This document shows positions 1-64,000 of a DNA stretch of 64,000 nucleotides, one piece after another. The notes beneath the pieces are model-generated. The model was not told the origin of the DNA, did not search any database, and worked only from the letters and a program-made list of their open reading frames with translations. Position numbers and translations under genes: made by a program. Source of the DNA: Gracilaria domingensis (lineage: Eukaryota; Rhodophyta; Florideophyceae; Gracilariales; Gracilariaceae); contig VCMS01000273.1 in the NCBI GenBank assembly GCA_022539475.1, positions 79,824-143,823 of the forward strand, written 5' to 3'. How positions within the stretch are numbered: the first letter of the stretch is position 1; every line of letters starts with the position of its first letter.

Positions 1-1725
1 TGAATGTGAAGATCGACAAAGTATTGTTCATGAAGCGTTTGAAATGTATTTCTGATACGCGGTATCTGAAGCAGAAGGAGTGTTTACGACTGTATCAGAA
101 TCTCATACAACTACAGTCTCGAAACATCCGAAACAAAGTTTATTGTGGCACTGGCGATAACAACGAGCTGCAGCTTGTTGCATGGAGCTTGGAACCGTGG
201 GGAAGGGATTATGAGCGCTTTGGAATTGTGCCTGGGGTGTCAGCAGACTGCAAGGTGGTTGCCAACCGCTTCAATATCCCATTGATATCCATCAATGGGA
301 AAAACAAAGCTGGGCATTTGAGAACTTACTTCATGGGCTATTTGGTTAACGAAACAATGGAGAGCTTTGTGTGGTTTCTACAAAGATTCAATGACTGTGT
401 TCAGATATCCCCGAGTTGTTTCGCAATTGATCAGTGCACTGCTCTAATCGCGGCGCTACGTCAAGTGTTCCCTCTATCGTCTATTATATTAGACGACTGG
501 CACATCAATAAGAACCAGAAAATTAACACAGAGCGGTGGTGAAAGACGATAAATAGATCCGATTTGCGAGAGTATATGAACAACGCCTTGCACAAGCTTC
601 GTCAAAGTACAACTATGGAACAATTTGTAAAACAACGTAGCGCAATTGAACAAAGATTCTTTAGTGGTTCTAATACATCGCTTTCTCGTTGGTACAAGTT
701 CCTATATCACGAGAATTCCGAAATACTCGTTCGGTGTTACAAAGACGTCAGCCTCCTACGGAGGTTTTTGTTCCAAGGTAGCGGGTATTTTGAAGCATCT
801 CACTCTCGATACCGCCAATATGTTCTCTTAAATGACGTCCCCCTGGCAGATGTACCGTTCACTATGATGAAAATCACAGAGCGCCAGAAGGAGGAGCAGG
901 ATCAGAAGGCATCGTTAAGCAACACATCACTTCGAAATAAGCTGCTCATTTCAGGATGCCTCTCACAATGGAGACCTCAACACGAATTGTCCAAGCATAC
1001 ACTGCTTATAGCATCCACAAACTTCTCGATGGCAGTATGCGCTTGTCGGCATTTTCAGGTCATAGATGCAGTGGTACTGCCTACAAGAGATGCTCCATTC
1101 AACTTACCACTCGATATAAAGGACCTCGACATATCTTCCGAACAACCACTTGCACTCTTCACCATACGAAGATTGCAGATCGAAGAAGGCCACCGATCCA
1201 TAACGTATAATGCGTATTTATCAACGTATACAACAGCCCTGAGTACAAGTTCCATTAGGAGCGGCTGCACGTGTCGCGATATAACAGCAATGGGCGTTCC
1301 CTGCTGCCATCTTACGGGCTTGTTTGTCACCTAAAACGACGTTTGTGACCGATGGCCCAACGTGCGAAACGCAATTTTGACGCGGTTCCGCATAGAGCAT
1401 CTCTGGCACCGATACTGGTGCCGACATCAGAGCCAAAATGGGAACCGAGTCTCATGAAAATCAAAACAATCTCAGTGGCGAAGTTCAAAGAAGATTAAAT
1501 GCTGAGGCGGAACAAGAGCCTAATCTAGATGGTAATGAAGGACCAATCGTAGGCGAAACCAGTCGCCAAACGCAGCATAATCAACAGCCCAAAGCAACAA
1601 AACAATTGCATGAAGTATCTTCATACGTAGCTTATTCAGACTGCAAGGCACTCTGTGATCAAATGCACAGAGTGGCACAGACGTATGACCAAGTAGCAGT
1701 CGAGAGTTTAAAGCAGTACTTGTGA
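1..1725 (+). pseudogene. Mutator-like (MULE) transposase, partial and decayed
   Basis: The frame is open at the left window edge, so the N-terminus lies outside. The 3-542 part carries the MULE transposase core: a stretch reading YFMGYLVNETMESFVWFL followed by an IDQCTALIAAL segment and a LDDWHINKN segment, which matches the usual order around the catalytic Asp and the CxxH-like motif. A single in-frame TGA at 540-542 interrupts it, and the same frame continues to a TAA at 1332-1334. Near 1260-1315 it encodes a SWIM zinc finger (CTC, then CCH about ten residues later), typical of MULE and FAR1 transposases. The ATG frame at 1438-1725 resembles the helical MULE tail but is in another frame. 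MULE transposases cut and paste DNA through a DDE nuclease. At least one nonsense change and one frameshift make this copy inactive. The family call is fairly secure; the exact ends are not. Confidence 0.75.
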
Positions 1726-2110
1726 AATGGACTTGAGCAGTTAAACTCTGGTCGCTACCAAAACAGACTAGATGTAACTCTTCCGGTTAGCACTTGAGTG
1801 CAGGATTTCTCCCTCCCCTAATGCTCAAGACACCCGAGTCAGAGCACTCCCCATAACGACCATAAAAAACCCTAGTGCTGGGAATGGAAAAGCTGTACGA
1901 AAGCGCAAACGTTCGTTTTCGGAGCGTAAAACGCCTTCCAAAAAGCAGAAGATCAGTGCCGGAACTGAGATTCAGGGAGCAACCTATGCGAACAATAGAA
2001 TGACAGGTAATGGCAATGAAAGCGGTGGCATCCCAAATCCAGCTCAAGCAACAGAAAGTGCTCTACAAACTGTTGATCATCCAGACAACCAGTGTCAGAA
2101 GCACATGTGA
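1726..2110 (+). pseudogene. Probable C-terminal remnant of the MULE transposase
   Basis: Past the stop at 1723-1725 the reading frames still look protein-like. A frame open from roughly 1780 to the TGA near 2108 encodes a lysine/arginine-rich nuclear-localisation-like stretch (KRKRSFSERKTPSKKQK, about 1901-1951) followed by an Asn/Gly-rich tail. MULE transposases often end in such a basic tail. I infer that this is the decayed 3' end of the same gene. There is no independent domain to prove it. Confidence 0.35.
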
Positions 2111-3727
2111 AGATAGAAGACAAACGCACTGTTAATTAGCTTGAGCATGTTGTCGTTCGAAAGTAAAAGAATCTTTCTTACCCACAATATTCAGTCCCAT
2201 TGAGCACAAAAACTTCTACCAACTGTTCATAGTGATACAAAATCAGAGGCAGACTTCCCCTGGCCACCTTTCACAGCTGCTATTCTCCCTTCATTGGTTC
2301 CTGTAGCTCACTGCGCCAATTCATTCAACAAGCAAACTGTAAAGCTCGCGTGTGCAGAGTGCGATCGTGAAATAAGCGCCTTCCGCAGGCGTTAATTTCT
2401 TCAATATTGCCTCGAAGCTGTTTTACGTCGTAGTAGCCCTCCCAAGTGCTGCCAGACATTCTGTTGCCGTGGCTTGGCTGTACCCAGAAAGCAACATCAC
2501 CGGCAACATCATCCGTCGCTTGCAATGCAGTGCACAAGGAAAACGAGCTCGCCTTAAGTTCTACAATGTGAGGTGCTTCATTTCGTAACATATTCGTCGC
2601 TATTGCGAGCCAGTTACATGCCACTTATTAAACTGAGCTTACCACTCTACCGCTCTAGCACGTACTAAAGGGGCGCCAACACAGAACAGCGCAACCAGCG
2701 TACTGTTTTGAACCAACGCCAACATCAGGGAGCCACAAAGAAGCATTAAGAGCGCCCAGCTCTACAGCTGTGCCATTAACGCGCCGACTACGCGCAGTGC
2801 TGCAAGTAACACACCTTTAACAACCCACAGAAGTATTCAATTTTCACCAGCGCCGGTAGGCCTGCGCTCCGAACCAGTTACAAAAGCGCAACGCTCCAAA
2901 CGAACGTTCGAAATGCTCATTTTTAGACAAGCGTCAGTATTCCAGCTCAAGAGACAACCGATAGCATCGTGCCGATGCAGACGAGCGATAGAAACACGCT
3001 CTTTCGAAGCAGCTGCAGTAACGAGCAAGCCACAGCTGGAGACGAGCGCCCTTTACACAGAAGTTTCGAACCAGCGACAGCAACGAGCGCTCTTTTGGTA
3101 GTAGTGCGACAAATTACTGTCCAGAAACAGGAATAAAAAGCGCGGACATTTCAAACTGAAATCGGAGAAAAATAGCTGTCGGCGCTGCCGCATTCGGCGC
3201 CTCTGCTGGCATACGTTACTCTGTGACATCGCAGAACCAATTACTGTGAGGACACAGAGGAATCAGACACGTTGCGGTGTTGGAAGCCTCTATCATCACA
3301 CCCGCGTGGCTGGGACAGTCGGAATGAAATAAAAAAAAAGCTTCTCATAACCCGAAGTCTATGAAACTTTTAACAAATAAAACACGACGATGTCATCATG
3401 ACGTCTGCGAAAGATGAACCTGTGAATCTTGCTTACGACAGAGATACGGCGGGAGAAAACCAATACAGTGGTAGCCGCTTAGGAGCCCATTTTCTACCTC
3501 GTTCAGGGACAGAAGCAAAAAACAAATATTTAATTTTGACCCCCATGCGCGTTGTCACCCTAGTACTCTCGGCGTTGAACTGTCACCCTTAACCTTGCAG
3601 TAACGCGTCGAGCGGGCTTAGATCGGATAAGCAAAAGCTGCCGTTCTGGGTGCTCTTCGAGCCAAATGCGATGTCGTTCACGCTTCTCGCGAGCTCGTGC
3701 TTGATATGCAGCCCTCACGGTGGCCTG
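2111..3727. other. Intergenic, no gene recognised
   Basis: Only short frames occur here and none looks like protein. The stretch 2640-3110 repeatedly uses short AGCGC/GAGCGC words, giving a vaguely repetitive texture, but I could not define a tandem unit. The terminal repeats of the flanking MULE and pogo remnants may lie here; I did not find convincing ones. Confidence 0.5.
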
Positions 3728-5454
3728 CTACTGCCGCTGAGCTGCCTTGCGAGCTCTTCCTTTGGCCTTGCGACCATGATTTTCCTCGCGCCTCGCACGT
3801 CGCTGCTCAGTAACTACTGCGCGCTCGCTGCGCTCTAATTCGCGGCGAGTAGCTACGGCTTCACGTGCTACACGGCGCTCTTCTGCGGCGGCTGCCCGCT
3901 TCGCTTGCTGCTGAGCCCTGAAACCTGTTTTTGTCTCTCTTTGCTCCTTTCGCTCTTCCCGCTCTGTCGCCTTCGCTATTCTTTCCGCCTCTGCCGCTGC
4001 GCGTCGCTGACCCTGCTTCTCTAATTCAGACATTTCCGCCGTAGACGTAAGGAGGGAACCTGCTCTTGTGTTCAGGGTACCGTTCTCTAAAACATCACCG
4101 CCGGCTTCTATCAATGTTCTTGAACCAGAAAACTCCTCAACCAGCTGTTTGTAGGAGGCGAAGGCAGCCGCATGGTCATCGTTTTCTTTGATTTTTGTTA
4201 TGTCAGAAGCGGTAATGACTTACGAATTCGGCCCTTTCAGTCTTTCGTCCAAGACACCGCAGGCTTGAAGGCCGTGTACTATGTTTGCATATCGCACGGC
4301 ACATATATATGCTTGATTGAGGATGCTGCAGAGCGTGTAAATGTCGTTTCGGTCGGCTCTTTTCTGCAGAAGTGTGCGCTCATTTAAGAGGTTTCGGAAC
4401 CTGTTCTTGAAAAGGGAAAACACAGTGTAATCCAGAACTTATGTGCGATGGCTTCTGTGGGCCGGTGGGCAGATTGCGACCATATTGTTATCCTTCATGA
4501 GCTTCAGCGAACGGTACGTTACATGTGCTTCATAACCATCCATGGTGACCAAAATATACTTATGTTTCTCACGAAGAGGCTTCGTTTCTCCACAAAATGT
4601 TTGACCCGTTCATGGAAGATATTGCTGTCCCCTCCAGCAGGATTGCGGTAAACCGTTTTGGCATTCAACGGAAGAAAGAAGGATGGAGTCTCTCTCGTGC
4701 CATCCGGACGAATTCGGTATTTGGATCTCACACGCGGAAGCACTACAACCGGTGTCCAAACCTTTCCATCAGCGGACACAACTGGCATAATCGTGACGTG
4801 CTGCGCGTCTCCTGCCCATTTCAGTTCGATTGAGTTGCTTCGCCCCTGCGAAGAAGAAAGCGCTTTCGTTCTCGCGTGACATTCGGTCCTAGTAGAAAAA
4901 CCACTTTCATCTATGTTAAAAACTTTTTCCGCAGACACGATGTTAAACTCTTTGTACGCTTGCTTCAGGGAAGCAAAGTGTTTGGCGAGATTTGTCTAGG
5001 ACATCGCCGTAGTTCTTGCGCTCTCAAGGTTTGATCTGCGTTTCAGTGCGAATTGAGGGTTTCCTTTGATGAAGTTTGAAACAAACTTGTCCCCTGGATG
5101 ATTGCTTCGAAACCGTGTTTGTTGTTGTCGATGAGTAGACATCTTGTCTACGTAGAACTTAGCCATATCTTTGAAGCACTCACGTGAGAGTAAAGTACCT
5201 TGATTGGCGTAATATGTTGCTGCATCTGCCAAAAGTTGCTCTTCGTCGCTGGTTAAAGCAAACGACATTGCACTGTGCTTAGAGTTCAGGTCAAGTTGTC
5301 CGTTTAGAAGACGCTGCGCCTGAGACTTGGAAACTCTGAATTGCCTGGCAGTTTGTCTAATGGAGAATTTTGTTGAAAGGCAATAAGCTTTCGCGGCGAG
5401 TAGAGGGGCATATGTTGTTCTGTCCATGATAGGGGCCACTACTCGTCGCTGCAC
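3728..5454 (-). pseudogene. Pogo/Tigger-like (DDE_1, CENP-B-type) transposase, decayed
   Basis: Read on the minus strand, 5454-4996 encodes an N-terminal helix-turn-helix (FSIRQTARQFRVSKSQAQRL), then the NP-FALKRRSNLESARTTAMS linker seen in CENP-B/Tigger proteins. After an in-frame TAG at 4996-4998 the same frame goes on into the DDE_1 nuclease: FNIDESGFSTR holds the first Asp, and a VTMDGYEAH stretch, reached after a one-base shift near 4590, holds the second. A later LDYTVFSLFKNRFR stretch holds the third. A further TAA interrupts near 4437, another at 4220-4222, and an Arg/Ala/Glu-rich helical tail runs to 3728. So the order is HTH, DDD nuclease, basic tail, with at least three stops and one frameshift. 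The element is dead. Terminal inverted repeats were not identified. Confidence 0.75.
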
Positions 5455-5704
5455 TATGGTCGATTAACCGCGGAGACTGAAAGGCGTCTTGTGATGACAA
5501 AGGAGCTCAAGAGCTCGCTCAGAACGTTGAGAATAAGTAGGGGGATGCGCATCCGGGTTTTCAGGGGTAACAACGGTCGCTGAATTCGAAAATGCTACCA
5601 GATTGCGACAATTCGAGCCCATTGTTGCGCTAGAAGCTCATTATTGAGACGGAGCAGCACTGGTTCAAAAAATGTCCGGTTTCTTATCGAATAGTCCGTC
5701 CTAA

Positions 5705-5736
5705 GGGCCTTTCCACATAAAGACAGACAAAACGCA
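5705..5736 (+). repeat. Left terminal inverted repeat of the Harbinger element
   Basis: Begins GGGCCTTTCCACATAAAGAC and pairs with the reverse complement of 9409-9440 with several mismatches. It is preceded by the target-site TAA at 5702-5704. Confidence 0.8.
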
Positions 5737-5984
5737 CCATGGACACGGAGCATTTCTCGATTTGTCCACAATCTTTCCATAAAAACATTGGACATTTTTT
5801 AGAAATGTGGAAACCGTTGAAGACATTTCCGGAGACAACACGCATGCATTTGGCGCCAAAATACAAATCGTACGCATACAAAAGAGTCCTGTTCCAACAT
5901 CCGTTTTCCAATGATCGTCACCGATCACAAGCCTTTCCACTTTGCTTCCACAACTAAAGAGAACCACAATCAACACTTCACAAA

Positions 5985-6859
5985 ATGTCTGACATTGTTT
6001 CCATTGCTGAACAAAACGCTTTAGCAACCTTGGTACCTGCTGCGGACCGTAGAAAGAAACTCTCCATAAACTATGCTAAAACAATATCATCGACTGATTT
6101 GACACAAAGCAGTGCAGCTTGTCACCCTCAAAATGTGCATGAAGGTGTTTTGGTTCCTCCACAGTCTTTCAATGCAACTCGCTTACCCAACGATATACAT
6201 GGAGTTGTCTCGGCTTCTCCACAGCTCTCTACTGCCCCGCCAAACCCACCAAATACTATCACGTATTCTCAAAATGTTGCAACTGCAGCAACTACTGCAG
6301 AAGTCAAAAATGTGAATACAACCTGTCCAAACAAGGTTATGACCATGACACTGTTCTGATCTTGCTTCAGACAATGAAAGCTGCTGGATACGGCTCTCGT
6401 CAACATCAACGAAAGACGCTTAAGGAAGTTTTCTCTACAGCAATCAAAATGGCAAAAGAAGAAAACGGCATTGTACGTTCTATCCAGGCGTGGCAGAAAA
6501 AGTTTGTGCGCCTTCGCAATGACTATACAGCTTACATATAAAATCTGTCACAATCTGGCCGTGATGGGGAAGATAAAACCCTTTACAACAAACCGCCTTT
6601 CTTTGAGGAACTGCATGAACGCGAATCAGGAAAAGAACGCCATGAGCCGCCTGGGGCGTGTAACACACACGAAGGAATTGAAGATGCGTCGTTGAACAGT
6701 AGCCGTATGCGAGCTAGGACGTCTGGGAAAGGGTTCCTTGAAAAGTATTCTACTGAGCAATAAGAGCGGCATAGTCAAATCATCATGGAAATGAAGCGCG
6801 GAAATGAGGAACGATGGAAGATGCGTATGCTGCTCGAGAAATTTCTTGACAAGATGTAA
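5985..6859 (+). pseudogene. Harbinger accessory Myb/SANT-like DNA-binding protein, broken
   Basis: ATG at 5985 opens a frame to a TGA at 6357. The continuation, shifted by one base near 6340, encodes a Myb/SANT-like or MADF-type trihelix region: VLILLQTMKAAGYGSRQHQ, then AWQKKFVRLRNDYTAYI and a PPFFEELHE stretch, with the spaced Trp and aromatic residues typical of this fold. Two in-frame TAA codons (6539-6541 and 6761-6763) interrupt it before the final TAA at 6857. In known Harbinger elements this second protein binds the transposon ends and brings the nuclease into the nucleus. Its last 85 bases overlap the 3' end of the transposase frame tail to tail. The N-terminal 100 residues are Ser/Thr/Pro-rich and probably disordered. 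Confidence 0.65.
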
Positions 6860-8159
6860 GAATTTGGACATCTGCACTCTTGATTGAGAATATAGTAAAG
6901 AAGTGCACGTTGTTTACGGCCTTGTGCCGTTTCTCCTGTTACTTCATCTCTGTTGCCCTCAATACCTTCTGGCAGTTCTGTGTCGTACTGTTCACTATTA
7001 GATAGTGACATATTATGCAAGATTATGCAAGCCATAAGCATAATAGCAATTTTGTCTTCGTGGTGCAAATGAATACCTGTGCGGAGAATGGGGAAGCGAT
7101 TTTTGAGATCCCGGATGCACACTCAATTGGCTTTCGAGTTGTCGATGCAAGTTTATCTCACACACGCAGGACCGGATTCGCTTTCATTTCCGCTTCAGAG
7201 CTTGATTTCATCATGTTTACTTGTAGCGTAACGGCGCAGTCTCCCATTAGGTAAGGCCTCACATGTATGCCCCCAACCGAAAGATCCTTCACAACCGACT
7301 CTCCCAACCATTTTCCACTCTCAATGTTGTGCTTCAGCACTGACCGTCCATATATTGTACTGTCTCCCAACACGCCCGGGAGCCCCACGTCCGCATATAT
7401 TATTCTTCTCGCGGCATCGCAAACGGCAAATGTTATGATAATTGTAAATCCTTTGTAACAACGGTACTCATAGTACTGGTCTTCTGGGCATGCAGGCCAT
7501 CGAATGTGTGTGCCGTCAATCGCATCGACGCAATGAGGTAAGCCCGCCAACCGTTTAAATCCAGCCATTACTTCAGCAAGTTCTTGCTCGTTTGTCGGAA
7601 ACTTCACTTTTTAGTTGAATGTCCTGCATATCGTAGTCGATACACTCCGAATACAGTCATTGACTGTGCTGCGCGCTATTACTAACGTCGTAGCAACGCG
7701 CTCGCATGAGCCCCCTCTCACGTACATGAGAAATGCAGCCACTTTCAGTTCAACAGCGAACGGTTTTCGGCACCTAGTTATTTCTGATGCCTGACTGCTG
7801 CCATAAACTGCCGCGACCAGCGGACAAAAAACGGTATGTGGGACCCTGAAAAGTGAAGACCACGTAGGGGTTAGCCTCACATTAGGATGAAAAGCATAGT
7901 CGTATAGCCATGTTGGAGAGTTTCTCATTCTGCACCAGACCCTTCTATGATAACCTCCACGCATATCCGAATAGTTCAGGAGTAAAGCCATTTGGTCGCC
8001 TTTGGCGATGAGAGAGGCATCAAACTGATCGCTCTCATCTTCAAGAGACAGAATGCATTGTGTTATTATTGCGAATACGTTCCTCTGCGCCAAGGACATT
8101 CGTGTACCTTCCAGGTCTTTGGGGTCCATACTATCCTCCTCAGCATCGAGACCTCTCAT
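6775..8159 (-). pseudogene. PIF/Harbinger transposase (DDE_4 nuclease), broken
   Basis: The first ATG is at 8159; the open frame upstream lacks a better start. The N-terminal part ends in a helix-turn-helix-like segment with SCERVATTLVIARSTVND. After an in-frame TAA at 7611-7613 the frame continues into the DDE_4 nuclease: CVDAIDGTHIRWP carries the first Asp, LPGVLGDSTIY a further conserved Asp, and PYLMGDCAVTLQ the GD motif. A TGA at 7158-7160 and a frameshift near 7107 follow. The next piece gives the family's C-terminal signature: PIECA with the catalytic Glu, LKNRFPILR, then ACIILHNM. Two stops and one shift mean it is inactive. It converges with the Myb-like gene, the classic two-gene Harbinger arrangement. 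Confidence 0.8.
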
Positions 8160-8160
8160 G

Positions 8161-9225
8161 GCTAGAGCGGGGGCGAGAGCGACGGCAGGATTTGCGGCGA
8201 GTAAGGGCACTGGAAGATTACTGGCAAGGGCGCCGTCAAAAGCAACTGCGAAGGCGACAGCAAGAGCGGCGGCGAGTGCAGCGGCAAAAGCGCCGGCACT
8301 TACGGCAGCGGTTGCTGAGGCACAAAGCGGCGGAATGGGCGGCAGTACGACAGCAGCCGAGTGTCACAGGCTAGATTATCGGCGAAAACTTGTAGCAGCG
8401 GAGGCCCATGGGGGAGAAAGAATGCTAGCGAGTGCCGCTGTGTCACGTACTTTGGCGGACACGAAGGCCGGGGAGAGCGTTTGCCAGGATCGGAGCCAAG
8501 TACAACGATGGGTAGCGAGTGTGGCGGCAAGAAAATGAACCAAGCGCGGTAACGAGTGCGGGAACACCTATAGTCGAAATTTGCGGTGTTCAGAAGAAGC
8601 GACAAATAAGAGATACTGGTGAGGCGGCCACTGACGCTTGGAGTATCTGCGCAGGCCACGAATTCGACGGCGATAGAGTCGTCTGCGGCCGTGGCGACGT
8701 CGACTGATGCGAGGATGAGAACCGGAGTCGACAGCGGCAGCAGTCGTGGCGTGCGTGATTTTAACGCGTCAGATTGACAGCGAGTGCGGCAGCGGCGTCG
8801 ATGGCGGTTTCGGCAATTTGAACGCCTTGGATCGGCGGCGGGTTGGCCTTTTGGTGCGGTGGCGGCGTCGGTGGCAAGTCGGTGATTGCAGCGCCGTAGA
8901 TCGGCGGTGCTTGAGGCGGCTGCTTGCGGCGGCAGGATCAATGGTCAAGTCCGCGGCCGCCGTGATGGTGAGTATGGCGGTGGGAAAGTCCGACGGCGGT
9001 GGTGGTGGCGGAGGCGGCGACGAGTGCGACGCCAAGAAATGACGGTGAGTCCGACGGGTTTAGCGATGTCTGCCTTAGTGGTGACGGCGAAGAGTGCGGC
9101 GTCAAAGATTGGAGGCGAGTGGCAGGGGTAGGAAGTCCGCAAAGAAACGAGGGTGGGTGGGGTGGTGGCGGCGGTGGCGGCGGTGGCGAGTACGGCGGCG
9201 TCGAGGCCACACTCGCTTTTCTTTT
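8161..9225. repeat. GC-rich degenerate GCG/GGC/GGT repeat tract in the Harbinger element
   Basis: About 1 kb is built from short GC-rich words, with the phrase GCGAGTGCGGC and close variants recurring about every 30-200 bases (for example near 8268, 8429, 8515, 8780, 9020, 9090 and 9187). It ends in a run of GGT/GGC/GGA triplets around 8997-9020 and 9158-9195. The triplet period leaves several long frames open on both strands, none of which reads like a real protein. I treat it as a decayed low-complexity tract between the transposase start and the right end. Confidence 0.6.
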
Positions 9226-9408
9226 CAATTGCCACCGCTTCATCCTCTTTCGGACTGATTTCGAACGTTTGGAGCTTTGCCTTGTGCAGAGCATTTCATC
9301 GCTCAAAAAGAGCCGACAAAATGTAATACGTTTCGATTGAAACTGGACAGGTGCGACGTGTCGTTTTCGGATGTGTTTTATTCAAAATGTAAGCGATTTC
9401 GGACAAAA

Positions 9409-9440
9409 TGCATCGTGTCTGTCCTTATGCGGGAAGGCCC
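9409..9440 (-). repeat. Right terminal inverted repeat of the Harbinger element
   Basis: Read on the minus strand it begins GGGCCTTCCCGCATAAGGAC, matching the left end. It is followed by TAA at 9441-9443, which completes the three-base duplication. Confidence 0.8.
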
Positions 9441-9524
9441 TAAGAGGTGGTTGTGGCCAAGAGGGAGGGCACCCGATGATAGGGACTCCGAAAGCGTTAC
9501 GTTCATTGGTGGAGGATCATCTGA

Positions 9525-11306
9525 ATGTTTTCATGTATTGCTGAAGTGCCACTTTCTGGGATAGCAACACCCGAATTCCAGGGTCTTGTGGACATTTTGA
9601 GAGGAAGAATGCCGTACTGCAGAAAAAGAATCTTTGACTCTTACTTGTTGTCTACATACAAAGCAGTGTGCAAGATTCTGAGAAAAAGAATAGGAAAGGC
9701 GAAGACAGGCTCACTTACTTTTGATGGGTGGAGTGCAGCACTCGGAGCCTCTATCATGGGTGTAACATGGCATTATATTGACCTCAATTGGCAGCTGAGT
9801 TCTATTCCAGTGACCACGTTAAACCTTGGAAACTTACCAAAAACTGCAGAGCAACTTTGTGAAGTGTTGCGTGCTATCGTTTCTACCAATTTGATTGTAG
9901 GGTCCGACAACTTTTTTGTTTCTACAGTGACTACAGATAATGAGGCTGCAACGGCAAAGGCAGTTGATATCTACACGAATTATATCGGTTCAGTACGCTG
10001 TGTGTGTCATACAATGGCACTAATGGTAAATGATGTTTTCCAGACTGGCACAGCTTGGGACAACTACATGCAACACGTCAACAAAGTCACGTCGCATTTT
10101 AAATATCATCCTAAGGCTGCAATGTTGCTGCGTGAGCTGCAGACAAATGAGGGGATTACAACAGATCATATTCAAAGATTGAAGCATGACGTACCTACGC
10201 GCTGGCATTCTGGTCTCGCAGCTTTGACCACATATCTCACGAGAGCTGCAAACATACGTGAGGTCGCAAACCGTTTAAATATAGCACATTCTGATTCACC
10301 GCACCTCTCCGAAGAGCATATCAGTTCTTTGGTAGAAATTGTCACGGTCTTGAAAGAGGTTCGACGAGTCGCAAAACAACTGGAAGCTGACAGATCCGTT
10401 ACGATGTCTCGTGCGCCACGTTTACTTCTAGTGCTTTACAAAACGCTTCAAATAATGTCTGGAGAAATGCTACCCAACTCTGTTTTCTTTCATCAATCCG
10501 AACCCGAAGAAGTTTCGACTAGCCCTTTTCCAGCCGAGCCGATTGCACGACGCTGTATCGTCACCGTCGCCAGCACTGACAAAGCACGCGATGATGCTCG
10601 CGCACTACGACTCGTTAAGCCTGTGGCTCCTGATTTATGTCGCAAACTATGTACGTCTTTAGAAGCTCGGTTGGGTATTTTATGGAAGCCTGTTTCTGCT
10701 GCGTCAATTGCGTGGGATCCCAGTCAAGGTGATCATGATTTTCATCATTCAGGACGCAGTTTGTCATTGGCAGAGGGTAGACGTGTCCTATTGTTTCATT
10801 TGGCGGCGATAATAGACATTAATGAATGCGAATTGGAGTTTCTGAGTTCATCACAGTATCAAAAAGATGTTAACTTTGATTTGTTATACGGGGCTCTGGT
10901 TCGAGAAATACAATCTCTTGATGAGTGTTTGGGATTCTCTACATCATCCCTTGAAACTTTAACTGAACTATTTCATAGCAACATGCGTCAAGTCTTGAAA
11001 GAAAACGGTCAAAGAGACCCTGATGAAGCTCTGATGTTTTGGAAAAGCGCTAACGAAAAACTTGGTCTCGTTAGCCTCGTCCGCTTCAACACTGTTGCTC
11101 GCGCTTTGTTGTCTTCGCAGGCATCGTCGGCTGCGGCTGAACGTCTTTTAAGTAATATTGGACGGAGAGAAGGGAGTCAATGCCAATCTTTGTTGAGCAG
11201 TACGACCGAGATGTGCGAAACCATCCGCGTTTTCGTCCAAAATGAGCTTCGCACAACGGACAATGTTCAGAAAGGTTTATTGCACGTCAGAGGTGACTCG
11301 TTCTGA
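9525..11306 (+). CDS. hAT-superfamily transposase, 593-residue open frame
   Basis: The ATG at 9525 opens an uninterrupted frame to the TGA at 11304. The N-terminal part has SLTFDGWSAALGASIMGVTW (first catalytic Asp region) and TVTTDNEAATAKAV (second Asp), then VRCVCHTMALMVNDVF, the CxxH-like segment of hAT proteins. Next comes KHDVPTRWHSGLAAL with the conserved RW pair. The C-terminus has LLSSQASSAAAERLLS, the hAT dimerisation segment. The N-terminal BED zinc finger expected in this family is absent from the frame, so the gene may lack its 5' end; the Harbinger right end lies only 85 bases upstream. The LTR of Gypsy element A begins 20 bases past the stop, so the hAT 3' end is also displaced. 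It is the only apparently intact transposase in the window. Activity would need the missing ends. Confidence 0.75.
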   Translation: MFSCIAEVPLSGIATPEFQGLVDILRGRMPYCRKRIFDSYLLSTYKAVCKILRKRIGKAKTGSLTFDGWSAALGASIMGVTWHYIDLNWQLSSIPVTTLNLGNLPKTAEQLCEVLRAIVSTNLIVGSDNFFVSTVTTDNEAATAKAVDIYTNYIGSVRCVCHTMALMVNDVFQTGTAWDNYMQHVNKVTSHFKYHPKAAMLLRELQTNEGITTDHIQRLKHDVPTRWHSGLAALTTYLTRAANIREVANRLNIAHSDSPHLSEEHISSLVEIVTVLKEVRRVAKQLEADRSVTMSRAPRLLLVLYKTLQIMSGEMLPNSVFFHQSEPEEVSTSPFPAEPIARRCIVTVASTDKARDDARALRLVKPVAPDLCRKLCTSLEARLGILWKPVSAASIAWDPSQGDHDFHHSGRSLSLAEGRRVLLFHLAAIIDINECELEFLSSSQYQKDVNFDLLYGALVREIQSLDECLGFSTSSLETLTELFHSNMRQVLKENGQRDPDEALMFWKSANEKLGLVSLVRFNTVARALLSSQASSAAAERLLSNIGRREGSQCQSLLSSTTEMCETIRVFVQNELRTTDNVQKGLLHVRGDSF

Positions 11307-11325
11307 CGTGCAGCGCCGCACTATT

Positions 11326-12067
11326 TGTAGTGCAATGCCTGCAAGCAGGAAACACCACGAAGATGTTCGGGATCTTCCTCTACTGAGGGCCACCCAGTGA
11401 ACAGAGCCTCTCTGGAATGGCACAACTAGCCGAGTGTAAGACCGTGGCCAAACCGTCAAGACGAGGCGTTGAGAGTTGAGTTGGGAAGGGTGACTCACGC
11501 TCGAGTGTAGCAGCCTCGAAAGAGGGAAGAGACCACAGAGTGGGGAAAGGGAAAGAGAGAGAGAAGAGAGAGAGAAGTAAGAGACGTACGGCGTATCGCC
11601 GGGGTGTTCCCTATACAGGGTCGAACACAAACAACAAAGGTGAAACACTCCCAAAGTTGGGTTCTGCGGGGACGCAGGGTGGATAGCCGCACCGTTACAA
11701 CAGGGAGTCCCTCCGATAAGGAGTTGTGCACCGCCGAAGGCGAAAGTGGCTAGAGCCAAGATCCTTGAAGTAGGATCACCCCTGGTTGGGGCACTCTACT
11801 GGTGCGACGGTGGTGACGCCGTCGCACTAAGTAGTGTCCTCACTAGAATTAATAAATAATATTAACTAAACATCCCACTAATTGTGGCAAACGCCCACGT
11901 GTAGTGGCCAACCCCCGATCAGCTCCACCGTGTCCCACGTGTCAAAACCATCCCGATGGCAACCACTAGTAACTAATAGTCATATACTGGTGTGTACCAG
12001 GCAAATCCGTGAACGGGAAATATGACTAAGTCCAGCAAAATTCCTCATACATGAGCGTTGCACTACA
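11326..12067 (-). repeat. Element A 3' LTR (complete, 742 bp)
   Basis: Runs from TGTAGTGCAA to TTGCACTACA, a perfect ten-base terminal inverted repeat with the usual TG/CA ends. The same sequence recurs at 22172-22595 (partial) and, reversed, at 26621-27359. A purine-rich GAGAGA tract (as written on plus, near 11550-11580) is shared by all copies. Confidence 0.9.
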
Positions 12068-12081
12068 TCTCCCCCTCCTTA
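12068..12081 (-). promoter_or_regulatory. Element A polypurine tract
   Basis: On the minus strand the sequence TAAGGAGGGGGAGA abuts the 3' LTR. This is the expected position and composition of the plus-strand DNA primer for reverse transcription. The same motif ends elements B and C and recurs twice inside pol. Confidence 0.8.
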
Positions 12082-12110
12082 GGCGGTAAAACAACCTTGA
12101 AGAGGGCAGG

Positions 12111-14055
12111 ATGGCGCCGAGCCAAGAGAATATAAGTGTAGCGCTCCCCGGTCCTCCGGTATGTCCTTCTCCTTCTCCCGTCAACGACGTGCTCCCTGCT
12201 TCCGCAGACCTCGTACCTTCTCAGAGTACCGTACGCGCTCTCGCTACTGCGGTCAACTTTTCTCCGACACCGGGACTAGACCTCACGATGAGTGGGCCTC
12301 CTCCGAACCAGCCTCCCAACCAACCATCGTTCCCCAAGGGGGCTTCACCGGATTCCGATCCGTTCCACTCCCTCAACAAGGCTCCAACCCGTCCGCGGGG
12401 CAACAGAACAACGCCGCTGGGTACTCTGCGCAGCATGCCGCTCTCGCGGGGCCCGTTGTCGGCTTCCACCCAGGTGTGACCTGGCCATCCTTCAACTCCC
12501 TTGTAGGGCTCCATCCGGCGAACCGGCGACATGCAAGACGTCTCCGGCTCGCGCCGTGGTTCCACCCGACTGCGGTGTTCAATGAAAGCCTCATTACTGA
12601 GTATGCCGATGGGCGCTACACCCTTCCGGGGGACCTCCCAGCGATGGTCACCATTTCGTGGGATTGGCGTACGCGAATCGCCATCCCTGTTCATCAGGTC
12701 GCAAGAGAGAACCGGAAATCTCGGGAAGAGGCTCACGCGAACTTCGTATCGGTGGCCTACAAACGGCAAGGCCGGGCGCCCTTCGAGTTCCTAATACCAC
12801 CTGGGATAGACTTTGACGTGGCCTCTTACCGCACCCGCGGGGAAATTAGTTACTGCGACCGCTTAGCGGTGCTGGAAACCTGCGCCTGGCGAGGCATGCC
12901 CGTGGCACGGCAGGAAGCCATGTGCTGGACACGACCGATTCTTCGGGCTGAGTTTCGCTTTCTACCGCGCCGCTCGCGGTCCAACTTCCTTCAGAACTTC
13001 ATTCGCCATGAGAGGCGCTCTCGATCCCAACTTGGGTATTTTGCTCCGTATCAGAACGTTGAAATCCTCCACATGGCGGCGGCGCACCGGCAGGGTCGGT
13101 ATGTGCCTCTACCAGAGTGGTGGAGCTACCTCGAGGCGTGCCGGGGGTGCTACATCGAGTTGCCCTTGGTATTCACCTACTTAGGGTTGTACCTGCTCAC
13201 GGATCCCAGAACTGGGTTGTGGTCGGTTGTCGTCACCGAGTGGGCTGCCCGCACCGCGGAATTTATCCTCGCAGAGGCATACGACCAGTATCTGCTGTGT
13301 TTCATTCCTCCCCGCGTGCGGGCGGCCATCCGAAGTTTGGACTTGGAAGTCCCCCTCGGGGGTCGTGCAAAAAACGACGAGGTGTTGAGGCTTCTCGATT
13401 ATATCGATAGTGTCGCCTTGACCGAAGTGCCTCTGTTTCAGAGTAGTCGTGGAGATTCCCCGAACACGGGTGGGTACGGCGCAGGTCTGGGAACAAATAC
13501 CGCTCTTGCGGGCGATTTTGTCTTCTTCGACCCGTGGGATTATCGGGAGATTACCGCTGAGAAAGCGGGTGAGCTCGGTTCTGCTCCCCGGCGCGTGCCG
13601 GCCGATCACCCGACTGGGTTCGTGAACTCTGATGAGTATTACCGAGAGTACCTCGGGGGAGATCCAATGGTGGACAATCAGCCCGAGGACACGGGAGGCG
13701 ACGACATCGAAATGGTCGAAGAAGTCGACGCAACCCTTGCGGGGAGAACGCCGGCTTTGCTCGTGTTGTCGTCTCTGCCTCGGCGGCTGACTTCGTCGCT
13801 CCCGCTCCGATTACCATTCCGGTACCCACACCGGCTCAAATTCCTGTTCAGCCGGCTCTTCCCGCTGTTGCGGATGCTGCAGCTCCTCCCTTGCCAACGG
13901 GTTTGAACGAAGGTGCGATCATCGCTCGCTTCCTTCGCGGCGCGGGTTTGGGTGCTAGTGTGGCCTCTGGCGACGTCACCGCTATGGCGGATGCCTTGGC
14001 TCAACGCCTTGGCGGTATGCCTTCTCAGGATGAGGGCGATGGCGGCAGCCAGTAA
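12111..14055 (+). pseudogene. Antisense ORF of element A, novel conserved family
   Basis: This gene lies on the strand opposite gag-pol, between the chromodomain and the 3' LTR. The ATG at 12111 opens a Pro/Ser/Asn-rich leader. A one-base shift near 12330, at a C/A/G run, leads into the main frame (ATG at 12161, to 13906). A second shift near 13740, at a GGGG run, leads into an Ala/Pro-rich linker and a conserved C-terminus ending in TAA at 14053-14055. The core matches the antisense proteins of B and C over some 400 residues: LAPWFHP, YADGRYTLPG, SYRTRGEISY, CWTRPILRAEFRFLP, GRYVPLPEWW, CRGCYIELP, TEWAARTA, IPPRVRAAIRSLDL, GDFVFFDPW and HPTGF. No known domain is recognised and there are no membrane segments. 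I cannot assign a function. Two frameshifts make this copy non-functional as written. Confidence 0.75.
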
Positions 14056-14438
14056 TTGGGAGCCGAGCTTCCCCATGCGTGGGTAATTACCTGTTCACAG
14101 TAGTATAGCCTTGAGATAAAAGATCCTTTGCTTCATACTCGTCTTCGACGGTGTCCTTCTTCCTTACCGGCACAGCCGGCCAATGCGATGCGATGCGTCG
14201 CGAAAGACGCACCCTTTCTAGGGGAAAAACCATGCTCATGGCGTGGCCGTGATGGCGTTACCAGCGAGCTGGATGAAAAATCCTCAGGCATGAGCCTTCT
14301 TTCCGAAAATCGGTGTTCTCACGGCGCGAGCCGGTCGAACCGTCAATGCGGCGGACATCCCACCAAGGTGACATGTGGTCAATTCCCGTCGCACGACGTG
14401 TGTTACCAATATGATGTCCATGCGTTTCCACGGCAACC

Positions 14439-14978
14439 TTATCTAACTTGGGCATCTTCCAGCGTCGCTGGTGTGGCCGTTCCCGCGTTGCGGTGGTACT
14501 GTACGACCTTCGAGCACGGTACGTGCTCGATTGGTTCGTCAGTATCCCACGATGGACCATAGCCGTACCAACGGACGTGGTATTGCAAAATACCCTTCTG
14601 GTCCCAGGAGTGCCCGATAATTCGGTCGACGATGTACTCTTGAACGTACACCTGCCGGCCTTGCCGTGTTAGGGTTACTTCATCGGCTGACAACCCTTGC
14701 GGGGGAGTGGTTCCCGTACCGGGGGTAACAGCGTGCGCCTGGCTCAGCGTGGCCAGTTCCCTGCGTGGAGGAGCGTTTGATATCTCGGTGCGTACTGCCA
14801 GTTGGCGTGGGTCCTTCCGCTTCGGCGGTGTTGGGGGAGCGGCATGCTCGCCTTGTCCGCTTGCGGCGGGAGGCTCCACCTCGGGTGGATTTACAACCGT
14901 GCGTGCACGTGATTGTAGCGACGGTTGGCTGTCAAGCTCCTTCGGGAGAACCGCCTTCCTGTTACAGGTGTCCTCCAA
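14439..14978 (-). pseudogene. pol: Element A pol C-terminal region with chromodomain
   Basis: A disordered Pro-rich stretch is followed by a chromodomain, YIVDRIIGHSWDQKG then YHVRWYGYGPSWDTDEPIEH, with the expected aromatic positions and the WYGY / SWDTDEP strand-helix pattern. Chromodomains at the end of Gypsy integrases direct insertion by recognising methylated histone H3 tails. This region belongs to the pol polyprotein but is detached from integrase by frame changes. The same domain ends A2 (near 35.0 kb) and C (near 44.7 kb). Confidence 0.8.
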
Positions 14979-15031
14979 CGGCTGCGCCGTTGGCCATTGA
15001 GCTTCTTTGCTCGAATTTCAGTTCTGAACGG

Positions 15032-16973
15032 TTACCTCCGGGTTACCGGGGTTAGCGGCACCGCCGGCGGCTTTCGATCTCGCGATCTCGGCGTGCGGCT
15101 GCACTTGCGCCGAAATTTCATGCCCAGTATTTGGTGTTGTACCGTCCATGACGTGAACTCTTCGCAGAGTCTCCGGCATTCCCACGACTGTACTGCCGGT
15201 TTCCACCGAGTCACTCGGGACTTCTCTTCCATCAGCTCGTGCCTGCTCCGCACGATTTCCAGACTTCCTGGTTGTTCTGCATCGCGTTGCGCGGTGGTTC
15301 GCGATGTCGCTGCGCTTTCCCCAGTAGGGCTTCGTCCCGACGACGTCGGCTTGGTGCCGGCGACGTCATTCGACTTCGCTTCACCCAGCGCGGCTAGTAG
15401 GCCACGAGGCTCTGTTAACTTAACCGAATCCGCTTCTGCGTGCGTGTCCTTACCCGGCGACGGTGTAGACTTCCCGGCAACGGGGCTGTGTGTGCGGCGA
15501 GCGAGCGTGCGTTGCGCACGCGATGCCCGCTGGCGTACTGGAACATCCGGAGAGCACCGTACAGTCCGTGCTTCACGGTTGTCCTCACGAAGCGACGTCG
15601 GCAAAGAACTCTCAGCAGAGCTGATAACCTCCTCCCCCTTCTTAGATGGAGCGCCGTGGGGAGTAACAGAATGTCCTGCATCGCGGGTAGGTAAACCCAG
15701 CGATGGGACAGAAACGAGGGTGCCATGATGGCGGTCATTTTCCGACACAGTCGGGGGGCCGACTCTATCGGGAGGTCTGTGAGACCTCGATGGGGGTGGG
15801 GCAGGACGGAGGGTCTTGTCACCACTTTTGTTTCCGGTGTTACCAGCATTGTTGACTCCGTAGACACTGGCTCTGTACCAGATGGGGTAACCTTAGACGA
15901 GGGTGGAGGGGCCATTACCACGCGGTCGCGGGAAATCCGCTCATGCGCGTCAGCGATCTCGACCACAACAGTTTCCGGTGCAACCAAGATTACCTTATAC
16001 GTTCCATCCGCCACAGGCGAGAGCTTATGACGTTTGCCCTTTTCAGGGTTGTAGTGTTCCTTCCGTACGAAGACATGATTGCCCACCGTGAGTGAGTAAG
16101 GTGTTCTTCGTCGCAGGCGAGCATCAAAATCACGCTTGTACGCGGCTTGGGCTTTCGCCATTGATTTCCGGGCAGCCAGTACTAACTTTGTTAGCGAGGC
16201 TTTCCATTGTTGGCGATAATCACCCACAGATGGGAAACTGCCCAAGGTAGCTTGTGATTCTAACGCCAATGGCGGGGGTGTCCTTGACAAAACCAGTTCG
16301 AACGGGGAAACACCAGTCGTCCTGTGTACCTGCGTGTTATACGCGAAGGTTAACGCGTCGGTGTATAAGTCCCATGTTTTTGGGTGGTCAGCAACGTAAG
16401 AACGGAGGGATGCCAGCATCGTACGGTTGTACCGTTCAACTTGCCCATTACATTGGGGGTGGTAAGTGGTCGTGAAGAGGGTTTTCACGTCCATGATGCG
16501 ACATACATCCTGGAAGAACCGGGATGCGAATTGCTTTCCGTTATCGGATAATAGCTTCACAGGAGGACCGTACACGAAGATCCAGTGCGTGGCGAACGCC
16601 TGCGCGACTGTGAACGCGGTGATTCTCTTTAGAGGTACTGTCCGAACCAGTTTCGAGAACCGATCCGTGATAACGAGAAGGAACTTATTGCCTCTCCGAG
16701 TGGTAAGCAATGGTCCGAGAAGATCGATTGCCACAAATTCAAGCGGCAACCTGGCCGGGAATAGTTTCACTTTCTTGAGTTCTTCCGGAGTTTCACGCGA
16801 TTTCGCGCGCAATCGGCATAGAAGCGTACCGTAGCGTAACAATCCATCGCCATGGCGGGCCAGTAGAAGTCTCTCGTCAAGTTGAGGTACAACTTTCTTC
16901 CACCTGCGTGGCCACCTAACTTTGCGTAATGCGAAAGGTGTAGGATCCTCGTCTGCAACGAGTGTGGTACCAC
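15032..16973 (-). pseudogene. pol: Element A integrase, frameshifted
   Basis: The zinc-binding N-terminal region lies in 16973-16767 (HYAKLGGHAGGRKLY, then CADC). The main integrase frame is 16842-15415. It shows the DDE core: FVAIDLLGPL with the first Asp, VKLLSDNGKQF with the second, and CNGQVERYNRTM with the Glu. The GPY/F-like module and a Pro/Ser-rich tail follow. Near 15750 the frame shifts and the tail continues to 15032 in another frame. The tail carries an internal polypurine motif near 15631-15645. The catalytic triad is present but the polyprotein is broken on both sides. Confidence 0.85.
15631..15645 (-). promoter_or_regulatory. Internal polypurine-tract-like motif 2, element A
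   Basis: Minus strand reads TAAGAAGGGGGAGG downstream of integrase and encodes KKGEE. It is the second internal copy of the 3' polypurine motif, again conserved in position in A2 and C. Confidence 0.5.
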
Positions 16974-18861
16974 AACTTGTGGGTGTGACTCGACAGTCCT
17001 TACGAGGTAGCTGATGTCGTTGACCTCGAATGGGAGGGTGGCTCCACCGTTAAGTCGGGCACGGATCGTGATGCAGAACGGGTTTCAATGTTGCTCTCGG
17101 ATCATTTCTTCCGATGATACCGGTACAAAATTTCCCGGTAGGGGCTTTACAGCCTCGGCTTTGCCTGCAACAAGCAGTTCATCGAACTCAGCGTCCATAT
17201 CGTCCCAGTTATCTGGCCAGTCGTCAAGCCGGCACCCGGGGGTTCCGGCTCATCACCGTCCATGACGAAGCAAGGAATATCATCGTCCTCGACGACCAGA
17301 GTTTCCCCATTCGTGGGTAAGCGCGACAGCGCGTCCTCCTGGGTGTTCAGGGTTCCCTTTTTGTATACGGCGTCGAAGTCGAATTCCGCTAGGCGGAGCG
17401 TCCACCGCATAAGGCGACCTGATGGGTCAGAGATATTCATCAACCACCTCAACGAGGAATGATCCGTGTACACGGTGAAGTGCACACCTAGCAGGTAGGG
17501 ACGGAGGGTGGATAATGCCCATACGACTGCAAGGCACTTTTCTCCGAAACGGAGTAGTTCCGTTCATGAACGTTAAGCGAACGTGATCAGTACCCTATGG
17601 GTTTTCGTTCTCCCTCGGGAGTGGTTTGGAACAGCGCGCAGCCTACTTGGTAGTCGCTCGAGTCCGTGTACACGAAGAACGGCAATCCCGGTTTTGGTAG
17701 AGATAGGATCGGTGCTGATGTAACAGCCTCCTTTAAGGAGATGAACGCTTTCGCTTGTGCGGGCGTGAAGGGGTCCAGTTTTGGTGGCTGACTTTTCGCA
17801 GGAGAGCGTTGAGGGGAGCCGCAATGTCCGAAAAGTTCGGTACAAACCGTGTGTAGACGTTGACCAGCCCTAGGAAGGAGCGTAATTCCGTTTGAGTTCG
17901 CGGTTCCTTCGCCTTGGCGAGTGACTTGACGCCGGCGTCCTCGATCGTCAGCCGTCCTGGACGGATAATGTGTCCAAGGTACTTGACGGTGTCGGTGAAC
18001 AATTCACACTTCCTCAGCTTGAAGGTTATTCCTGCATCACGCGGAGTGGTCATCACGTCCCTGACATGGGTGAGATGATCGTCCAAATTACTGGGAAACA
18101 CAATCATATCGTCAAGGTAGACGAGACAGGTCCGCCCCTTGAAGCGGCTCAACAAGATGTCGATGGCACGCTGGAACGTAGCGGGCGCGTTGATTAGGCC
18201 GAAAGGCATCCGCTTGAAGCGGTAGGAGCCCGAGTGGCACACGAACGCAGTCTTATCGGGGTCTTCCTCCCTGACGGGGACTAGCCAGTATCCCCAATTG
18301 GCATCCAATGCCGTGAACACGGTAGCGTCACCGAGCGAATCGATACACGCGTCCATACGAGGGATTGGGTAAGCGTCTCTTACCGTCACGGCGTTGAGCC
18401 GGCGATAGTCGACACAGAACCTCCAGGTTCTGTCGGCCTTGAGAGCCAGTACCACTGGAGATGCCCACGGCGATTGCGCGTGTTCGATGACACCTGCGCG
18501 GAGCATCTTGTTCACTTGGAACTGTTCCTCTTCCCGAGCTTTCGGTCCTGCCCTGTAAGGGGGTTGTGAAACCGGACGCGTGTTCAGTAACAAATCGATA
18601 CGGTGTTCCGTTGCATTTATCTCTCCAAGAGAGCCATCCCACATTGGAGTAAACTCCCGTAACATGTCTCTTAGACGTTCACGGTGGGACTCTGGTACAT
18701 GACCGAGATCAAGTTCCTCGAGCGCCTTCAGGGGTCAACCTTGTCGTAGCTCGTGGGTTTACGCTCTTCTGTCCCTGACACAGGGTGGGGTTCCGAGTCA
18801 CTCGGTTTCTTCTCCGTTGCGACGGTATTGGTACCCGCGAAACCGGCTGGAATTGCGACTC

Positions 18862-18876
18862 CCTCCCCCTCCTTAG
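18862..18876 (-). promoter_or_regulatory. Internal polypurine-tract-like motif 1, element A
   Basis: Minus strand reads CTAAGGAGGGGGAGG inside pol, nearly identical to the 3' polypurine tract of the same element. It encodes KEGEG. Equivalent motifs lie at the same protein position in A2 and C. Confidence 0.55.
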
Positions 18877-19861
18877 ATGAGGCGACGTCCTCTTCGGAGT
18901 TAACTAGTTCGAGAACATCGGCAGCCTCCATCTTCGTTGGAAGCATCGCGAGTGGGTGCGGTGTCACAGACCCAATGACTTGGTTCTTCACCAGATACTG
19001 GGGGGTGCTGCCAAGATTGGCAACGAGTATCCGAAACGGAGTATCCGGTGTGACGTGCACAATACCATTCGCGACGGCGAGTTGGACTTCTCGTACAACG
19101 AGGTAAGCGGTTGAATAACCCGAAGACCGTGTTGACGGGAATTAACTGACACCATGACTTGGGACTCAGGCGGGATACGGATTGACGCGGCGACGCGGAG
19201 CTTCGTAGACTCTCGCGACGCCGGTGCTGGGGCCTGCGCAGCAGGGAGTGGAACTTGCTTCTGCGATGACCGCTTCGGCGGACGACGGACGATCGGTACC
19301 GATGAATCATCGTCGAGTTCTACACGTTTGAGGCGGGGCCTGATTGCATCGACAAACCTGTCGCAGTAATCGCAACCCAAAATGACTGGGGCAGCCAATG
19401 ACTGACAAACGATGAAGTCAACCTTCACCACGAAAGTTCCCAAACGCACGACTAAGTCGATTGTCCCAGCGTTGTTAACGGGTTGTTATTCGCGTCAGCG
19501 ACATCAGGAAGCACGCTGCGGCGGATACGTTCCCGAAATTGCGGTGTGAGAAGGGACTCCACGATGAAGTTCGGACCTGCATCTTTGTCTAGTACAGTCA
19601 GGTAACGCACCATAAACTGGGGGCTCAGGCCAAGGTCAGCGTACACCTTATAGTTTCGCTTGGCCATCACCATGATTCGGTCCGGGATCCGGTTATTCCT
19701 TACCCGTATCCACGGTCGACGCAGAACACCGAGGTGCTCCGAATCCGCGTCTACGGCGTCTTTCCTCGAGAGGACTTTCACCGGGGAGCGAGGCAACGAC
19801 GCCTCGGGCGTCAACAGCCTCAACTCTGAGGACGACTCTCCCGAAAGGGAGACTCCCTCGT

Positions 19862-19871
19862 TCAGTTTCCT
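19862..19871 (-). promoter_or_regulatory. Gag-pro -1 frameshift site, element A
   Basis: Minus strand AGGAAACTGA: the gag stop TGA directly follows GGA AAC. The protease frame is -1 relative to gag and is open across this point. A GGA AAC resembles the known slippery heptamer G GGA AAC. The same relation holds in A2 and C. Confidence 0.5.
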
Positions 19872-22063
19872 TGAACTTCCGCCTGCGGCGGCTGGTCAGG
19901 TTCCTCGGCAACGAGTGCTTCGGCTCGCTGGCCGCCGGGTCCCGCGTTAGCGGTATGGGGTTCGGCAACAGGCCGAGGTTTTGGATGCACAGGTGGTGCT
20001 TGGACATTCCGCTGCGGCGGCGGTGCTGCAACGGCGTGATAGAAATCCGTCTTCGCACGCAAGTACGACGTCATAGGGACGGTTTTCTTCTCCTCTTTAG
20101 TCAAAGCGTCATAGTTCACCGTGACCATGGGCATATCTCTCATCGAGAGGAGGCACTGCGGCGAGATGTGACCATGCGTATAGCAAAGGTGACAGATCGG
20201 CGTCGCCATTCTTGAACGCGGGGTACCATTCCGAGAATCGGTGAACCCTACTCTAGGGCGGGTGTCCTTCCATCCAAGCCGTTGGAAACGGGTTGCTCCG
20301 TTCGCATACGGAATCCTTGGCTCGTTCACACGGTTGGAATCTGCGTAAAGCAGCGTACCGTCCCGAGCGGTATTGAAAGAAGCATCCGTCGTCGACGAGA
20401 GTTCCGTAGTTGGAATGGAACTCAGATTTCCTGGGCCAACTGGACGTTGTCATACTCCTTTGGGGGGGCCTCGCTCGCTAGCAGCGACAAAGATGGGGAT
20501 CTAGTCTCCATCATCAAGGCCTTGGCGGACTTCGACCTGGGAACAGGACCTCGTGCACGGAGTGCATCACCTTCCGCTCGAGCGTACTGGACTAGCTCGA
20601 GGTAGGTAATCTTCCGCTTATCCTCGCGGTAGCGGGCGACCAAGGTCTTGATGGCCGGGTCGAGGCCGTCGACAAACATCGTACAACGTTCCCCTGCGAG
20701 GTAGACATTACCACAACGGTGGAAAGCCTTGTTCAGGGGTACCGAATAATCGGTTTCCGTCTCTCCAGACTTCTGCCGGGTGTACCGGAGCGCTAGGATG
20801 GCCGTGCCGATTGCATCGTTGGTGGCGTACGAGCGCAGCAAGTACTGGACCGCTTTCGGCCAGCACGTAACCCCTCCTTCGGAGGCACGAGATGAGCCTC
20901 TTACAGAGTTGAACTTGTCTTCGGCCACTCCCCGTAAGAAGTACGGTAACGCAATGTAGGCCTGGCCTTCGTTCATTCCGAGAACATCGTCTTCCGCCAC
21001 GAAACGGGCGAGAAAATCAAGCACCAGGACTGGGTCGTCTCCAGAAAATGTCTGGTTACGCAGTGAGAGCTGCATACGGCGGATGCAGTCCTTCACCTTA
21101 CCCGTCCCACGGGGTATGCGATCCAATGAGGAATCCTCTAAACGGTAGTACTGGTACGAAAGTAACTTCCGATACATCGGGTTCGTCTGCTTCAGCTCCT
21201 TCAGCCCGGAGTGTTTCCGTCCCTTCGACCAGGTACGAACAACACCTTGGGTGGCCGATGACCGCTTAGAGCGTGATGAGTGCCCTGCACGACCATCGTC
21301 GGATGAGGAATCGGATGAATCCGAACTACCCGGAACATCCGGTGCGTCGTCTGATGAACTCGAGTCCGAGTCGGAGTACTGATTGTGCTCCTTGAACTTC
21401 CGCATGCGGCGAGATTTGTTCCGACCGGTGTTCTTGTCGCGATGCGACACTTCAACCGGCTCCGCCGGAGTGGCGAGTTCCGCGATAGCGGTCTTCTCCA
21501 ACGTTTCCAGACGGCTTCGAATCCGATCGAATTGGGTCTCAATTCCTTCCACGAAGGCAGCGGGTCCTCCAATGCATTCCAGCACGGAGTTGACATCGGA
21601 CCGTAGGATACTGAGATCCTCTGCGACATCCTTCACAGGGAATGTGCGAACTTCCTCCCGAAGCGTCCGGACTTTCCCCGCGAGGGAATCATGGGCTCCC
21701 ATAAGGGAATTGTGAGCAGCTCGCAACATGCGAACCTGCTCTTCCAGGGTTGTACCCAGAGGGTTGTCAAACTTCTCCCGACGGGAGTGAGGCGCCTCTG
21801 CGGTAGCCTTGACCTGCCCGGCAGGAGCCGCTTCGGCGACGGCGGATGCCGGAGCAATCCCTTCAGTGGGAGGGATTAACGGGGAAACAAGGAAGTGTCC
21901 GGCGCGCCGGTGGGATAGACGTCCGCGAAAACGGCCTGTTACCCAGGGTCGATCCAGGGCGAACTGGTATACTCGAAAGAGGCCGACCATCCGTCAGATT
22001 ACCACCGTTGATGGAACGACTGCGGGTGATCGCAGGCTCTGCATCGGAGGGCTTCCGAGACAT
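19862..22063 (-). pseudogene. gag: Element A Gag, frameshifted
   Basis: The ATG at 22063 (MSRKPSDAEPAITRS) opens the frame. A shift near 21880 leads into the main frame, which runs to 20422. It shows a coiled-coil-prone region (RMLRAAHNSLMGAHDSL), an acidic serine-rich stretch (DSDSSSSDDAPD) and the capsid-like part (SYQYYRLEDSS, LDFLARFVAEDDVLGM, DTDYSVPLNKAFHRCG, MFVDGLDPAIKTLVA). After a further shift near 20420 the tail to 19862 contains the zinc knuckle CHLCYTHGHISPQC (CX2CX4HX4C), which binds packaged RNA. It ends ...GGAAACTGA at the presumed frameshift site into protease. It is inactive because of two frameshifts. Confidence 0.8.
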
Positions 22064-22150
22064 CGGTATCAAATCCAACCGTTACACGGAGACTTCCAGA
22101 AGAAAACGAACCTCAAAGAGGGTACACAAAAGTGCGTCAAACTTCCTGTC

Positions 22151-22168
22151 TTCTAAGTCGGGAAACCA
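22151..22168 (-). promoter_or_regulatory. Element A primer binding site
   Basis: Minus strand TGGTTTCCCGACTTAGAA, three bases inside the 5' LTR. A2 and C have the same 18-mer apart from one base (TGGTCTCCC). TGG complements the CCA end of a tRNA. The implied tRNA 3' end (7-base acceptor, 5-base T stem, discriminator A) fits tRNA geometry; its identity was not determined. Confidence 0.7.
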
Positions 22169-22171
22169 TTT

Positions 22172-22595
22172 TGTAGTGCAATGCCTGCAAGCAGGAAACA
22201 CCACGAAGATGTTCGGAATCTTCTTCTATTGAGGGCAACCCAGTGAACAGAGCCTCTCTGGAATGGCACAACTAGCCGGGTGTAAGACCATGGCCAAACC
22301 GTCAAGACGAGGCGTTGAGAGTTGAGTTGGGAAGGGTGACTCACGCTCGAGTGTAGCAGCCTCGAAAGAAGGACGAGACCACAGAGTGGGGAAAGGGAAA
22401 GAGAGAGAGAAGAGAGAGAGAAGTAAGAGAGGTGCGGCGTATCGCCGGGGTGTCCCCTATACAAAGTCGAACACAAACAACAGAGGTGAAGCACTCCCAA
22501 AGTTAGGTTCTGCAGGGTTACAGGGTGGATAGCCGCACCGTTACAACGGGGAGTCTCTCCGATAAGGAGTTGTGCACCGCCGAAGGCGAAAGTGG
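22172..22595 (-). repeat. Element A 5' LTR, truncated to 424 bp
   Basis: Matches 11326 onward from TGTAGTGCAATGC to GCGAAAGTGG, then stops abruptly where the LTR of element B begins. The missing part is the outer U3 portion. The break is best explained by insertion of B into this LTR, with AGTGG (22591-22595) the likely target-site copy. Confidence 0.85.
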
Positions 22596-23411
22596 TGTTG
22601 TGCAAAACCCAGCGATGGGGAAAGACACGCAAAGGCGGTTCAGACCCTCTCTCAAGAGGCGAGCACAGCAGTAGAGCGCTCCCACAGGTACGACACGGCA
22701 ATGCCGGGTGTAAGACCGGGGTCGACCCTTCCCAAGTAATGGAGGGAGCGAAGCGGCGAAGAAGAAGCGTCCAGCGGTAGAGAACACACGACACAAGTCG
22801 GCAGTAGCGTCACGTGCGTAGCACGCGGTACCCACGAGTGTGGCGATGACACGCGAGAGCGGTAATAGCCCACGCGAGTGTGTCGAGCCACGAACGGTAT
22901 GCACCGGTACACCAAGTAGTGCTACCTGTATAACAGGGACAGAAATAAAGAAAACACACACAAAGTAAACACGCGAAAGCGGTAGTGGTGTTAATGATGC
23001 CGCGAGGCGGATGATGAGCCCTGCACAAGGTGCCGACTCTCCGGGAGGAGGATATCGGTCACCAAGGGTGAAACATCAGAGCCGAACACTCGGTTGGTTC
23101 GTTTACTTCCCCGACAATGGGTGCAGCTCAACCTACTAAGTAGTGTAGAGTGCCAACCCACTGTCAAGCGGTGTAGCGAAAATATCTAGAATAAACATCT
23201 AAAATACCCCAACTAATGGGTGCAAACTTCCCACACGTGTGTGACCCACCGGCTAAGCCGTGCGCCTCATAACACTAATTCTAATATTAAGTATACCCAA
23301 GAATGGGCTGATCTCACCAGTTACTCATACTGTGTGCCACCACCTCCCGGCATCGCCGTGCATGTTATGAATCGCATCAGCGAAGGAGTCCCGCAATCGC
23401 GTTCCACTACA
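22596..23411 (-). repeat. Element B 3' LTR (816 bp)
   Basis: Starts TGTTGTGCAA and ends CCACTACA, so it has TG/CA ends with a short imperfect inverted repeat. No second copy is visible in the window. On its left it directly abuts element A's broken LTR, and on its right a polypurine tract. Boundaries are inferred from these junctions. Confidence 0.7.
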
Positions 23412-23425
23412 TTTCCCCCTCCTTA
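23412..23425 (-). promoter_or_regulatory. Element B polypurine tract
   Basis: Minus strand TAAGGAGGGGGAAA directly abuts the LTR end, nearly identical to the tract of element A. Confidence 0.75.
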
Positions 23426-23490
23426 GGGTGCGAGACGACCACGCGAGCGGTTTCGCTTTCCTCCTCTGGAGTGTATTTAAGCACGTCGGC

Positions 23491-25536
23491 ATGACGGTCT
23501 CCAATCCAGCCTCCCCGGTCTCTTCTAACGGCGACTCCGGTCCACCCCTCTCCACGCGTACTGCGGTAGTGTCTCCTCCGATACCTCGGCGCGCTCTCCC
23601 TTCTCTCTCGCTTCCAGCGCTTTCGTCTCTTCCTCGCGCGCTTCCCGCGATGCCGAACCCGGATCAGGGTAGCAACCAACCGCCTGGCGGGTCTCAGAAC
23701 CAATACGTTGGTGGTTTCGCTGGGCCTTCACACCCTTCCTCCTCTGGAGTGCCTCTCTCACAGCCGTCTTCCGCTGGCATTCCGTTTCCGCAACCGATCA
23801 ATCCGGGATTTCACACGGCTCCTCTTCCCCAGACGGGTGGTCAACTTCCGCCCCCGGCGTCTGTACCGCAGTGGAACTGGATCGCTCCTGCTGTTCCGGT
23901 CCAACCGGTAGTCAACCCGTATGCGGGCGCGTGGGCGTCGTATGACGAACTCGACAACGTCGACCCTCGCAGCAATCCCACACCGTTCTTACGGGCTCCG
24001 TGGTTTCATCCGCAAGGCGTGACCAATCGTTCCCTCGTCGAGGCGTATGCCGATGGCAGTGGTCACCTCCCAGGAGGCGTGCACGTCTGGATGACGGTGA
24101 CGTTCGACTGGCATTACCGGATTACCGTGCCTACCAACGCGCTCGTCCACCATCGTGGTCAGTCGCACAACTCCGCCCGAGCGGCCATGGTTCGCGTAGC
24201 GCACATGCGCATGTTTCGCACGTACTCAGAGCGCCCGATTCCGGCGAACTTCCGTTTCGACGTGGCCTTCTTCCGAACACTCGGCGAAATCCAATATGGA
24301 GAGAATCTTGCCCGGCTCGCCGGTGTGGTGGAGCGTTACCAGAACGTCCCCGTTCACCAGGATCTCCTGTGCTGGACCCGTCCGCTTCTGCGTGCAGAAT
24401 TTCGATATCTCCCACGCGTACCGCGGTCCAACTACCTTCAAACAATGATCCGTCCCGAACGACGTGCCCGCTCCCGATGGGGTTACCTTATCCCGTATCA
24501 AAACACGGAGTCAAACCGGATTCGTCCGCGCCACATGCGTGGGAGATATGTTCCTCTCCCCTTTGTGTGGGCGTCCGTGGAGGTCTGCCGTGGTTGTTAC
24601 GTGGAACTCCCCCCCTGTCTCACGTATGTGGGTAGTAGGCTCGTGACAAACCCGTTTACGGGATGGTGGAGCGTTGTCCTCACGGAGTGGGAGGCGCGAA
24701 CAGCGGTGTATCTCCTCAACGAGGTATATGACCAGTATCGACTGTGGTTCATTCCCCCGCGCTTGCGGCAACTCATCCGAGCCTTGGATCTCACTATCCC
24801 GCTTGGCGGTAATGGAAACTTCTCGGAAGTCATGTGCCTCTTGCGAGTGATTGATGGAGTCGACTGGAACCAGGTTCCTCGTTCGCAGAGCGCGCGCGAC
24901 GAAGGCGATCTTGCCATTGACCGGTCTCCGGGTCGCAGGTCCCCACTGTCGGGTGATTACATCTACTACGACCCCTGGACACGGGTGCCGATTACCAACG
25001 CCGAGGCGGAACTTCTTCGGAATGCCGAGCGAGTCATCCCTCCGGGGCACCCAACGGGTTTCATCATGACTGATGAGTTCTTTCACCCTGTCGGGGATCA
25101 AAACATCATGGTTGATGACGCTCCCGATGACGGTGACGACTATGGCGATGACAACTTCGCAGCAGCTCCGGTGGAGGGGGCAGTACCTGCTTCAGCAGTG
25201 CCAGGTCCCCAAGCGGGTGTCGACGCGATCTTCTCGACTCCGGTGAATGTTCCCTCTGCGCCTCTAGCGGCTCCTGGGCCCGTAGTGGCTCCTGTTCCTA
25301 CGCCTGTGGCGGTTCCGACTCCAGCGGAGAATGTTGCTTCGCCTGCGATGGCGGCGTCGGCTACGCCGAACGAAGCCGCGAACGCGGGACTTACCGACGA
25401 AGCACGGGCTGCCGTGATAGCTCAATTCCTCAGCGAGGCTGGTATCTCCGACTCGACATCTGGCGACGTCTCGCAGATGCGCGACGCGCTAATTGCGCAG
25501 CTTGCGAACGCTGGAGACCAGCAGGAATCCGAGTAA
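23491..25536 (+). CDS. Antisense ORF of element B, novel conserved family (intact)
   Basis: Start chosen at ATG 23491 (MTVSNPASPVSS); the frame upstream begins only with GTG. It encodes about 681 residues. The first 170 are Pro/Ser/Gly/Gln-rich and probably disordered. The core (about 170-530) is shared with A and C: FLRAPWFHP, YADGSGHLPGG, FFRTLGEIQYGENLA, CWTRPLLRAEFRYLPR, GYLIPYQN, GRYVPLPF, CRGCYVELPPCLTYVGSRL, GWWSVVLTEWEARTA, YDQYRLWFIPPRLRQLIRAL, RSPGRRSPLSGDYIYYDPW and PPGHPTGF. An acidic stretch, an Ala/Pro/Val-rich linker and a C-terminal helical segment (AVIAQFLSEAGISDS...SGDV) follow. It is rich in Trp, Tyr, Arg and Pro, with no signal peptide or membrane span. It lies opposite the element's sense strand and starts 80 bases from the LTR. 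No family was recognised and its function is unknown. It is the only uninterrupted member found in A or B. Confidence 0.75.
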   Translation: MTVSNPASPVSSNGDSGPPLSTRTAVVSPPIPRRALPSLSLPALSSLPRALPAMPNPDQGSNQPPGGSQNQYVGGFAGPSHPSSSGVPLSQPSSAGIPFPQPINPGFHTAPLPQTGGQLPPPASVPQWNWIAPAVPVQPVVNPYAGAWASYDELDNVDPRSNPTPFLRAPWFHPQGVTNRSLVEAYADGSGHLPGGVHVWMTVTFDWHYRITVPTNALVHHRGQSHNSARAAMVRVAHMRMFRTYSERPIPANFRFDVAFFRTLGEIQYGENLARLAGVVERYQNVPVHQDLLCWTRPLLRAEFRYLPRVPRSNYLQTMIRPERRARSRWGYLIPYQNTESNRIRPRHMRGRYVPLPFVWASVEVCRGCYVELPPCLTYVGSRLVTNPFTGWWSVVLTEWEARTAVYLLNEVYDQYRLWFIPPRLRQLIRALDLTIPLGGNGNFSEVMCLLRVIDGVDWNQVPRSQSARDEGDLAIDRSPGRRSPLSGDYIYYDPWTRVPITNAEAELLRNAERVIPPGHPTGFIMTDEFFHPVGDQNIMVDDAPDDGDDYGDDNFAAAPVEGAVPASAVPGPQAGVDAIFSTPVNVPSAPLAAPGPVVAPVPTPVAVPTPAENVASPAMAASATPNEAANAGLTDEARAAVIAQFLSEAGISDSTSGDVSQMRDALIAQLANAGDQQESE

Positions 25537-25771
25537 CTCGTGCAGCTTCTCCTCTAGGGAGTCCTTCCTAGCTGATACCCAATAACTTGGCCGTTGTGTG
25601 CTCGACTAGCGAGCCACAACATAGTAACATTGACCAGTAAACTGTGAACTTCTCTTGATCTCAAGACTTCTTCCCTTCTTCCAAGGTGTATACTTCTTAA
25701 CTTCTCCCTTCCGGGGTGATCTCTCTCCTCTTACGAGTGCTTCTTCCCTCTTACGAGTGCTTCTTCTCTTC
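25537..25771. other. Element B sequence past the antisense ORF, no gene recognised
   Basis: Mostly pyrimidine-rich on the plus strand. It corresponds in position to the convergent 3' ends of antisense ORF and pol in elements A and C. No chromodomain or pol frame is visible here. Confidence 0.5.
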
Positions 25772-25888
25772 TGAGCTTCCTTTTCCTCTTCATAGAGTCT
25801 TCTTCCTCTTGCGAGTGCTTCTTCCTCTTCTGAGCTTCCTTTTCCTCTTCATAGAGTCTTCTTCCTCTTGCGAGTGCTTCTTAACTCT
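25772..25888. repeat. 59-bp tandem repeat next to the assembly gap
   Basis: A unit beginning CTGAGCTTCCTTTTCC recurs at 25772 and 25830, a period of 59 bases. Shorter related CTTCTTCC/GAGTGCTT words occur just upstream. The repeat runs toward the N stretch, so expansion of it may have caused the gap. Confidence 0.7.
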
Positions 25889-25911
25889 CCTTTCCTGAGG
25901 GCGTTACTATT

Positions 25912-26385
25912 NNNNNNNNNNNNNNNNNNNNNNNNNNNNNNNNNNNNNNNNNNNNNNNNNNNNNNNNNNNNNNNNNNNNNNNNNNNNNNNNNNNNNNNNN
26001 NNNNNNNNNNNNNNNNNNNNNNNNNNNNNNNNNNNNNNNNNNNNNNNNNNNNNNNNNNNNNNNNNNNNNNNNNNNNNNNNNNNNNNNNNNNNNNNNNNNN
26101 NNNNNNNNNNNNNNNNNNNNNNNNNNNNNNNNNNNNNNNNNNNNNNNNNNNNNNNNNNNNNNNNNNNNNNNNNNNNNNNNNNNNNNNNNNNNNNNNNNNN
26201 NNNNNNNNNNNNNNNNNNNNNNNNNNNNNNNNNNNNNNNNNNNNNNNNNNNNNNNNNNNNNNNNNNNNNNNNNNNNNNNNNNNNNNNNNNNNNNNNNNNN
26301 NNNNNNNNNNNNNNNNNNNNNNNNNNNNNNNNNNNNNNNNNNNNNNNNNNNNNNNNNNNNNNNNNNNNNNNNNNNNNNNNNNNNN
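25912..26385. other. Assembly gap (474 Ns)
   Basis: Unknown sequence. Open frames that run through it are artefacts. The rest of element B and the remainder of element A's interrupted LTR could be missing here. Confidence 0.99.
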
Positions 26386-26620
26386 CCAATATGTGACTGT
26401 TATGGGCAAAAAACTGATGTTTGCCGTATGTATGTCGTAGTTATAACGTGCGGATGGTTGCTTTATGGATAGTATTCGCACACAACCGACACAGTGCCGA
26501 TCTCAAAAAACTACGCTTTTTTATTCCATTACATCTGCCATCATCCGTCATGCACCAGGTTCTCATACGGCACATATGCGACGCTGATACGACTTATATT
26601 CAACATTTTGCTAAACACGG
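26386..26620. other. Short unassigned sequence between gap and element A2
   Basis: 235 bases with no convincing frame or repeat. Confidence 0.5.
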
Positions 26621-27359
26621 TGTAGTGCAACGCTCATCTATGAAGAATTTCGCTGGACGTAGTCATAATTCCCGTTCACGGGTTTGCCTGGTACACACCA
26701 GTATATGACTAGTAGTAACTAGTGGTTGCAATCGAGATGGTTTGGACACGTGGGACACGGTGGAGCTGATCGGAGGTTGGCCACTACACCTGGGCGTTTG
26801 CCACAACTAGTAGGATGTTTAGTTAATATTATTTATTAATTTTAGTGAGGACACTACTTAGTGCGACGGCGTCGCCGCCGTCGCACCAGTAAAGTTCGCC
26901 AACCTGGTTGATCCTACTTCAACGATCTTGGCTCTAGCCACTCTCGCCTTCGGCGGCCCACAACTTCTTATCGGAGAGACTCCCCGTTGTCACGGTGCGG
27001 CTATCTACCCTGCGTCCCCGCAGAACCCAACTTTGGGAGTGTTTCACCTTTGTTGTTTGTGTTCGACCCTGTATAGGGAATACCCCGGCGATACGCCGTA
27101 CCTCTCTTATCTCTTTCTCTTTTCCCTCTCTTTCCCTTTCCCCACTCTGTGGTCTCGTCCTTCTTTCGAGGCTGCTACACTCACGTGTGCGTCACCCTGC
27201 CCTACTCAACTCTCAACGCCCCATCTTGACGGTCTGGCCCCGGTCTTACACCCGGCTAGTCACGCCAGCCCAGAGAGGCTCTGTTCACTGGGTTGCCATC
27301 AGTAGACGAAGATCCCGAACATCTTCGTGGTGTTTCCTACTCGCAAGCATGGCACTACA
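26621..27359 (+). repeat. Element A2 5' LTR (739 bp)
   Basis: Starts TGTAGTGCAACGCTCAT and ends GGCACTACA. It is the reverse complement of the LTR at 11326-12067 with scattered differences, including a changed base in the terminal repeat. Confidence 0.9.
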
Positions 27360-27362
27360 AAG

Positions 27363-27380
27363 TGGTCTCCCGACTTAGAA
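27363..27380 (+). promoter_or_regulatory. Element A2 primer binding site
   Basis: TGGTCTCCCGACTTAGAA, three bases inside the LTR. It is identical to the site in element C. Confidence 0.75.
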
Positions 27381-27467
27381 GACAGGAAGTTTGACGCACT
27401 TTTTTGTACCCTCTTTGAGGTTCGTTTTCTTCTGGAAGTTCCCGTGTAACGGTTGGATTGGATACCG

Positions 27468-29666
27468 ATGTCTCGGAAGCCCTCCGATGCAGAGCCTGCG
27501 ATCACTCGCAGTCGTTCCACCAACGGTGGTAATCCGACGGATGGTCGGCCTCCTTCGATAATACCAGTTCGCCCTGGATTTACCCTGGGTAACAGACCGT
27601 CCTTGCGGACGTCTAACCCACCGGTGCGCTGGACACTTCCGTTTTCCACGTTGATCCCCCACTGAGGGGAATGCACCGGCATCTGCTGTTGCCGAACCGG
27701 CTCCTGCCGGGCAGGTCAAGGCTACCGCCGAGGCGTCTCAGTCCCGTCCGGAGAGGGTTGAAAACCCCCAGGGTACAACCCTGGAAGAGCAGGTTCGCAT
27801 GCTGCGAGCTGCTCACAATTCCCTCATGGGAGCCCATAGTTCTTTCGCGGGAGAAGTTCGGACTCTTCGGGAGGAATTTCGCACATTTCCTGTGAAGGAT
27901 GTTGCAGAGGATCTCCGTGTCCTACCGTACGATGCCAACTCCATGCTGGAATGCATTGGAGGACCCGCTGCCATCGTGGAAGGAACTGAGACCGGATTCG
28001 ATCGGATTCGAAGCCGTCTGGAGACGTTGGAGAAGGGCGCTATCGCGGAACTCGCCACTCCGGCGGAGCCGGGTGAAGTGTCGCATCGCGACAAGAACAC
28101 CGGTCGGGACAAATCTCGCCGCAGACGGAAGGTCAAGGAAGACAATCAGTACTACGACTCGGACTCGAGTTCGTCAGACGACGCTCCGGATGTTCCGGTT
28201 ACTTCGGACTCATCCGATTCCTCATCCGACAATGGTCGTGCAGGGCACTCATAACGCTCTAAGCAGTCATCGGCCACTCAGGGTGTTGTTCGTATCCAAT
28301 CGAAGGGACGAAAGTACTCCGGGCTGAAGGAGCTGAAGCCGACGAACCCGATGTATCGGAAGTTACTTTCATACCGGTACTACCGTTTGGAGGATTCCTC
28401 ATTGGATCGCCCACCCCGTGGTACCGGTAAGGTGAAGGACTGCATCCGCCGTATGCAGCTCTCACTGCGTAACCAGACATTTTCTGGAAGCGACCCAGTC
28501 CTGGTGCTTGATTTTCTCGCCCGTTTCGTGGCGGAGGCCGATGTTCTCGGAATGAACGAAGGCCACGCCTACATTGCGTTACCGAACTTCTTACGGGGAG
28601 TGGCCAAAGACCAGTACAACTCTGTAAGAGACTCATCTCGTGCCTCCGAAGGAGGGGTCACGTGCTGGCCGGAAGCGGTCTAGTACTTGCTGCGCTCGTA
28701 CGCCACCAACGATGCAATCGGCACGGCCATCCTGGGACTCCGGGACACCCGGCAGAAGTCTGGAGAGATGGAAACCGATTATTCGGTACGCCTGAACAAG
28801 GCTTTCCACCGTTGTAGTAATTTCTACCCCGCAGGGGAACATTGCACGATATTCGTCGACGGCCTCGACCGGGCTACCAAGACCTTGGTCGCCCGCTACC
28901 GCGAGGATAGGCGGAAGATCACTTACCTCGATTTAGTCCAGTACGCTCGAGCGGAGGGTGATGCACTTCGTGCACGAGGTCTGTCCCCAGGTCGAAGTCC
29001 GCCAAGGCGTTGATGGTGGTGACTAGGTCCCCATCTTTATCGCTGCTAGCGAGCGAGCCCCCCCCAAATGAGTATGACAACGTCCAGTTGGGCCAGGAAG
29101 GCCTGAGGTCTATTCCAACTACGGAGCTACCGTCGACGACGGAGGCTTCTTTCGATACAGCTCAGGAGGGTACGCTGCTTTACGCAGATTCCAACCGTGT
29201 GAACGGGCCAAGGATTCCGTATGCGAACGAAGCAACCCGTTTTCAACGGCCTGGATGGAAAGACACACGCCCCAGGGTAGAGTTCCCCGATTCGCGAAAT
29301 GGTACTCCGCGTTCGGGAATGGCGACGCCAATCTGTCACCTTTACTATACGCATAGTCACATCTCGCCGCAGTGCCTCCTCTCGACGAGGGATATGCTCA
29401 TAGTCACGGTGAACTATGAAGCTTAGACTCCGGAGGAGAAGAAAACCGTCCCTATGAAGTCGTTCTTGCGTGCGAAGACGAACTTCTTTCACGCTGTCGC
29501 AGCACCACCGCTGCAGCGGAATGTCCAACCACCGCCTGTGCATCCAAACCCTCGGACTATTGCTGAACACCACACCGCTAACGCGGGACCCCGCGGCCAG
29601 CGAGCCCAAGCACTCGTTGCCGAGGAACCTGAGCAGCCGCCGCAGGCGGAAGTTCAGGAAAACTGA
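27468..29666 (+). pseudogene. gag: Element A2 Gag, decayed
   Basis: The ATG at 27468 gives MSRKPSDAEPAITRS as in A. Frames then pass through 27799-28254 (stop TAA inside the DSSSD/GRAGHS region), 28351-28683 (stop TAG where A has a Gln codon), 28687-29013 and 29010-29426, to 29454-29666. The capsid-like signatures of A are retained. The zinc knuckle reads CHLYYTHSHISPQC, so the second Cys and the Gly before His are lost. The tail ends GAA AAC TGA. Multiple stops plus a damaged knuckle mean it is inactive. Confidence 0.8.
29657..29666 (+). promoter_or_regulatory. Gag-pro -1 frameshift site, element A2
   Basis: GGAAAACTGA with the gag stop TGA at 29664. The protease frame lies -1 to gag, as in A and C. 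The heptamer is G GAA AAC, not a textbook slippery site. Confidence 0.4.
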
Positions 29667-32429
29667 ACGAGGGAGTCTCTGGTTCGGGAGAGGCGTCGTC
29701 AGAGTTGAGGCTGTTGGCACCCGAGGCGTCGTTGTCTCGCTCCCCGGTGAAAGTCCTCTCGAGACAAGACGGCGCAGACGCGGATTCGGAGCACCTCGGT
29801 GTTCTGCGTCGACCGTGGATACGGGTAAGGAATAACCGGATCCCGGACCGAATCATGGTAATGCCCAAGCAAAACTAGAAGGTGTGCGCTGACCTTGGCC
29901 TGAGCCCCCAGTTTATGGTGCGTTACCTGACTGTACTAGACACAGGTGCAGGTCCGAACTTCATTGTGGAGTCCCTTCTCACACCGCCATTGCGGGAACG
30001 TATCCGTCGCAGCGTGCTTCCTGATGTCGCTGACGCAAATAACAACCCGTTGACAACGTTGGGAACAATCGACTTAGTCGTGCGTTTGGGAACTTCCGTG
30101 GTGAGGGTCGACTTCATTGTTTGTCGGTCATTGGCTGCCCCAGTCATTTTGGGTTGCGATTATTGCGGCAGGTTTGTCGATGCAATCAGGCCCCGTCTCA
30201 GGCGTGTAGAACTTGACGATGGTTCGTCGGTACCGATCGTCCGTCGTCCGCTGAAGCGGTCATCGCGGAAGCAAGTTCCACTCCCTGCTGCACAGGCCCC
30301 GGCACCGGCGTCGCACGAGTCCACCAAGCTCCGCGTCGGTTCGTCGATTCGCATCCCACCTGAAGCCCAAGTTATGGTGTCAGTTAATTCCTGTCAACAC
30401 GGTCTTCGAGTTATTCAACCGCTTACCTCGTTATATGAGAAGTGCTAACTCGCTGTCGCGAATGGTGTTGTGCAAGTCACACCGGATACTCCGTTTCGGA
30501 TACTCGTTGCCATTCTTGGCAGCACCCCCCCATTATCTGGCAAAGAACCAAGTCATTGGGTCTGTGACACCGCACCCACTCGCGATGCTTCCGACGAAGA
30601 TGACGGGTGCCGATGTCCTCGGACTAGTTACCTCCGAGGAGGACGTCGCCCCATCTAAGGAGGGGGAGGGAGCTGCACTTCCTGCTGTTTCCGCGGTTAC
30701 CAATACCGTCGCAACGGAGAAGAAACCGACTGACTCGGAACCACACCCTGTGTCAGGGACAGAAGAGCGTAAGCCCACGAGCTACGACAAGGTTGACCCC
30801 TTGAAGGCACTCGAGGAACTTGACCTCGGTCATATATCGGAGCCACACAGTAAACGTCTAAGAGACGTGTTACGGGAGTTTACTCCAATGTGGGATGGCT
30901 CTCTTAGAGAGATAAATGCAACGGAACACCGTATCGATTTTTTACCGAAAACGCGTCCGGTTTCACAACCCCCTTACAGGGCAGGACCGAAGGCTCGGGA
31001 GGAAGAACAGTTCCAAGTGGACAATATGCTACGCGCAGGTGTCATCGAACACGCGCAATCGCCGTGGGCATCCCCAGTGGTACTGGCTCTCCAAGCCGAC
31101 GGAACCTGGAGGTTCTGTGTCGACTATCGCCGGCTCAATGCCGTGACGGTAAGAGACGCTTACCCAATCCCTTGTATGGACGAGTGAATCGATTCGCTCG
31201 GTGACGCTACCGTGTTCACGGCATTTGATGCCAATTGGGGATACTGGCAAGTCCCCGTCAGGGAGGAAGACCGCGATAAGACTGCGTTCGTGTGCCACTC
31301 AGCCTCCTACCGCTTCAAACGGATGCCTTTCGGCCTAACCAACGCGCCCGCTACGTTCCAGCGTGCCATCGACATCTTGTTGAGCCGCTTCAAGTAGCGG
31401 AGCTGTCTCGTCTACCTTGACAATATCATCGTGTTTTCCTGTAATCTGAACCATCATCTCACCCATGTCAGGAACGTGATGGCCACTCTGCGTGATGCAG
31501 GAATAACCCTCATGTTGAGGAAGTGTGAATTCTTCACCGACACCGTCAAGTATCTTGGACGCATCATCCGTCCAGGACGGCTGACGATCGAGGAAGCTCG
31601 CGTCAAGTCACTAGCCAAGGCGAAGAAACCGCGAACCCAAACGGAATTACGCTCCTTCCTACGGTTGTTCAACGTCTACAGACGGTTTGTACCGAACTTT
31701 TTGGACATTGCGGTTCCCCTCAACGCTCTCTTTCGAAAGGGTCAGCCACCGAAACTGGACTCCTTCACGCCCGCACAAGCGGAAGCGTTCAATTCCTTGA
31801 AGGAGGCTGTTACATCAGCACCGATCCTATCGTTACCAAAACCGAGATTGCCGTTCTCCGTGGACACGGACTCGAGCGACTACCAAGTAAGCTGCGCTCT
31901 GTTCCAAACCCCTCCCGAGAGAGAACGGAAACCCATAGGGTACTGGTCACGTTCTCTTAACGTTCATGAACGGAACTACTCCGTTTCGGAGAAAGAGTGC
32001 CTTGCAGACGTATGGGCATCATCCACCCTCCGTCCCTATCTTCTAAGTGTGCACTTTACCATGTACACGGATCATTCCTCGTAGAGGTGGTTGATGAATA
32101 GCTCTGACCCATCAGGCCGCCTTATGCGGTGGAGGCTGCGCCTAGCGGAATTCGACTTCGACGTCGTATACAAAAAAGGGACCCTGAACACCCAGGCGGA
32201 CGGGCTGTCGCGCTTACCCACGAATGGGGAAACTCTGGTCGTTGAGGACGATGATATTCCTTGCTTCGTTGTCGACGATGATGAACCGGAACCCCCGAAG
32301 TGGCGGCTTGATGACTGGCCAGATGACTGGGACGATATGGACGCTGAGTTTGATGAACTGCTTGTGGCAGGCAAAGCCGAGTCTGTAAAGTCCCTACCGG
32401 GAAATTTTGTACCGGTATCACCGGAATAA
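29667..32429 (+). pseudogene. pol: Element A2 protease, reverse transcriptase and RNase H, decayed
   Basis: The protease segment (29882-30448) keeps VLDTGAGPNF, the DTG active site, and APVILGCDYCGRF. RT is spread over 30435-31187, 31212-31397 and 31431-32084: RFCVDYRRLNAVTV, NWGYWQVPV, RMPFGLTNAPATFQ. The catalytic box region reads YLDNIIVF, so the second Asp of YLDD is Asn. RNase H follows with YSVSEKECLADVW and YTDHSS, then a TAG. The stops at 31185-31187, 31395-31397 and 32082-32084 and a frameshift near 30440 inactivate it. A polypurine motif lies at 30655-30670. Confidence 0.85.
30655..30670 (+). promoter_or_regulatory. Internal polypurine-tract-like motif 1, element A2
   Basis: TAAGGAGGGGGAGGGA inside pol, encoding KEGEG, at the same place as in A and C. 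Confidence 0.55.
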
Positions 32430-34390
32430 ATGATCCGAGAACAACATGGAGACCCGCTCTGCATCACGATCCGTGCCCTACTCAACGGTGGAGCAACCCT
32501 CCCATTCGAGATCAACGACATCGGCTATCTCGTAAGGACAGTCGAGTCACACCCACAAGTTGTGGTACCACACTCGTTGCAGACGAAGATCCAACACCTT
32601 TCGCATTACGCAAAGTTAGATGGCCACGCAGGTGGAAAGAAGTTGTACCTCACCTTGAGGAGAGACTTCTATTGGCCCGCCATGGCGGTAGATTGTTACG
32701 CTACGGTACGCTTCTGTGCCGATTGCGCGAAAACTCGCGTGAAACTCCGGAAGAACTGCAAGAAAGTGAAACTATTCCCTGCCAGGGTGCCGCTTGAATT
32801 TGTGGCAATCGATATTCCCGGACCATTGCTTACCACTCGGAGAGGAAATAAGTTCCTTCTCGTTATCACGGATCGGTTCTCGAAACTGGTTCGGACAGTA
32901 CCTCTAAAGAGGATCACCGCGTCCACAGTCGCGCAGGCGTTCGCCACGCACTGGATCTTCGTGTACGGTCCTCCTGTGGAGTTCTTATCCGATAACCGAA
33001 AGCAATTCGCATCCCGGTTCTCCCAGGATGTATGTTGCATCATGTACGTGAAGAACCTCTTCACGACCACTTGCCATCCCCAATGTAATGGGCAGGTTGA
33101 ACGGTACAACCGTACGATGCTGGCATCTCTCCGTTCTTACGTTGCTGACCACCCAAATCATCGGACTTATACACCGACGCGTTAACCTTTGCGTACAACA
33201 CGCAAATACACAGGACTACTGGTGTTTCCCCATTCGAACTGGTTTTGTCACGGACACCCCCGCCATTGGCGTTAGAATCACAAGCTACCTTGGGCAATTT
33301 CCCATCCGTGGGTGATTATCGTCAACAATGGAAGGCTTCGCTAACGAAGATAGTACCGGCCGCCCGGAAATCGGTGGCGAAAGCTCAAGCCGCTTACAAG
33401 CGCGATTTTGATGCTCGCTTGCGAGGAAGAACCCCTGAACCACTTACCGTGGGCAACCATATCTTCGTACGGAAGGAACACTAAAACTCTGAGAAGGGCA
33501 AACGTCATGAGCTCTCGCCTGTGGCGGATGGACCTTATAAGGTAATCTCGGTCGCACCGGAAACTGTGGTGGTCGAGATCGCTGACGCGCATGAGCGGAT
33601 CTCCCGCGACCGCGTGGTATTGGCCCCTTTACCCTCGCCCGAGGTTCCTTCGTCTGGTACAGAGCCCGTGTCTACGGAGTCAACAACGCCGGTAACACCG
33701 GAAACATATGTGGTGACAAGACCCTCCGTCCTGCCCCACCCCCATCGAGGCCTTACAGACCTCCCGATAGAGTCGGCCCCGCCGACTGTGTCGAAAAATG
33801 ATCGCCAATATGGCACCCCCGTTTCCGTCCCATCGCTAGGTCTACCTCCCCGCAATGCGGTACATTCAAGTACTCCCCACGCAGCTCCATCTAAGGAAGG
33901 GGAGGAGGATATCAGCTCTGCTGAGAGTCATTTGTCGACGTCGCGTCGTGAGGACAACCGAGCAGCACGGACCGTACGGAGCTCTCCGGATGTTCCGGTA
34001 CGCCGGCGGGCATCGCGTCTGCAACGCACGCTTGCTCGCCAGACACACAGCCTCGTTGCCGGGAAGTCTACACCGTCGCCGGGTAAGAACACTCACGCAG
34101 AATCGGATTCGGTTAAGTCAACAGAACCTCGTGGCCTACCAGCCGCGCTGGATAACGCGAAGTTGAAGGACGCTGTCGGCACCGAGCCGGCACCGAGCCG
34201 ACGTCGTCGGAACGAAGCCTCACTGGGGAAAGCGCAGCAACATCGCGACCCACCGCGCAACGCGATGCAGAACAACCAGGAAGTCTGGGAAATCCTGCGG
34301 AGCAGGCACGAGCTGAGGGAAGAGAAGTCCCGAGTGACTCGGTGGGAACCGGCAGTACAGCCGTGGGAATACCGGACACTGCGGGAATAG
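32430..34390 (+). pseudogene. pol: Element A2 integrase and Pro-rich tail, decayed
   Basis: Frame 32430-33185 has the zinc-binding region (HYAKLDGHAGGKKLY, CADC) and the core: VAIDIPGPLL with the first Asp, FLSDNRKQFASRF with the second (Gly of DNG replaced by Arg), and CNGQVERYNRTM with the Glu. A shift near 33170 and a stop near 33482 break it. The tail 33521-34390 holds SDRVVLAP-like GPY/F-end sequence and a disordered basic region with a polypurine motif at 33891-33907. Confidence 0.8.
33891..33907 (+). promoter_or_regulatory. Internal polypurine-tract-like motif 2, element A2
   Basis: CTAAGGAAGGGGAGGAG, encoding KEGEE, the counterpart of the second internal motif of A and C. Confidence 0.45.
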
Positions 34391-35100
34391 TTCACGTCAT
34401 GGACGGTACAGCACCAAATACTGGACATGAAATATCGGCGCAAGTGCAGCCGCGTGCCGAGATCGCGATATCGGAAGCCGCCGGCGGTGCCGATAACGGC
34501 GGTAACCGGGAAGTAACCGTTCAGAACGGAAGTTCGAGCAAAGAAGCTCAAGAGCCAACGGCGCAGCTGTTGGAGGACACCTATAACAGTGAGGCGGTTC
34601 TCCCGAGGGAGCTTTACAGCCAACCGTCGCTGCACTCACGTGCACGCATGGTTGTGAAGCCACCCGAGGTGGAGCCTCCTGCCGCAAGCGGTGAGCACGC
34701 AGCTCCGCCAACACCGCCGAAGCGGAAGGGCCCATGCCGATTGGCGGTACGCAGCGACATTTCGAACGCCCCTCCACGGAGAAAACAGGCCACGCAGAGC
34801 CAGGCGCGCTCTGTTACCCCCGGCACGGGAACCGCTACCCCGCAAGGGTTGTCAGCCAATGAAGTAACCATAACAGGGCAAGGCCGGCCGGTGTACGTTC
34901 AAGAGTACATCGTCCACCGAATTATCGGACAGTCCGACTATAAGGGTATTTTACAATACCACGTCCGTTGGTATGGCTATGGCCCATCGTGGGATACTGA
35001 CAAACCAATCGAGCACCTACCGCGCTCGAAGGTCGTACAGTACCACCGCAACGCGGGAACGGCCACACCAGCGACGCTGGACAACGCCCAAGTGGGATAA
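34391..35100 (+). pseudogene. pol: Element A2 chromodomain region
   Basis: A disordered Ala/Pro/Glu-rich stretch leads to YIVHRIIGQSDYKG and YHVRWYGYGPSWDTDKPIEH, the chromodomain, ending at TAA 35098-35100. It is the best-preserved domain of this copy. Its frame is separated from the preceding tail by a TAG at 34388-34390, so it is not part of an intact polyprotein. Confidence 0.75.
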
Positions 35101-35131
35101 GGTTGCCGCAGAAACGGATAGACATCATGTT

Positions 35132-35288
35132 GCCCTACAAGAACTTTTTTCATTTTTGTGAGTGCAAATGGAGTGCATCTTTCGCGGTGTTTAGCCTCTA
35201 ACTGCACTCCGTCTGTACGCCATCCGCGTTCTAATGTGACATCCTTGGCAGGGCATTTTATTTTTTCAATAGTTTATTTCATTATTGT
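35132..35288. other. Spacer between A2 and element C
   Basis: 157 bases that match neither element. They contain a short inverted pair, GAGTGCAAATGGAGTGCA and AACTGCACTCC. No gene seen. Confidence 0.5.
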
Positions 35289-36262
35289 TATAGAGCAACG
35301 CAATTTGCGTGGTTATCAGGATGATGCGCCTCATATACTCAGGGGAGTGATACGAGGATGCACTCGAAGAGTTATGAGTTGGACCCAATTTTGGCGGTTA
35401 CTTTTGGAATGGCTTTCCCACAGTTACCTGTAATCAGGGTTGCCATTGCTGGCCAATACCGCTAGGTGGACGCGTGTACTACACCACCGTGTGTGTGCAT
35501 ATTACGGGACAATAGGTAGTGCACCTGAGGTGCCTGACACTGGGCTAGCCACGTGTACGGACCCCTGCGGGTGTGCACCACGTGTACATAGTTAGTTTAG
35601 ACCTACTTAGGTGAGCTCGACCTCGTCGTCGCGAGCACCTTTGTAAAGTCAACCCGAGCACTTCTAAGTGAACTCTTTGTCTAGTAGCGCTCTCCTGAGT
35701 GGACTCTTCACGAGTGAGGTTCTGGCGCCAACCGCCTACGTGGGTTATCACTCTCGCGAGTATAGCCACGTCTGGTTACGGTGGTCCTACCCTCTCGGTA
35801 CCTTTGAGGAACATCTGTCGTTGATGTCGGGACCTGAGGGTCGTACCAAGGAGGTATAGGACTAGATTACGAAGTGATCCGACTCTGTATAGAGTTTTGC
35901 CGTGTTTACGGAAACCCGTGCATTACCGTTGGAGGATCTCGCCCCGCTCCGGGCACAGTGCCGAGGAGGCCCTACCCGTCGCGTGTGGGTGTTGTTTGGT
36001 TGTTGTTTTCTGTTGCTTTCCCTCTCGGGACTACACCTGTCGTTGGTCGTGTTTCATCGTTGCCGATACCACCCCATCTCAGGAGTTTCTCATCGTTTCC
36101 TCACGACGTGGCCTAGCACCTCTGTAGGTATAGCCAGTTGCCACTTCGGCCTTACAACCGAGTTACGGTGGTACAGAGGGCTCTGTCACTGGTGTGCCAT
36201 CTCTCACGAGAGCGGACCTTCGGACAGTCTGGTGGGTTTCACTCTTCCGAGTTTGCCCCACA
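35289..36262 (+). repeat. Element C 5' LTR (974 bp)
   Basis: Matches the 3' LTR from TATAGAGCAACGC (TGTAGAGC in the 3' copy) through GGCGCCAAC, and ends CCCCACA just before the PBS. It is full of short hairpin-like words such as CACTTCTAAGTG and CTCTCGCGAG. The U5 end shares a GGCTCTGT-CACTGG phrase with the A family. Confidence 0.85.
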
Positions 36263-36265
36263 AAG

Positions 36266-36283
36266 TGGTCTCCCGACTTAGAA
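36266..36283 (+). promoter_or_regulatory. Element C primer binding site
   Basis: TGGTCTCCCGACTTAGAA, three bases after the LTR, identical to A2. Confidence 0.75.
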
Positions 36284-36506
36284 CCGTTTTAGGACACTGT
36301 CGTGGAATTGACTTGATTGTTGACGGATCACCGTTTTCTGACAACCATCAGGGGACTCTTTAGAGTTTTGGAGGTTGACAACTTTTGAACGTGAACCGCT
36401 GACGTGGTGGTTTACCGAGAAGGTTTATTGAGTTTTCTTGTTCTTTGGAGACTCGTGTACGAGTTTAACTGGATCATCTGGATCAGATTGGTTACTGGTT
36501 TTCAGT

Positions 36507-38576
36507 ATGCCGCAACCGCCTCGAGGTTCTCGAGCTGGTTCCGCGCGGTCGTCAGCTGCGGTTCCACCCGTTGCATCGACGTCCCGGTCTATCTCAGATG
36601 AGGCGTAACCTCTTGAGGTCGTACCCCGCCCCCGGAGAACGCGTTCAGTTACGGAAGCACCCAAGGGAAATGTGGGTTCTGCTCAACCCGTCGTTGAGAC
36701 ACCATCCATGGTTAATCCTAACGCTGCTACCGTAGCCGAGTTGGCTAGGTTGGAATCCCGCTTGGATATTAATCACGCTGCTCACGTGGAACTCCTACAG
36801 GATGTTACCTCGTTGAGGACGCAGGTTGATAATGCCCAGGTGAGGGATGTCTCAGGAGACTTACGTCTTCTGAGAAGGGACGTGAATTCCATTATGGAAA
36901 ATCTGGGTACCCCAGACGTCTTCGTCACGGAGTACCGGGCATTTGTCGAGGAAATGCGCATCGATATCTGTCGAATTCGTTCGCGCTTGGAAACGCTGGA
37001 GGATACAATCCGTATGGATGAAGCTGTGGACGCACAGGCTCCTCAAGGAAATCCATCTGCGGATGAAGACCATCGTTCGGTGAAGCAGAAACGTCGACAC
37101 CCAAAACGAGTTCACTATGATTCGGATTCATCGCGCTCTGACTCGAGCGGCATGACTGAAGACAGTTCATCAGATTCATCTGATAGTGATGACAACCGTC
37201 ATAGGTCACGTTCGACACGGTCGAAAGCGACGCAGTCTACTCAGGCAGTGATGAGATCACGCGTGAAAGGACGGCGCCACTTGGGACTCAAAGAGTTAAA
37301 GCCGACGGACCCGCTCTACACAAAGCTGTTGTCATACCGCTATTATCGGTTGGAAGATGTTACTTCGAATCGCTCCTCGCAAGGAACCGGTAAGGTGAAG
37401 GACTACATTCGAAGGTTGAATGTTACCCTTGAAACAAGGACGTTCTCGGGGACAGATCCTATCCTTATCTTGGATTTCCTTGCCAGGTTCGTCCAGGAGG
37501 CCGATATACTCGGTATGAGTGAAGCACAGGCACATGTGGCACTGCCGTACTTCCTAACAGGGACTGCGGAAGATCAGTACAACTCAGTTCGAGGAACCTC
37601 GAGAGCCTCGGAAGGAGGAGTCACGTGTTGGCCGGAAGCCGTGAACTACCTTCTCAGGTCGTACGCGACTTCCAACGCGATTTACAGCGCTACTCTTGCT
37701 GTTCGCGACACTAGACAGAAGAGTGGAGAATCTGAAACGGTTTATTCAACGCGGTTGAACAAAGCGTTTCACCGATGTGGTAATGTGTATTCCGCACAGG
37801 AGCGGTGTACCATGTTTGTTGATGGTTTGGACCCCACCATTCGGTCGTTGGTCGCTCGCCGACGCGAGGAAAAACGCCGAATGACGTACCTAGAGTTGGT
37901 TAATTACGCCCAGGCGGAAGGAGAGACGTATCGAGCCCGCAACCCGGGGCAGCGCCGCTCGAAAGCGCTACTCACGGAAAGTTCGTCACGATCGATGTCG
38001 GTTTTGCGACGTGAAACCGCTGTCGGTGATGCTGATAACGCCCACTTCATCGGAAGTAACCACGATTCTTACGGATCTATGGACCTGCCGTCAACCTCGA
38101 TTCCGAGCACGGAAGAAGACCCCGCATTGTATGCCCAAGGTGTCCGGGTGCCTGCAGCCCCGCTGCCTTACGCTAACAATTCGTCGCGTCTGAACCGTCC
38201 AGGGTGGAAGGACACAGCACCACAACGTCGAGTGGACAATCGCCCTCGCGACAAACCGGCCCCGGTCATATGTTACCAGTGCTACCTTCCAGGTCACGTA
38301 TCGACGCAGTGCGTATTTCCGCCGTCGCACAGGCCGAAAATTATTGCGTATTACGACGCCCTCACGCCCGAGGAAAAGGAATCTGTTCCACGAAAGGAAT
38401 ATGATAAGGCCAGAGCTGAACTGGGATTACCGGTTCCGGTTTATGCTCAGCCCTCCGTTCCGGCACAGGCACCTTCGAACCAGGTTCAAGGCGAAGTACC
38501 CACGCATGGGGTTCAGTTAGGCCCCCCGAACGGAGTCCACGCACCGAATTCGGTGAGCCCCGTTCAGAAAAACTGA
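36507..38576 (+). pseudogene. gag: Element C Gag with one in-frame stop
   Basis: ATG 36507 (MPQPPRGSRAGSARSS) opens the frame. A TAA at 36606-36608 interrupts it, and the same frame then runs unbroken to the TGA at 38574. No other ATG lies between the stop and the main body except an internal one near 36708. The protein has a coiled-coil-prone part (about 36730-36990), an acidic Ser/Asp tract, a capsid-like part (SYRYYRLEDV, LDFLARFVQEADILGM, TRLNKAFHRCGNVY, MFVDGLDPTIRSLVA) and the zinc knuckle CYQCYLPGHVSTQC (CX2CX4HX4C). Gag forms the virus-like particle and packages element RNA. Apart from the early stop it looks functional. Confidence 0.85.
38565..38576 (+). promoter_or_regulatory. Gag-pro -1 frameshift site, element C
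   Basis: CAGAAAAACTGA: the gag stop directly follows AAA AAC. The -1 frame is open across it into protease. G AAA AAC differs only in its first base from the slippery heptamer A AAA AAC. Confidence 0.5.
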
Positions 38577-41500
38577 CTTCGGGAGTTTCCCCTACGGGAG
38601 GGGCGCCTTCCGAGCCAAAGTTGAAGGCGCCCGAGGCGTCACAGCTTCGCTCCCCAGCTGTTAGAATCCTTTCAAGGATAGCGGCTACAACTGACGTGAG
38701 CTCAGAACACCTTTCGGTTCTACGTCGTCCGTGGATACGGTCCCGTAATCTCCGTATTCCGGAAAGAGCTCTTGTGATGGCCAAGAGAAACTACAAAGTT
38801 TATGCCGATCTTGGCTTGTCTAACCAGTTCATGGTTCGACAGTTGTCTATGTTGGATACAGGAGCTGCACCAAACCTGATTCACCTTGAGTTGGTGCCAC
38901 CCGCGCTACGCGATGAAATTCGTCATGGCCCAGGTTTGGACATCGCGGATGCCAACAATAACCCGTTGCGTACTCTTGGGTACATACCTCTCATGGTACG
39001 ATTAGGAACCTGTATGGTTGAAGTGGATTTCATGGTTTGCAAAAGCATTGCCGCACCGGTGATACTCGGTTGTGACTTTTGTGATCGTTTTGTTGAAGCG
39101 ATTCGACCTCGAGCTCGAGTTGTTACCATGGATGATAGTTCCGAAATACCGATTGTAAGAAAACCGCTAAAGAGAGCTACACGCAAGCGCGTCCCGCTCC
39201 CTGCTGCACAGGAAGTTCCAACCGTCGACCCGGTATCATCTAAGCCCCATGTGGCTCATGCCATCGCAATCCCTGCGCAATCCCAAGTTTGGGTCACCAT
39301 AACTACTAAGCAGTCTGGTCTACGTGTGGTACAACCATTGCCATCATTGTATGATCAGAAGCAACTCGCTTTAGCGAACGGAGTAATCTCGGTGGAACCC
39401 GACAAACCATTCAGAGTTTTGGTCGCCAACTTTGGCACAACCCGACAGTGGTTAGCTAAAAACCAAATCCTTGGTACTACTCTCCCACACCCTGCTGCTA
39501 TCGTACCGAAGAAGATACCCGTTGCGGATGTTCTCGGTATAACCGATGCTAAGGAGGGGGAGGGATCAGCGGAAACCGCTTTTACCGCATCGGTTACCCC
39601 GGCGAGCCAAGTCACCGAATCGCTGGCACCCACCGAGGGTAAAGCGTTGCCACCAGGAACGGAAAATACAGACCCTGTCAAGGAACTGGAACAGTTGAAT
39701 TTTGATCATGTACCTGAATCTCATAGAGGTAAGCTAAGAGAAATGTTGAGGGAGTTCACACCCATGTGGGATGGATCCCTCGGGACAATTGGAATCACGG
39801 AGCACCGTATTGACCTACTTCCAGGTACTAGCCCCATTTCCCAACACCCATACCGGGCTGGTCCCAAAGCTAGGGAAGAAGAGAAATCTCAGGTTGAGAA
39901 GATGTTACGCGCTGGCGTCATAGAGGCGGCTCAATCCGCTTAGGCCTCACCCGTGGTGCTAGTTCCAGAAGCGGACGGATCATGGCGATTCTGTATTGAT
40001 TACCGTCGTCTAAATTCGGTCACCGTCAAAGACGTTTATCCCATACCCAGGATGGACGAATACATTGACTCGCTTGGGAGTGCTACAGTGTTCACCGCCT
40101 TGGATGCCAATTGGGGATACTGGCAAGTTCCGATCCATGAAAAGGATAAGGACAAAACTGCTTTTGTGTGCCACCAAGGTTTGTACGGGTTTAAACGAAT
40201 GCCGTTCGGATTAACCAACGCACCGGCTACGTTTCAACGTGCTATCGATATCCTCTTGGCTCGATTCAAGTGGAAGACCTGCTTGGTGTATCTTGACGAT
40301 ATCATCGTGTTCTCCGATAACCTTGATGACCACTTAACACACGTCCGGGACGTCATGAGAGTCCTCAGGGACGCAGGCATTACGCTGAAACTCAAGAAGT
40401 GCGAGTTCTTCACAGATTCTGTCAAATACCTAGGGCATATCATTCGACCTGGACAGCTCTCAGTTGACGCAGTTCGCGTGAAGTCGCTGAAGGAAGCGAA
40501 AGACCCCACGACACAAACGGAACTCCGCAGTTTTCTGGGTCTTTGTAATGTATATCGGCGTTTTGTCCCGAACTTCGCAGATATTGCGACCCCTCTTTAC
40601 CACCTTTTGAGGAAAGGTCAACCAGTTCAACTGGAACCCCTAGGCGACGCGGAAGCGTCTGACTTTTCGGCATTAATCGACGCAGTAACTTCACCGCCAA
40701 TCTTGGCTTTGCCTAAGCTAGGACTTCCATTCGAAGTAGACAGTGACGCCAGTGCACACCAGGTTGGTTGCGCCCTGTTTCAGGTCACGGAAGACGGCGT
40801 GAGACATCCAATGGGATACTGGTCGCGATCCTTGAACGTACACGAACGTAACTACTCAGTTTCGGAGAAAGAGTGCTTAGCCGTTGTATGGGCTCTAACT
40901 ACACTGAGGCCATATCTTATGGGCAACCATTTTACGGTACATACGGACCACTCATCTCTCCGATGGCTCATGGAAATCTCGGAACCATCAGGACGCTTGA
41001 TGCGTTGGCGCTTGAGGTTATCGGAATTCGATTTCACAGTTACGTACAAAAAAGGAACGTTGAATCTGCAGGCAGATGCACTCTCCCGCTTGGGAACAAA
41101 TGCAGAAGCGGCACCAGTTGACGATCTGGACATACCATGCTTTATGGTGGAAGAACAAGCAGGTTGGGTCGAATCTTTGTCGGATGACATCTGTGACGAC
41201 ATCCTGCTCACTTCTGAGAAGTTGGATCCCTTGACTGGATCTTTTGTACCCATCACTCCCGAGGAGATGATCCGAGAACAGCAAACGGATGAGTTTTGTA
41301 CGCGAATTCGCGCTCTTCTCAATGGAGGAGATCGTATACCTTTTCAGGTTAACGATCAGGGGTACCTGGTTAGGTTGGTTGAAGCGTATACCCAAATTGT
41401 GGTCCCATACTCGCTGCAAAACCGTGTGTTGGTCATGACACACTATGTGAAGGTAGGAGCCCACCCAGGAGGTCGAAAACTATACTTGACCCTGCGTAGG

Positions 41501-41911
41501 GATTTTTACTGGCCGTCAATGGCATTGGACTGCTACGCAGTACGACGCTATTGCACCGAGTGCGCTAAGAATAACGTGAAACTTCGTAAGTACGCGAAGA
41601 AGTTAACGCTGTTCCCAGCACGGTCTCCTTTGGAGTTTATCGCTACCGATATCTTAGGTGAATTGATCAGAACCGCAAGAGGTAATCGATACCTTCTGGT
41701 TATCACCGATCGGTTCTCTAAGTTGGTACGGACAGTCCCGCTGAAACTGATTACGGCCACCGTGGTTGCACAAGCTTTTGTCACCCACTGAGTCTTTGTG
41801 TACGGTCCACCGGTTCATCTTTTATCAGATAACGGTTCACAGTTCACGTCGAAGTTTTTCCAGGACGTCTGTCGGATCTTGAGTGTAAAGAATCTATTTA
41901 CGACCACCTAC
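38573..41911 (+). pseudogene. pol: Element C protease, RT, RNase H and integrase N-half, two nonsense codons
   Basis: The frame is -1 to gag. The protease has SMLDTGAAPN (DTG intact) and APVILGCDFCDRF. A TAG at 39941-39943 sits where A and A2 have Trp in QSPWASPVVL. RT follows: RFCIDYRRLNSVTV, NWGYWQVPI, RMPFGLTNAPATFQ and CLVYLDDIIVF. RNase H follows (DASAHQVGCALF, YSVSEKECLAVVWAL, HTDHSSLRWL). The integrase has its zinc-binding His/Cys region, EFIATDILGEL (first Asp), a TGA at 41789-41791 in place of the Trp of THWIFVYGPP, then LLSDNGSQF (second Asp). The frame is cut at TTTYHP by the insertion at 41912. Apart from the two stops the domains are complete. Confidence 0.9.
39550..39564 (+). 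promoter_or_regulatory. Internal polypurine-tract-like motif 1, element C
   Basis: TAAGGAGGGGGAGGG, encoding KEGEG between protease and RT. Confidence 0.55.
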
Positions 41912-42715
41912 CACCCCATCTCTAGAGTTTCTCATCGTTTCCTCACGACGTGGCCTAGCACCTCTGTAGGTATAGCCAGTTGCCACTTCGGCCTTACAAC
42001 CGAGTTACGGTGGTACAGAGGGCTCTGTCACTGCTCTGCCATCTCTCACGAGAGCGGACCTTCGGACAGTCTGGTGGGTTTCACTCTTCCGAGTTTGCCC
42101 CACAAAGTGGTCTCCCGACCTAGAGCTCCTGTGGGTTGGAATGTTCCGACTCAAGCGAGTGTTCCGGTGGTGGGTCCGGCCCCTGTAGCGGCTACCGTTC
42201 CTTCGGTCCTTCCGCCCCCGACAGCTCCGGTCGCTCCGGGAGATTCTCCGGCGAACATCGCGATGTTGCGCGCCAGTCTCCAGAACGCTGGAATTATCGT
42301 GCCCGATCATCTCACCACTATGGCAGGGATACTGGCTTACGCCGTTCCGCACCCTTCGCAGGGTCCCTCCGGTAGCGGCGGTGCCGGTCCCTCATCGGGG
42401 GTGTAAGATGACCAGCAGGGCTGGAGGACTTGGTCCTTAGTATAAGATAGAAACAGTAAAACCATCTAGTGGTAACTTTCCCTTCACCCTTTTGCCTGTT
42501 CTCCACGAACTTGATCGATCTTCGATTACTTCTTCACTCACACTGTGTTCAAGTGTACTTCACTTCCCTGGTGCTTCACTTCTTTGGTGCTTCTTCTACT
42601 CTAACCGTTTTAAATCGGTACAACCGGCATTTCGGTATGCTCTTCTTTCTTTCTTCTCACTTCCTCTAGTTCAGTCTTCACCGCTTCATTGGTCTTCTTC
42701 CTTCATTCATCCCCC
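41912..42715 (+). mobile_element. Scrambled Gypsy-derived insertion in element C integrase
   Basis: About 0.8 kb interrupts pol between TTYHP and NGQVER. It consists of: a U5-side LTR fragment like 36064-36262; a PBS at 42108-42124 with one change; then, without gag, the last part of an antisense ORF and its 3' flank in the orientation opposite to that in element C (a reversed match to about 44840-45425). The LTR part is similar but not identical to C's own LTR, so it came from another copy. The left junction lies in TACCACCCCA, which occurs in both pol and LTR. The right junction lies in a CCCC-CA run. Confidence 0.75.
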
Positions 42716-43827
42716 AAACAAATGGTCAGGTAGAACGATTTAACCGTACCATGCTAAATGCATTAAGATCTTATGTGGCAGATCATCCTAAGGATTGGGA
42801 TTTGTATATGGACGCTATTACGTATGCGTACAACACCCAAGTCCACCGGGTAACGAAGCTAGCACCTTTTGAGTTGGTACTGTCAAGAGTACCGCCACCG
42901 GTTGCAATCGAGGCTCAAGAAACGCTTTCTACGTACCCGTCTGTTGGGTTATACAGGAACGCTTGGAAGGATTGGTTAACCAAAATGGTACCGGTCGCTC
43001 GCACAGCGATGGATAAGGCGCAGGCCGCTTATAAGCGCAACTTCGATGCGAAGGTTAAGAACCCATTACCAAAGGTCAAACCAGACGATATGGTATTTCT
43101 CCGCAAAGAATACTATAATCTGGAGAAGGAACGCCGCCACAAGCTCTCGCCTATCGCGGAAGGACCCTACAAGGTTATTTCCGTCACGGACGATACCGTA
43201 GTATTGGATATCAATAATCTCCACGAACGGATATCGTTAGACCGTGTCGCGCTGGCCCCACCACCCTACGTTCACGTTAACACCCAACTGGGTGAAGCTA
43301 CAGGGGACGAACAGGTCGTATCTTCGCGCCCTGCGACTCTCCGACCTGATCGCGGCTTATCGGATCTACCGAAGTCAGAATCACCCACGCGGGTAGCACA
43401 ACCCGTTGCGGGAGACGAAGAGGAAAACTCAACTAGAGTTGACCCCCCACCGGACGTCGTGGCTCCCGTGCCACCGCCTAAGGAGGGGGAGGAAAGTGCG
43501 GAACCCGTTAAACCGGCGTCGCACGGTCACACTGTGTCGCAAGGTACCGCAACCAATCTCGCGGTCTCTACCGATAGCGTTGTGGTGCGCCGAGGCGCTG
43601 TACCTCGTGGTGATACTCCGTCGAGTTCGTTGAGCAATGCGCTGGAAACGACACGACCCACCCAGGGGGTACACACCGCTGTGGATAACGTAACCCCGTC
43701 GGGAACACCACAACTGAGTGAGGTCACCACCCGCGGAGCGGAGAAGACAGTATCTGTAGACCCGGGCTTTCCGGAGAACGCAGAACCGCAAGCGGTAGAT
43801 CAGCTCAATGTTACCGACCGGTGTTAA
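42716..43827 (+). pseudogene. pol: Element C integrase C-half and tail
   Basis: Resumes at QTNGQVERFNRTML with the catalytic Glu, then SYVADHPKDWDLYMDA and AYNTQVHRV. The GPY/F module follows (SPIAEGPYKVISV), then a Pro-rich tail with TAA at 43825-43827. The second internal polypurine motif is at 43479-43492. Joined to the N-half it would complete the DDE triad, but the insertion separates them. Confidence 0.85.
43479..43492 (+). promoter_or_regulatory. Internal polypurine-tract-like motif 2, element C
   Basis: TAAGGAGGGGGAGG, encoding KEGEE, identical over its core to the 3' polypurine tract of the A family. Confidence 0.55.
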
Positions 43828-44763
43828 CCACGCCGTGGTATGAGGAAACGAGAAGTCGTACTTACCCGCGTATTATTTGGGAAAACAACCTTGGAAAGGT
43901 GAAGTACGAAGTACGAGTTTGGAAACCGTCGATGGTGCACCCACGCCACGTGGCAGAGGACTCATGACACACCCAAGTGGAGAGTAACACGTTGTGTGAC
44001 GTGGTGACGTATGGAAAGCACCGCCGACGGGGGGAACTCCTGACAGTAAGTCGCGTGCGCGAGTACCACACGTGCACGGTGCACGATGTACGGTCGCCAA
44101 CCGTAGGCGAACGGAAACCTGTTAGGGTAGCTCGTGGCTCACACGTGCCATCGCCTGGCCAACCAGAAGGCCGCGATATGCACCGTGATTGGTCAATCCG
44201 CCTCCATGGCGCACGAGCGAGACCCTGCCCGTTCTCCGTCGCACGGACGATCCTTCTGGATAGCAAGAGGGAGCTCAGAATCCCGAAGCTACCGTTGGAC
44301 GGTCGGAAGCCCAACCAAGACGAGCCGAAGCTCGTCAGACTCAAGAAGGAGAGTACTTCAAGAAGAACCTTTCAGGTTGAAGATTGGACGCTCCTGTCGT
44401 ATGTTGTAGTTGTCGGGCAGCGAGGAACTCCTAGTGAGTCGTGACTGGTTAAGTCTAAGAGGAACCCCTCTAGAGGTTAGCCGGCCACCACCTCGCCACC
44501 CTCGAAGGTACGAAACCACAATGGGTGAAGGAGAGCAGTCAAACACCGAGGTGTACCCGCAGGAATACGTGATCGAACGTATCGTACGTCATGTTGTAGA
44601 CCCCGATGGGACGGTACTGTACCAAGTGCAATGTTATGGCTACTCCGCCGAGGAGGACACCATGGAGCCGGTCGAGCACCTACCTAGGTCGAAGATCGTT
44701 TCATACCACCGTCGACCTCGGTCAGCCTTGCCGTCCAACCTGGACCAAGCCCAGGTGGGATAA
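43828..44763 (+). pseudogene. pol: Element C chromodomain region
   Basis: 43828-44409 is disrupted linker with stops in every frame. From ATG 44521 (in the same frame as integrase) a short frame encodes YVIERIVRHVVDPDG, YQVQCYGYSAEEDTMEPVEH and HLPRSKIVSYHRR, a chromodomain in which the usual core Trp of VRWYGY is Cys. It ends in TAA at 44761-44763. This may weaken the aromatic cage. Confidence 0.7.
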
Positions 44764-45149
44764 GAACCGTTCCCGGTGAGGAGCTTTCAACTATACCGCG
44801 ATGCAGAAGACTCAGAATGGAGAGTTGACCCCTTCTGTGTGGGGGATGAATGAAGGAAGAAGACCAATGAAGCGGTGAAGACTGAACTAGAGGAAGTGAG
44901 AAGAAAGAAAGAAGAGCATACCGAATTGCCGGTTGTACCGATTTAAAACGGTTGGAGTAGAAGAAGCACCAAAGAAGTGAAGCACCAGGGAAGTGAAGTA
45001 CACTTGAACACAGTGTGAGTGAAGAAGTAATCGAAGATCGATCAAGTTCGTGGAGAACAGGCAAAAGGGTGAAGGGAAAGTTACCACTAGATGGTTTTAC
45101 TGTTTCTATCTTATACTAAGGACCAAGTCCTCCAGCCCTGCTGGTCATC

Positions 45150-47003
45150 TTACACCCCCGATGAGGGACCGGCACCGCCGCTACCGGAGGGACCCTGCGA
45201 AGGGTGCGGAACGGCGTAAGTCAGTATCCCTGCCATAGTGGTGAGATGATCGGGCACGATAATTCCAGCGTTCTGGAGACTGGCGCGCAACATCGCGATG
45301 TTCGCCGGAGAATCTCCCGGAGCGACCGGAGCTGTCGGGGGCGGAAGGACCGAAGGAACGGTAGCCGCTACAGGGGCCGGACCCACCACCGGAACACTCG
45401 CTTGAGTCGGAACATTCCAACCCACAGGAGCCTGGGGTACCCCGCCGCTGGCGTGCAACACCTGATTCACCGCCGGTAGGTCGTTCACCAACTCCTGGTC
45501 CATCTCGACGAGTGCGGCCGCCGCCTCTCCACCAGTATCCATGTTCGGATCATCCAGATCGACTGGGGCCACCCAGGTGTCACTGAACATGAACCCAACG
45601 GGGTGACTCTCTGGAATCGACCGTGGCTGGTTCGCTGCCCACTCTGCATACGCACTAGTCGTCATCGTACCCTCCCATGGGTCGTAATACACGAAATCTC
45701 CTGCAGTGGGATGTCTTCTACCGGGTGAGCGGTCGTAGTGACGACGAGGACCTTTCCCGCGTTGCGAACGGGGCACCGTTTCCCAATCGATTCCATCGAG
45801 AACATCCAAGATGTAATGGATCTCATCCACGTTCTCTTCGGACACCAAGGGAGTGTGCAAATTTAGCGAGCGGATAATGCTGCGAAGCATCGGCGTAATA
45901 TACCAAACACGGTAGTTGTCGTAAGCCTCCCAGAGGAGAAACGCTGCTACGCGTGCGGCCCACTCGCCGGCTACGAGAACCCACCATCCTGAACGCGGAT
46001 CGTTGATCAATCGGGAGCCGATGTAACTCAAGCACGGAGGCAGCTCTGCAAAACACCCTTTGGGTACCTCCACATCACGCCACCAATCTGGTAGAGGAGG
46101 GAACCGTCCAACACAGGCCTGCGGTCTGTACCTCTCGGTCTCGATATTCGGATACGGAATCAGATACCCATGAGGGGAACGAGCTTTCCGCTCAAACCGA
46201 ATGCGGTTGACGAACCCACCTTGGGAAGCGTTCTTGCGAAGATAACGGAACTCCGCTCGGAGTATGGGCCGATTCCAGCACAACATCAACCTCAATGTGG
46301 TCGGGCCATCGCCAGCGTACCGCGCATGGTCGAACGCCGCCAAATTTTCTCCATATCGGACTTCACCGAAAGTACGGTAGAACGGAGTATCGAACCCATA
46401 TGACGGTGGAACCAGGTGCTCGAGGTGCACTCGACTGAGTCTCCTGTACGCCAACTTCGCGTGTTCCGCGCGCGCGGTGTTCAGGTTCTCACCCTCGCGG
46501 GTATCGTACCGGAGGAGCATCGGGTCGATCGCTATACGAACTTTCCATTCTGGGGCTTGTACTACCGCTAACGGCAGACCGCCCGGTAGGAAGCCGTTTT
46601 CGGCATACGACTCCAGGAAAGTGTCATCGTTAACAGCTACCGGATGAAACCACGGTGCACGGCTGAACGCAAACCCATCACGGAGTGGATCGCGTACTGC
46701 GAGAGATTCCCTCGATATCCAACCAGCTTGGTTCGCCATCAGCGGCATCGCTTGCGCTGAGTTCCATAACGGAACGTTCACCGGGACCATCGGTTGAGAC
46801 TGAGGCAGTGGAGCCGTCGCAGAACCCGGCTGAGGGTAGTTCGACGCGCTCGCCTGACCCGTCGGGTGATGAGGAAACTGATTCGGCTTCATCGGAATGA
46901 CAGATGATGTACTGTGATCGAGTTCGGATACTTGAATACTCTGTTCGCTTGAGTGTGTATCGCGCTTGCGAGGTATAGAAACCGAGGAGTTGGTACCGCT
47001 CAT
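45150..47003 (-). CDS. Antisense ORF of element C, novel conserved family (intact)
   Basis: Start chosen at ATG 47003; the frame upstream begins only with TTG. It has about 617 residues. After a disordered N-terminus it carries the family core: FSRAPWFHP, YAENGFLPGG, FYRTFGEVRYGENLA, CWNRPILRAEFRYLR, GYLIPYPNIETERYRP, GRFPPLPDWW, KGCFAELPPCLSYIGSRL, GWWVLVAGEWAARVA, YDNYRVWYITPMLRSIIRSL, DRSPGRRHPTAGDFVYYDPW and ESHPVGFMFSD. An acidic stretch and a Pro/Ala/Val-rich tail follow. Its stop lies about 390 bases from the convergent chromodomain stop. It starts 80 bases inside the polypurine tract/3' LTR boundary, on the strand opposite gag-pol. It matches no family I recognise. Survival of an open frame of this length beside a damaged pol is notable. 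Confidence 0.75.
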   Translation of the reverse strand: MSGTNSSVSIPRKRDTHSSEQSIQVSELDHSTSSVIPMKPNQFPHHPTGQASASNYPQPGSATAPLPQSQPMVPVNVPLWNSAQAMPLMANQAGWISRESLAVRDPLRDGFAFSRAPWFHPVAVNDDTFLESYAENGFLPGGLPLAVVQAPEWKVRIAIDPMLLRYDTREGENLNTARAEHAKLAYRRLSRVHLEHLVPPSYGFDTPFYRTFGEVRYGENLAAFDHARYAGDGPTTLRLMLCWNRPILRAEFRYLRKNASQGGFVNRIRFERKARSPHGYLIPYPNIETERYRPQACVGRFPPLPDWWRDVEVPKGCFAELPPCLSYIGSRLINDPRSGWWVLVAGEWAARVAAFLLWEAYDNYRVWYITPMLRSIIRSLNLHTPLVSEENVDEIHYILDVLDGIDWETVPRSQRGKGPRRHYDRSPGRRHPTAGDFVYYDPWEGTMTTSAYAEWAANQPRSIPESHPVGFMFSDTWVAPVDLDDPNMDTGGEAAAALVEMDQELVNDLPAVNQVLHASGGVPQAPVGWNVPTQASVPVVGPAPVAATVPSVLPPPTAPVAPGDSPANIAMLRASLQNAGIIVPDHLTTMAGILTYAVPHPSQGPSGSGGAGPSSGV

Positions 47004-47067
47004 GACTGTGACGTATTTACGTACTTGCGTTTCGCACAAAACTTCAGCCTCGAAGTCGTTCTCGGCT

Positions 47068-47082
47068 CTAAAGAGGGGGAGA
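47068..47082 (+). promoter_or_regulatory. Element C polypurine tract
   Basis: CTAAAGAGGGGGAGA directly precedes the 3' LTR. Confidence 0.8.
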
Positions 47083-47526
47083 TGTAGAGCAACGCAATTT
47101 GCGTGGTTATCAGGATGATGCGCCTCATATACTCAGGGGAGTGATACGAGGATGCACTCGAAGAGTTATGAGTTGGACCCAATTTTGGCGGTTTCTTTTG
47201 GAATGGCTTTCCCACGGTTACCTGTAATCAGGGTTGCCATTGCTGGCCAATACTGCTAGGTGGACGCGTGTACTACACCACCGTGTGTGTGCATATTACG
47301 GGACAATAGGTAGTGCACCTGAGGTGCCTGACACTGGGCTAGCCACGTGTACGGACCCCTGCGGGTGTACATCACGTGTACATAGTTAGTTTAGACCTAC
47401 TTAGGTGAGCTCGACCTCGTCATCGCGAGCACCTTTGTAAAGTCAACCCGAGCACTTCTAAGTGAACTCTTTGTCGAGTAGCGCTCTCCTGAGTGGACTC
47501 TACACGAGTGAGGCTCTGGCGCCAAC
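47083..47526 (+). repeat. Element C 3' LTR, truncated to 444 bp
   Basis: Starts TGTAGAGCAACGC and matches 35289 onward with few differences until GGCGCCAAC, where homology stops. The inner (R/U5) half is missing. Confidence 0.85.
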
Positions 47527-47980
47527 GTCTGTGTTTCCGGAACGCTATGTCAAGAGGCTAGAATGCTATTTTGTGGATTGAATCGTTAAAAAATGTGCAA
47601 AGAATTGAATGTACGGCTATGTGCAAGCCAAAAAAAATTTTTTTGGATACCATACTTTCATTTATTCAAGCAATACTACAGAATTTGTAGAATGAGTGAA
47701 AGCGGACATAATTGCTAGTTCACCTCCATGACATGAAAGTTTTTGTACCTAGTATACTCAGACGGATTAGGTGGTAGCTCGATCTGGAAGCTACCAACGG
47801 CACTTGCATACTTGTCGATTGCAAATAAACACAAATAATGAATGTAAGCTAACTCTGGCTAGTACAACATTCCTGAAATGGTAGTTGCGCACATCCATTC
47901 CCGCACCGCTTTTCTACCTCCATCAACCCGGCAACTACTGTATCACCTCAATCAAAGTAAAGCACCTTCATCTCCTTCCT
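47527..47980. other. Intergenic, no gene recognised
   Basis: AT-rich compared with its neighbours, with an A8/T7 run near 47631. No convincing frame or repeat. It separates the transposon block from the gene-bearing part of the window. Confidence 0.5.
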
Positions 47981-48676
47981 CTACCTCCACCCGAATGATA
48001 GCGTACGAAATTCTTTCCCATCATCATTCTCAACCGTTTCCTCCTCATCCTCCACAACATCCTCCCAGCTCCACTTCTCCTCGTATCCAACAACACTGCT
48101 CCCTTTCCACACCGGCTTCGGAACAGTCCTGAACCCAACCCGTGTCCTCTTCTTACTATCCCCTTTTCCTTTCTTGTTCTCCACCTTCGGCTGAATTTCA
48201 TCCTCTTCTACCCCCACACTCCTCGGTTGGATCTACCTCTTCTCGCCAACCTTCCTCTTCAGACCTCTCTTCCTCACCAATTCTCCCTCCATCACCTCAT
48301 CCGCCCCAAAACTATCCGTCGCCGGTACAAAGTCTCTCGCATCCTCGTCCTCGCTTCCGATGCACACTCGTACCCCAACGCCGTTCACGATCTTCGTCTT
48401 CGGCGCCGGAGTTACCGGCGTTCCCTCCACACCCCCTACCCCGCCCTTCTTCCTCCCATTCACCTCCTTCGAGCTCCCCTCCAGATTCTCAATGCGTTTC
48501 ATCATCTTCTTCTGCTCCTCTTTCATCCCCCTCAGTTCCCTTACCACGAACCCTGTCACTTTCTTCGTCAGTCGACCCACGTCCTCTCCCATGCGCGTCC
48601 CCATCGCTCCGGCACACCCCAGCACTGCAGTGGCCCACCAGTCCAGCTCGTCCTTTTCTTCCTCCTCCTCGAACAC
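47981..48676 (-). pseudogene. Acidic/coiled-coil protein of unknown function, one in-frame TAG
   Basis: On the minus strand one frame runs from upstream of 48676 to 47981 with a single TAG at 48233-48235. It begins with an acidic stretch (FEEEEEKDELDWW) and continues with a Gly/Met-rich helical part and a Lys/Glu-rich coiled coil (KEEQKKMMKRIENLE). The part after the TAG is charged and acidic (EEKWSWEDVVEDEEE). No ATG was found in the frame, so an upstream exon or a truncation is possible. The plus strand is pyrimidine-rich, which favours such frames by chance, so the gene is uncertain. No known domain. Confidence 0.3.
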
Positions 48677-49400
48677 ACTCTTTAACTTCTTGTGCGACCG
48701 TACCCCTTCGTCCGACTCCCACGGCCACCTAATGTTCGAACGCGAATCGTCATCGCTTATGGTCGCGTTGGTAGAAGATCTGGTAGAAGAGCAAAAGGGA
48801 TATCGAAAGAAGAGAAATCAGGGAAGCCGAAAAGAACAGAACTCGCTGATCGTTCCTTCGCAAACCGATCACGGTGTACCAAGAGTAGACGCTTTCGTCC
48901 CATGACACTGTAGTACCGCCGCACCCGCTCATATCCGTCCAACCTCTGCATCGCAATTATTTTCATATTTACTAGCACAATTCTTCACTTTTGAACACTC
49001 TCTATGCTTCTCATTCTCCATGTTCTCCCAACCGTTGCGAGAAGGGCGTCCCTTTTCATACATGGTTCATGCCAGTAGTATATGAAATGAAATCATACCA
49101 CTACCATCATATCATGATTCTTCCGTCCTCTTCATCGCCCTACATTTTACTCTTCATGTACTCCGTCTCTTCATAGCTTTTCCATCACAGAAGCTAAGTT
49201 CGCCACTCGTTTATGAACACCTTCTTCACTTCAAATTTACAAGCCTTAAAGGAAACAAAACATAGATATAGCTCCTTCGATACACCTCTTTATAGGTAAT
49301 ATCTGCTCGTTTCGTTCTCAATAAATATATCTTCTCCTCGCCCCTTCTTTCTTCATTTCTTCTCCTCTTTCCTACCTACTCACAGGCAGCAGAGCTCACA
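48677..49400. other. Non-coding stretch upstream of the membrane-protein gene
   Basis: Short frames only. A TATA-like AATAAATATA lies near 49320, about 80 bases before the ATG at 49401, followed by a pyrimidine-rich stretch. This could be the promoter and leader, or include an intron acceptor (CTCACAG at about 49380). Inference only. Confidence 0.35.
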
Positions 49401-50603
49401 ATGGACTTCCAAAACATCCACAAGGTATCGCATGTACAGCTTCGCAACCAAACTGCTCTCATACCTATCCATCTCAACGCATTTCCCCATAGGACATACA
49501 TCACCTTTGACGACTGCCTTCAACTGAAGTACGACGTTGACACCGGGGAAGCCACGGTTCGAGGAGTCCAGACCCTTTTATCCCCCGAACTGCTGGATGA
49601 ACTCAGTGATGTTTATGACATACTTCACGAAGTTTCAATTCATGACCGAGTCCTTGAACATCCTCCCTTCTTCCACACAATTGGGAATCTTTCAGAGCTA
49701 CCCAACTACATGTCAGAGGCTCGGTCTTATTCACATAATCCCCTGAACATGCTCTCGCTATCCTCTCTCTTGGCATTCTCTCTCTTCGTTTCAGTAGCCA
49801 TAGGAGCTCTCTATGGGATTATAAAGCCTCTCACAACACACGCTCTTCTCTACGATCGCTCCTCCCGCCAAACACAACTGGGATTCACCATCCTGTACAG
49901 CATGCTCGAAACTATGTTTCACATTATTCTGTTTGAATTGGCATTCTCTCTTCACGCCACAAGGTATGGTAGACTCGCATATGGTCCAATGACTCCGTCG
50001 CACACATCCAGCACCGTTTCGGCACTGAGGAATAAATACCTCGGCATGGGCATCGGTGGGCTTATCGTCCTCAACCTCTCTATCTTCGTCACCTATCAGC
50101 TCCGTCCTCCTCCAATCGATGTCATGGATTCTCTCAAAACTGCATGTATTTCCTTCTTCCCCGGCGGTTTCTTCTTCGGCTTCTTCACCATTCTCATCAA
50201 CACATTTGGGATCTATTTATCTACAAAACATACGTTCAACAACATAGTTCCGCTCTCCAATCGGGTGGTATACCGGAGAAGAGGGCTAAATCCGTACTGC
50301 CGTTGTATTCTAAACTCGTTCCGGAAAGCTTTGTTCCTTCAGGATTTCCTGCTTTCTATCAGACTTTTTCTGAACAGAGTGGTCCCAGTTTTCTTCGCAC
50401 ACACACTCTCCGAGTCTTTGGACCCCGAATCCTTTGGTTCGTACAGAGATATCCCGCCCCTCCTCACAAACACCTTGTTCATTGTACTACTTGTATGCTC
50501 CGGAGTCGTCAAACACGCACCAAGAATCAACGCAAAGCGATACTTGTGCGCCATTGGTGAGCACCCTAGACCCCCGACACAACATCTACTGCCTTCTGGC
50601 TGA
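49401..50603 (+). CDS. Multi-pass membrane protein of unknown function
   Basis: The ATG at 49401 opens a 400-residue frame to TGA 50601. The first 125 residues are soluble and hydrophilic. About six hydrophobic segments follow: residues near 118-140 (SLLAFSLFVSVAIGALYGII), 160-182 (LGFTILYSMLETMFHIILFE), 213-235 (GMGIGGLIVLNLSIFVTY), 250-275 (FFPGGFFFGFFTILINTFGIY), 315-335 (LSIRLFLNRVVPVFFAHTL) and 352-372 (PPLLTNTLFIVLLVCSGVV). Phe-rich and Leu-rich membrane spans with basic loops suggest an integral membrane protein. I recognise no family. There is no N-terminal signal peptide, so targeting would use an internal anchor. It is convergent with the dioxygenase gene, which ends about 280 bases away. 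Confidence 0.6.
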   Translation: MDFQNIHKVSHVQLRNQTALIPIHLNAFPHRTYITFDDCLQLKYDVDTGEATVRGVQTLLSPELLDELSDVYDILHEVSIHDRVLEHPPFFHTIGNLSELPNYMSEARSYSHNPLNMLSLSSLLAFSLFVSVAIGALYGIIKPLTTHALLYDRSSRQTQLGFTILYSMLETMFHIILFELAFSLHATRYGRLAYGPMTPSHTSSTVSALRNKYLGMGIGGLIVLNLSIFVTYQLRPPPIDVMDSLKTACISFFPGGFFFGFFTILINTFGIYLSTKHTFNNIVPLSNRVVYRRRGLNPYCRCILNSFRKALFLQDFLLSIRLFLNRVVPVFFAHTLSESLDPESFGSYRDIPPLLTNTLFIVLLVCSGVVKHAPRINAKRYLCAIGEHPRPPTQHLLPSG

Positions 50604-50880
50604 CTTATTCACCAAGTGCGAGACAAGTAGTATACGAACATAAGTACATAACTGATACATGTTTCAATTAAACAGAATCTCTTCTCTACAAACATAGTTC
50701 CCACATATTCATGACGCTCTCCAGGATTGAAGTGTTTGGTATGGTATCCTATCCTTCCCTTCAATCTTGGGTAGAGTCGTCGCTTCCACAATTCTTAAAC
50801 TTTCTCTCGATTCACAAGATCATTTACTTCGAAACTATATTCGACACATAGATTACTACAAAGTTTCATCACATATTCAC

Positions 50881-52077
50881 TCAGTCCTCTTCGCCATCCT
50901 CAAGATCGTTTTCAATCTCCTCCACTTCATAATTCTCATCTTCGTCATCTTCTTCATACTGTTCTTCCCCTTCCTCTACTATCACCTCATCATTCTCCTC
51001 CTCCAAATTCGACGGTTCTGGATTCTTCCTCTTCTCCTTCATACTAACCAGGTCTTCATCCTCCTTGAACTGAGGTCGAAAGTGTGGGTTAAGGTGTACC
51101 GCATCCGGGAGGTTGTATTTCTCAGGTACGATGTACATGTGGTAACGAAACAAGGGAATCTCGGGGAATCTTCCATCCTCATTTGAAGCGCCTGCATGGA
51201 ACACATCACCTCTTCCAATAAATATAGACTTAGGCGGAACGAAAAATTTCCTCACAAACATCCCCCGTGCCAAACCTTCAAATGCCTTGGGAGTAACTGC
51301 GTAGTGTGTATGAGACCCTTCACATACCCAAATTGGAAACGACACACTTCCGGACACCAGCATAAAGTACCCCGGGTTCTTCTTTTCTTCCAGCTTATCC
51401 TCATTCGCCGAGGTCGGGAAATCCGTATGTAACTGCTGCCGCTTGCATCCAACTGCAGTGCATAACACCCTCCCTCCCGTCTTCGGCGCATACATCCTCT
51501 CCTTTTCCACCCTATTATCTTGTAAACCCATTAAAGCACATATCTGTCCCAGTCGGGCATCCAGTAAAGCTCTCTTCTTCACAAGCACATGTGTTTCTAC
51601 GGCTGCCTTCATGTCATCCACTATGCCTCTTCTCGTAGTCATGTACCTCCCACCATCTGCGTTGATGATCGGTATCCATGTGATTCGGTTCTCTGATATC
51701 CTAAGGTCTGGAGCCCTCTCGAAGTCCCTTCGGAAGAAGTCCAGTAATTCCACACTAACATCCCCGTCAATGAGCTTGCTCAAACTCTCTGTCAGCTTCA
51801 CCAACTCTCCATCCGATGCAAAGCCGTCAAGAATACAGAAACCTCTCTCTCGAAGCTCGACGTTCTTCTTCACAAAATAGACATACGCAAGAGAGTCGTT
51901 CTTCAGTGCATCCCCCCATAACGTCTTCTCGTCGACCTCCATGCCTTCCATTGCCGCGTTCAGGAGTTTATGGCCATGATACGCTGCATGCCAAAAGACT
52001 GCATGGTGCACACTTTCAAAGTCCTTGGGCTCCAACAAGTGGCCTCGGTGTTGCTTCTGGAGATGTATCGCATCCAT
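50881..52077 (-). CDS. 2-oxoglutarate/Fe(II)-dependent dioxygenase-like protein
   Basis: First ATG at 52077 (MDAIHLQKQ); the frame is open upstream to a TAG at 52120-52122. It is about 398 residues. The double-stranded beta-helix oxygenase signature is visible: RQQLHTDFP gives the HxD iron ligands, GRGDVFHAG about 75 residues later gives the distal His, and PLFRYHMY 17 residues further gives the Arg expected to bind 2-oxoglutarate. The C-terminus is a long Glu/Asp-rich tail. Such enzymes hydroxylate proteins, nucleic acids or small molecules. Placement beside ParB-fold and DNA-methyltransferase genes makes a nucleic-acid or chromatin substrate attractive, but that is inference. Because the ParB tail upstream is in the same frame, a ParB-dioxygenase fusion interrupted by one TAG is possible. 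TET/JBP membership cannot be claimed from motifs alone. Confidence 0.7.
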   Translation of the reverse strand: MDAIHLQKQHRGHLLEPKDFESVHHAVFWHAAYHGHKLLNAAMEGMEVDEKTLWGDALKNDSLAYVYFVKKNVELRERGFCILDGFASDGELVKLTESLSKLIDGDVSVELLDFFRRDFERAPDLRISENRITWIPIINADGGRYMTTRRGIVDDMKAAVETHVLVKKRALLDARLGQICALMGLQDNRVEKERMYAPKTGGRVLCTAVGCKRQQLHTDFPTSANEDKLEEKKNPGYFMLVSGSVSFPIWVCEGSHTHYAVTPKAFEGLARGMFVRKFFVPPKSIFIGRGDVFHAGASNEDGRFPEIPLFRYHMYIVPEKYNLPDAVHLNPHFRPQFKEDEDLVSMKEKRKNPEPSNLEEENDEVIVEEGEEQYEEDDEDENYEVEEIENDLEDGEED

Positions 52078-52119
52078 CCACGGGTACACAGATTTAATGA
52101 CATTCTCCACTCCAGTCGT

Positions 52120-54730
52120 CTACTTGCTTGGTAAGGTCTTCACCAACTTTAGCCACGAATCGTCACCTTCATATGCTACTTCTTCAGCCTTCTTCAGACC
52201 TGGCGCCAACACCTGCGGTACTGTGTCATCGAACGGGTCAGTGTCCTCTGCCTGTGAGACCACAATTGGTACTCCATCTGAGTCTGTGTCGCTGCCAATG
52301 GATATCTGATGACTTTTCAAACAAGTTTCTCACCCCCTTCGCACCAAGACTCCGCAGATGACTGATAACTTCATCCTGAACAGATTGAATACCCTCCGTC
52401 CTTGACTTCTTCCGTTGATTAGGGTTCACGTCTCTCATTGCATTCCTTCGTCGACGGCTTCGTCTTGAACTCCTCATGCTTCTTGTCTTCGATGGCATAT
52501 TCTCTTCACTTTCTACATCAGAGTCCTTAGAGCCCTTGCGCACTGGCGCTTTGGCCTTCCTACTTGCCGATCGTGTGGCCATTCTCTGCGTTGTAGACTC
52601 GTCTACCGCTTTGGTCTCAGACTGTGTTTCAGTCGGCGTAGTACCAGTGGCAGGTTTCAACATATCTACCCCTAAACTCTTTGCCAGCTTATCACGAGCA
52701 ATCCAGACTCTGCTCGAAATCCTTCCTTCCCAGAGCTTCTTATTCGAAGGTACTTCAATTCGTGCTGCCTGTGTTGCAAGGTACTCACGAACGGTGCGCA
52801 TTTCAAACTTTGTCACTTCCACCTTCATGGCATACGCTTCTTCCAATGTAACTTTCTTCTTCTTCGAAAGCTCCTCTGGCAAAGATTGAAGCCTCCTGCA
52901 GCAGATAAAGAAGTATTTGCGTACGTCTTCAAAACGACCCGTCAGTTTCGACACTCGCCTCCTGGAAAAGTATGCAACCAGAGCGTCGAGCGTGAAGTGG
53001 GTTGTATGCTCATCCATGATAAAGAATTCATCACTTGATATACAAGAAATTCCAATCTCATGGTAATCCCCACAAATCCGTTCCATATGTTCCAGCAATC
53101 CAAGACTTCTCGCCACCTTCAACCCCATCTCTGCAAATCTTGCCAAATGCTTGATATTGTACTGGCCAATGATACCGCAAACGCTTAGTGCGCCTGCGAC
53201 AGAGGTCCTCGTCATCTTGCTCAAGTCCTTTTTCTCTTCCTCAACCAGGACCCTTATAAATGACACAATAGAATGCACCTTGTCAGCAAAACCCATAAGA
53301 CGAGCTTGCTTCAATCCATCGTTTAGCACATTGCCAAGGCTCAAGATTTCCCTCGTGGTCATCTTCTGTCCATCTTTTCTCTTCCATAGCGAAACAGAAA
53401 GACCTCCACATAGATTCCTAATGTTGGGCATAGATTCACAGAGCTCTTTGAGTGCTACATAACGATGAGCTCCATCAATCAGCACACAATTCACTTTCAA
53501 GCGATTGTTCTGCACTATGTCCTTCTCGGACACATCCTGAGACAGAACAGCAACGCTCATGGTCCCAAGTGTCTGTAAGAAGCTTTTGCATCCAATCTCT
53601 TCTTTCAGAGCCTCGACATGATTCCGGAACAACCCTCTCACAGTCATTTCCGGAACTTGAATGAGCTCAATATCGACTTGAACAGACACATACTCGTAAT
53701 GATCTAAGTCAAATACCAAACTCGCTAAACTCGTATCGACATCATCAGGAGGTATCACATCACCTTCATCAAAGAGTTCATTGACGTTGCTTCCAAGGTT
53801 TTCCTTCACTAGAACCACGTCTTCGTCTTCGTCTTCATTCACGTCAATCACTTCCATTGTCACTCCACTACGATTTCCAGCCTGAGTAATAGCTTCCACA
53901 ATGCTGTTCCTCGATGCTCCAGACTGCACAATCGTAGCAGTTTGTTTACGAAATGCCGATACAGCACTCTCTGGGGTCGTGGTCATCTTGAATACTTGCA
54001 TCTGCTTTCCACCACCGTGAACGTTCGATGTTGTTTTCAGCTTTGGTACTGGCGCTTGTTTCCCGCCTTGGGGTTTTTTAGCATTCGACGGGGTTTTCAC
54101 ATGAGCCACTTTCATCTGCATTCGCTTTCGGGCACTGGATGGAGTTTTAGGTTCTACCACTCGCACCCGTTTCCCAGCAGTATTCAATGGCTTCTCAGGG
54201 GCGACGAATTTGGTACTCGGAGCACCCTTGTCTCCTTCATCAGCGCTTACGACGTCACCCACCTTAGACATTACGTTCAGGTCCCAGGCGTAGAAACCGG
54301 GCCTGTTCATGTCCTTCAATGTCTTCGGAAGAGAATCTTCATCGGTACACTTAAAGGGATAGGGATAGGGAGTGTCAAGCTCATGAGATATCTTCGCTCG
54401 CCATCTACCAACTAGATCTTCCCCTGGTTTTCCCTGCAGAGCATGTCCATGCATTTCCCTTCTGAACGATGTCTTCCCTCCACCAGCGTCCACTTCAACG
54501 AGAACAGCTTTCCCAATCGCTGCTTTGTTCCCTCCTGCCCCTCCCAACAACAAGGTCACTTCTTCGCCTGGTGCGGGCTTCGACTTCATAGCTGTGGATG
54601 CGTTCCCCGTCGCTGCGTTCGGTTCAGCAGTTCTGGTCCCGCTCCGAAGTTGTGGTGCCATGGTTCGTCGAGGCTTTCTCACCTTTCGAGAGCGTCTCAT
54701 TTGACCCTTTCCCAGTCCCCTCATATCCAT
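52120..54730 (-). CDS. ParB/sulfiredoxin-fold domain protein
   Basis: Start chosen at ATG 54730 (MDMRGLGKGQMRRSRK); the frame upstream uses GTG only. A long basic, disordered N-terminal part (about 330 residues, with repeated KTPS-like phrases) precedes a ParB-N-like domain at about 345-520. There, HVEALKEEIG and CVLIDGAHRYVALKEL match the ParB box pattern (acidic/Gly, HR, AL). An all-helical middle part and a Lys/Arg-rich, Ser-rich tail follow. The main frame stops at 52238, but a one-base shift near 52330, close to a GGGGG run, leads to an acidic tail ending in TAG at 52120. That tail reads as genuine protein and is in frame with the dioxygenase. ParB folds bind CTP and DNA or act as nucleases. 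The role here is unknown. It is divergent from the methyltransferase gene. Confidence 0.6.
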
Positions 54731-55010
54731 TATATGGTGCCAGTGTGTGTGATATACACGAGTCCTGGTGTTCTTCAAATCGTACGTTTGCTCCCGTGAA
54801 GTTGCAACCGCTCGTGTTCGAATCTCCGCCCTTTCTCGCGTGAGCACAATGGACGCAACCACTCACGTTCAAAACGGCTGCAATGCCCACGTGAGCAGTG
54901 TGGGTACAGTTCCTGATGGTTATAAATGGTTGGATCAATGTCTGATTCCGTCCTGGTTGACCACTGTCCCCGCCTTTCATCATCTTTGAACATCGCCCGA
55001 GCGCCGTGTG

Positions 55011-55086
55011 GGAACCGCGGTTCGCCGAGTTCATTGCCGAGATCATAGCTATGATCTCGGCTATGAACTCGGCGAACCGCGTTTCC
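55011..55086. repeat. 76-bp palindrome, left arm
   Basis: Centred between 55048 and 55049 (CATAG|CTATG). Two mismatched pairs over 38 base pairs. Confidence 0.85.
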
Positions 55087-55265
55087 GGCACGGCGCATCT
55101 GACGAAACGCCACGTGTATACCGCCGAAAGGACCCCCCCTGAGGACCCCCTGGAGACCACTTCTACTACACAATGCGCTCCAAAGCACCTGTTCTCACCC
55201 ACACCACCACTACCTGGTGGTGTTGCTGGCGTTTATGTGGGCAGTGAATAAGTGACGCCCCGTCG

Positions 55266-55427
55266 ATGGCCGCCGCCCTCCGTGCGCTGCTCCGCTCCCA
55301 CCGCATCGTCTCTCCTCCTCAAGCCCTTCCCCTCCGTCTTCCACGCTTGCTACACAATGTGTCCGAAGTGTCATCCGCGTCTCCATCGCTCTCCCGTTTA
55401 TTCGACGTCACTGCCCACATAAACGCC
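55266..55427 (+). pseudogene. Transit-peptide-like gene fragment in the foldback loop
   Basis: ATG 55266, in the spacer between the two arms, begins MAAALRALLRSHRIVSPPQA and goes on Leu/Pro/Arg/Ser-rich to LSRLFDVTAHINA. It has no acidic residue for over 30 positions, which is the composition of a mitochondrial targeting presequence. The frame continues into the right arm, where it no longer looks like protein. I infer that a host gene's first exon was captured by the foldback element. It could also be chance in GC-rich DNA. Confidence 0.4.
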
Positions 55428-55507
55428 AGCAAGGGGTCCTCCAGGGGGGTCATCAGGGGGGGTCCTTTCGGCGGTATACACGTGGCGTTTCGTCAATGCG
55501 CCGTGCC

Positions 55508-55583
55508 GGAACCGCGGTTCGCCGAGTTCATAGCCGAGATCATAGCTATGATCTCGGCTATGAACTCGGCGAACCGCGGTTCC
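55508..55583. repeat. 76-bp perfect palindrome, right arm
   Basis: Centred between 55545 and 55546. All 38 pairs match, so it can extrude as a hairpin. Confidence 0.9.
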
Positions 55584-55892
55584 CACACCGCGCTCGGGCG
55601 ATGTTCAAAGATGTACGAACCCAGTGTTTTCTACGTTGGTTTTACATACTAGAAATATAATGCACTGCACATACTGAGGTGCCCCACCGGTTTGATGTGT
55701 TTAGATCCCACTCTCGTCTCTCTATTTCATTACCCGCTCAGTTCTGGTAATCCGTAGCAACCGAGCTCTCCACCATTGTTTCCGACGCTTCCCGACGTTT
55801 CCGACGCTTCCCACCCATTTAAACATCTCCGAAACTTCTACCGTTTCACAATACTCGTTTACTTCGCGTCCTTTCCGATTCTCAGTTCTTAC

Positions 55893-58367
55893 ATGGCGTC
55901 CACCGGAAATGACGCTCCTCGAACTGTTAAGCAGAGTGTGCTGGCCGATGAGAACCACGGCACGGTATCCTCTAGCGCATCCTCTAGCGCGTCGTTCGAT
56001 TCAGCCAGCATGGCAACGCGTTTCTTGAAATGTTGGGGGTTGTTCCTTGAGTTGCGAGATGCGTATGCCGCTTCAAGAAGTGGTACTGGTAATCCGCGTG
56101 AAGTTGGGTACACGGAAGTTGTGGAATACGCTGTATCAAACCGTGAACACCTGGCATGTGCACGAGAGTTCATCACCACTGCGGTCAAGGGTCCTTTCCA
56201 AAACTACTCCGCAAAAGAAGTCACGAAGATCTGTCTGGACGTGCGTTTTCTGAGCAGGGTCTACAAATATACGCGTATCACTGATCTAGACGACGAGAAT
56301 TCTGATCGGCGCGTGAGAGATTTGTTTACCTGGAGTCTTGAAAAGGATGTCGACAACGGTAACTCGTTCATAGAACGGGCTTTCTGGAATGACCTTTTCA
56401 AACGACATGGTCCAGGCAGTAAGCAGACGAAGAGAACTACGTTCAGGATTGGGCCTCCCACTCGTTTTCAGCAGTTACTCTATCTCTCTTTCGTGAAGCA
56501 TATAACTTCGGAGAGAAATCTCCCAGCGGCGAAGAGGGGAAAGACCGGGAAGGGAATCGATAGAGCTGTGCAGTTCGTCGACGGCTTCATAGCTTCGAAT
56601 GAGACGCACGGGAGACGGATGGCACATGCAGTGCAAACGATTTGTAAGGGATGGGATTTCTTTGCCTCAACCTTAGGCTTTGGTGATGGTGAGCAGATGT
56701 TGCTGCCATACCTGCTTGTAGAAAAGAAGTCGCTTGGGTTCCATGTCATTGAATCCCGCTCTGTTGGGTACAGTCCGGAGTCAGCTTTTCATACGTTGGG
56801 GGAAGAACTGAAACCCACGTTGGATGTGAACGACACCGTTTCTTGGGTTCATACTCTTCCGGATACTATCGACGCCAACTTACGGGAGTTGGCAAAGGAA
56901 TTCTTGGCAGATTTCAGCAAGATTGTGTTGAATGGCTTCCTATACAAAATGTCCCCAACGTCAAGATGGAATTTGTTGGAAAGCTTCAGACCTGGCCGCC
57001 CCGCACGAGTACCACCCCGTTTCAATGTATTCTCCAAAGAGTACGTGTCTTCTATTCGTCAAGCGATGTCTGTACATAACCTCCAACCATCTCGACTTAT
57101 CCCTAGGGCCGCTCCTTCAGGGCAGGATGGAGGAAGTAATACCGTCACGGTTAAGGTTGAGGACTCGATACAGATTCCGAGCTCCTCCAAGAGGAACGCC
57201 GCAGGGAAAAGCTCAGTTAACTCCGATGTCATCGTCATTCTCGATAGCGACAATGAAGAAGGTGATACACCTGGTGCCTCTGTTGGGGCGAAAGATAACG
57301 TTCCAGATGGGGTTCTCCCCCCTCATGACTTTGATGACACGCGCACGTTAAATGCTCTAGATGTGGTGCGAGGAAGCATGGAGAAGCAATTCTCAATGCA
57401 TTGTGTCGGATATGACGAACTGGTGGAGGCCCATGGTACTATCTTCCCATCGGATACATCTTTGGAAGGCAACGTTCAGTTCGTGCTCACAGACCCACCA
57501 TATGGCATCCGCGACAGCGAGTACGACGAATTGGATGACGATGATATGGACAATACTGCGGACATCATGGCATCCATGCTTCGACCAGGAGGACATTTCG
57601 TTTTGTTCTGCAGTATCGACCAGTTTCGAGACTGGGAAGAGATTTTGCGAGAGCACAAGTCGGAGGACGCAAGCGGAAAGAAAACCGCATCATTCTTAGT
57701 GGATTCGACGCCCATGAACTTCATTCGTTCTCGTTCGAACCCCTTGAAGAACCCTGCGCGTAATACTACTCGCCTGTTTGGGGCGACGGAGTACGCCGTG
57801 CATGGCGTGAGGAATGGAAACCCGTACGCGGAACAGAAGGTAATGGTGAACTATCAGAACTTCAACTAGGTTTCAGCTCGCTATCCTGGGCACTATTCTA
57901 TCATTGACCAGGTTCCAAATCTTACGCCTGGGGAGAGTCTCCGATGGAGAGTGAAGAGTGGTAGAAGAATTCGAACCGCGAAAGCTCGTCCGGAACAAAA
58001 GTCGAGGCAACTACTGATGGAGCTGATAGCGAGGTTCTCGAATCCCGGGGATGTTGTGGTTGATCTCTACTCCGGGACGTTCTCGTGCGCGCTGGCATGT
58101 ATGGATATTGAGGGGCCTCGGCATTTCATTGGATGTGAGCAAGATGAGCAGTGTTTCTCTCATGCCAAGCACAATGCTATTGTGCATTACGCAAGAAAGG
58201 TGTGGCGCAATGAATTGAAGATGAAAGAACCGGTTATGAATGAGGTAGTTCAAGCGTCTTATGTGGTGGATGCCAAATTTCCTGAACGGAAACGAAAGAC
58301 TTCGACTATATGGAATGCAAAGAGAAACCGTTCCATGAGTGGCCACTTGCCTTACAAGGGAAGATGA
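55893..58367 (+). pseudogene. DNA amino-methyltransferase (motif order IV...I), one in-frame TAG
   Basis: ATG 55893 (MASTGNDAPRTVKQ) begins a frame to TAG 57867-57869. The same frame resumes at once and ends at 58367. The N-terminal 330 residues are an unrecognised helical domain. Next is a likely SUMO-interacting motif (VIVILDSDNEEG, near 57225). At 57475-57500 FVLTDPPYG is motif IV (DPPY) of N6-adenine/N4-cytosine methyltransferases. After the TAG, RPEQKSRQLLMELIARFSNP and VVVDLYSGTFSCALACMDI give motifs X and I, where S-adenosylmethionine binds, followed by FIGCEQDEQ (motif II). DPPY before the FxGxG-like motif is the beta-class order. Both halves are needed for activity, so as written it is split. 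Read-through, a missed intron or a nonsense mutation would each explain the TAG. RNA is the test. Confidence 0.75.
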
Positions 58368-58966
58368 CTACGTTGGACAGTCACACTTTACTCTGTGTCG
58401 AGGCGACATCGCTATGGCTCTATGTGAAGAAGTCGAATATCAAACATGCAGCAAGTGGAAATGGAGTATTTACGAGTAAGGCGTTTTCCGAAGGGGAGGT
58501 TATTGGATACTCTTATGGGACCTTGGTGTATCATGATCTAAGCCGACGCAATACCACACATTTGACGTATGGAGACGGAATGCTGGGGGCCACTGCATCT
58601 CGGTTCAGGAAGTATTGCATGCAAGTGAGGGTGAAGGGGCAAATGTACAACACTCTCCCGCATTATGATACTGAAGTCAACGCTGGTCATGCCTGGATAA
58701 TTCCTGCTCCTTTCTGTGTAGCGGGCTATATCAATGACGCGTCATATCGTGAAGGTGATGAGGACAAGGAATTGGAAGAAATGGATTCTAACATGGCACG
58801 CAAACCAAATGTATTCATTCGCCAGCCCACAGAGTATCAGGCTACAACTTTGGGGCTTTTGGAGAACTACAGACTCCTCGTAGTCACGGCCTCAAGGGAC
58901 ATTAAGGAGCACGACGAAATTTACTTTGACTATGGACCCACATATCCTTGGGAAAGGTTAACCTAG
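58310..58966 (+). CDS. SET-domain-like protein or C-terminal part of the methyltransferase
   Basis: The ATG at 58310 lies inside the last 57 bases of the methyltransferase frame, in another frame, and runs 218 residues to TAG 58964. It has NIKHAASGNGVFTSKAFSEG (the G-G-F start of SET domains), VIGYSYG, then VAGYINDASYREGDEDKE with RKPNVFI in place of the usual NHS...N motif, and ends IKEHDEIYFDYGPTYPW, the SET core E-x-DYG strand. SET proteins transfer methyl groups to lysines, often on histones. The usual His of NHS is Asp here, as in divergent algal or plant SET proteins, so activity is uncertain. Because a one-base shift joins it to the methyltransferase, an original DNA-methyltransferase-SET fusion is plausible. 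Confidence 0.65.
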   Translation: MECKEKPFHEWPLALQGKMTTLDSHTLLCVEATSLWLYVKKSNIKHAASGNGVFTSKAFSEGEVIGYSYGTLVYHDLSRRNTTHLTYGDGMLGATASRFRKYCMQVRVKGQMYNTLPHYDTEVNAGHAWIIPAPFCVAGYINDASYREGDEDKELEEMDSNMARKPNVFIRQPTEYQATTLGLLENYRLLVVTASRDIKEHDEIYFDYGPTYPWERLT

Positions 58967-59430
58967 GTTCTCAGACAATGTCCTTGAACTTCGTATGGGC
59001 TCAATGTAGTGAGAAAAGCTTTTTGTTGAAGTAAATTGTATTGAACACTTCTGCTATGATTGCAGAAATACTACTCATATGTACACTCAAGCTGTACTGT
59101 GTAACATATTGATGCATATAGTGGTATGAAAGATCGTTGAAAGTGCCGTACTTGTATATGCAGGGCGCAACATCCGGGAAAATCGGACCAAGTCCGGAAT
59201 ATGGACCCGGGAAAGGTCCAAAAATTGAATGCCGATCCGCCACAAATGCTGCAGAATACTTTTCTCCATATATGCAGTACGAGGTTAAATTCCCCTCCCC
59301 TTCACATATCAGTCCTGCACACCGAGTACGTGACCCTCACATATCACTCTCAATCATATACCTTCAGTATCGTTCACGTTTCTATATCTGTTCCGTAATA
59401 CTACCGCGCACGAAGGCCGAAGGATCTCGG
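58967..59430. other. Intergenic, no gene recognised
   Basis: Contains a cluster of GGACC/GGTCC words near 59170-59225 and AT-rich stretches. It probably includes the promoter of the next gene. The frame starting at GTG/ATG 59137 is open here but reads unlike protein until 59431. Confidence 0.4.
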
Positions 59431-60834
59431 ATGGCTCCTCAACGTGCGGAGCATGCAGGTGGTAAACCGCGAAAGGCATCGGTACCGCCGGAGCGCTGGG
59501 ATACTGGGGTGGCCAAACGTAGAAGCGCGGTCGTCTCACGAAGTAGTGCTACTAATGGGAGAGGTAGCCGAGGCCGAGCACCTCGTGCTGGACTTCGCAA
59601 ACCAAAATCTTCATCTACAGTATCGGAAGTAAAACCGAGAAGGAGGTCAGGAGCTTCCACATGCACTACGGAACGCACAGTAAGTGAAACCGTTCAAGCC
59701 AAGGATAGTACAATGCGTGGGCCTGTTACACGCCACATGGCTGCAGTGGAAGAGCAAAGGGTCAGTGATGATGGAAATGTAGATATCAAAGCGATGAAAG
59801 GAAATAAGAGAAGAACGGCTGTACGTCAGAATGTAAGGAGGACAAGAGGCAGTGGAGGAACAGAAGGTCCTCGTATCGATGATTGTTTCGACAAGGTGAG
59901 AACTGCGGATGACAATGCGGAGATGGAAACCGTGGATTGCGCCATTGTGAGAGCCGAACCTAGAGCCGAACCTGGGGATAGGGAGATACCCAGAAGCGCT
60001 GCCGGAACAGAACGTAACAGTTATGATTCGAGAAAAGTGAAGAGGAACGAGAAAATGAATGAGGGTGTCTCTCGTGCCAAGAAAGGCAGTGGAAGAAAGG
60101 AGCGGGAGTCCACGGACGCAGTAGATATCCCAAGTGACGTCGAGGACAAGGATAACGTGGAGGCGAACGACAACGTGGACGCCGGAAATGCAACGCATAT
60201 GGCTCCCATCGAAGGCAGGCATGATTCCGTCCCTCATATTGGGTCCAGACACAAGGAAGACGAAGAAGAAGACGAGATACAACCGACACCAGTCACAGGT
60301 GAGTCACAGAGAAACAGGTTCAATCAGGTCAGAAGAAGGACGAACCATGGAAATGAGAATAGACGGGTGGGGAACGATCGGCAACCTGTCATAGCAAACG
60401 CCCGTAGAGAAGTATGGAACGATAAAGATGTTGATCGTGGTGCTTTGTCACGGAGCTTTTCCCTGCATGGTGCAATGGAAGAAGATGAAGATGAATCCCT
60501 TACTCCGCGATACGAGCTTTTGGAAAAGATCGGGAAACTGAAGGGAGATCTGTATCGTACAATAGAGGACAAGCAAAGTCTGAAAATGAGCGTACGACTT
60601 GCTCAGAAGAACATAGAGCAACTGGAGGTTAAGGTCAGAGAACAAGAGGTTCTCATACACTCTTTGAGAGAGGCTCTCAGACGTGGAGGGAAAAGGAACG
60701 AACGTGACAGTAACAAGAGCAGGAAGCGGTACAACATTGACGTGAACGACGAGTTTGTTAGTGTTGCGAAGACCGTCTATGACTCCATACTTCAATACGC
60801 CAAAGACGAGACAAGGAGCTATGCTTCGAGATGA
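59431..60834 (+). CDS. Basic disordered protein with C-terminal coiled coil, unknown function
   Basis: Start chosen at ATG 59431 (MAPQRAEHAGGKPRKA), where coding character begins. About 467 residues. The first 350 are rich in Arg, Lys, Ser, Glu and Asp and probably disordered, with basic patches that could bind nucleic acid or act as nuclear signals. Near the end ELLEKIGKLKGDLYRTIEDK through KMSVRLAQKNIEQLEVKV to REQEVLIHSLREAL is a good coiled coil. The MAPQ start and basic leader recall the ParB protein's internal MAPQLRSG, but this is weak. The stop TGA overlaps the next ATG. No recognised family. Confidence 0.5.
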   Translation: MAPQRAEHAGGKPRKASVPPERWDTGVAKRRSAVVSRSSATNGRGSRGRAPRAGLRKPKSSSTVSEVKPRRRSGASTCTTERTVSETVQAKDSTMRGPVTRHMAAVEEQRVSDDGNVDIKAMKGNKRRTAVRQNVRRTRGSGGTEGPRIDDCFDKVRTADDNAEMETVDCAIVRAEPRAEPGDREIPRSAAGTERNSYDSRKVKRNEKMNEGVSRAKKGSGRKERESTDAVDIPSDVEDKDNVEANDNVDAGNATHMAPIEGRHDSVPHIGSRHKEDEEEDEIQPTPVTGESQRNRFNQVRRRTNHGNENRRVGNDRQPVIANARREVWNDKDVDRGALSRSFSLHGAMEEDEDESLTPRYELLEKIGKLKGDLYRTIEDKQSLKMSVRLAQKNIEQLEVKVREQEVLIHSLREALRRGGKRNERDSNKSRKRYNIDVNDEFVSVAKTVYDSILQYAKDETRSYASR

Positions 60835-61907
60835 GTATACCGGCAAGGAACTGGGGCAACCGAAGTGAGACAGTTGGACCTGAGCAAGACGACAGTGTGC
60901 TGGTTGTTGATGGGAAGGAGATAGTGCCACGGTGCCCAATGGATCTTGCCATGGAGATGAGGGCGTACACGCCATCCGTACGTGGTGGAGGCGACCATTT
61001 GTTGATGCAAATTGTGGAGACGGAGGTAATGAAGCCACGTTGGGAATCTATCCGAGGAATGAAAATGGAAGATGACCGTGTGAAACAGTTAACGCACGAC
61101 ATTTGTTTGCGCAGAAGGTTGAAACAGGCTTTAAGTGATGCAATAGGTGTTCGAAAACGCCATGCGAAGGAGAAGTTACTGATGGGACTAGGTTACGAAA
61201 TGCTTGTAAGGACCCCGATAAAAAATGATGAAAGGGAGCAGAACAAGTATGAAATACAAACCAGAGAGGTACGTGAAAAACTCCTACCCGAAGATGCAAA
61301 TGGATGTGAGATTCTGTCGTCGTGGAGAACTTAGAAGGTAGAAGATATATGTTTCTCGGGCTTTAACCCATATCATGTAACCGAAGATGAACCATGTGAC
61401 TTGCTTTTTCGGAACAGCCTGAGCTTGGAGGTGCTGCGTGAGTTCATGGGCTACGACGTTTTACAAACAAGTTCGAGGAATACCGAAGAGAGGGATCCAG
61501 TGGATGGAACAATTATGCATCTGGCACATCTTGATGCCTGGATAGCGTCCGTTGTTCGCGCGACAGAGTCTGAACGAGGGAGAGGTGGTAAGAGACAAGT
61601 GTTGTTCTCCAACTTGTTCGGGAAATATCTACCACTGGCACTTGAGAGTATACTGAAGACCGTGAGGGTCCGCATGCAGCAGAGTAATCCAACAGAGCTC
61701 AGAAATGGCCCATCGAATGCTGAAGATGCGCCGCATGGAAATGATGACCGGGTGGGCACTGTGGTTTACTGGATTCTGTCGAAAAGGAAAATGTACCTTG
61801 CTGTCCGAGAAGATGTGTTTATGGGAGAGATCTCTGAGAAGCTCGGAGCTGTACTGATTGCTATGTTGGATGCTGCAGTCGGGGAGACCGTATGTTCTAC
61901 GACATAA
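60831..61907 (+). pseudogene. Unknown ORF overlapping the coiled-coil gene by ATGA, one in-frame TAG
   Basis: The ATG at 60831 overlaps the previous stop as ATGA. The frame runs to TAG 61332-61334 and then continues in the same frame to TAA 61905. The first part is charged and helical (LTHDICLRRRLKQALSDAIG). The second has LEVLREFMGYDVL, MHLAHLDAWIASVV and VVYWILSKRKMYLAV. No domain was recognised. The overlap suggests either a frameshifted single protein or translational coupling. It is convergent with the transposase-like frame on its right. Confidence 0.45.
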
Positions 61908-61997
61908 CTGCAGAGAGGGATGTGAGGGAAAGGTCTGTGCAAGAAGGATTACATGAGGAGAATTGGATAGAACGTCTCTAATGCATTATGGTTTACG

Positions 61998-64000
61998 TTA
62001 CGAAAGTTTGGTGATTGGATGGTAGTGTAAACGAGCTCGGGGATTGCGATAGAATCTGTTAATGTAGAATCGGTGGAAGTTCCAGTGCAATGGAGGGAAA
62101 AAGGAGCGTGCGGGATAGTTTTGTCGGAGGATGTGTACCGAGCCTTTGATCGAAGAGAATGGGACGAGACCGAACCATGGGGATACAGATGCAGTTGTTG
62201 ACAGTTTTAGAGAATTGGAGGTTTGCAATGTGTGATCTTCCTCGTCATCCGTGGCCCAGCGGAGGGAAATGCAGTTCAAGGATTCGTCAATGTTATCCAA
62301 CGGCTCCGTTACCTCGAAGAAGCCAACAAAGGCAAATTCAGAATCGGAATTGCTTTGGTTACATCTGCTAAAGCGAACCAGGGCAAAAACTTTGCATACC
62401 CATGCGGTCGGGAAGTCACAACCGGGAGGAGGAGTTCCATTAACCAGGACGGTAGAGAATTTTGGGGACTTGGAAGGCCGAAAGAAGTGGTTGCAAAAAT
62501 ACGTTCACACAAAGAGACCTCCGGCTCTCGCAGTCTAATGCATTGAAAGTGACGATCGTAGTCATCCAGCGAGGGGCAGAATCCAGAAACAATGTAAGCG
62601 GAGTTAACGACGGTGATTTTGATGTCATGGGGGTTGTCCAACGGTTGAAGAGTTTCTAAGCTTAGGGTACGGAAGGAAGAGAGGGCGTCGCGAGAGATTT
62701 GGTTGATGAACTGCAATATAGTTTTGGAGAACAAATCTGTGAGAGCAGATGACGGGACGTTTGGATGGGACCGTAGATACTTGTCGGCCGTGATGATGTC
62801 GAAGAGGGAGAATGAACTACCATCACGAACCATGGAGGGACACCGCTGCGACAAACGACTGGCCGAGTTGGTAGACATGGAGAAGTGTTTCCTTACCGAG
62901 ATGGAGTGTAAGAAATCCTGCGACTCTTGGATTGAGTCCACTGTTTCCTTATGCGCAGTTGATCTTCTGCGAGAGATATGACGGTAGTGGTTCTTGAACA
63001 GGAGATGCGCGTGTTCGTACAAACCTGCATCACCGAAATGGAGGCCTCCGTATCGACGGATGTCTGGAATGATGTGATCCAGGAGATGGAATTTGAGAGT
63101 ACGAAAGTTGGAGGCCTGGTATGGACCCAAAACTGAGACAGTTTGAGTCTTGAAGTTCTTGATGAGAGTCTCCAAAGAGCGTAAGCGATCATCAGTCCAT
63201 TCTGGGGCAGTGTGGCAGTGAAGAACGTTATTGACGAGATCGACGTAAGAGGTGAAAATGGTGGTTATTGGGGCGGGAGATACTTCACCGCAGCAACGGT
63301 CGAAGAATGCACCGATGAAGGGGAAGACCATGTAGAGGGCGCGATAGTCCTTTGCTTCTAGCATGCCTCTGATTCCGTCAGTGGTGAAGAAGCCGTTGAG
63401 AGACTTACCCTTTTCAGATGTCGAGAAATCAATATGAAGCCCTGGAGCCGGAAACGAGCGTTCGATGTCAGCTAGGATGGAGTTGGCGTGAGTAAGAATA
63501 GATGTTCTGATGGACCGAAACGACCTGGAGGATCCATTTAAGCCCACGGAAGTGTGAAGAGAATCGGACTTCAGGCGTTCGATTGTGGCGAGTTTGATGA
63601 GTTTAGAGATGCCAAGGTGAAAGTTGTGAAGGGGCTCGAAGGAGAAGATTGAATAAGGAGTGAGCAGTGAAGAGATGTTGAGAAGAGGTAAGATTCCAGA
63701 AAGGACTTGTATGGAGAGAGAGAGGTGGAGTGGAGAAGTTCTGCAGCTTCTTCTTTGAGGTTCCTTGCAACCCGTGTCTATGGGAGAGGAGAGCAGAGTC
63801 TGCCTCGAGAAGTAGGTCATCATGTCTTTTTCTGGTTTGCAAAGTGTGTGGAGAGGGAGTTCGCTCTGTGAGAGTAGGTGGTAGAGGTTGAGTTTTCTAA
63901 CGAGGGGGAGACACGCGTTGGCAGGGTTTGCTTGCTTTGTGCCATTGAAGTACTGCAAGAATTGCTTGGCTTCGGGAATGTCAGCGCTGTAGTTGGAGAT
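61998..64000 (-). pseudogene. Large transposase-like ORF (Plavaka/KDZ/CACTA class), partial
   Basis: The minus-strand frame is open at the right window edge and runs to 62309. A one-base shift near 62370 then links it to 62300-61998. Signatures I associate with this class are FSFEPLHNFHLGISKLIK, FRTLKFHLLDHIIPDIRRYGGLHF followed by GLYEHAHLLFKNHYR, and near the end a GYAKFL...FAFVGFFEV / LNCISLRW pattern, the last part reached through the shift. Those D/H...HLG and EHAH positions are where the RNase H-like catalytic residues of these large transposases lie. The N-terminal half is outside the window. The class assignment is by pattern memory only and should be checked by profile search. If right, a transposase lies next to the methylation/dioxygenase cluster. 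Confidence 0.4.

What the first reader, a model, noticed from the sequence alone, without database searches (positions are those of the whole stretch)
12111..47003. A conserved antisense gene family carried by three different Gypsy elements
Elements A (12111-14055, plus), B (23491-25536, plus) and C (45150-47003, minus) each carry a large ORF opposite to gag-pol, always between the chromodomain and the polypurine tract/3' LTR. The proteins align across some 400 residues with many invariant blocks (APWFHP, RT-GE--Y, CW-RP-LRAEFR-L, G-Y-PLP, C/K-GC--ELP, HP-GF). The LTRs differ, so the gene has persisted across family divergence. In B and C it is uninterrupted; in C, sense pol has nonsense codons and an insertion. 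Antisense ORFs between pol and the 3' LTR are known in some plant Gypsy elements and in HTLV-type viruses, but I recognise no homology to these or any domain. It could be a silencing antagonist, an envelope-like or second structural protein, or a regulator. Conservation is seen; function is not.
Basis: partly seen in the sequence, partly recalled or inferred. Interest (0 to 1): 0.88.

Follow-up and report, generated by a model that had tools for sequence, protein, structure and literature searches.

The report
Antisense accessory gene of seaweed retrotransposons
Jumping genes in a red seaweed carry an extra gene written backwards at their far end; it looks like a real, selected protein of an undescribed family that has almost no lysine, which suggests it resists or exploits the cell's protein-disposal system.

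Summary
Three Ty3/gypsy element families in this window, almost certainly from Gracilaria domingensis, carry a homologous ~580-680-residue ORF antisense to gag-pol. Among listed best hits in the genome, 71 of 71 ORF-RT pairs within 8 kb are on opposite strands, 70 convergent. The first ATG lies 80-94 bp from the 3' LTR edge in all three. It is not a chance frame: core piN/piS is 0.19-0.22 among 30 C copies; codon-model omega 0.26-0.34 rejects 1 (p<1e-9); subfamily pairs give dN/dS 0.20-0.30; the other five frames hold 7-28 stops in the copies counted. The N-terminus shows no constraint. Relatives occur in Gracilariopsis chorda and Agarophyton chilense. Pfam, NCBIfam and PDB sequences give nothing; a confident core model (pLDDT 86, pTM 0.87) matches no solved or viral fold by Foldseek. 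New here: the protein is a lysine desert (0 K in 681 aa in B; 12 of 15 family members meet a published definition, 0 of 5 gag/pol controls). It is laid out like plant antisense aORFs (Grande, Retand) but lacks their TRP28 domain and sits in elements with a chromodomain. Transcription and function are untested.

The parts
11324..12067 (-). 3' LTR of element A (744 bp; element runs on the minus strand)
   Evidence: Matches 26621-27361 over 744 columns at 91%; abuts the pyrimidine-rich tract on the plus strand.
12161..13906 (+). Antisense ORF, copy A (decayed at both ends; conserved core open)
14490..14642 (-). Chromodomain-coding sequence of element A
   Evidence: tblastn with the B chromodomain, 67% identity.
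17733..18734 (-). Reverse transcriptase fragment of element A
   Evidence: Pfam RVT_1, E 8e-32.
20422..21993 (-). gag frame of element A
   Evidence: 58% identical to B gag over 457 aligned residues.
22170..22595 (-). 5' LTR of element A, cut short where B begins
   Evidence: 94.8% to 11324-11749.
22596..23411 (-). LTR of element B (3' LTR, 816 bp)
   Evidence: B-type homology begins at 22595/22596 in L003-L008 (in L002 the A-type junction is shared); the LTR pair of another copy is 816 bp.
23412..23425 (-). Polypurine tract of B (pyrimidine-rich on the plus strand)
   Evidence: Sequence; 29 bp around it shared by A (12055-12083) and 5 of 8 B loci.
23491..25536 (+). Antisense ORF, copy B: 681 aa, no lysine
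35291..35732 (+). 5' LTR of element C
   Evidence: 98% to 47085-47526.
36609..38576 (+). gag frame of element C
   Evidence: Pfam Retrotrans_gag, E 4e-5.
38420..41791 (+). pol frames of element C (RT, RNase H, start of integrase; interrupted)
   Evidence: RVT_1 E 5e-38, RT_RNaseH, Integrase_H2C2 in 39944-41791.
44560..44715 (+). Chromodomain-coding sequence of element C, in a short frame beyond the end of pol
   Evidence: tblastn, 60% identity; frame.
45150..47003 (-). Antisense ORF, copy C: 617 aa
   Evidence: purifying selection among copies.
47085..47526 (+). 3' LTR of element C; the ORF's first ATG lies 82 bp from its edge

Best explanation
It is a bona fide third gene of a lineage of red-algal Ty3/gypsy retrotransposons that carry a chromodomain. 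SHOWN: it lies tail-to-tail with pol and head-on to the 3' LTR; its ~370-residue core is under purifying selection in its own frame; it has persisted through the divergence of families A, B and C and occurs in at least two genera of Gracilariales (three if Agarophyton is kept apart); and it is lysine-poor. INFERRED: it is translated from an antisense mRNA that starts in or near the 3' LTR (first ATG 80-94 bp from the LTR edge in all three families). INFERRED: the product has a disordered N-terminal tail, a folded mostly helical core of unrecognised fold, an acidic tail in B and C, and a short C-terminal helical segment. INFERRED and least certain: it works in trans as an accessory factor for transposition, most likely by acting on host control of the element in the nucleus or cytosol. 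The lysine depletion would let it work next to the ubiquitin machinery, or outlast it, without being tagged itself. My split: selected protein-coding gene 0.95; expressed from an antisense transcript 0.85; trans-acting accessory or regulatory factor 0.65; lysine depletion functionally tied to ubiquitin 0.35.
For: Orientation: 32 of 32 B and 39 of 39 C ORF hits with a listed RT hit within 8 kb are on the opposite strand, 70 of 71 convergent (I gave it 62 of the 70 B rows, leaving out 8 secondary fragments, and all 67 C rows). Chromodomain antisense downstream of the ORF in 7 of 8 B loci and 29 of 30 C loci; C LTR upstream in 30 of 30 C loci. Selection: 30 C copies piN/piS 0.32 (0.30 without the window copy), core 0.22 (0.19). 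IQ-TREE MG+F3X4 omega 0.34 (whole) and 0.26 (core), against omega=1 p=9e-10 and 6e-11, on 24 different sequences among the 26 stop-free of the 30 copies. In the core, codon positions 1 and 2 vary at 0.0028 and 0.0065, below the LTR (0.009) and the spacer (0.011); position 3 at 0.016. Between subfamilies: A vs L041 0.21, A vs L040 0.20, B vs L042 0.30. Relatives: P0001-P0010 and P0012. Tree: the A-type rows (window A, P0004, L041) join G. chorda P0002 and the unnamed P0001 at 100/100. Lysine: 0 of 681 in B against 11.1 expected from its own base composition by codon position (p 1e-5); L041 2 vs 12.2 (4e-4); C 8 vs 15.0 (0.036); A 5 vs 10.1 (0.06); gag/pol ratios 0.94-1.9. Core model pLDDT 86.3, pTM 0.87.
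Against: No RNA or protein evidence was available. Eight B copies are too similar to show selection (piN/piS 1.13 on very few changes). The 30 C copies were the best protein matches to the window copy, which can bias dN down; three C copies picked by RT instead gave whole-ORF ratios 0.78, 1.0 and 0.11 against one copy and a pooled core ratio of 0.33 on 24 changes. One reverse frame shares the third positions and shows a low ratio too (0.25), but it has 27-28 stops in the six C copies counted. The pol-tail side varies more (0.0196) than the LTR or the spacer, so the neutral level is not one number. Of seven RT-bearing copies that had no listed ORF match, five carry the ORF broken by indels (in one, part of it is also replaced) and two show none at the expected place, so RT-open copies without a working ORF exist. 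Lysine depletion is individually weak in A and C, and 3 of 15 family members miss the desert definition. No domain or fold points to a biochemical activity.
Confidence: 0.6

Rival explanations
1. Antisense regulatory or nucleic-acid-binding protein, as proposed for plant Retand/Grande aORFs: it enters the nucleus, binds the LTR or element DNA/RNA and tunes transcription or integration; the lysine depletion is incidental.
For: Same position and orientation as plant aORF-3R genes, one of which (Grande gene23) is nuclear and has its own promoter (PMC7264820, passages and section 5; PMC11963269, abstract and passages). Arg is 10-11.6% of the core in A, B and C, and four Arg are invariant in the 14 aligned sequences.
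Against: No DNA-binding domain in Pfam; core pI 6.5 in A and C, 9.5 in B; lysine is short while arginine is not above expectation in B and C, which general nucleic-acid binding does not predict.
Confidence: 0.3
2. Envelope-like or second structural protein that is packaged in the particle or allows passage between cells.
For: Position between pol and 3' LTR is where env lies in retroviruses; Gracilariales cells are linked by pit connections (recalled).
Against: Antisense, not sense; maximum 19-residue hydropathy 1.22-1.43, no membrane helix; no relation to gag; no match among predicted viral structures.
Confidence: 0.08
3. The transcript, not the protein, matters: antisense RNA makes dsRNA with the genomic RNA and dampens the element; the open frame is secondary.
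For: Any antisense transcript here would pair with the 3' part of the gag-pol RNA; the review PMC7264820 discusses this for plant aORFs (passages).
Against: Selection acts on the amino-acid sequence in this frame: codon positions 1 and 2 of the core are quieter than LTR and spacer while position 3 is not; a pure RNA function does not give omega 0.26.
Confidence: 0.07
4. Chance open frames opposite constrained sense sequence, or frames kept only because copies are young.
For: B copies differ by too few changes to tell.
Against: In the copies counted no other frame of either strand is open (7-28 stops); 39-45% amino-acid identity between families with dN/dS 0.30-0.36 at near-saturated synonymous sites; relatives in other genera.
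Confidence: 0.02

Closest known systems
Plant antisense aORF-3R genes (maize Grande gene23, rice RIRE2, Silene Retand ORF4, Phaseolus PvRetro13)
   Same: Long ORF antisense to gag-pol between pol and the 3' LTR, present in many copies, conserved across related elements, unknown role (PMC7264820 section 5 and passages; PMC11963269 abstract and passages).
   Different: No Pfam match of any kind in A, B or C at E<=1, so no TRP28 (PF04195); host is a red alga; elements carry a chromodomain, while Retand is described as a non-chromovirus lineage; protein is a lysine desert with a confidently modelled core. Plant aORF sequences were not aligned directly.
Boty of Botrytis cinerea and Sclerotinia sclerotiorum (antisense aORF in a fungal element)
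   Same: Shows the layout is not restricted to plants (named in PMC7264820 section 5).
   Different: Its sequence was not compared here; the hosts are unrelated.
Antisense genes of HTLV-type retroviruses (HBZ, APH-2)
   Same: Antisense coding frame at the 3' end, antisense promoter inside the 3' LTR (PMC11963269 and PMC7264820, passages).
   Different: No bZIP or other Pfam domain; much longer (length of HBZ recalled); no homology shown.
Lysine desert proteins of the ubiquitin-proteasome system (San1, Slx5/8, VHL, SOCS1)
   Same: 12 of 15 family members have a lysine-free run of at least 150 aa or 50% of length (definition from PMC10665810, passages). Such deserts are frequent in disordered proteins (start of the abstract of PMC10169902, listing); this protein has long low-confidence tails.
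   Different: No RING, F-box, SOCS or other Pfam domain detected; no functional test.

Membership tests
Plant antisense aORF-3R genes (Retand/Grande type) | ORF antisense to gag-pol, between pol and 3' LTR | tested here: met
   71 of 71 listed ORF-RT pairs opposite, 70 convergent; LTR upstream in 30 of 30 C loci.
Plant antisense aORF-3R genes (Retand/Grande type) | TRP28 domain PF04195 (97% of Retand clusters, PMC11963269 abstract) | tested here: not met
   No PF04195 match at E<=1 in A, B, C or in the 14 members of alignment A5.
Plant antisense aORF-3R genes (Retand/Grande type) | Carried by a non-chromovirus lineage (Retand) | tested here: not met
   Chromodomain in frame at the pol C-terminus in the B copy examined; chromodomain-coding sequence at the same place in A and C, in C in a short separate frame. 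No RT tree was made.
Plant antisense aORF-3R genes (Retand/Grande type) | Own promoter, nuclear product | not testable with these tools
   Needs RNA and localisation data.
HTLV-type antisense gene (HBZ-like) | bZIP domain | tested here: not met
   No Pfam match.
HTLV-type antisense gene (HBZ-like) | Transcription starts in the 3' LTR | not testable with these tools
   First ATG lies 80-94 bp from the LTR edge; start site unknown.
Retroviral env or env-like ORF | Sense orientation and membrane-spanning helix | tested here: not met
   Antisense; maximum 19-residue hydropathy 1.43.
Lysine desert protein | Lysine-free run of at least 150 aa or 50% of the length | tested here: met
   12 of 15 family members, including A, B, C; 0 of 5 gag/pol controls. 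P0006, P0010 and P0012 miss it; several database rows are partial proteins.
Lysine desert protein | Role in, or protection from, ubiquitin tagging | not testable with these tools
   Needs protein work.
Ty3/gypsy element with chromodomain (host element) | LTRs, gag, RT-RNase H before integrase, chromodomain | tested here: met
   in C the chromodomain is outside the long pol frame. Lineage within Ty3/gypsy was not resolved.

The most novel reading that the evidence does not exclude
An LTR retrotransposon lineage has independently evolved the working equivalent of the retroviral accessory proteins that hijack ubiquitin ligases, but encodes it on the opposite strand: a lysine-less adaptor with a new fold, made from a 3'-LTR antisense transcript, that marks a host silencing or restriction factor for destruction while being untaggable itself.
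Probability: 0.12. Interest if true: 0.9.

Novelty: new variant of a known kind. Interest (0 to 1): 0.62.

Why it matters
Antisense genes at the 3' end of LTR elements are reported in flowering plants, fungi and retroviruses, mostly without recognisable relatives and without a known role (PMC7264820, passages). A further case in red algae, with no Pfam-detectable link to the plant TRP28 proteins, suggests that this position is repeatedly filled with an accessory gene. This one adds a measurable selection signal, a confidently modelled core without a known fold, and lysine depletion, which turns 'role unknown' into a concrete question: does it touch the ubiquitin system? G. domingensis, G. chorda and A. 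chilense are living hosts for the tests. It also explains some 'hypothetical proteins' of Gracilariales gene catalogues (P0002, P0004, P0008) as transposon genes.
Full report
WHAT WAS CLAIMED AND WHAT IS THERE. The three open frames exist and encode homologous proteins (A-B 41%, A-C 35%; 39-45% in local alignments). Element C (LTRs 35291-35732 and 47085-47526) runs on the plus strand and carries the ORF on the minus strand. Element A (3' LTR 11324-12067, 5' LTR remnant 22170-22595) runs on the minus strand and carries it on the plus strand. For B the window shows only an LTR (22596-23411) and the ORF before an assembly gap; its gag-pol had to be sought elsewhere. A B copy on another contig has 816-bp LTRs differing at one base, open gag and pol, an in-frame C-terminal chromodomain and the ORF antisense, about 510 bp beyond the end of pol. 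In C the chromodomain lies beyond the long pol frame, in a short frame of 73-117 codons in 29 of 30 loci.

SOURCE. The window lies in a 77.9-Mb, 680-contig assembly. The Gracilaria domingensis protein P0004 sits on a 382,288-bp contig and matches contig C50, also 382,288 bp, at 99% over residues 163-419 and 92% over 1-174. The species genome is given as 78 Mb in PMC10388701 (passages). So the host is almost certainly G. domingensis.

GENOME-WIDE ORIENTATION. Matching the ORF hits with the RT hits, 32 of 62 B rows and 39 of 67 C rows have a listed RT within 8 kb; all 71 are on the opposite strand and 70 convergent. These are best-hit lists, so the unpaired rows say little by themselves. In the held loci the chromodomain lies antisense downstream in 7 of 8 B loci (the window copy has the N gap) and 29 of 30 C loci, and the C LTR upstream in 30 of 30. 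The first ATG is 80 bp (B), 82 bp (C) and 94 bp (A) from the LTR edge.

SELECTION. Thirty C copies: piN/piS 0.324, without the window copy 0.301; core codons 130-520 0.22 and 0.19. In blocks, codons 130-575 give 0.16-0.28, the N-terminal 43-130 about 1 or more on few changes, the last 84 codons 0.66-0.76. Positions 1 and 2 of the core vary less than the LTR (0.009) or the spacer (0.011), position 3 more (0.016); the region on the pol side varies at 0.0196. A codon model on 24 different stop-free sequences gives omega 0.34 and, for the core, 0.26, with p 9e-10 and 6e-11 against 1. Pairs of subfamilies give 0.20-0.30. One reverse frame mirrors the third positions and shows a low ratio but holds 27-28 stops in the six copies counted. 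Limits: the 30 copies were the best protein matches to the window copy; B copies are too young to tell (1.13 on few changes); three C copies chosen by RT and carrying broken frames gave 0.78, 1.0 and 0.11 over the ORF, pooled core 0.33 on 24 changes, a mixture one expects when dead copies drift. Compared with the same elements' other genes the ORF is less conserved (amino-acid identity 39-45%) than gag (50-58%) and RT (73-77%).

RELATIVES. Eleven database proteins belong to the family (P0001-P0010 and P0012). Four are named, from three species: Gracilariopsis chorda (P0002, P0008), G. domingensis (P0004) and Agarophyton chilense (P0007); seven are unnamed. Each search scored only about 8000 candidates, so a wider spread is not excluded. 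In a tree, the A-type rows group with G. chorda P0002 and the unnamed P0001 at 100/100, and window C with the unnamed P0003 at 100/98 (root at the midpoint). So the A lineage seems to have been distinct before the two genera parted, unless elements moved between hosts. No relatives in viral or prokaryote contigs.

LYSINE DESERT. Copy B has no lysine in 681 residues and 51 arginines; 7 of 8 B loci are lysine-free, as is L042 (92% identical). Against the base composition of each codon position, K is 0 vs 11.1 (B), 2 vs 12.2 (L041), 8 vs 15.0 (C), 5 vs 10.1 (A), while gag and pol of the same elements are at 0.94-1.9 of expectation. K is the most depleted residue in A, B and L041 and second in C. 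These four are homologous, so they are not independent tests. By the definition of PMC10665810 (passages: lysine-free run of 150 aa or 50%, met by under 10% of eukaryotic proteins) 12 of 15 family members qualify, 0 of 5 controls; the three that fail are P0006, P0010 and P0012. In B, lysines reappear just upstream of ATG 23491 in the same frame, which supports that start. Lysine deserts are typical of ubiquitin-system parts and are also noted in viral proteins (PMC10169902, passages).

HOW IT MOST LIKELY WORKS. Shown: selected protein frame, antisense, at the 3' end, lysine-poor. Inferred: antisense mRNA from the 3' LTR region. Inferred: accessory factor acting in trans; RT-open copies with a broken ORF exist (5 of 7 examined; 2 more show none at the expected place; the seven were picked because they had no listed ORF match), which fits complementation but also plain decay or assembly error. 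Least certain: contact with the ubiquitin machinery. The main rival is a nucleic-acid-binding regulator as proposed for Retand.

KNOWN AND NEW. [quoted passage not shown] PMC11963269, abstract and passages). The present gene shares the layout but fails two features of the Retand type (TRP28, non-chromovirus host). I therefore file it as a new variant of a known kind, not as a member of that family.

Noticed in passing
22595-22596; L002, L004: The B copy begins inside an A-type LTR, cutting it short; L002 shows the same junction and L004 a different one, so B seems to have inserted into A-type LTRs at least twice among 8 B loci: possible target preference.
   Followed up: partly
43827-44715: In family C the chromodomain sits in a short frame of 73-117 codons beyond the end of the long pol frame in 29 of 30 loci, while in the B copy examined it is fused in frame to pol: splicing, frame change or a separate product.
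   Followed up: partly
41909-42728: Integrase of element C is split by a composite insert: 216 bp copied from the 5' region (36067-36282) joined to an inverted copy of the 3' end of ORF C and its flank (44826-45431), perhaps a scrambled reverse-transcription product.
   Followed up: no
50881-60834: Cluster of unusual genes: SET domain (58286-58966, E 1e-7), DNA-methylase-like C-terminus (55758-57869, E 0.02, DPPYG motif), a frame whose text looks ParB-like to me (52238-54862, no Pfam hit). PMC12477816 (passages) reports ParB plus methyltransferase proteins and giant EnSpm elements with accessory genes in red algae; this may be one.
   Followed up: partly
54981-55162 and 55431-55613: Two near-identical copies in inverted orientation (96%), each with an internal palindrome of about 96 bp, between divergently oriented frames.
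   Followed up: no
9525-11306: hAT-like transposase frame (DUF659 E 0.004, dimerisation region E 0.02, both under the curated cut-offs) next to element A.
   Followed up: no
P0011: A 444-residue unnamed protein resembles the core over 128 columns (hhalign 93.7%, E 2e-7): possible distant relative outside the family as drawn.
   Followed up: partly
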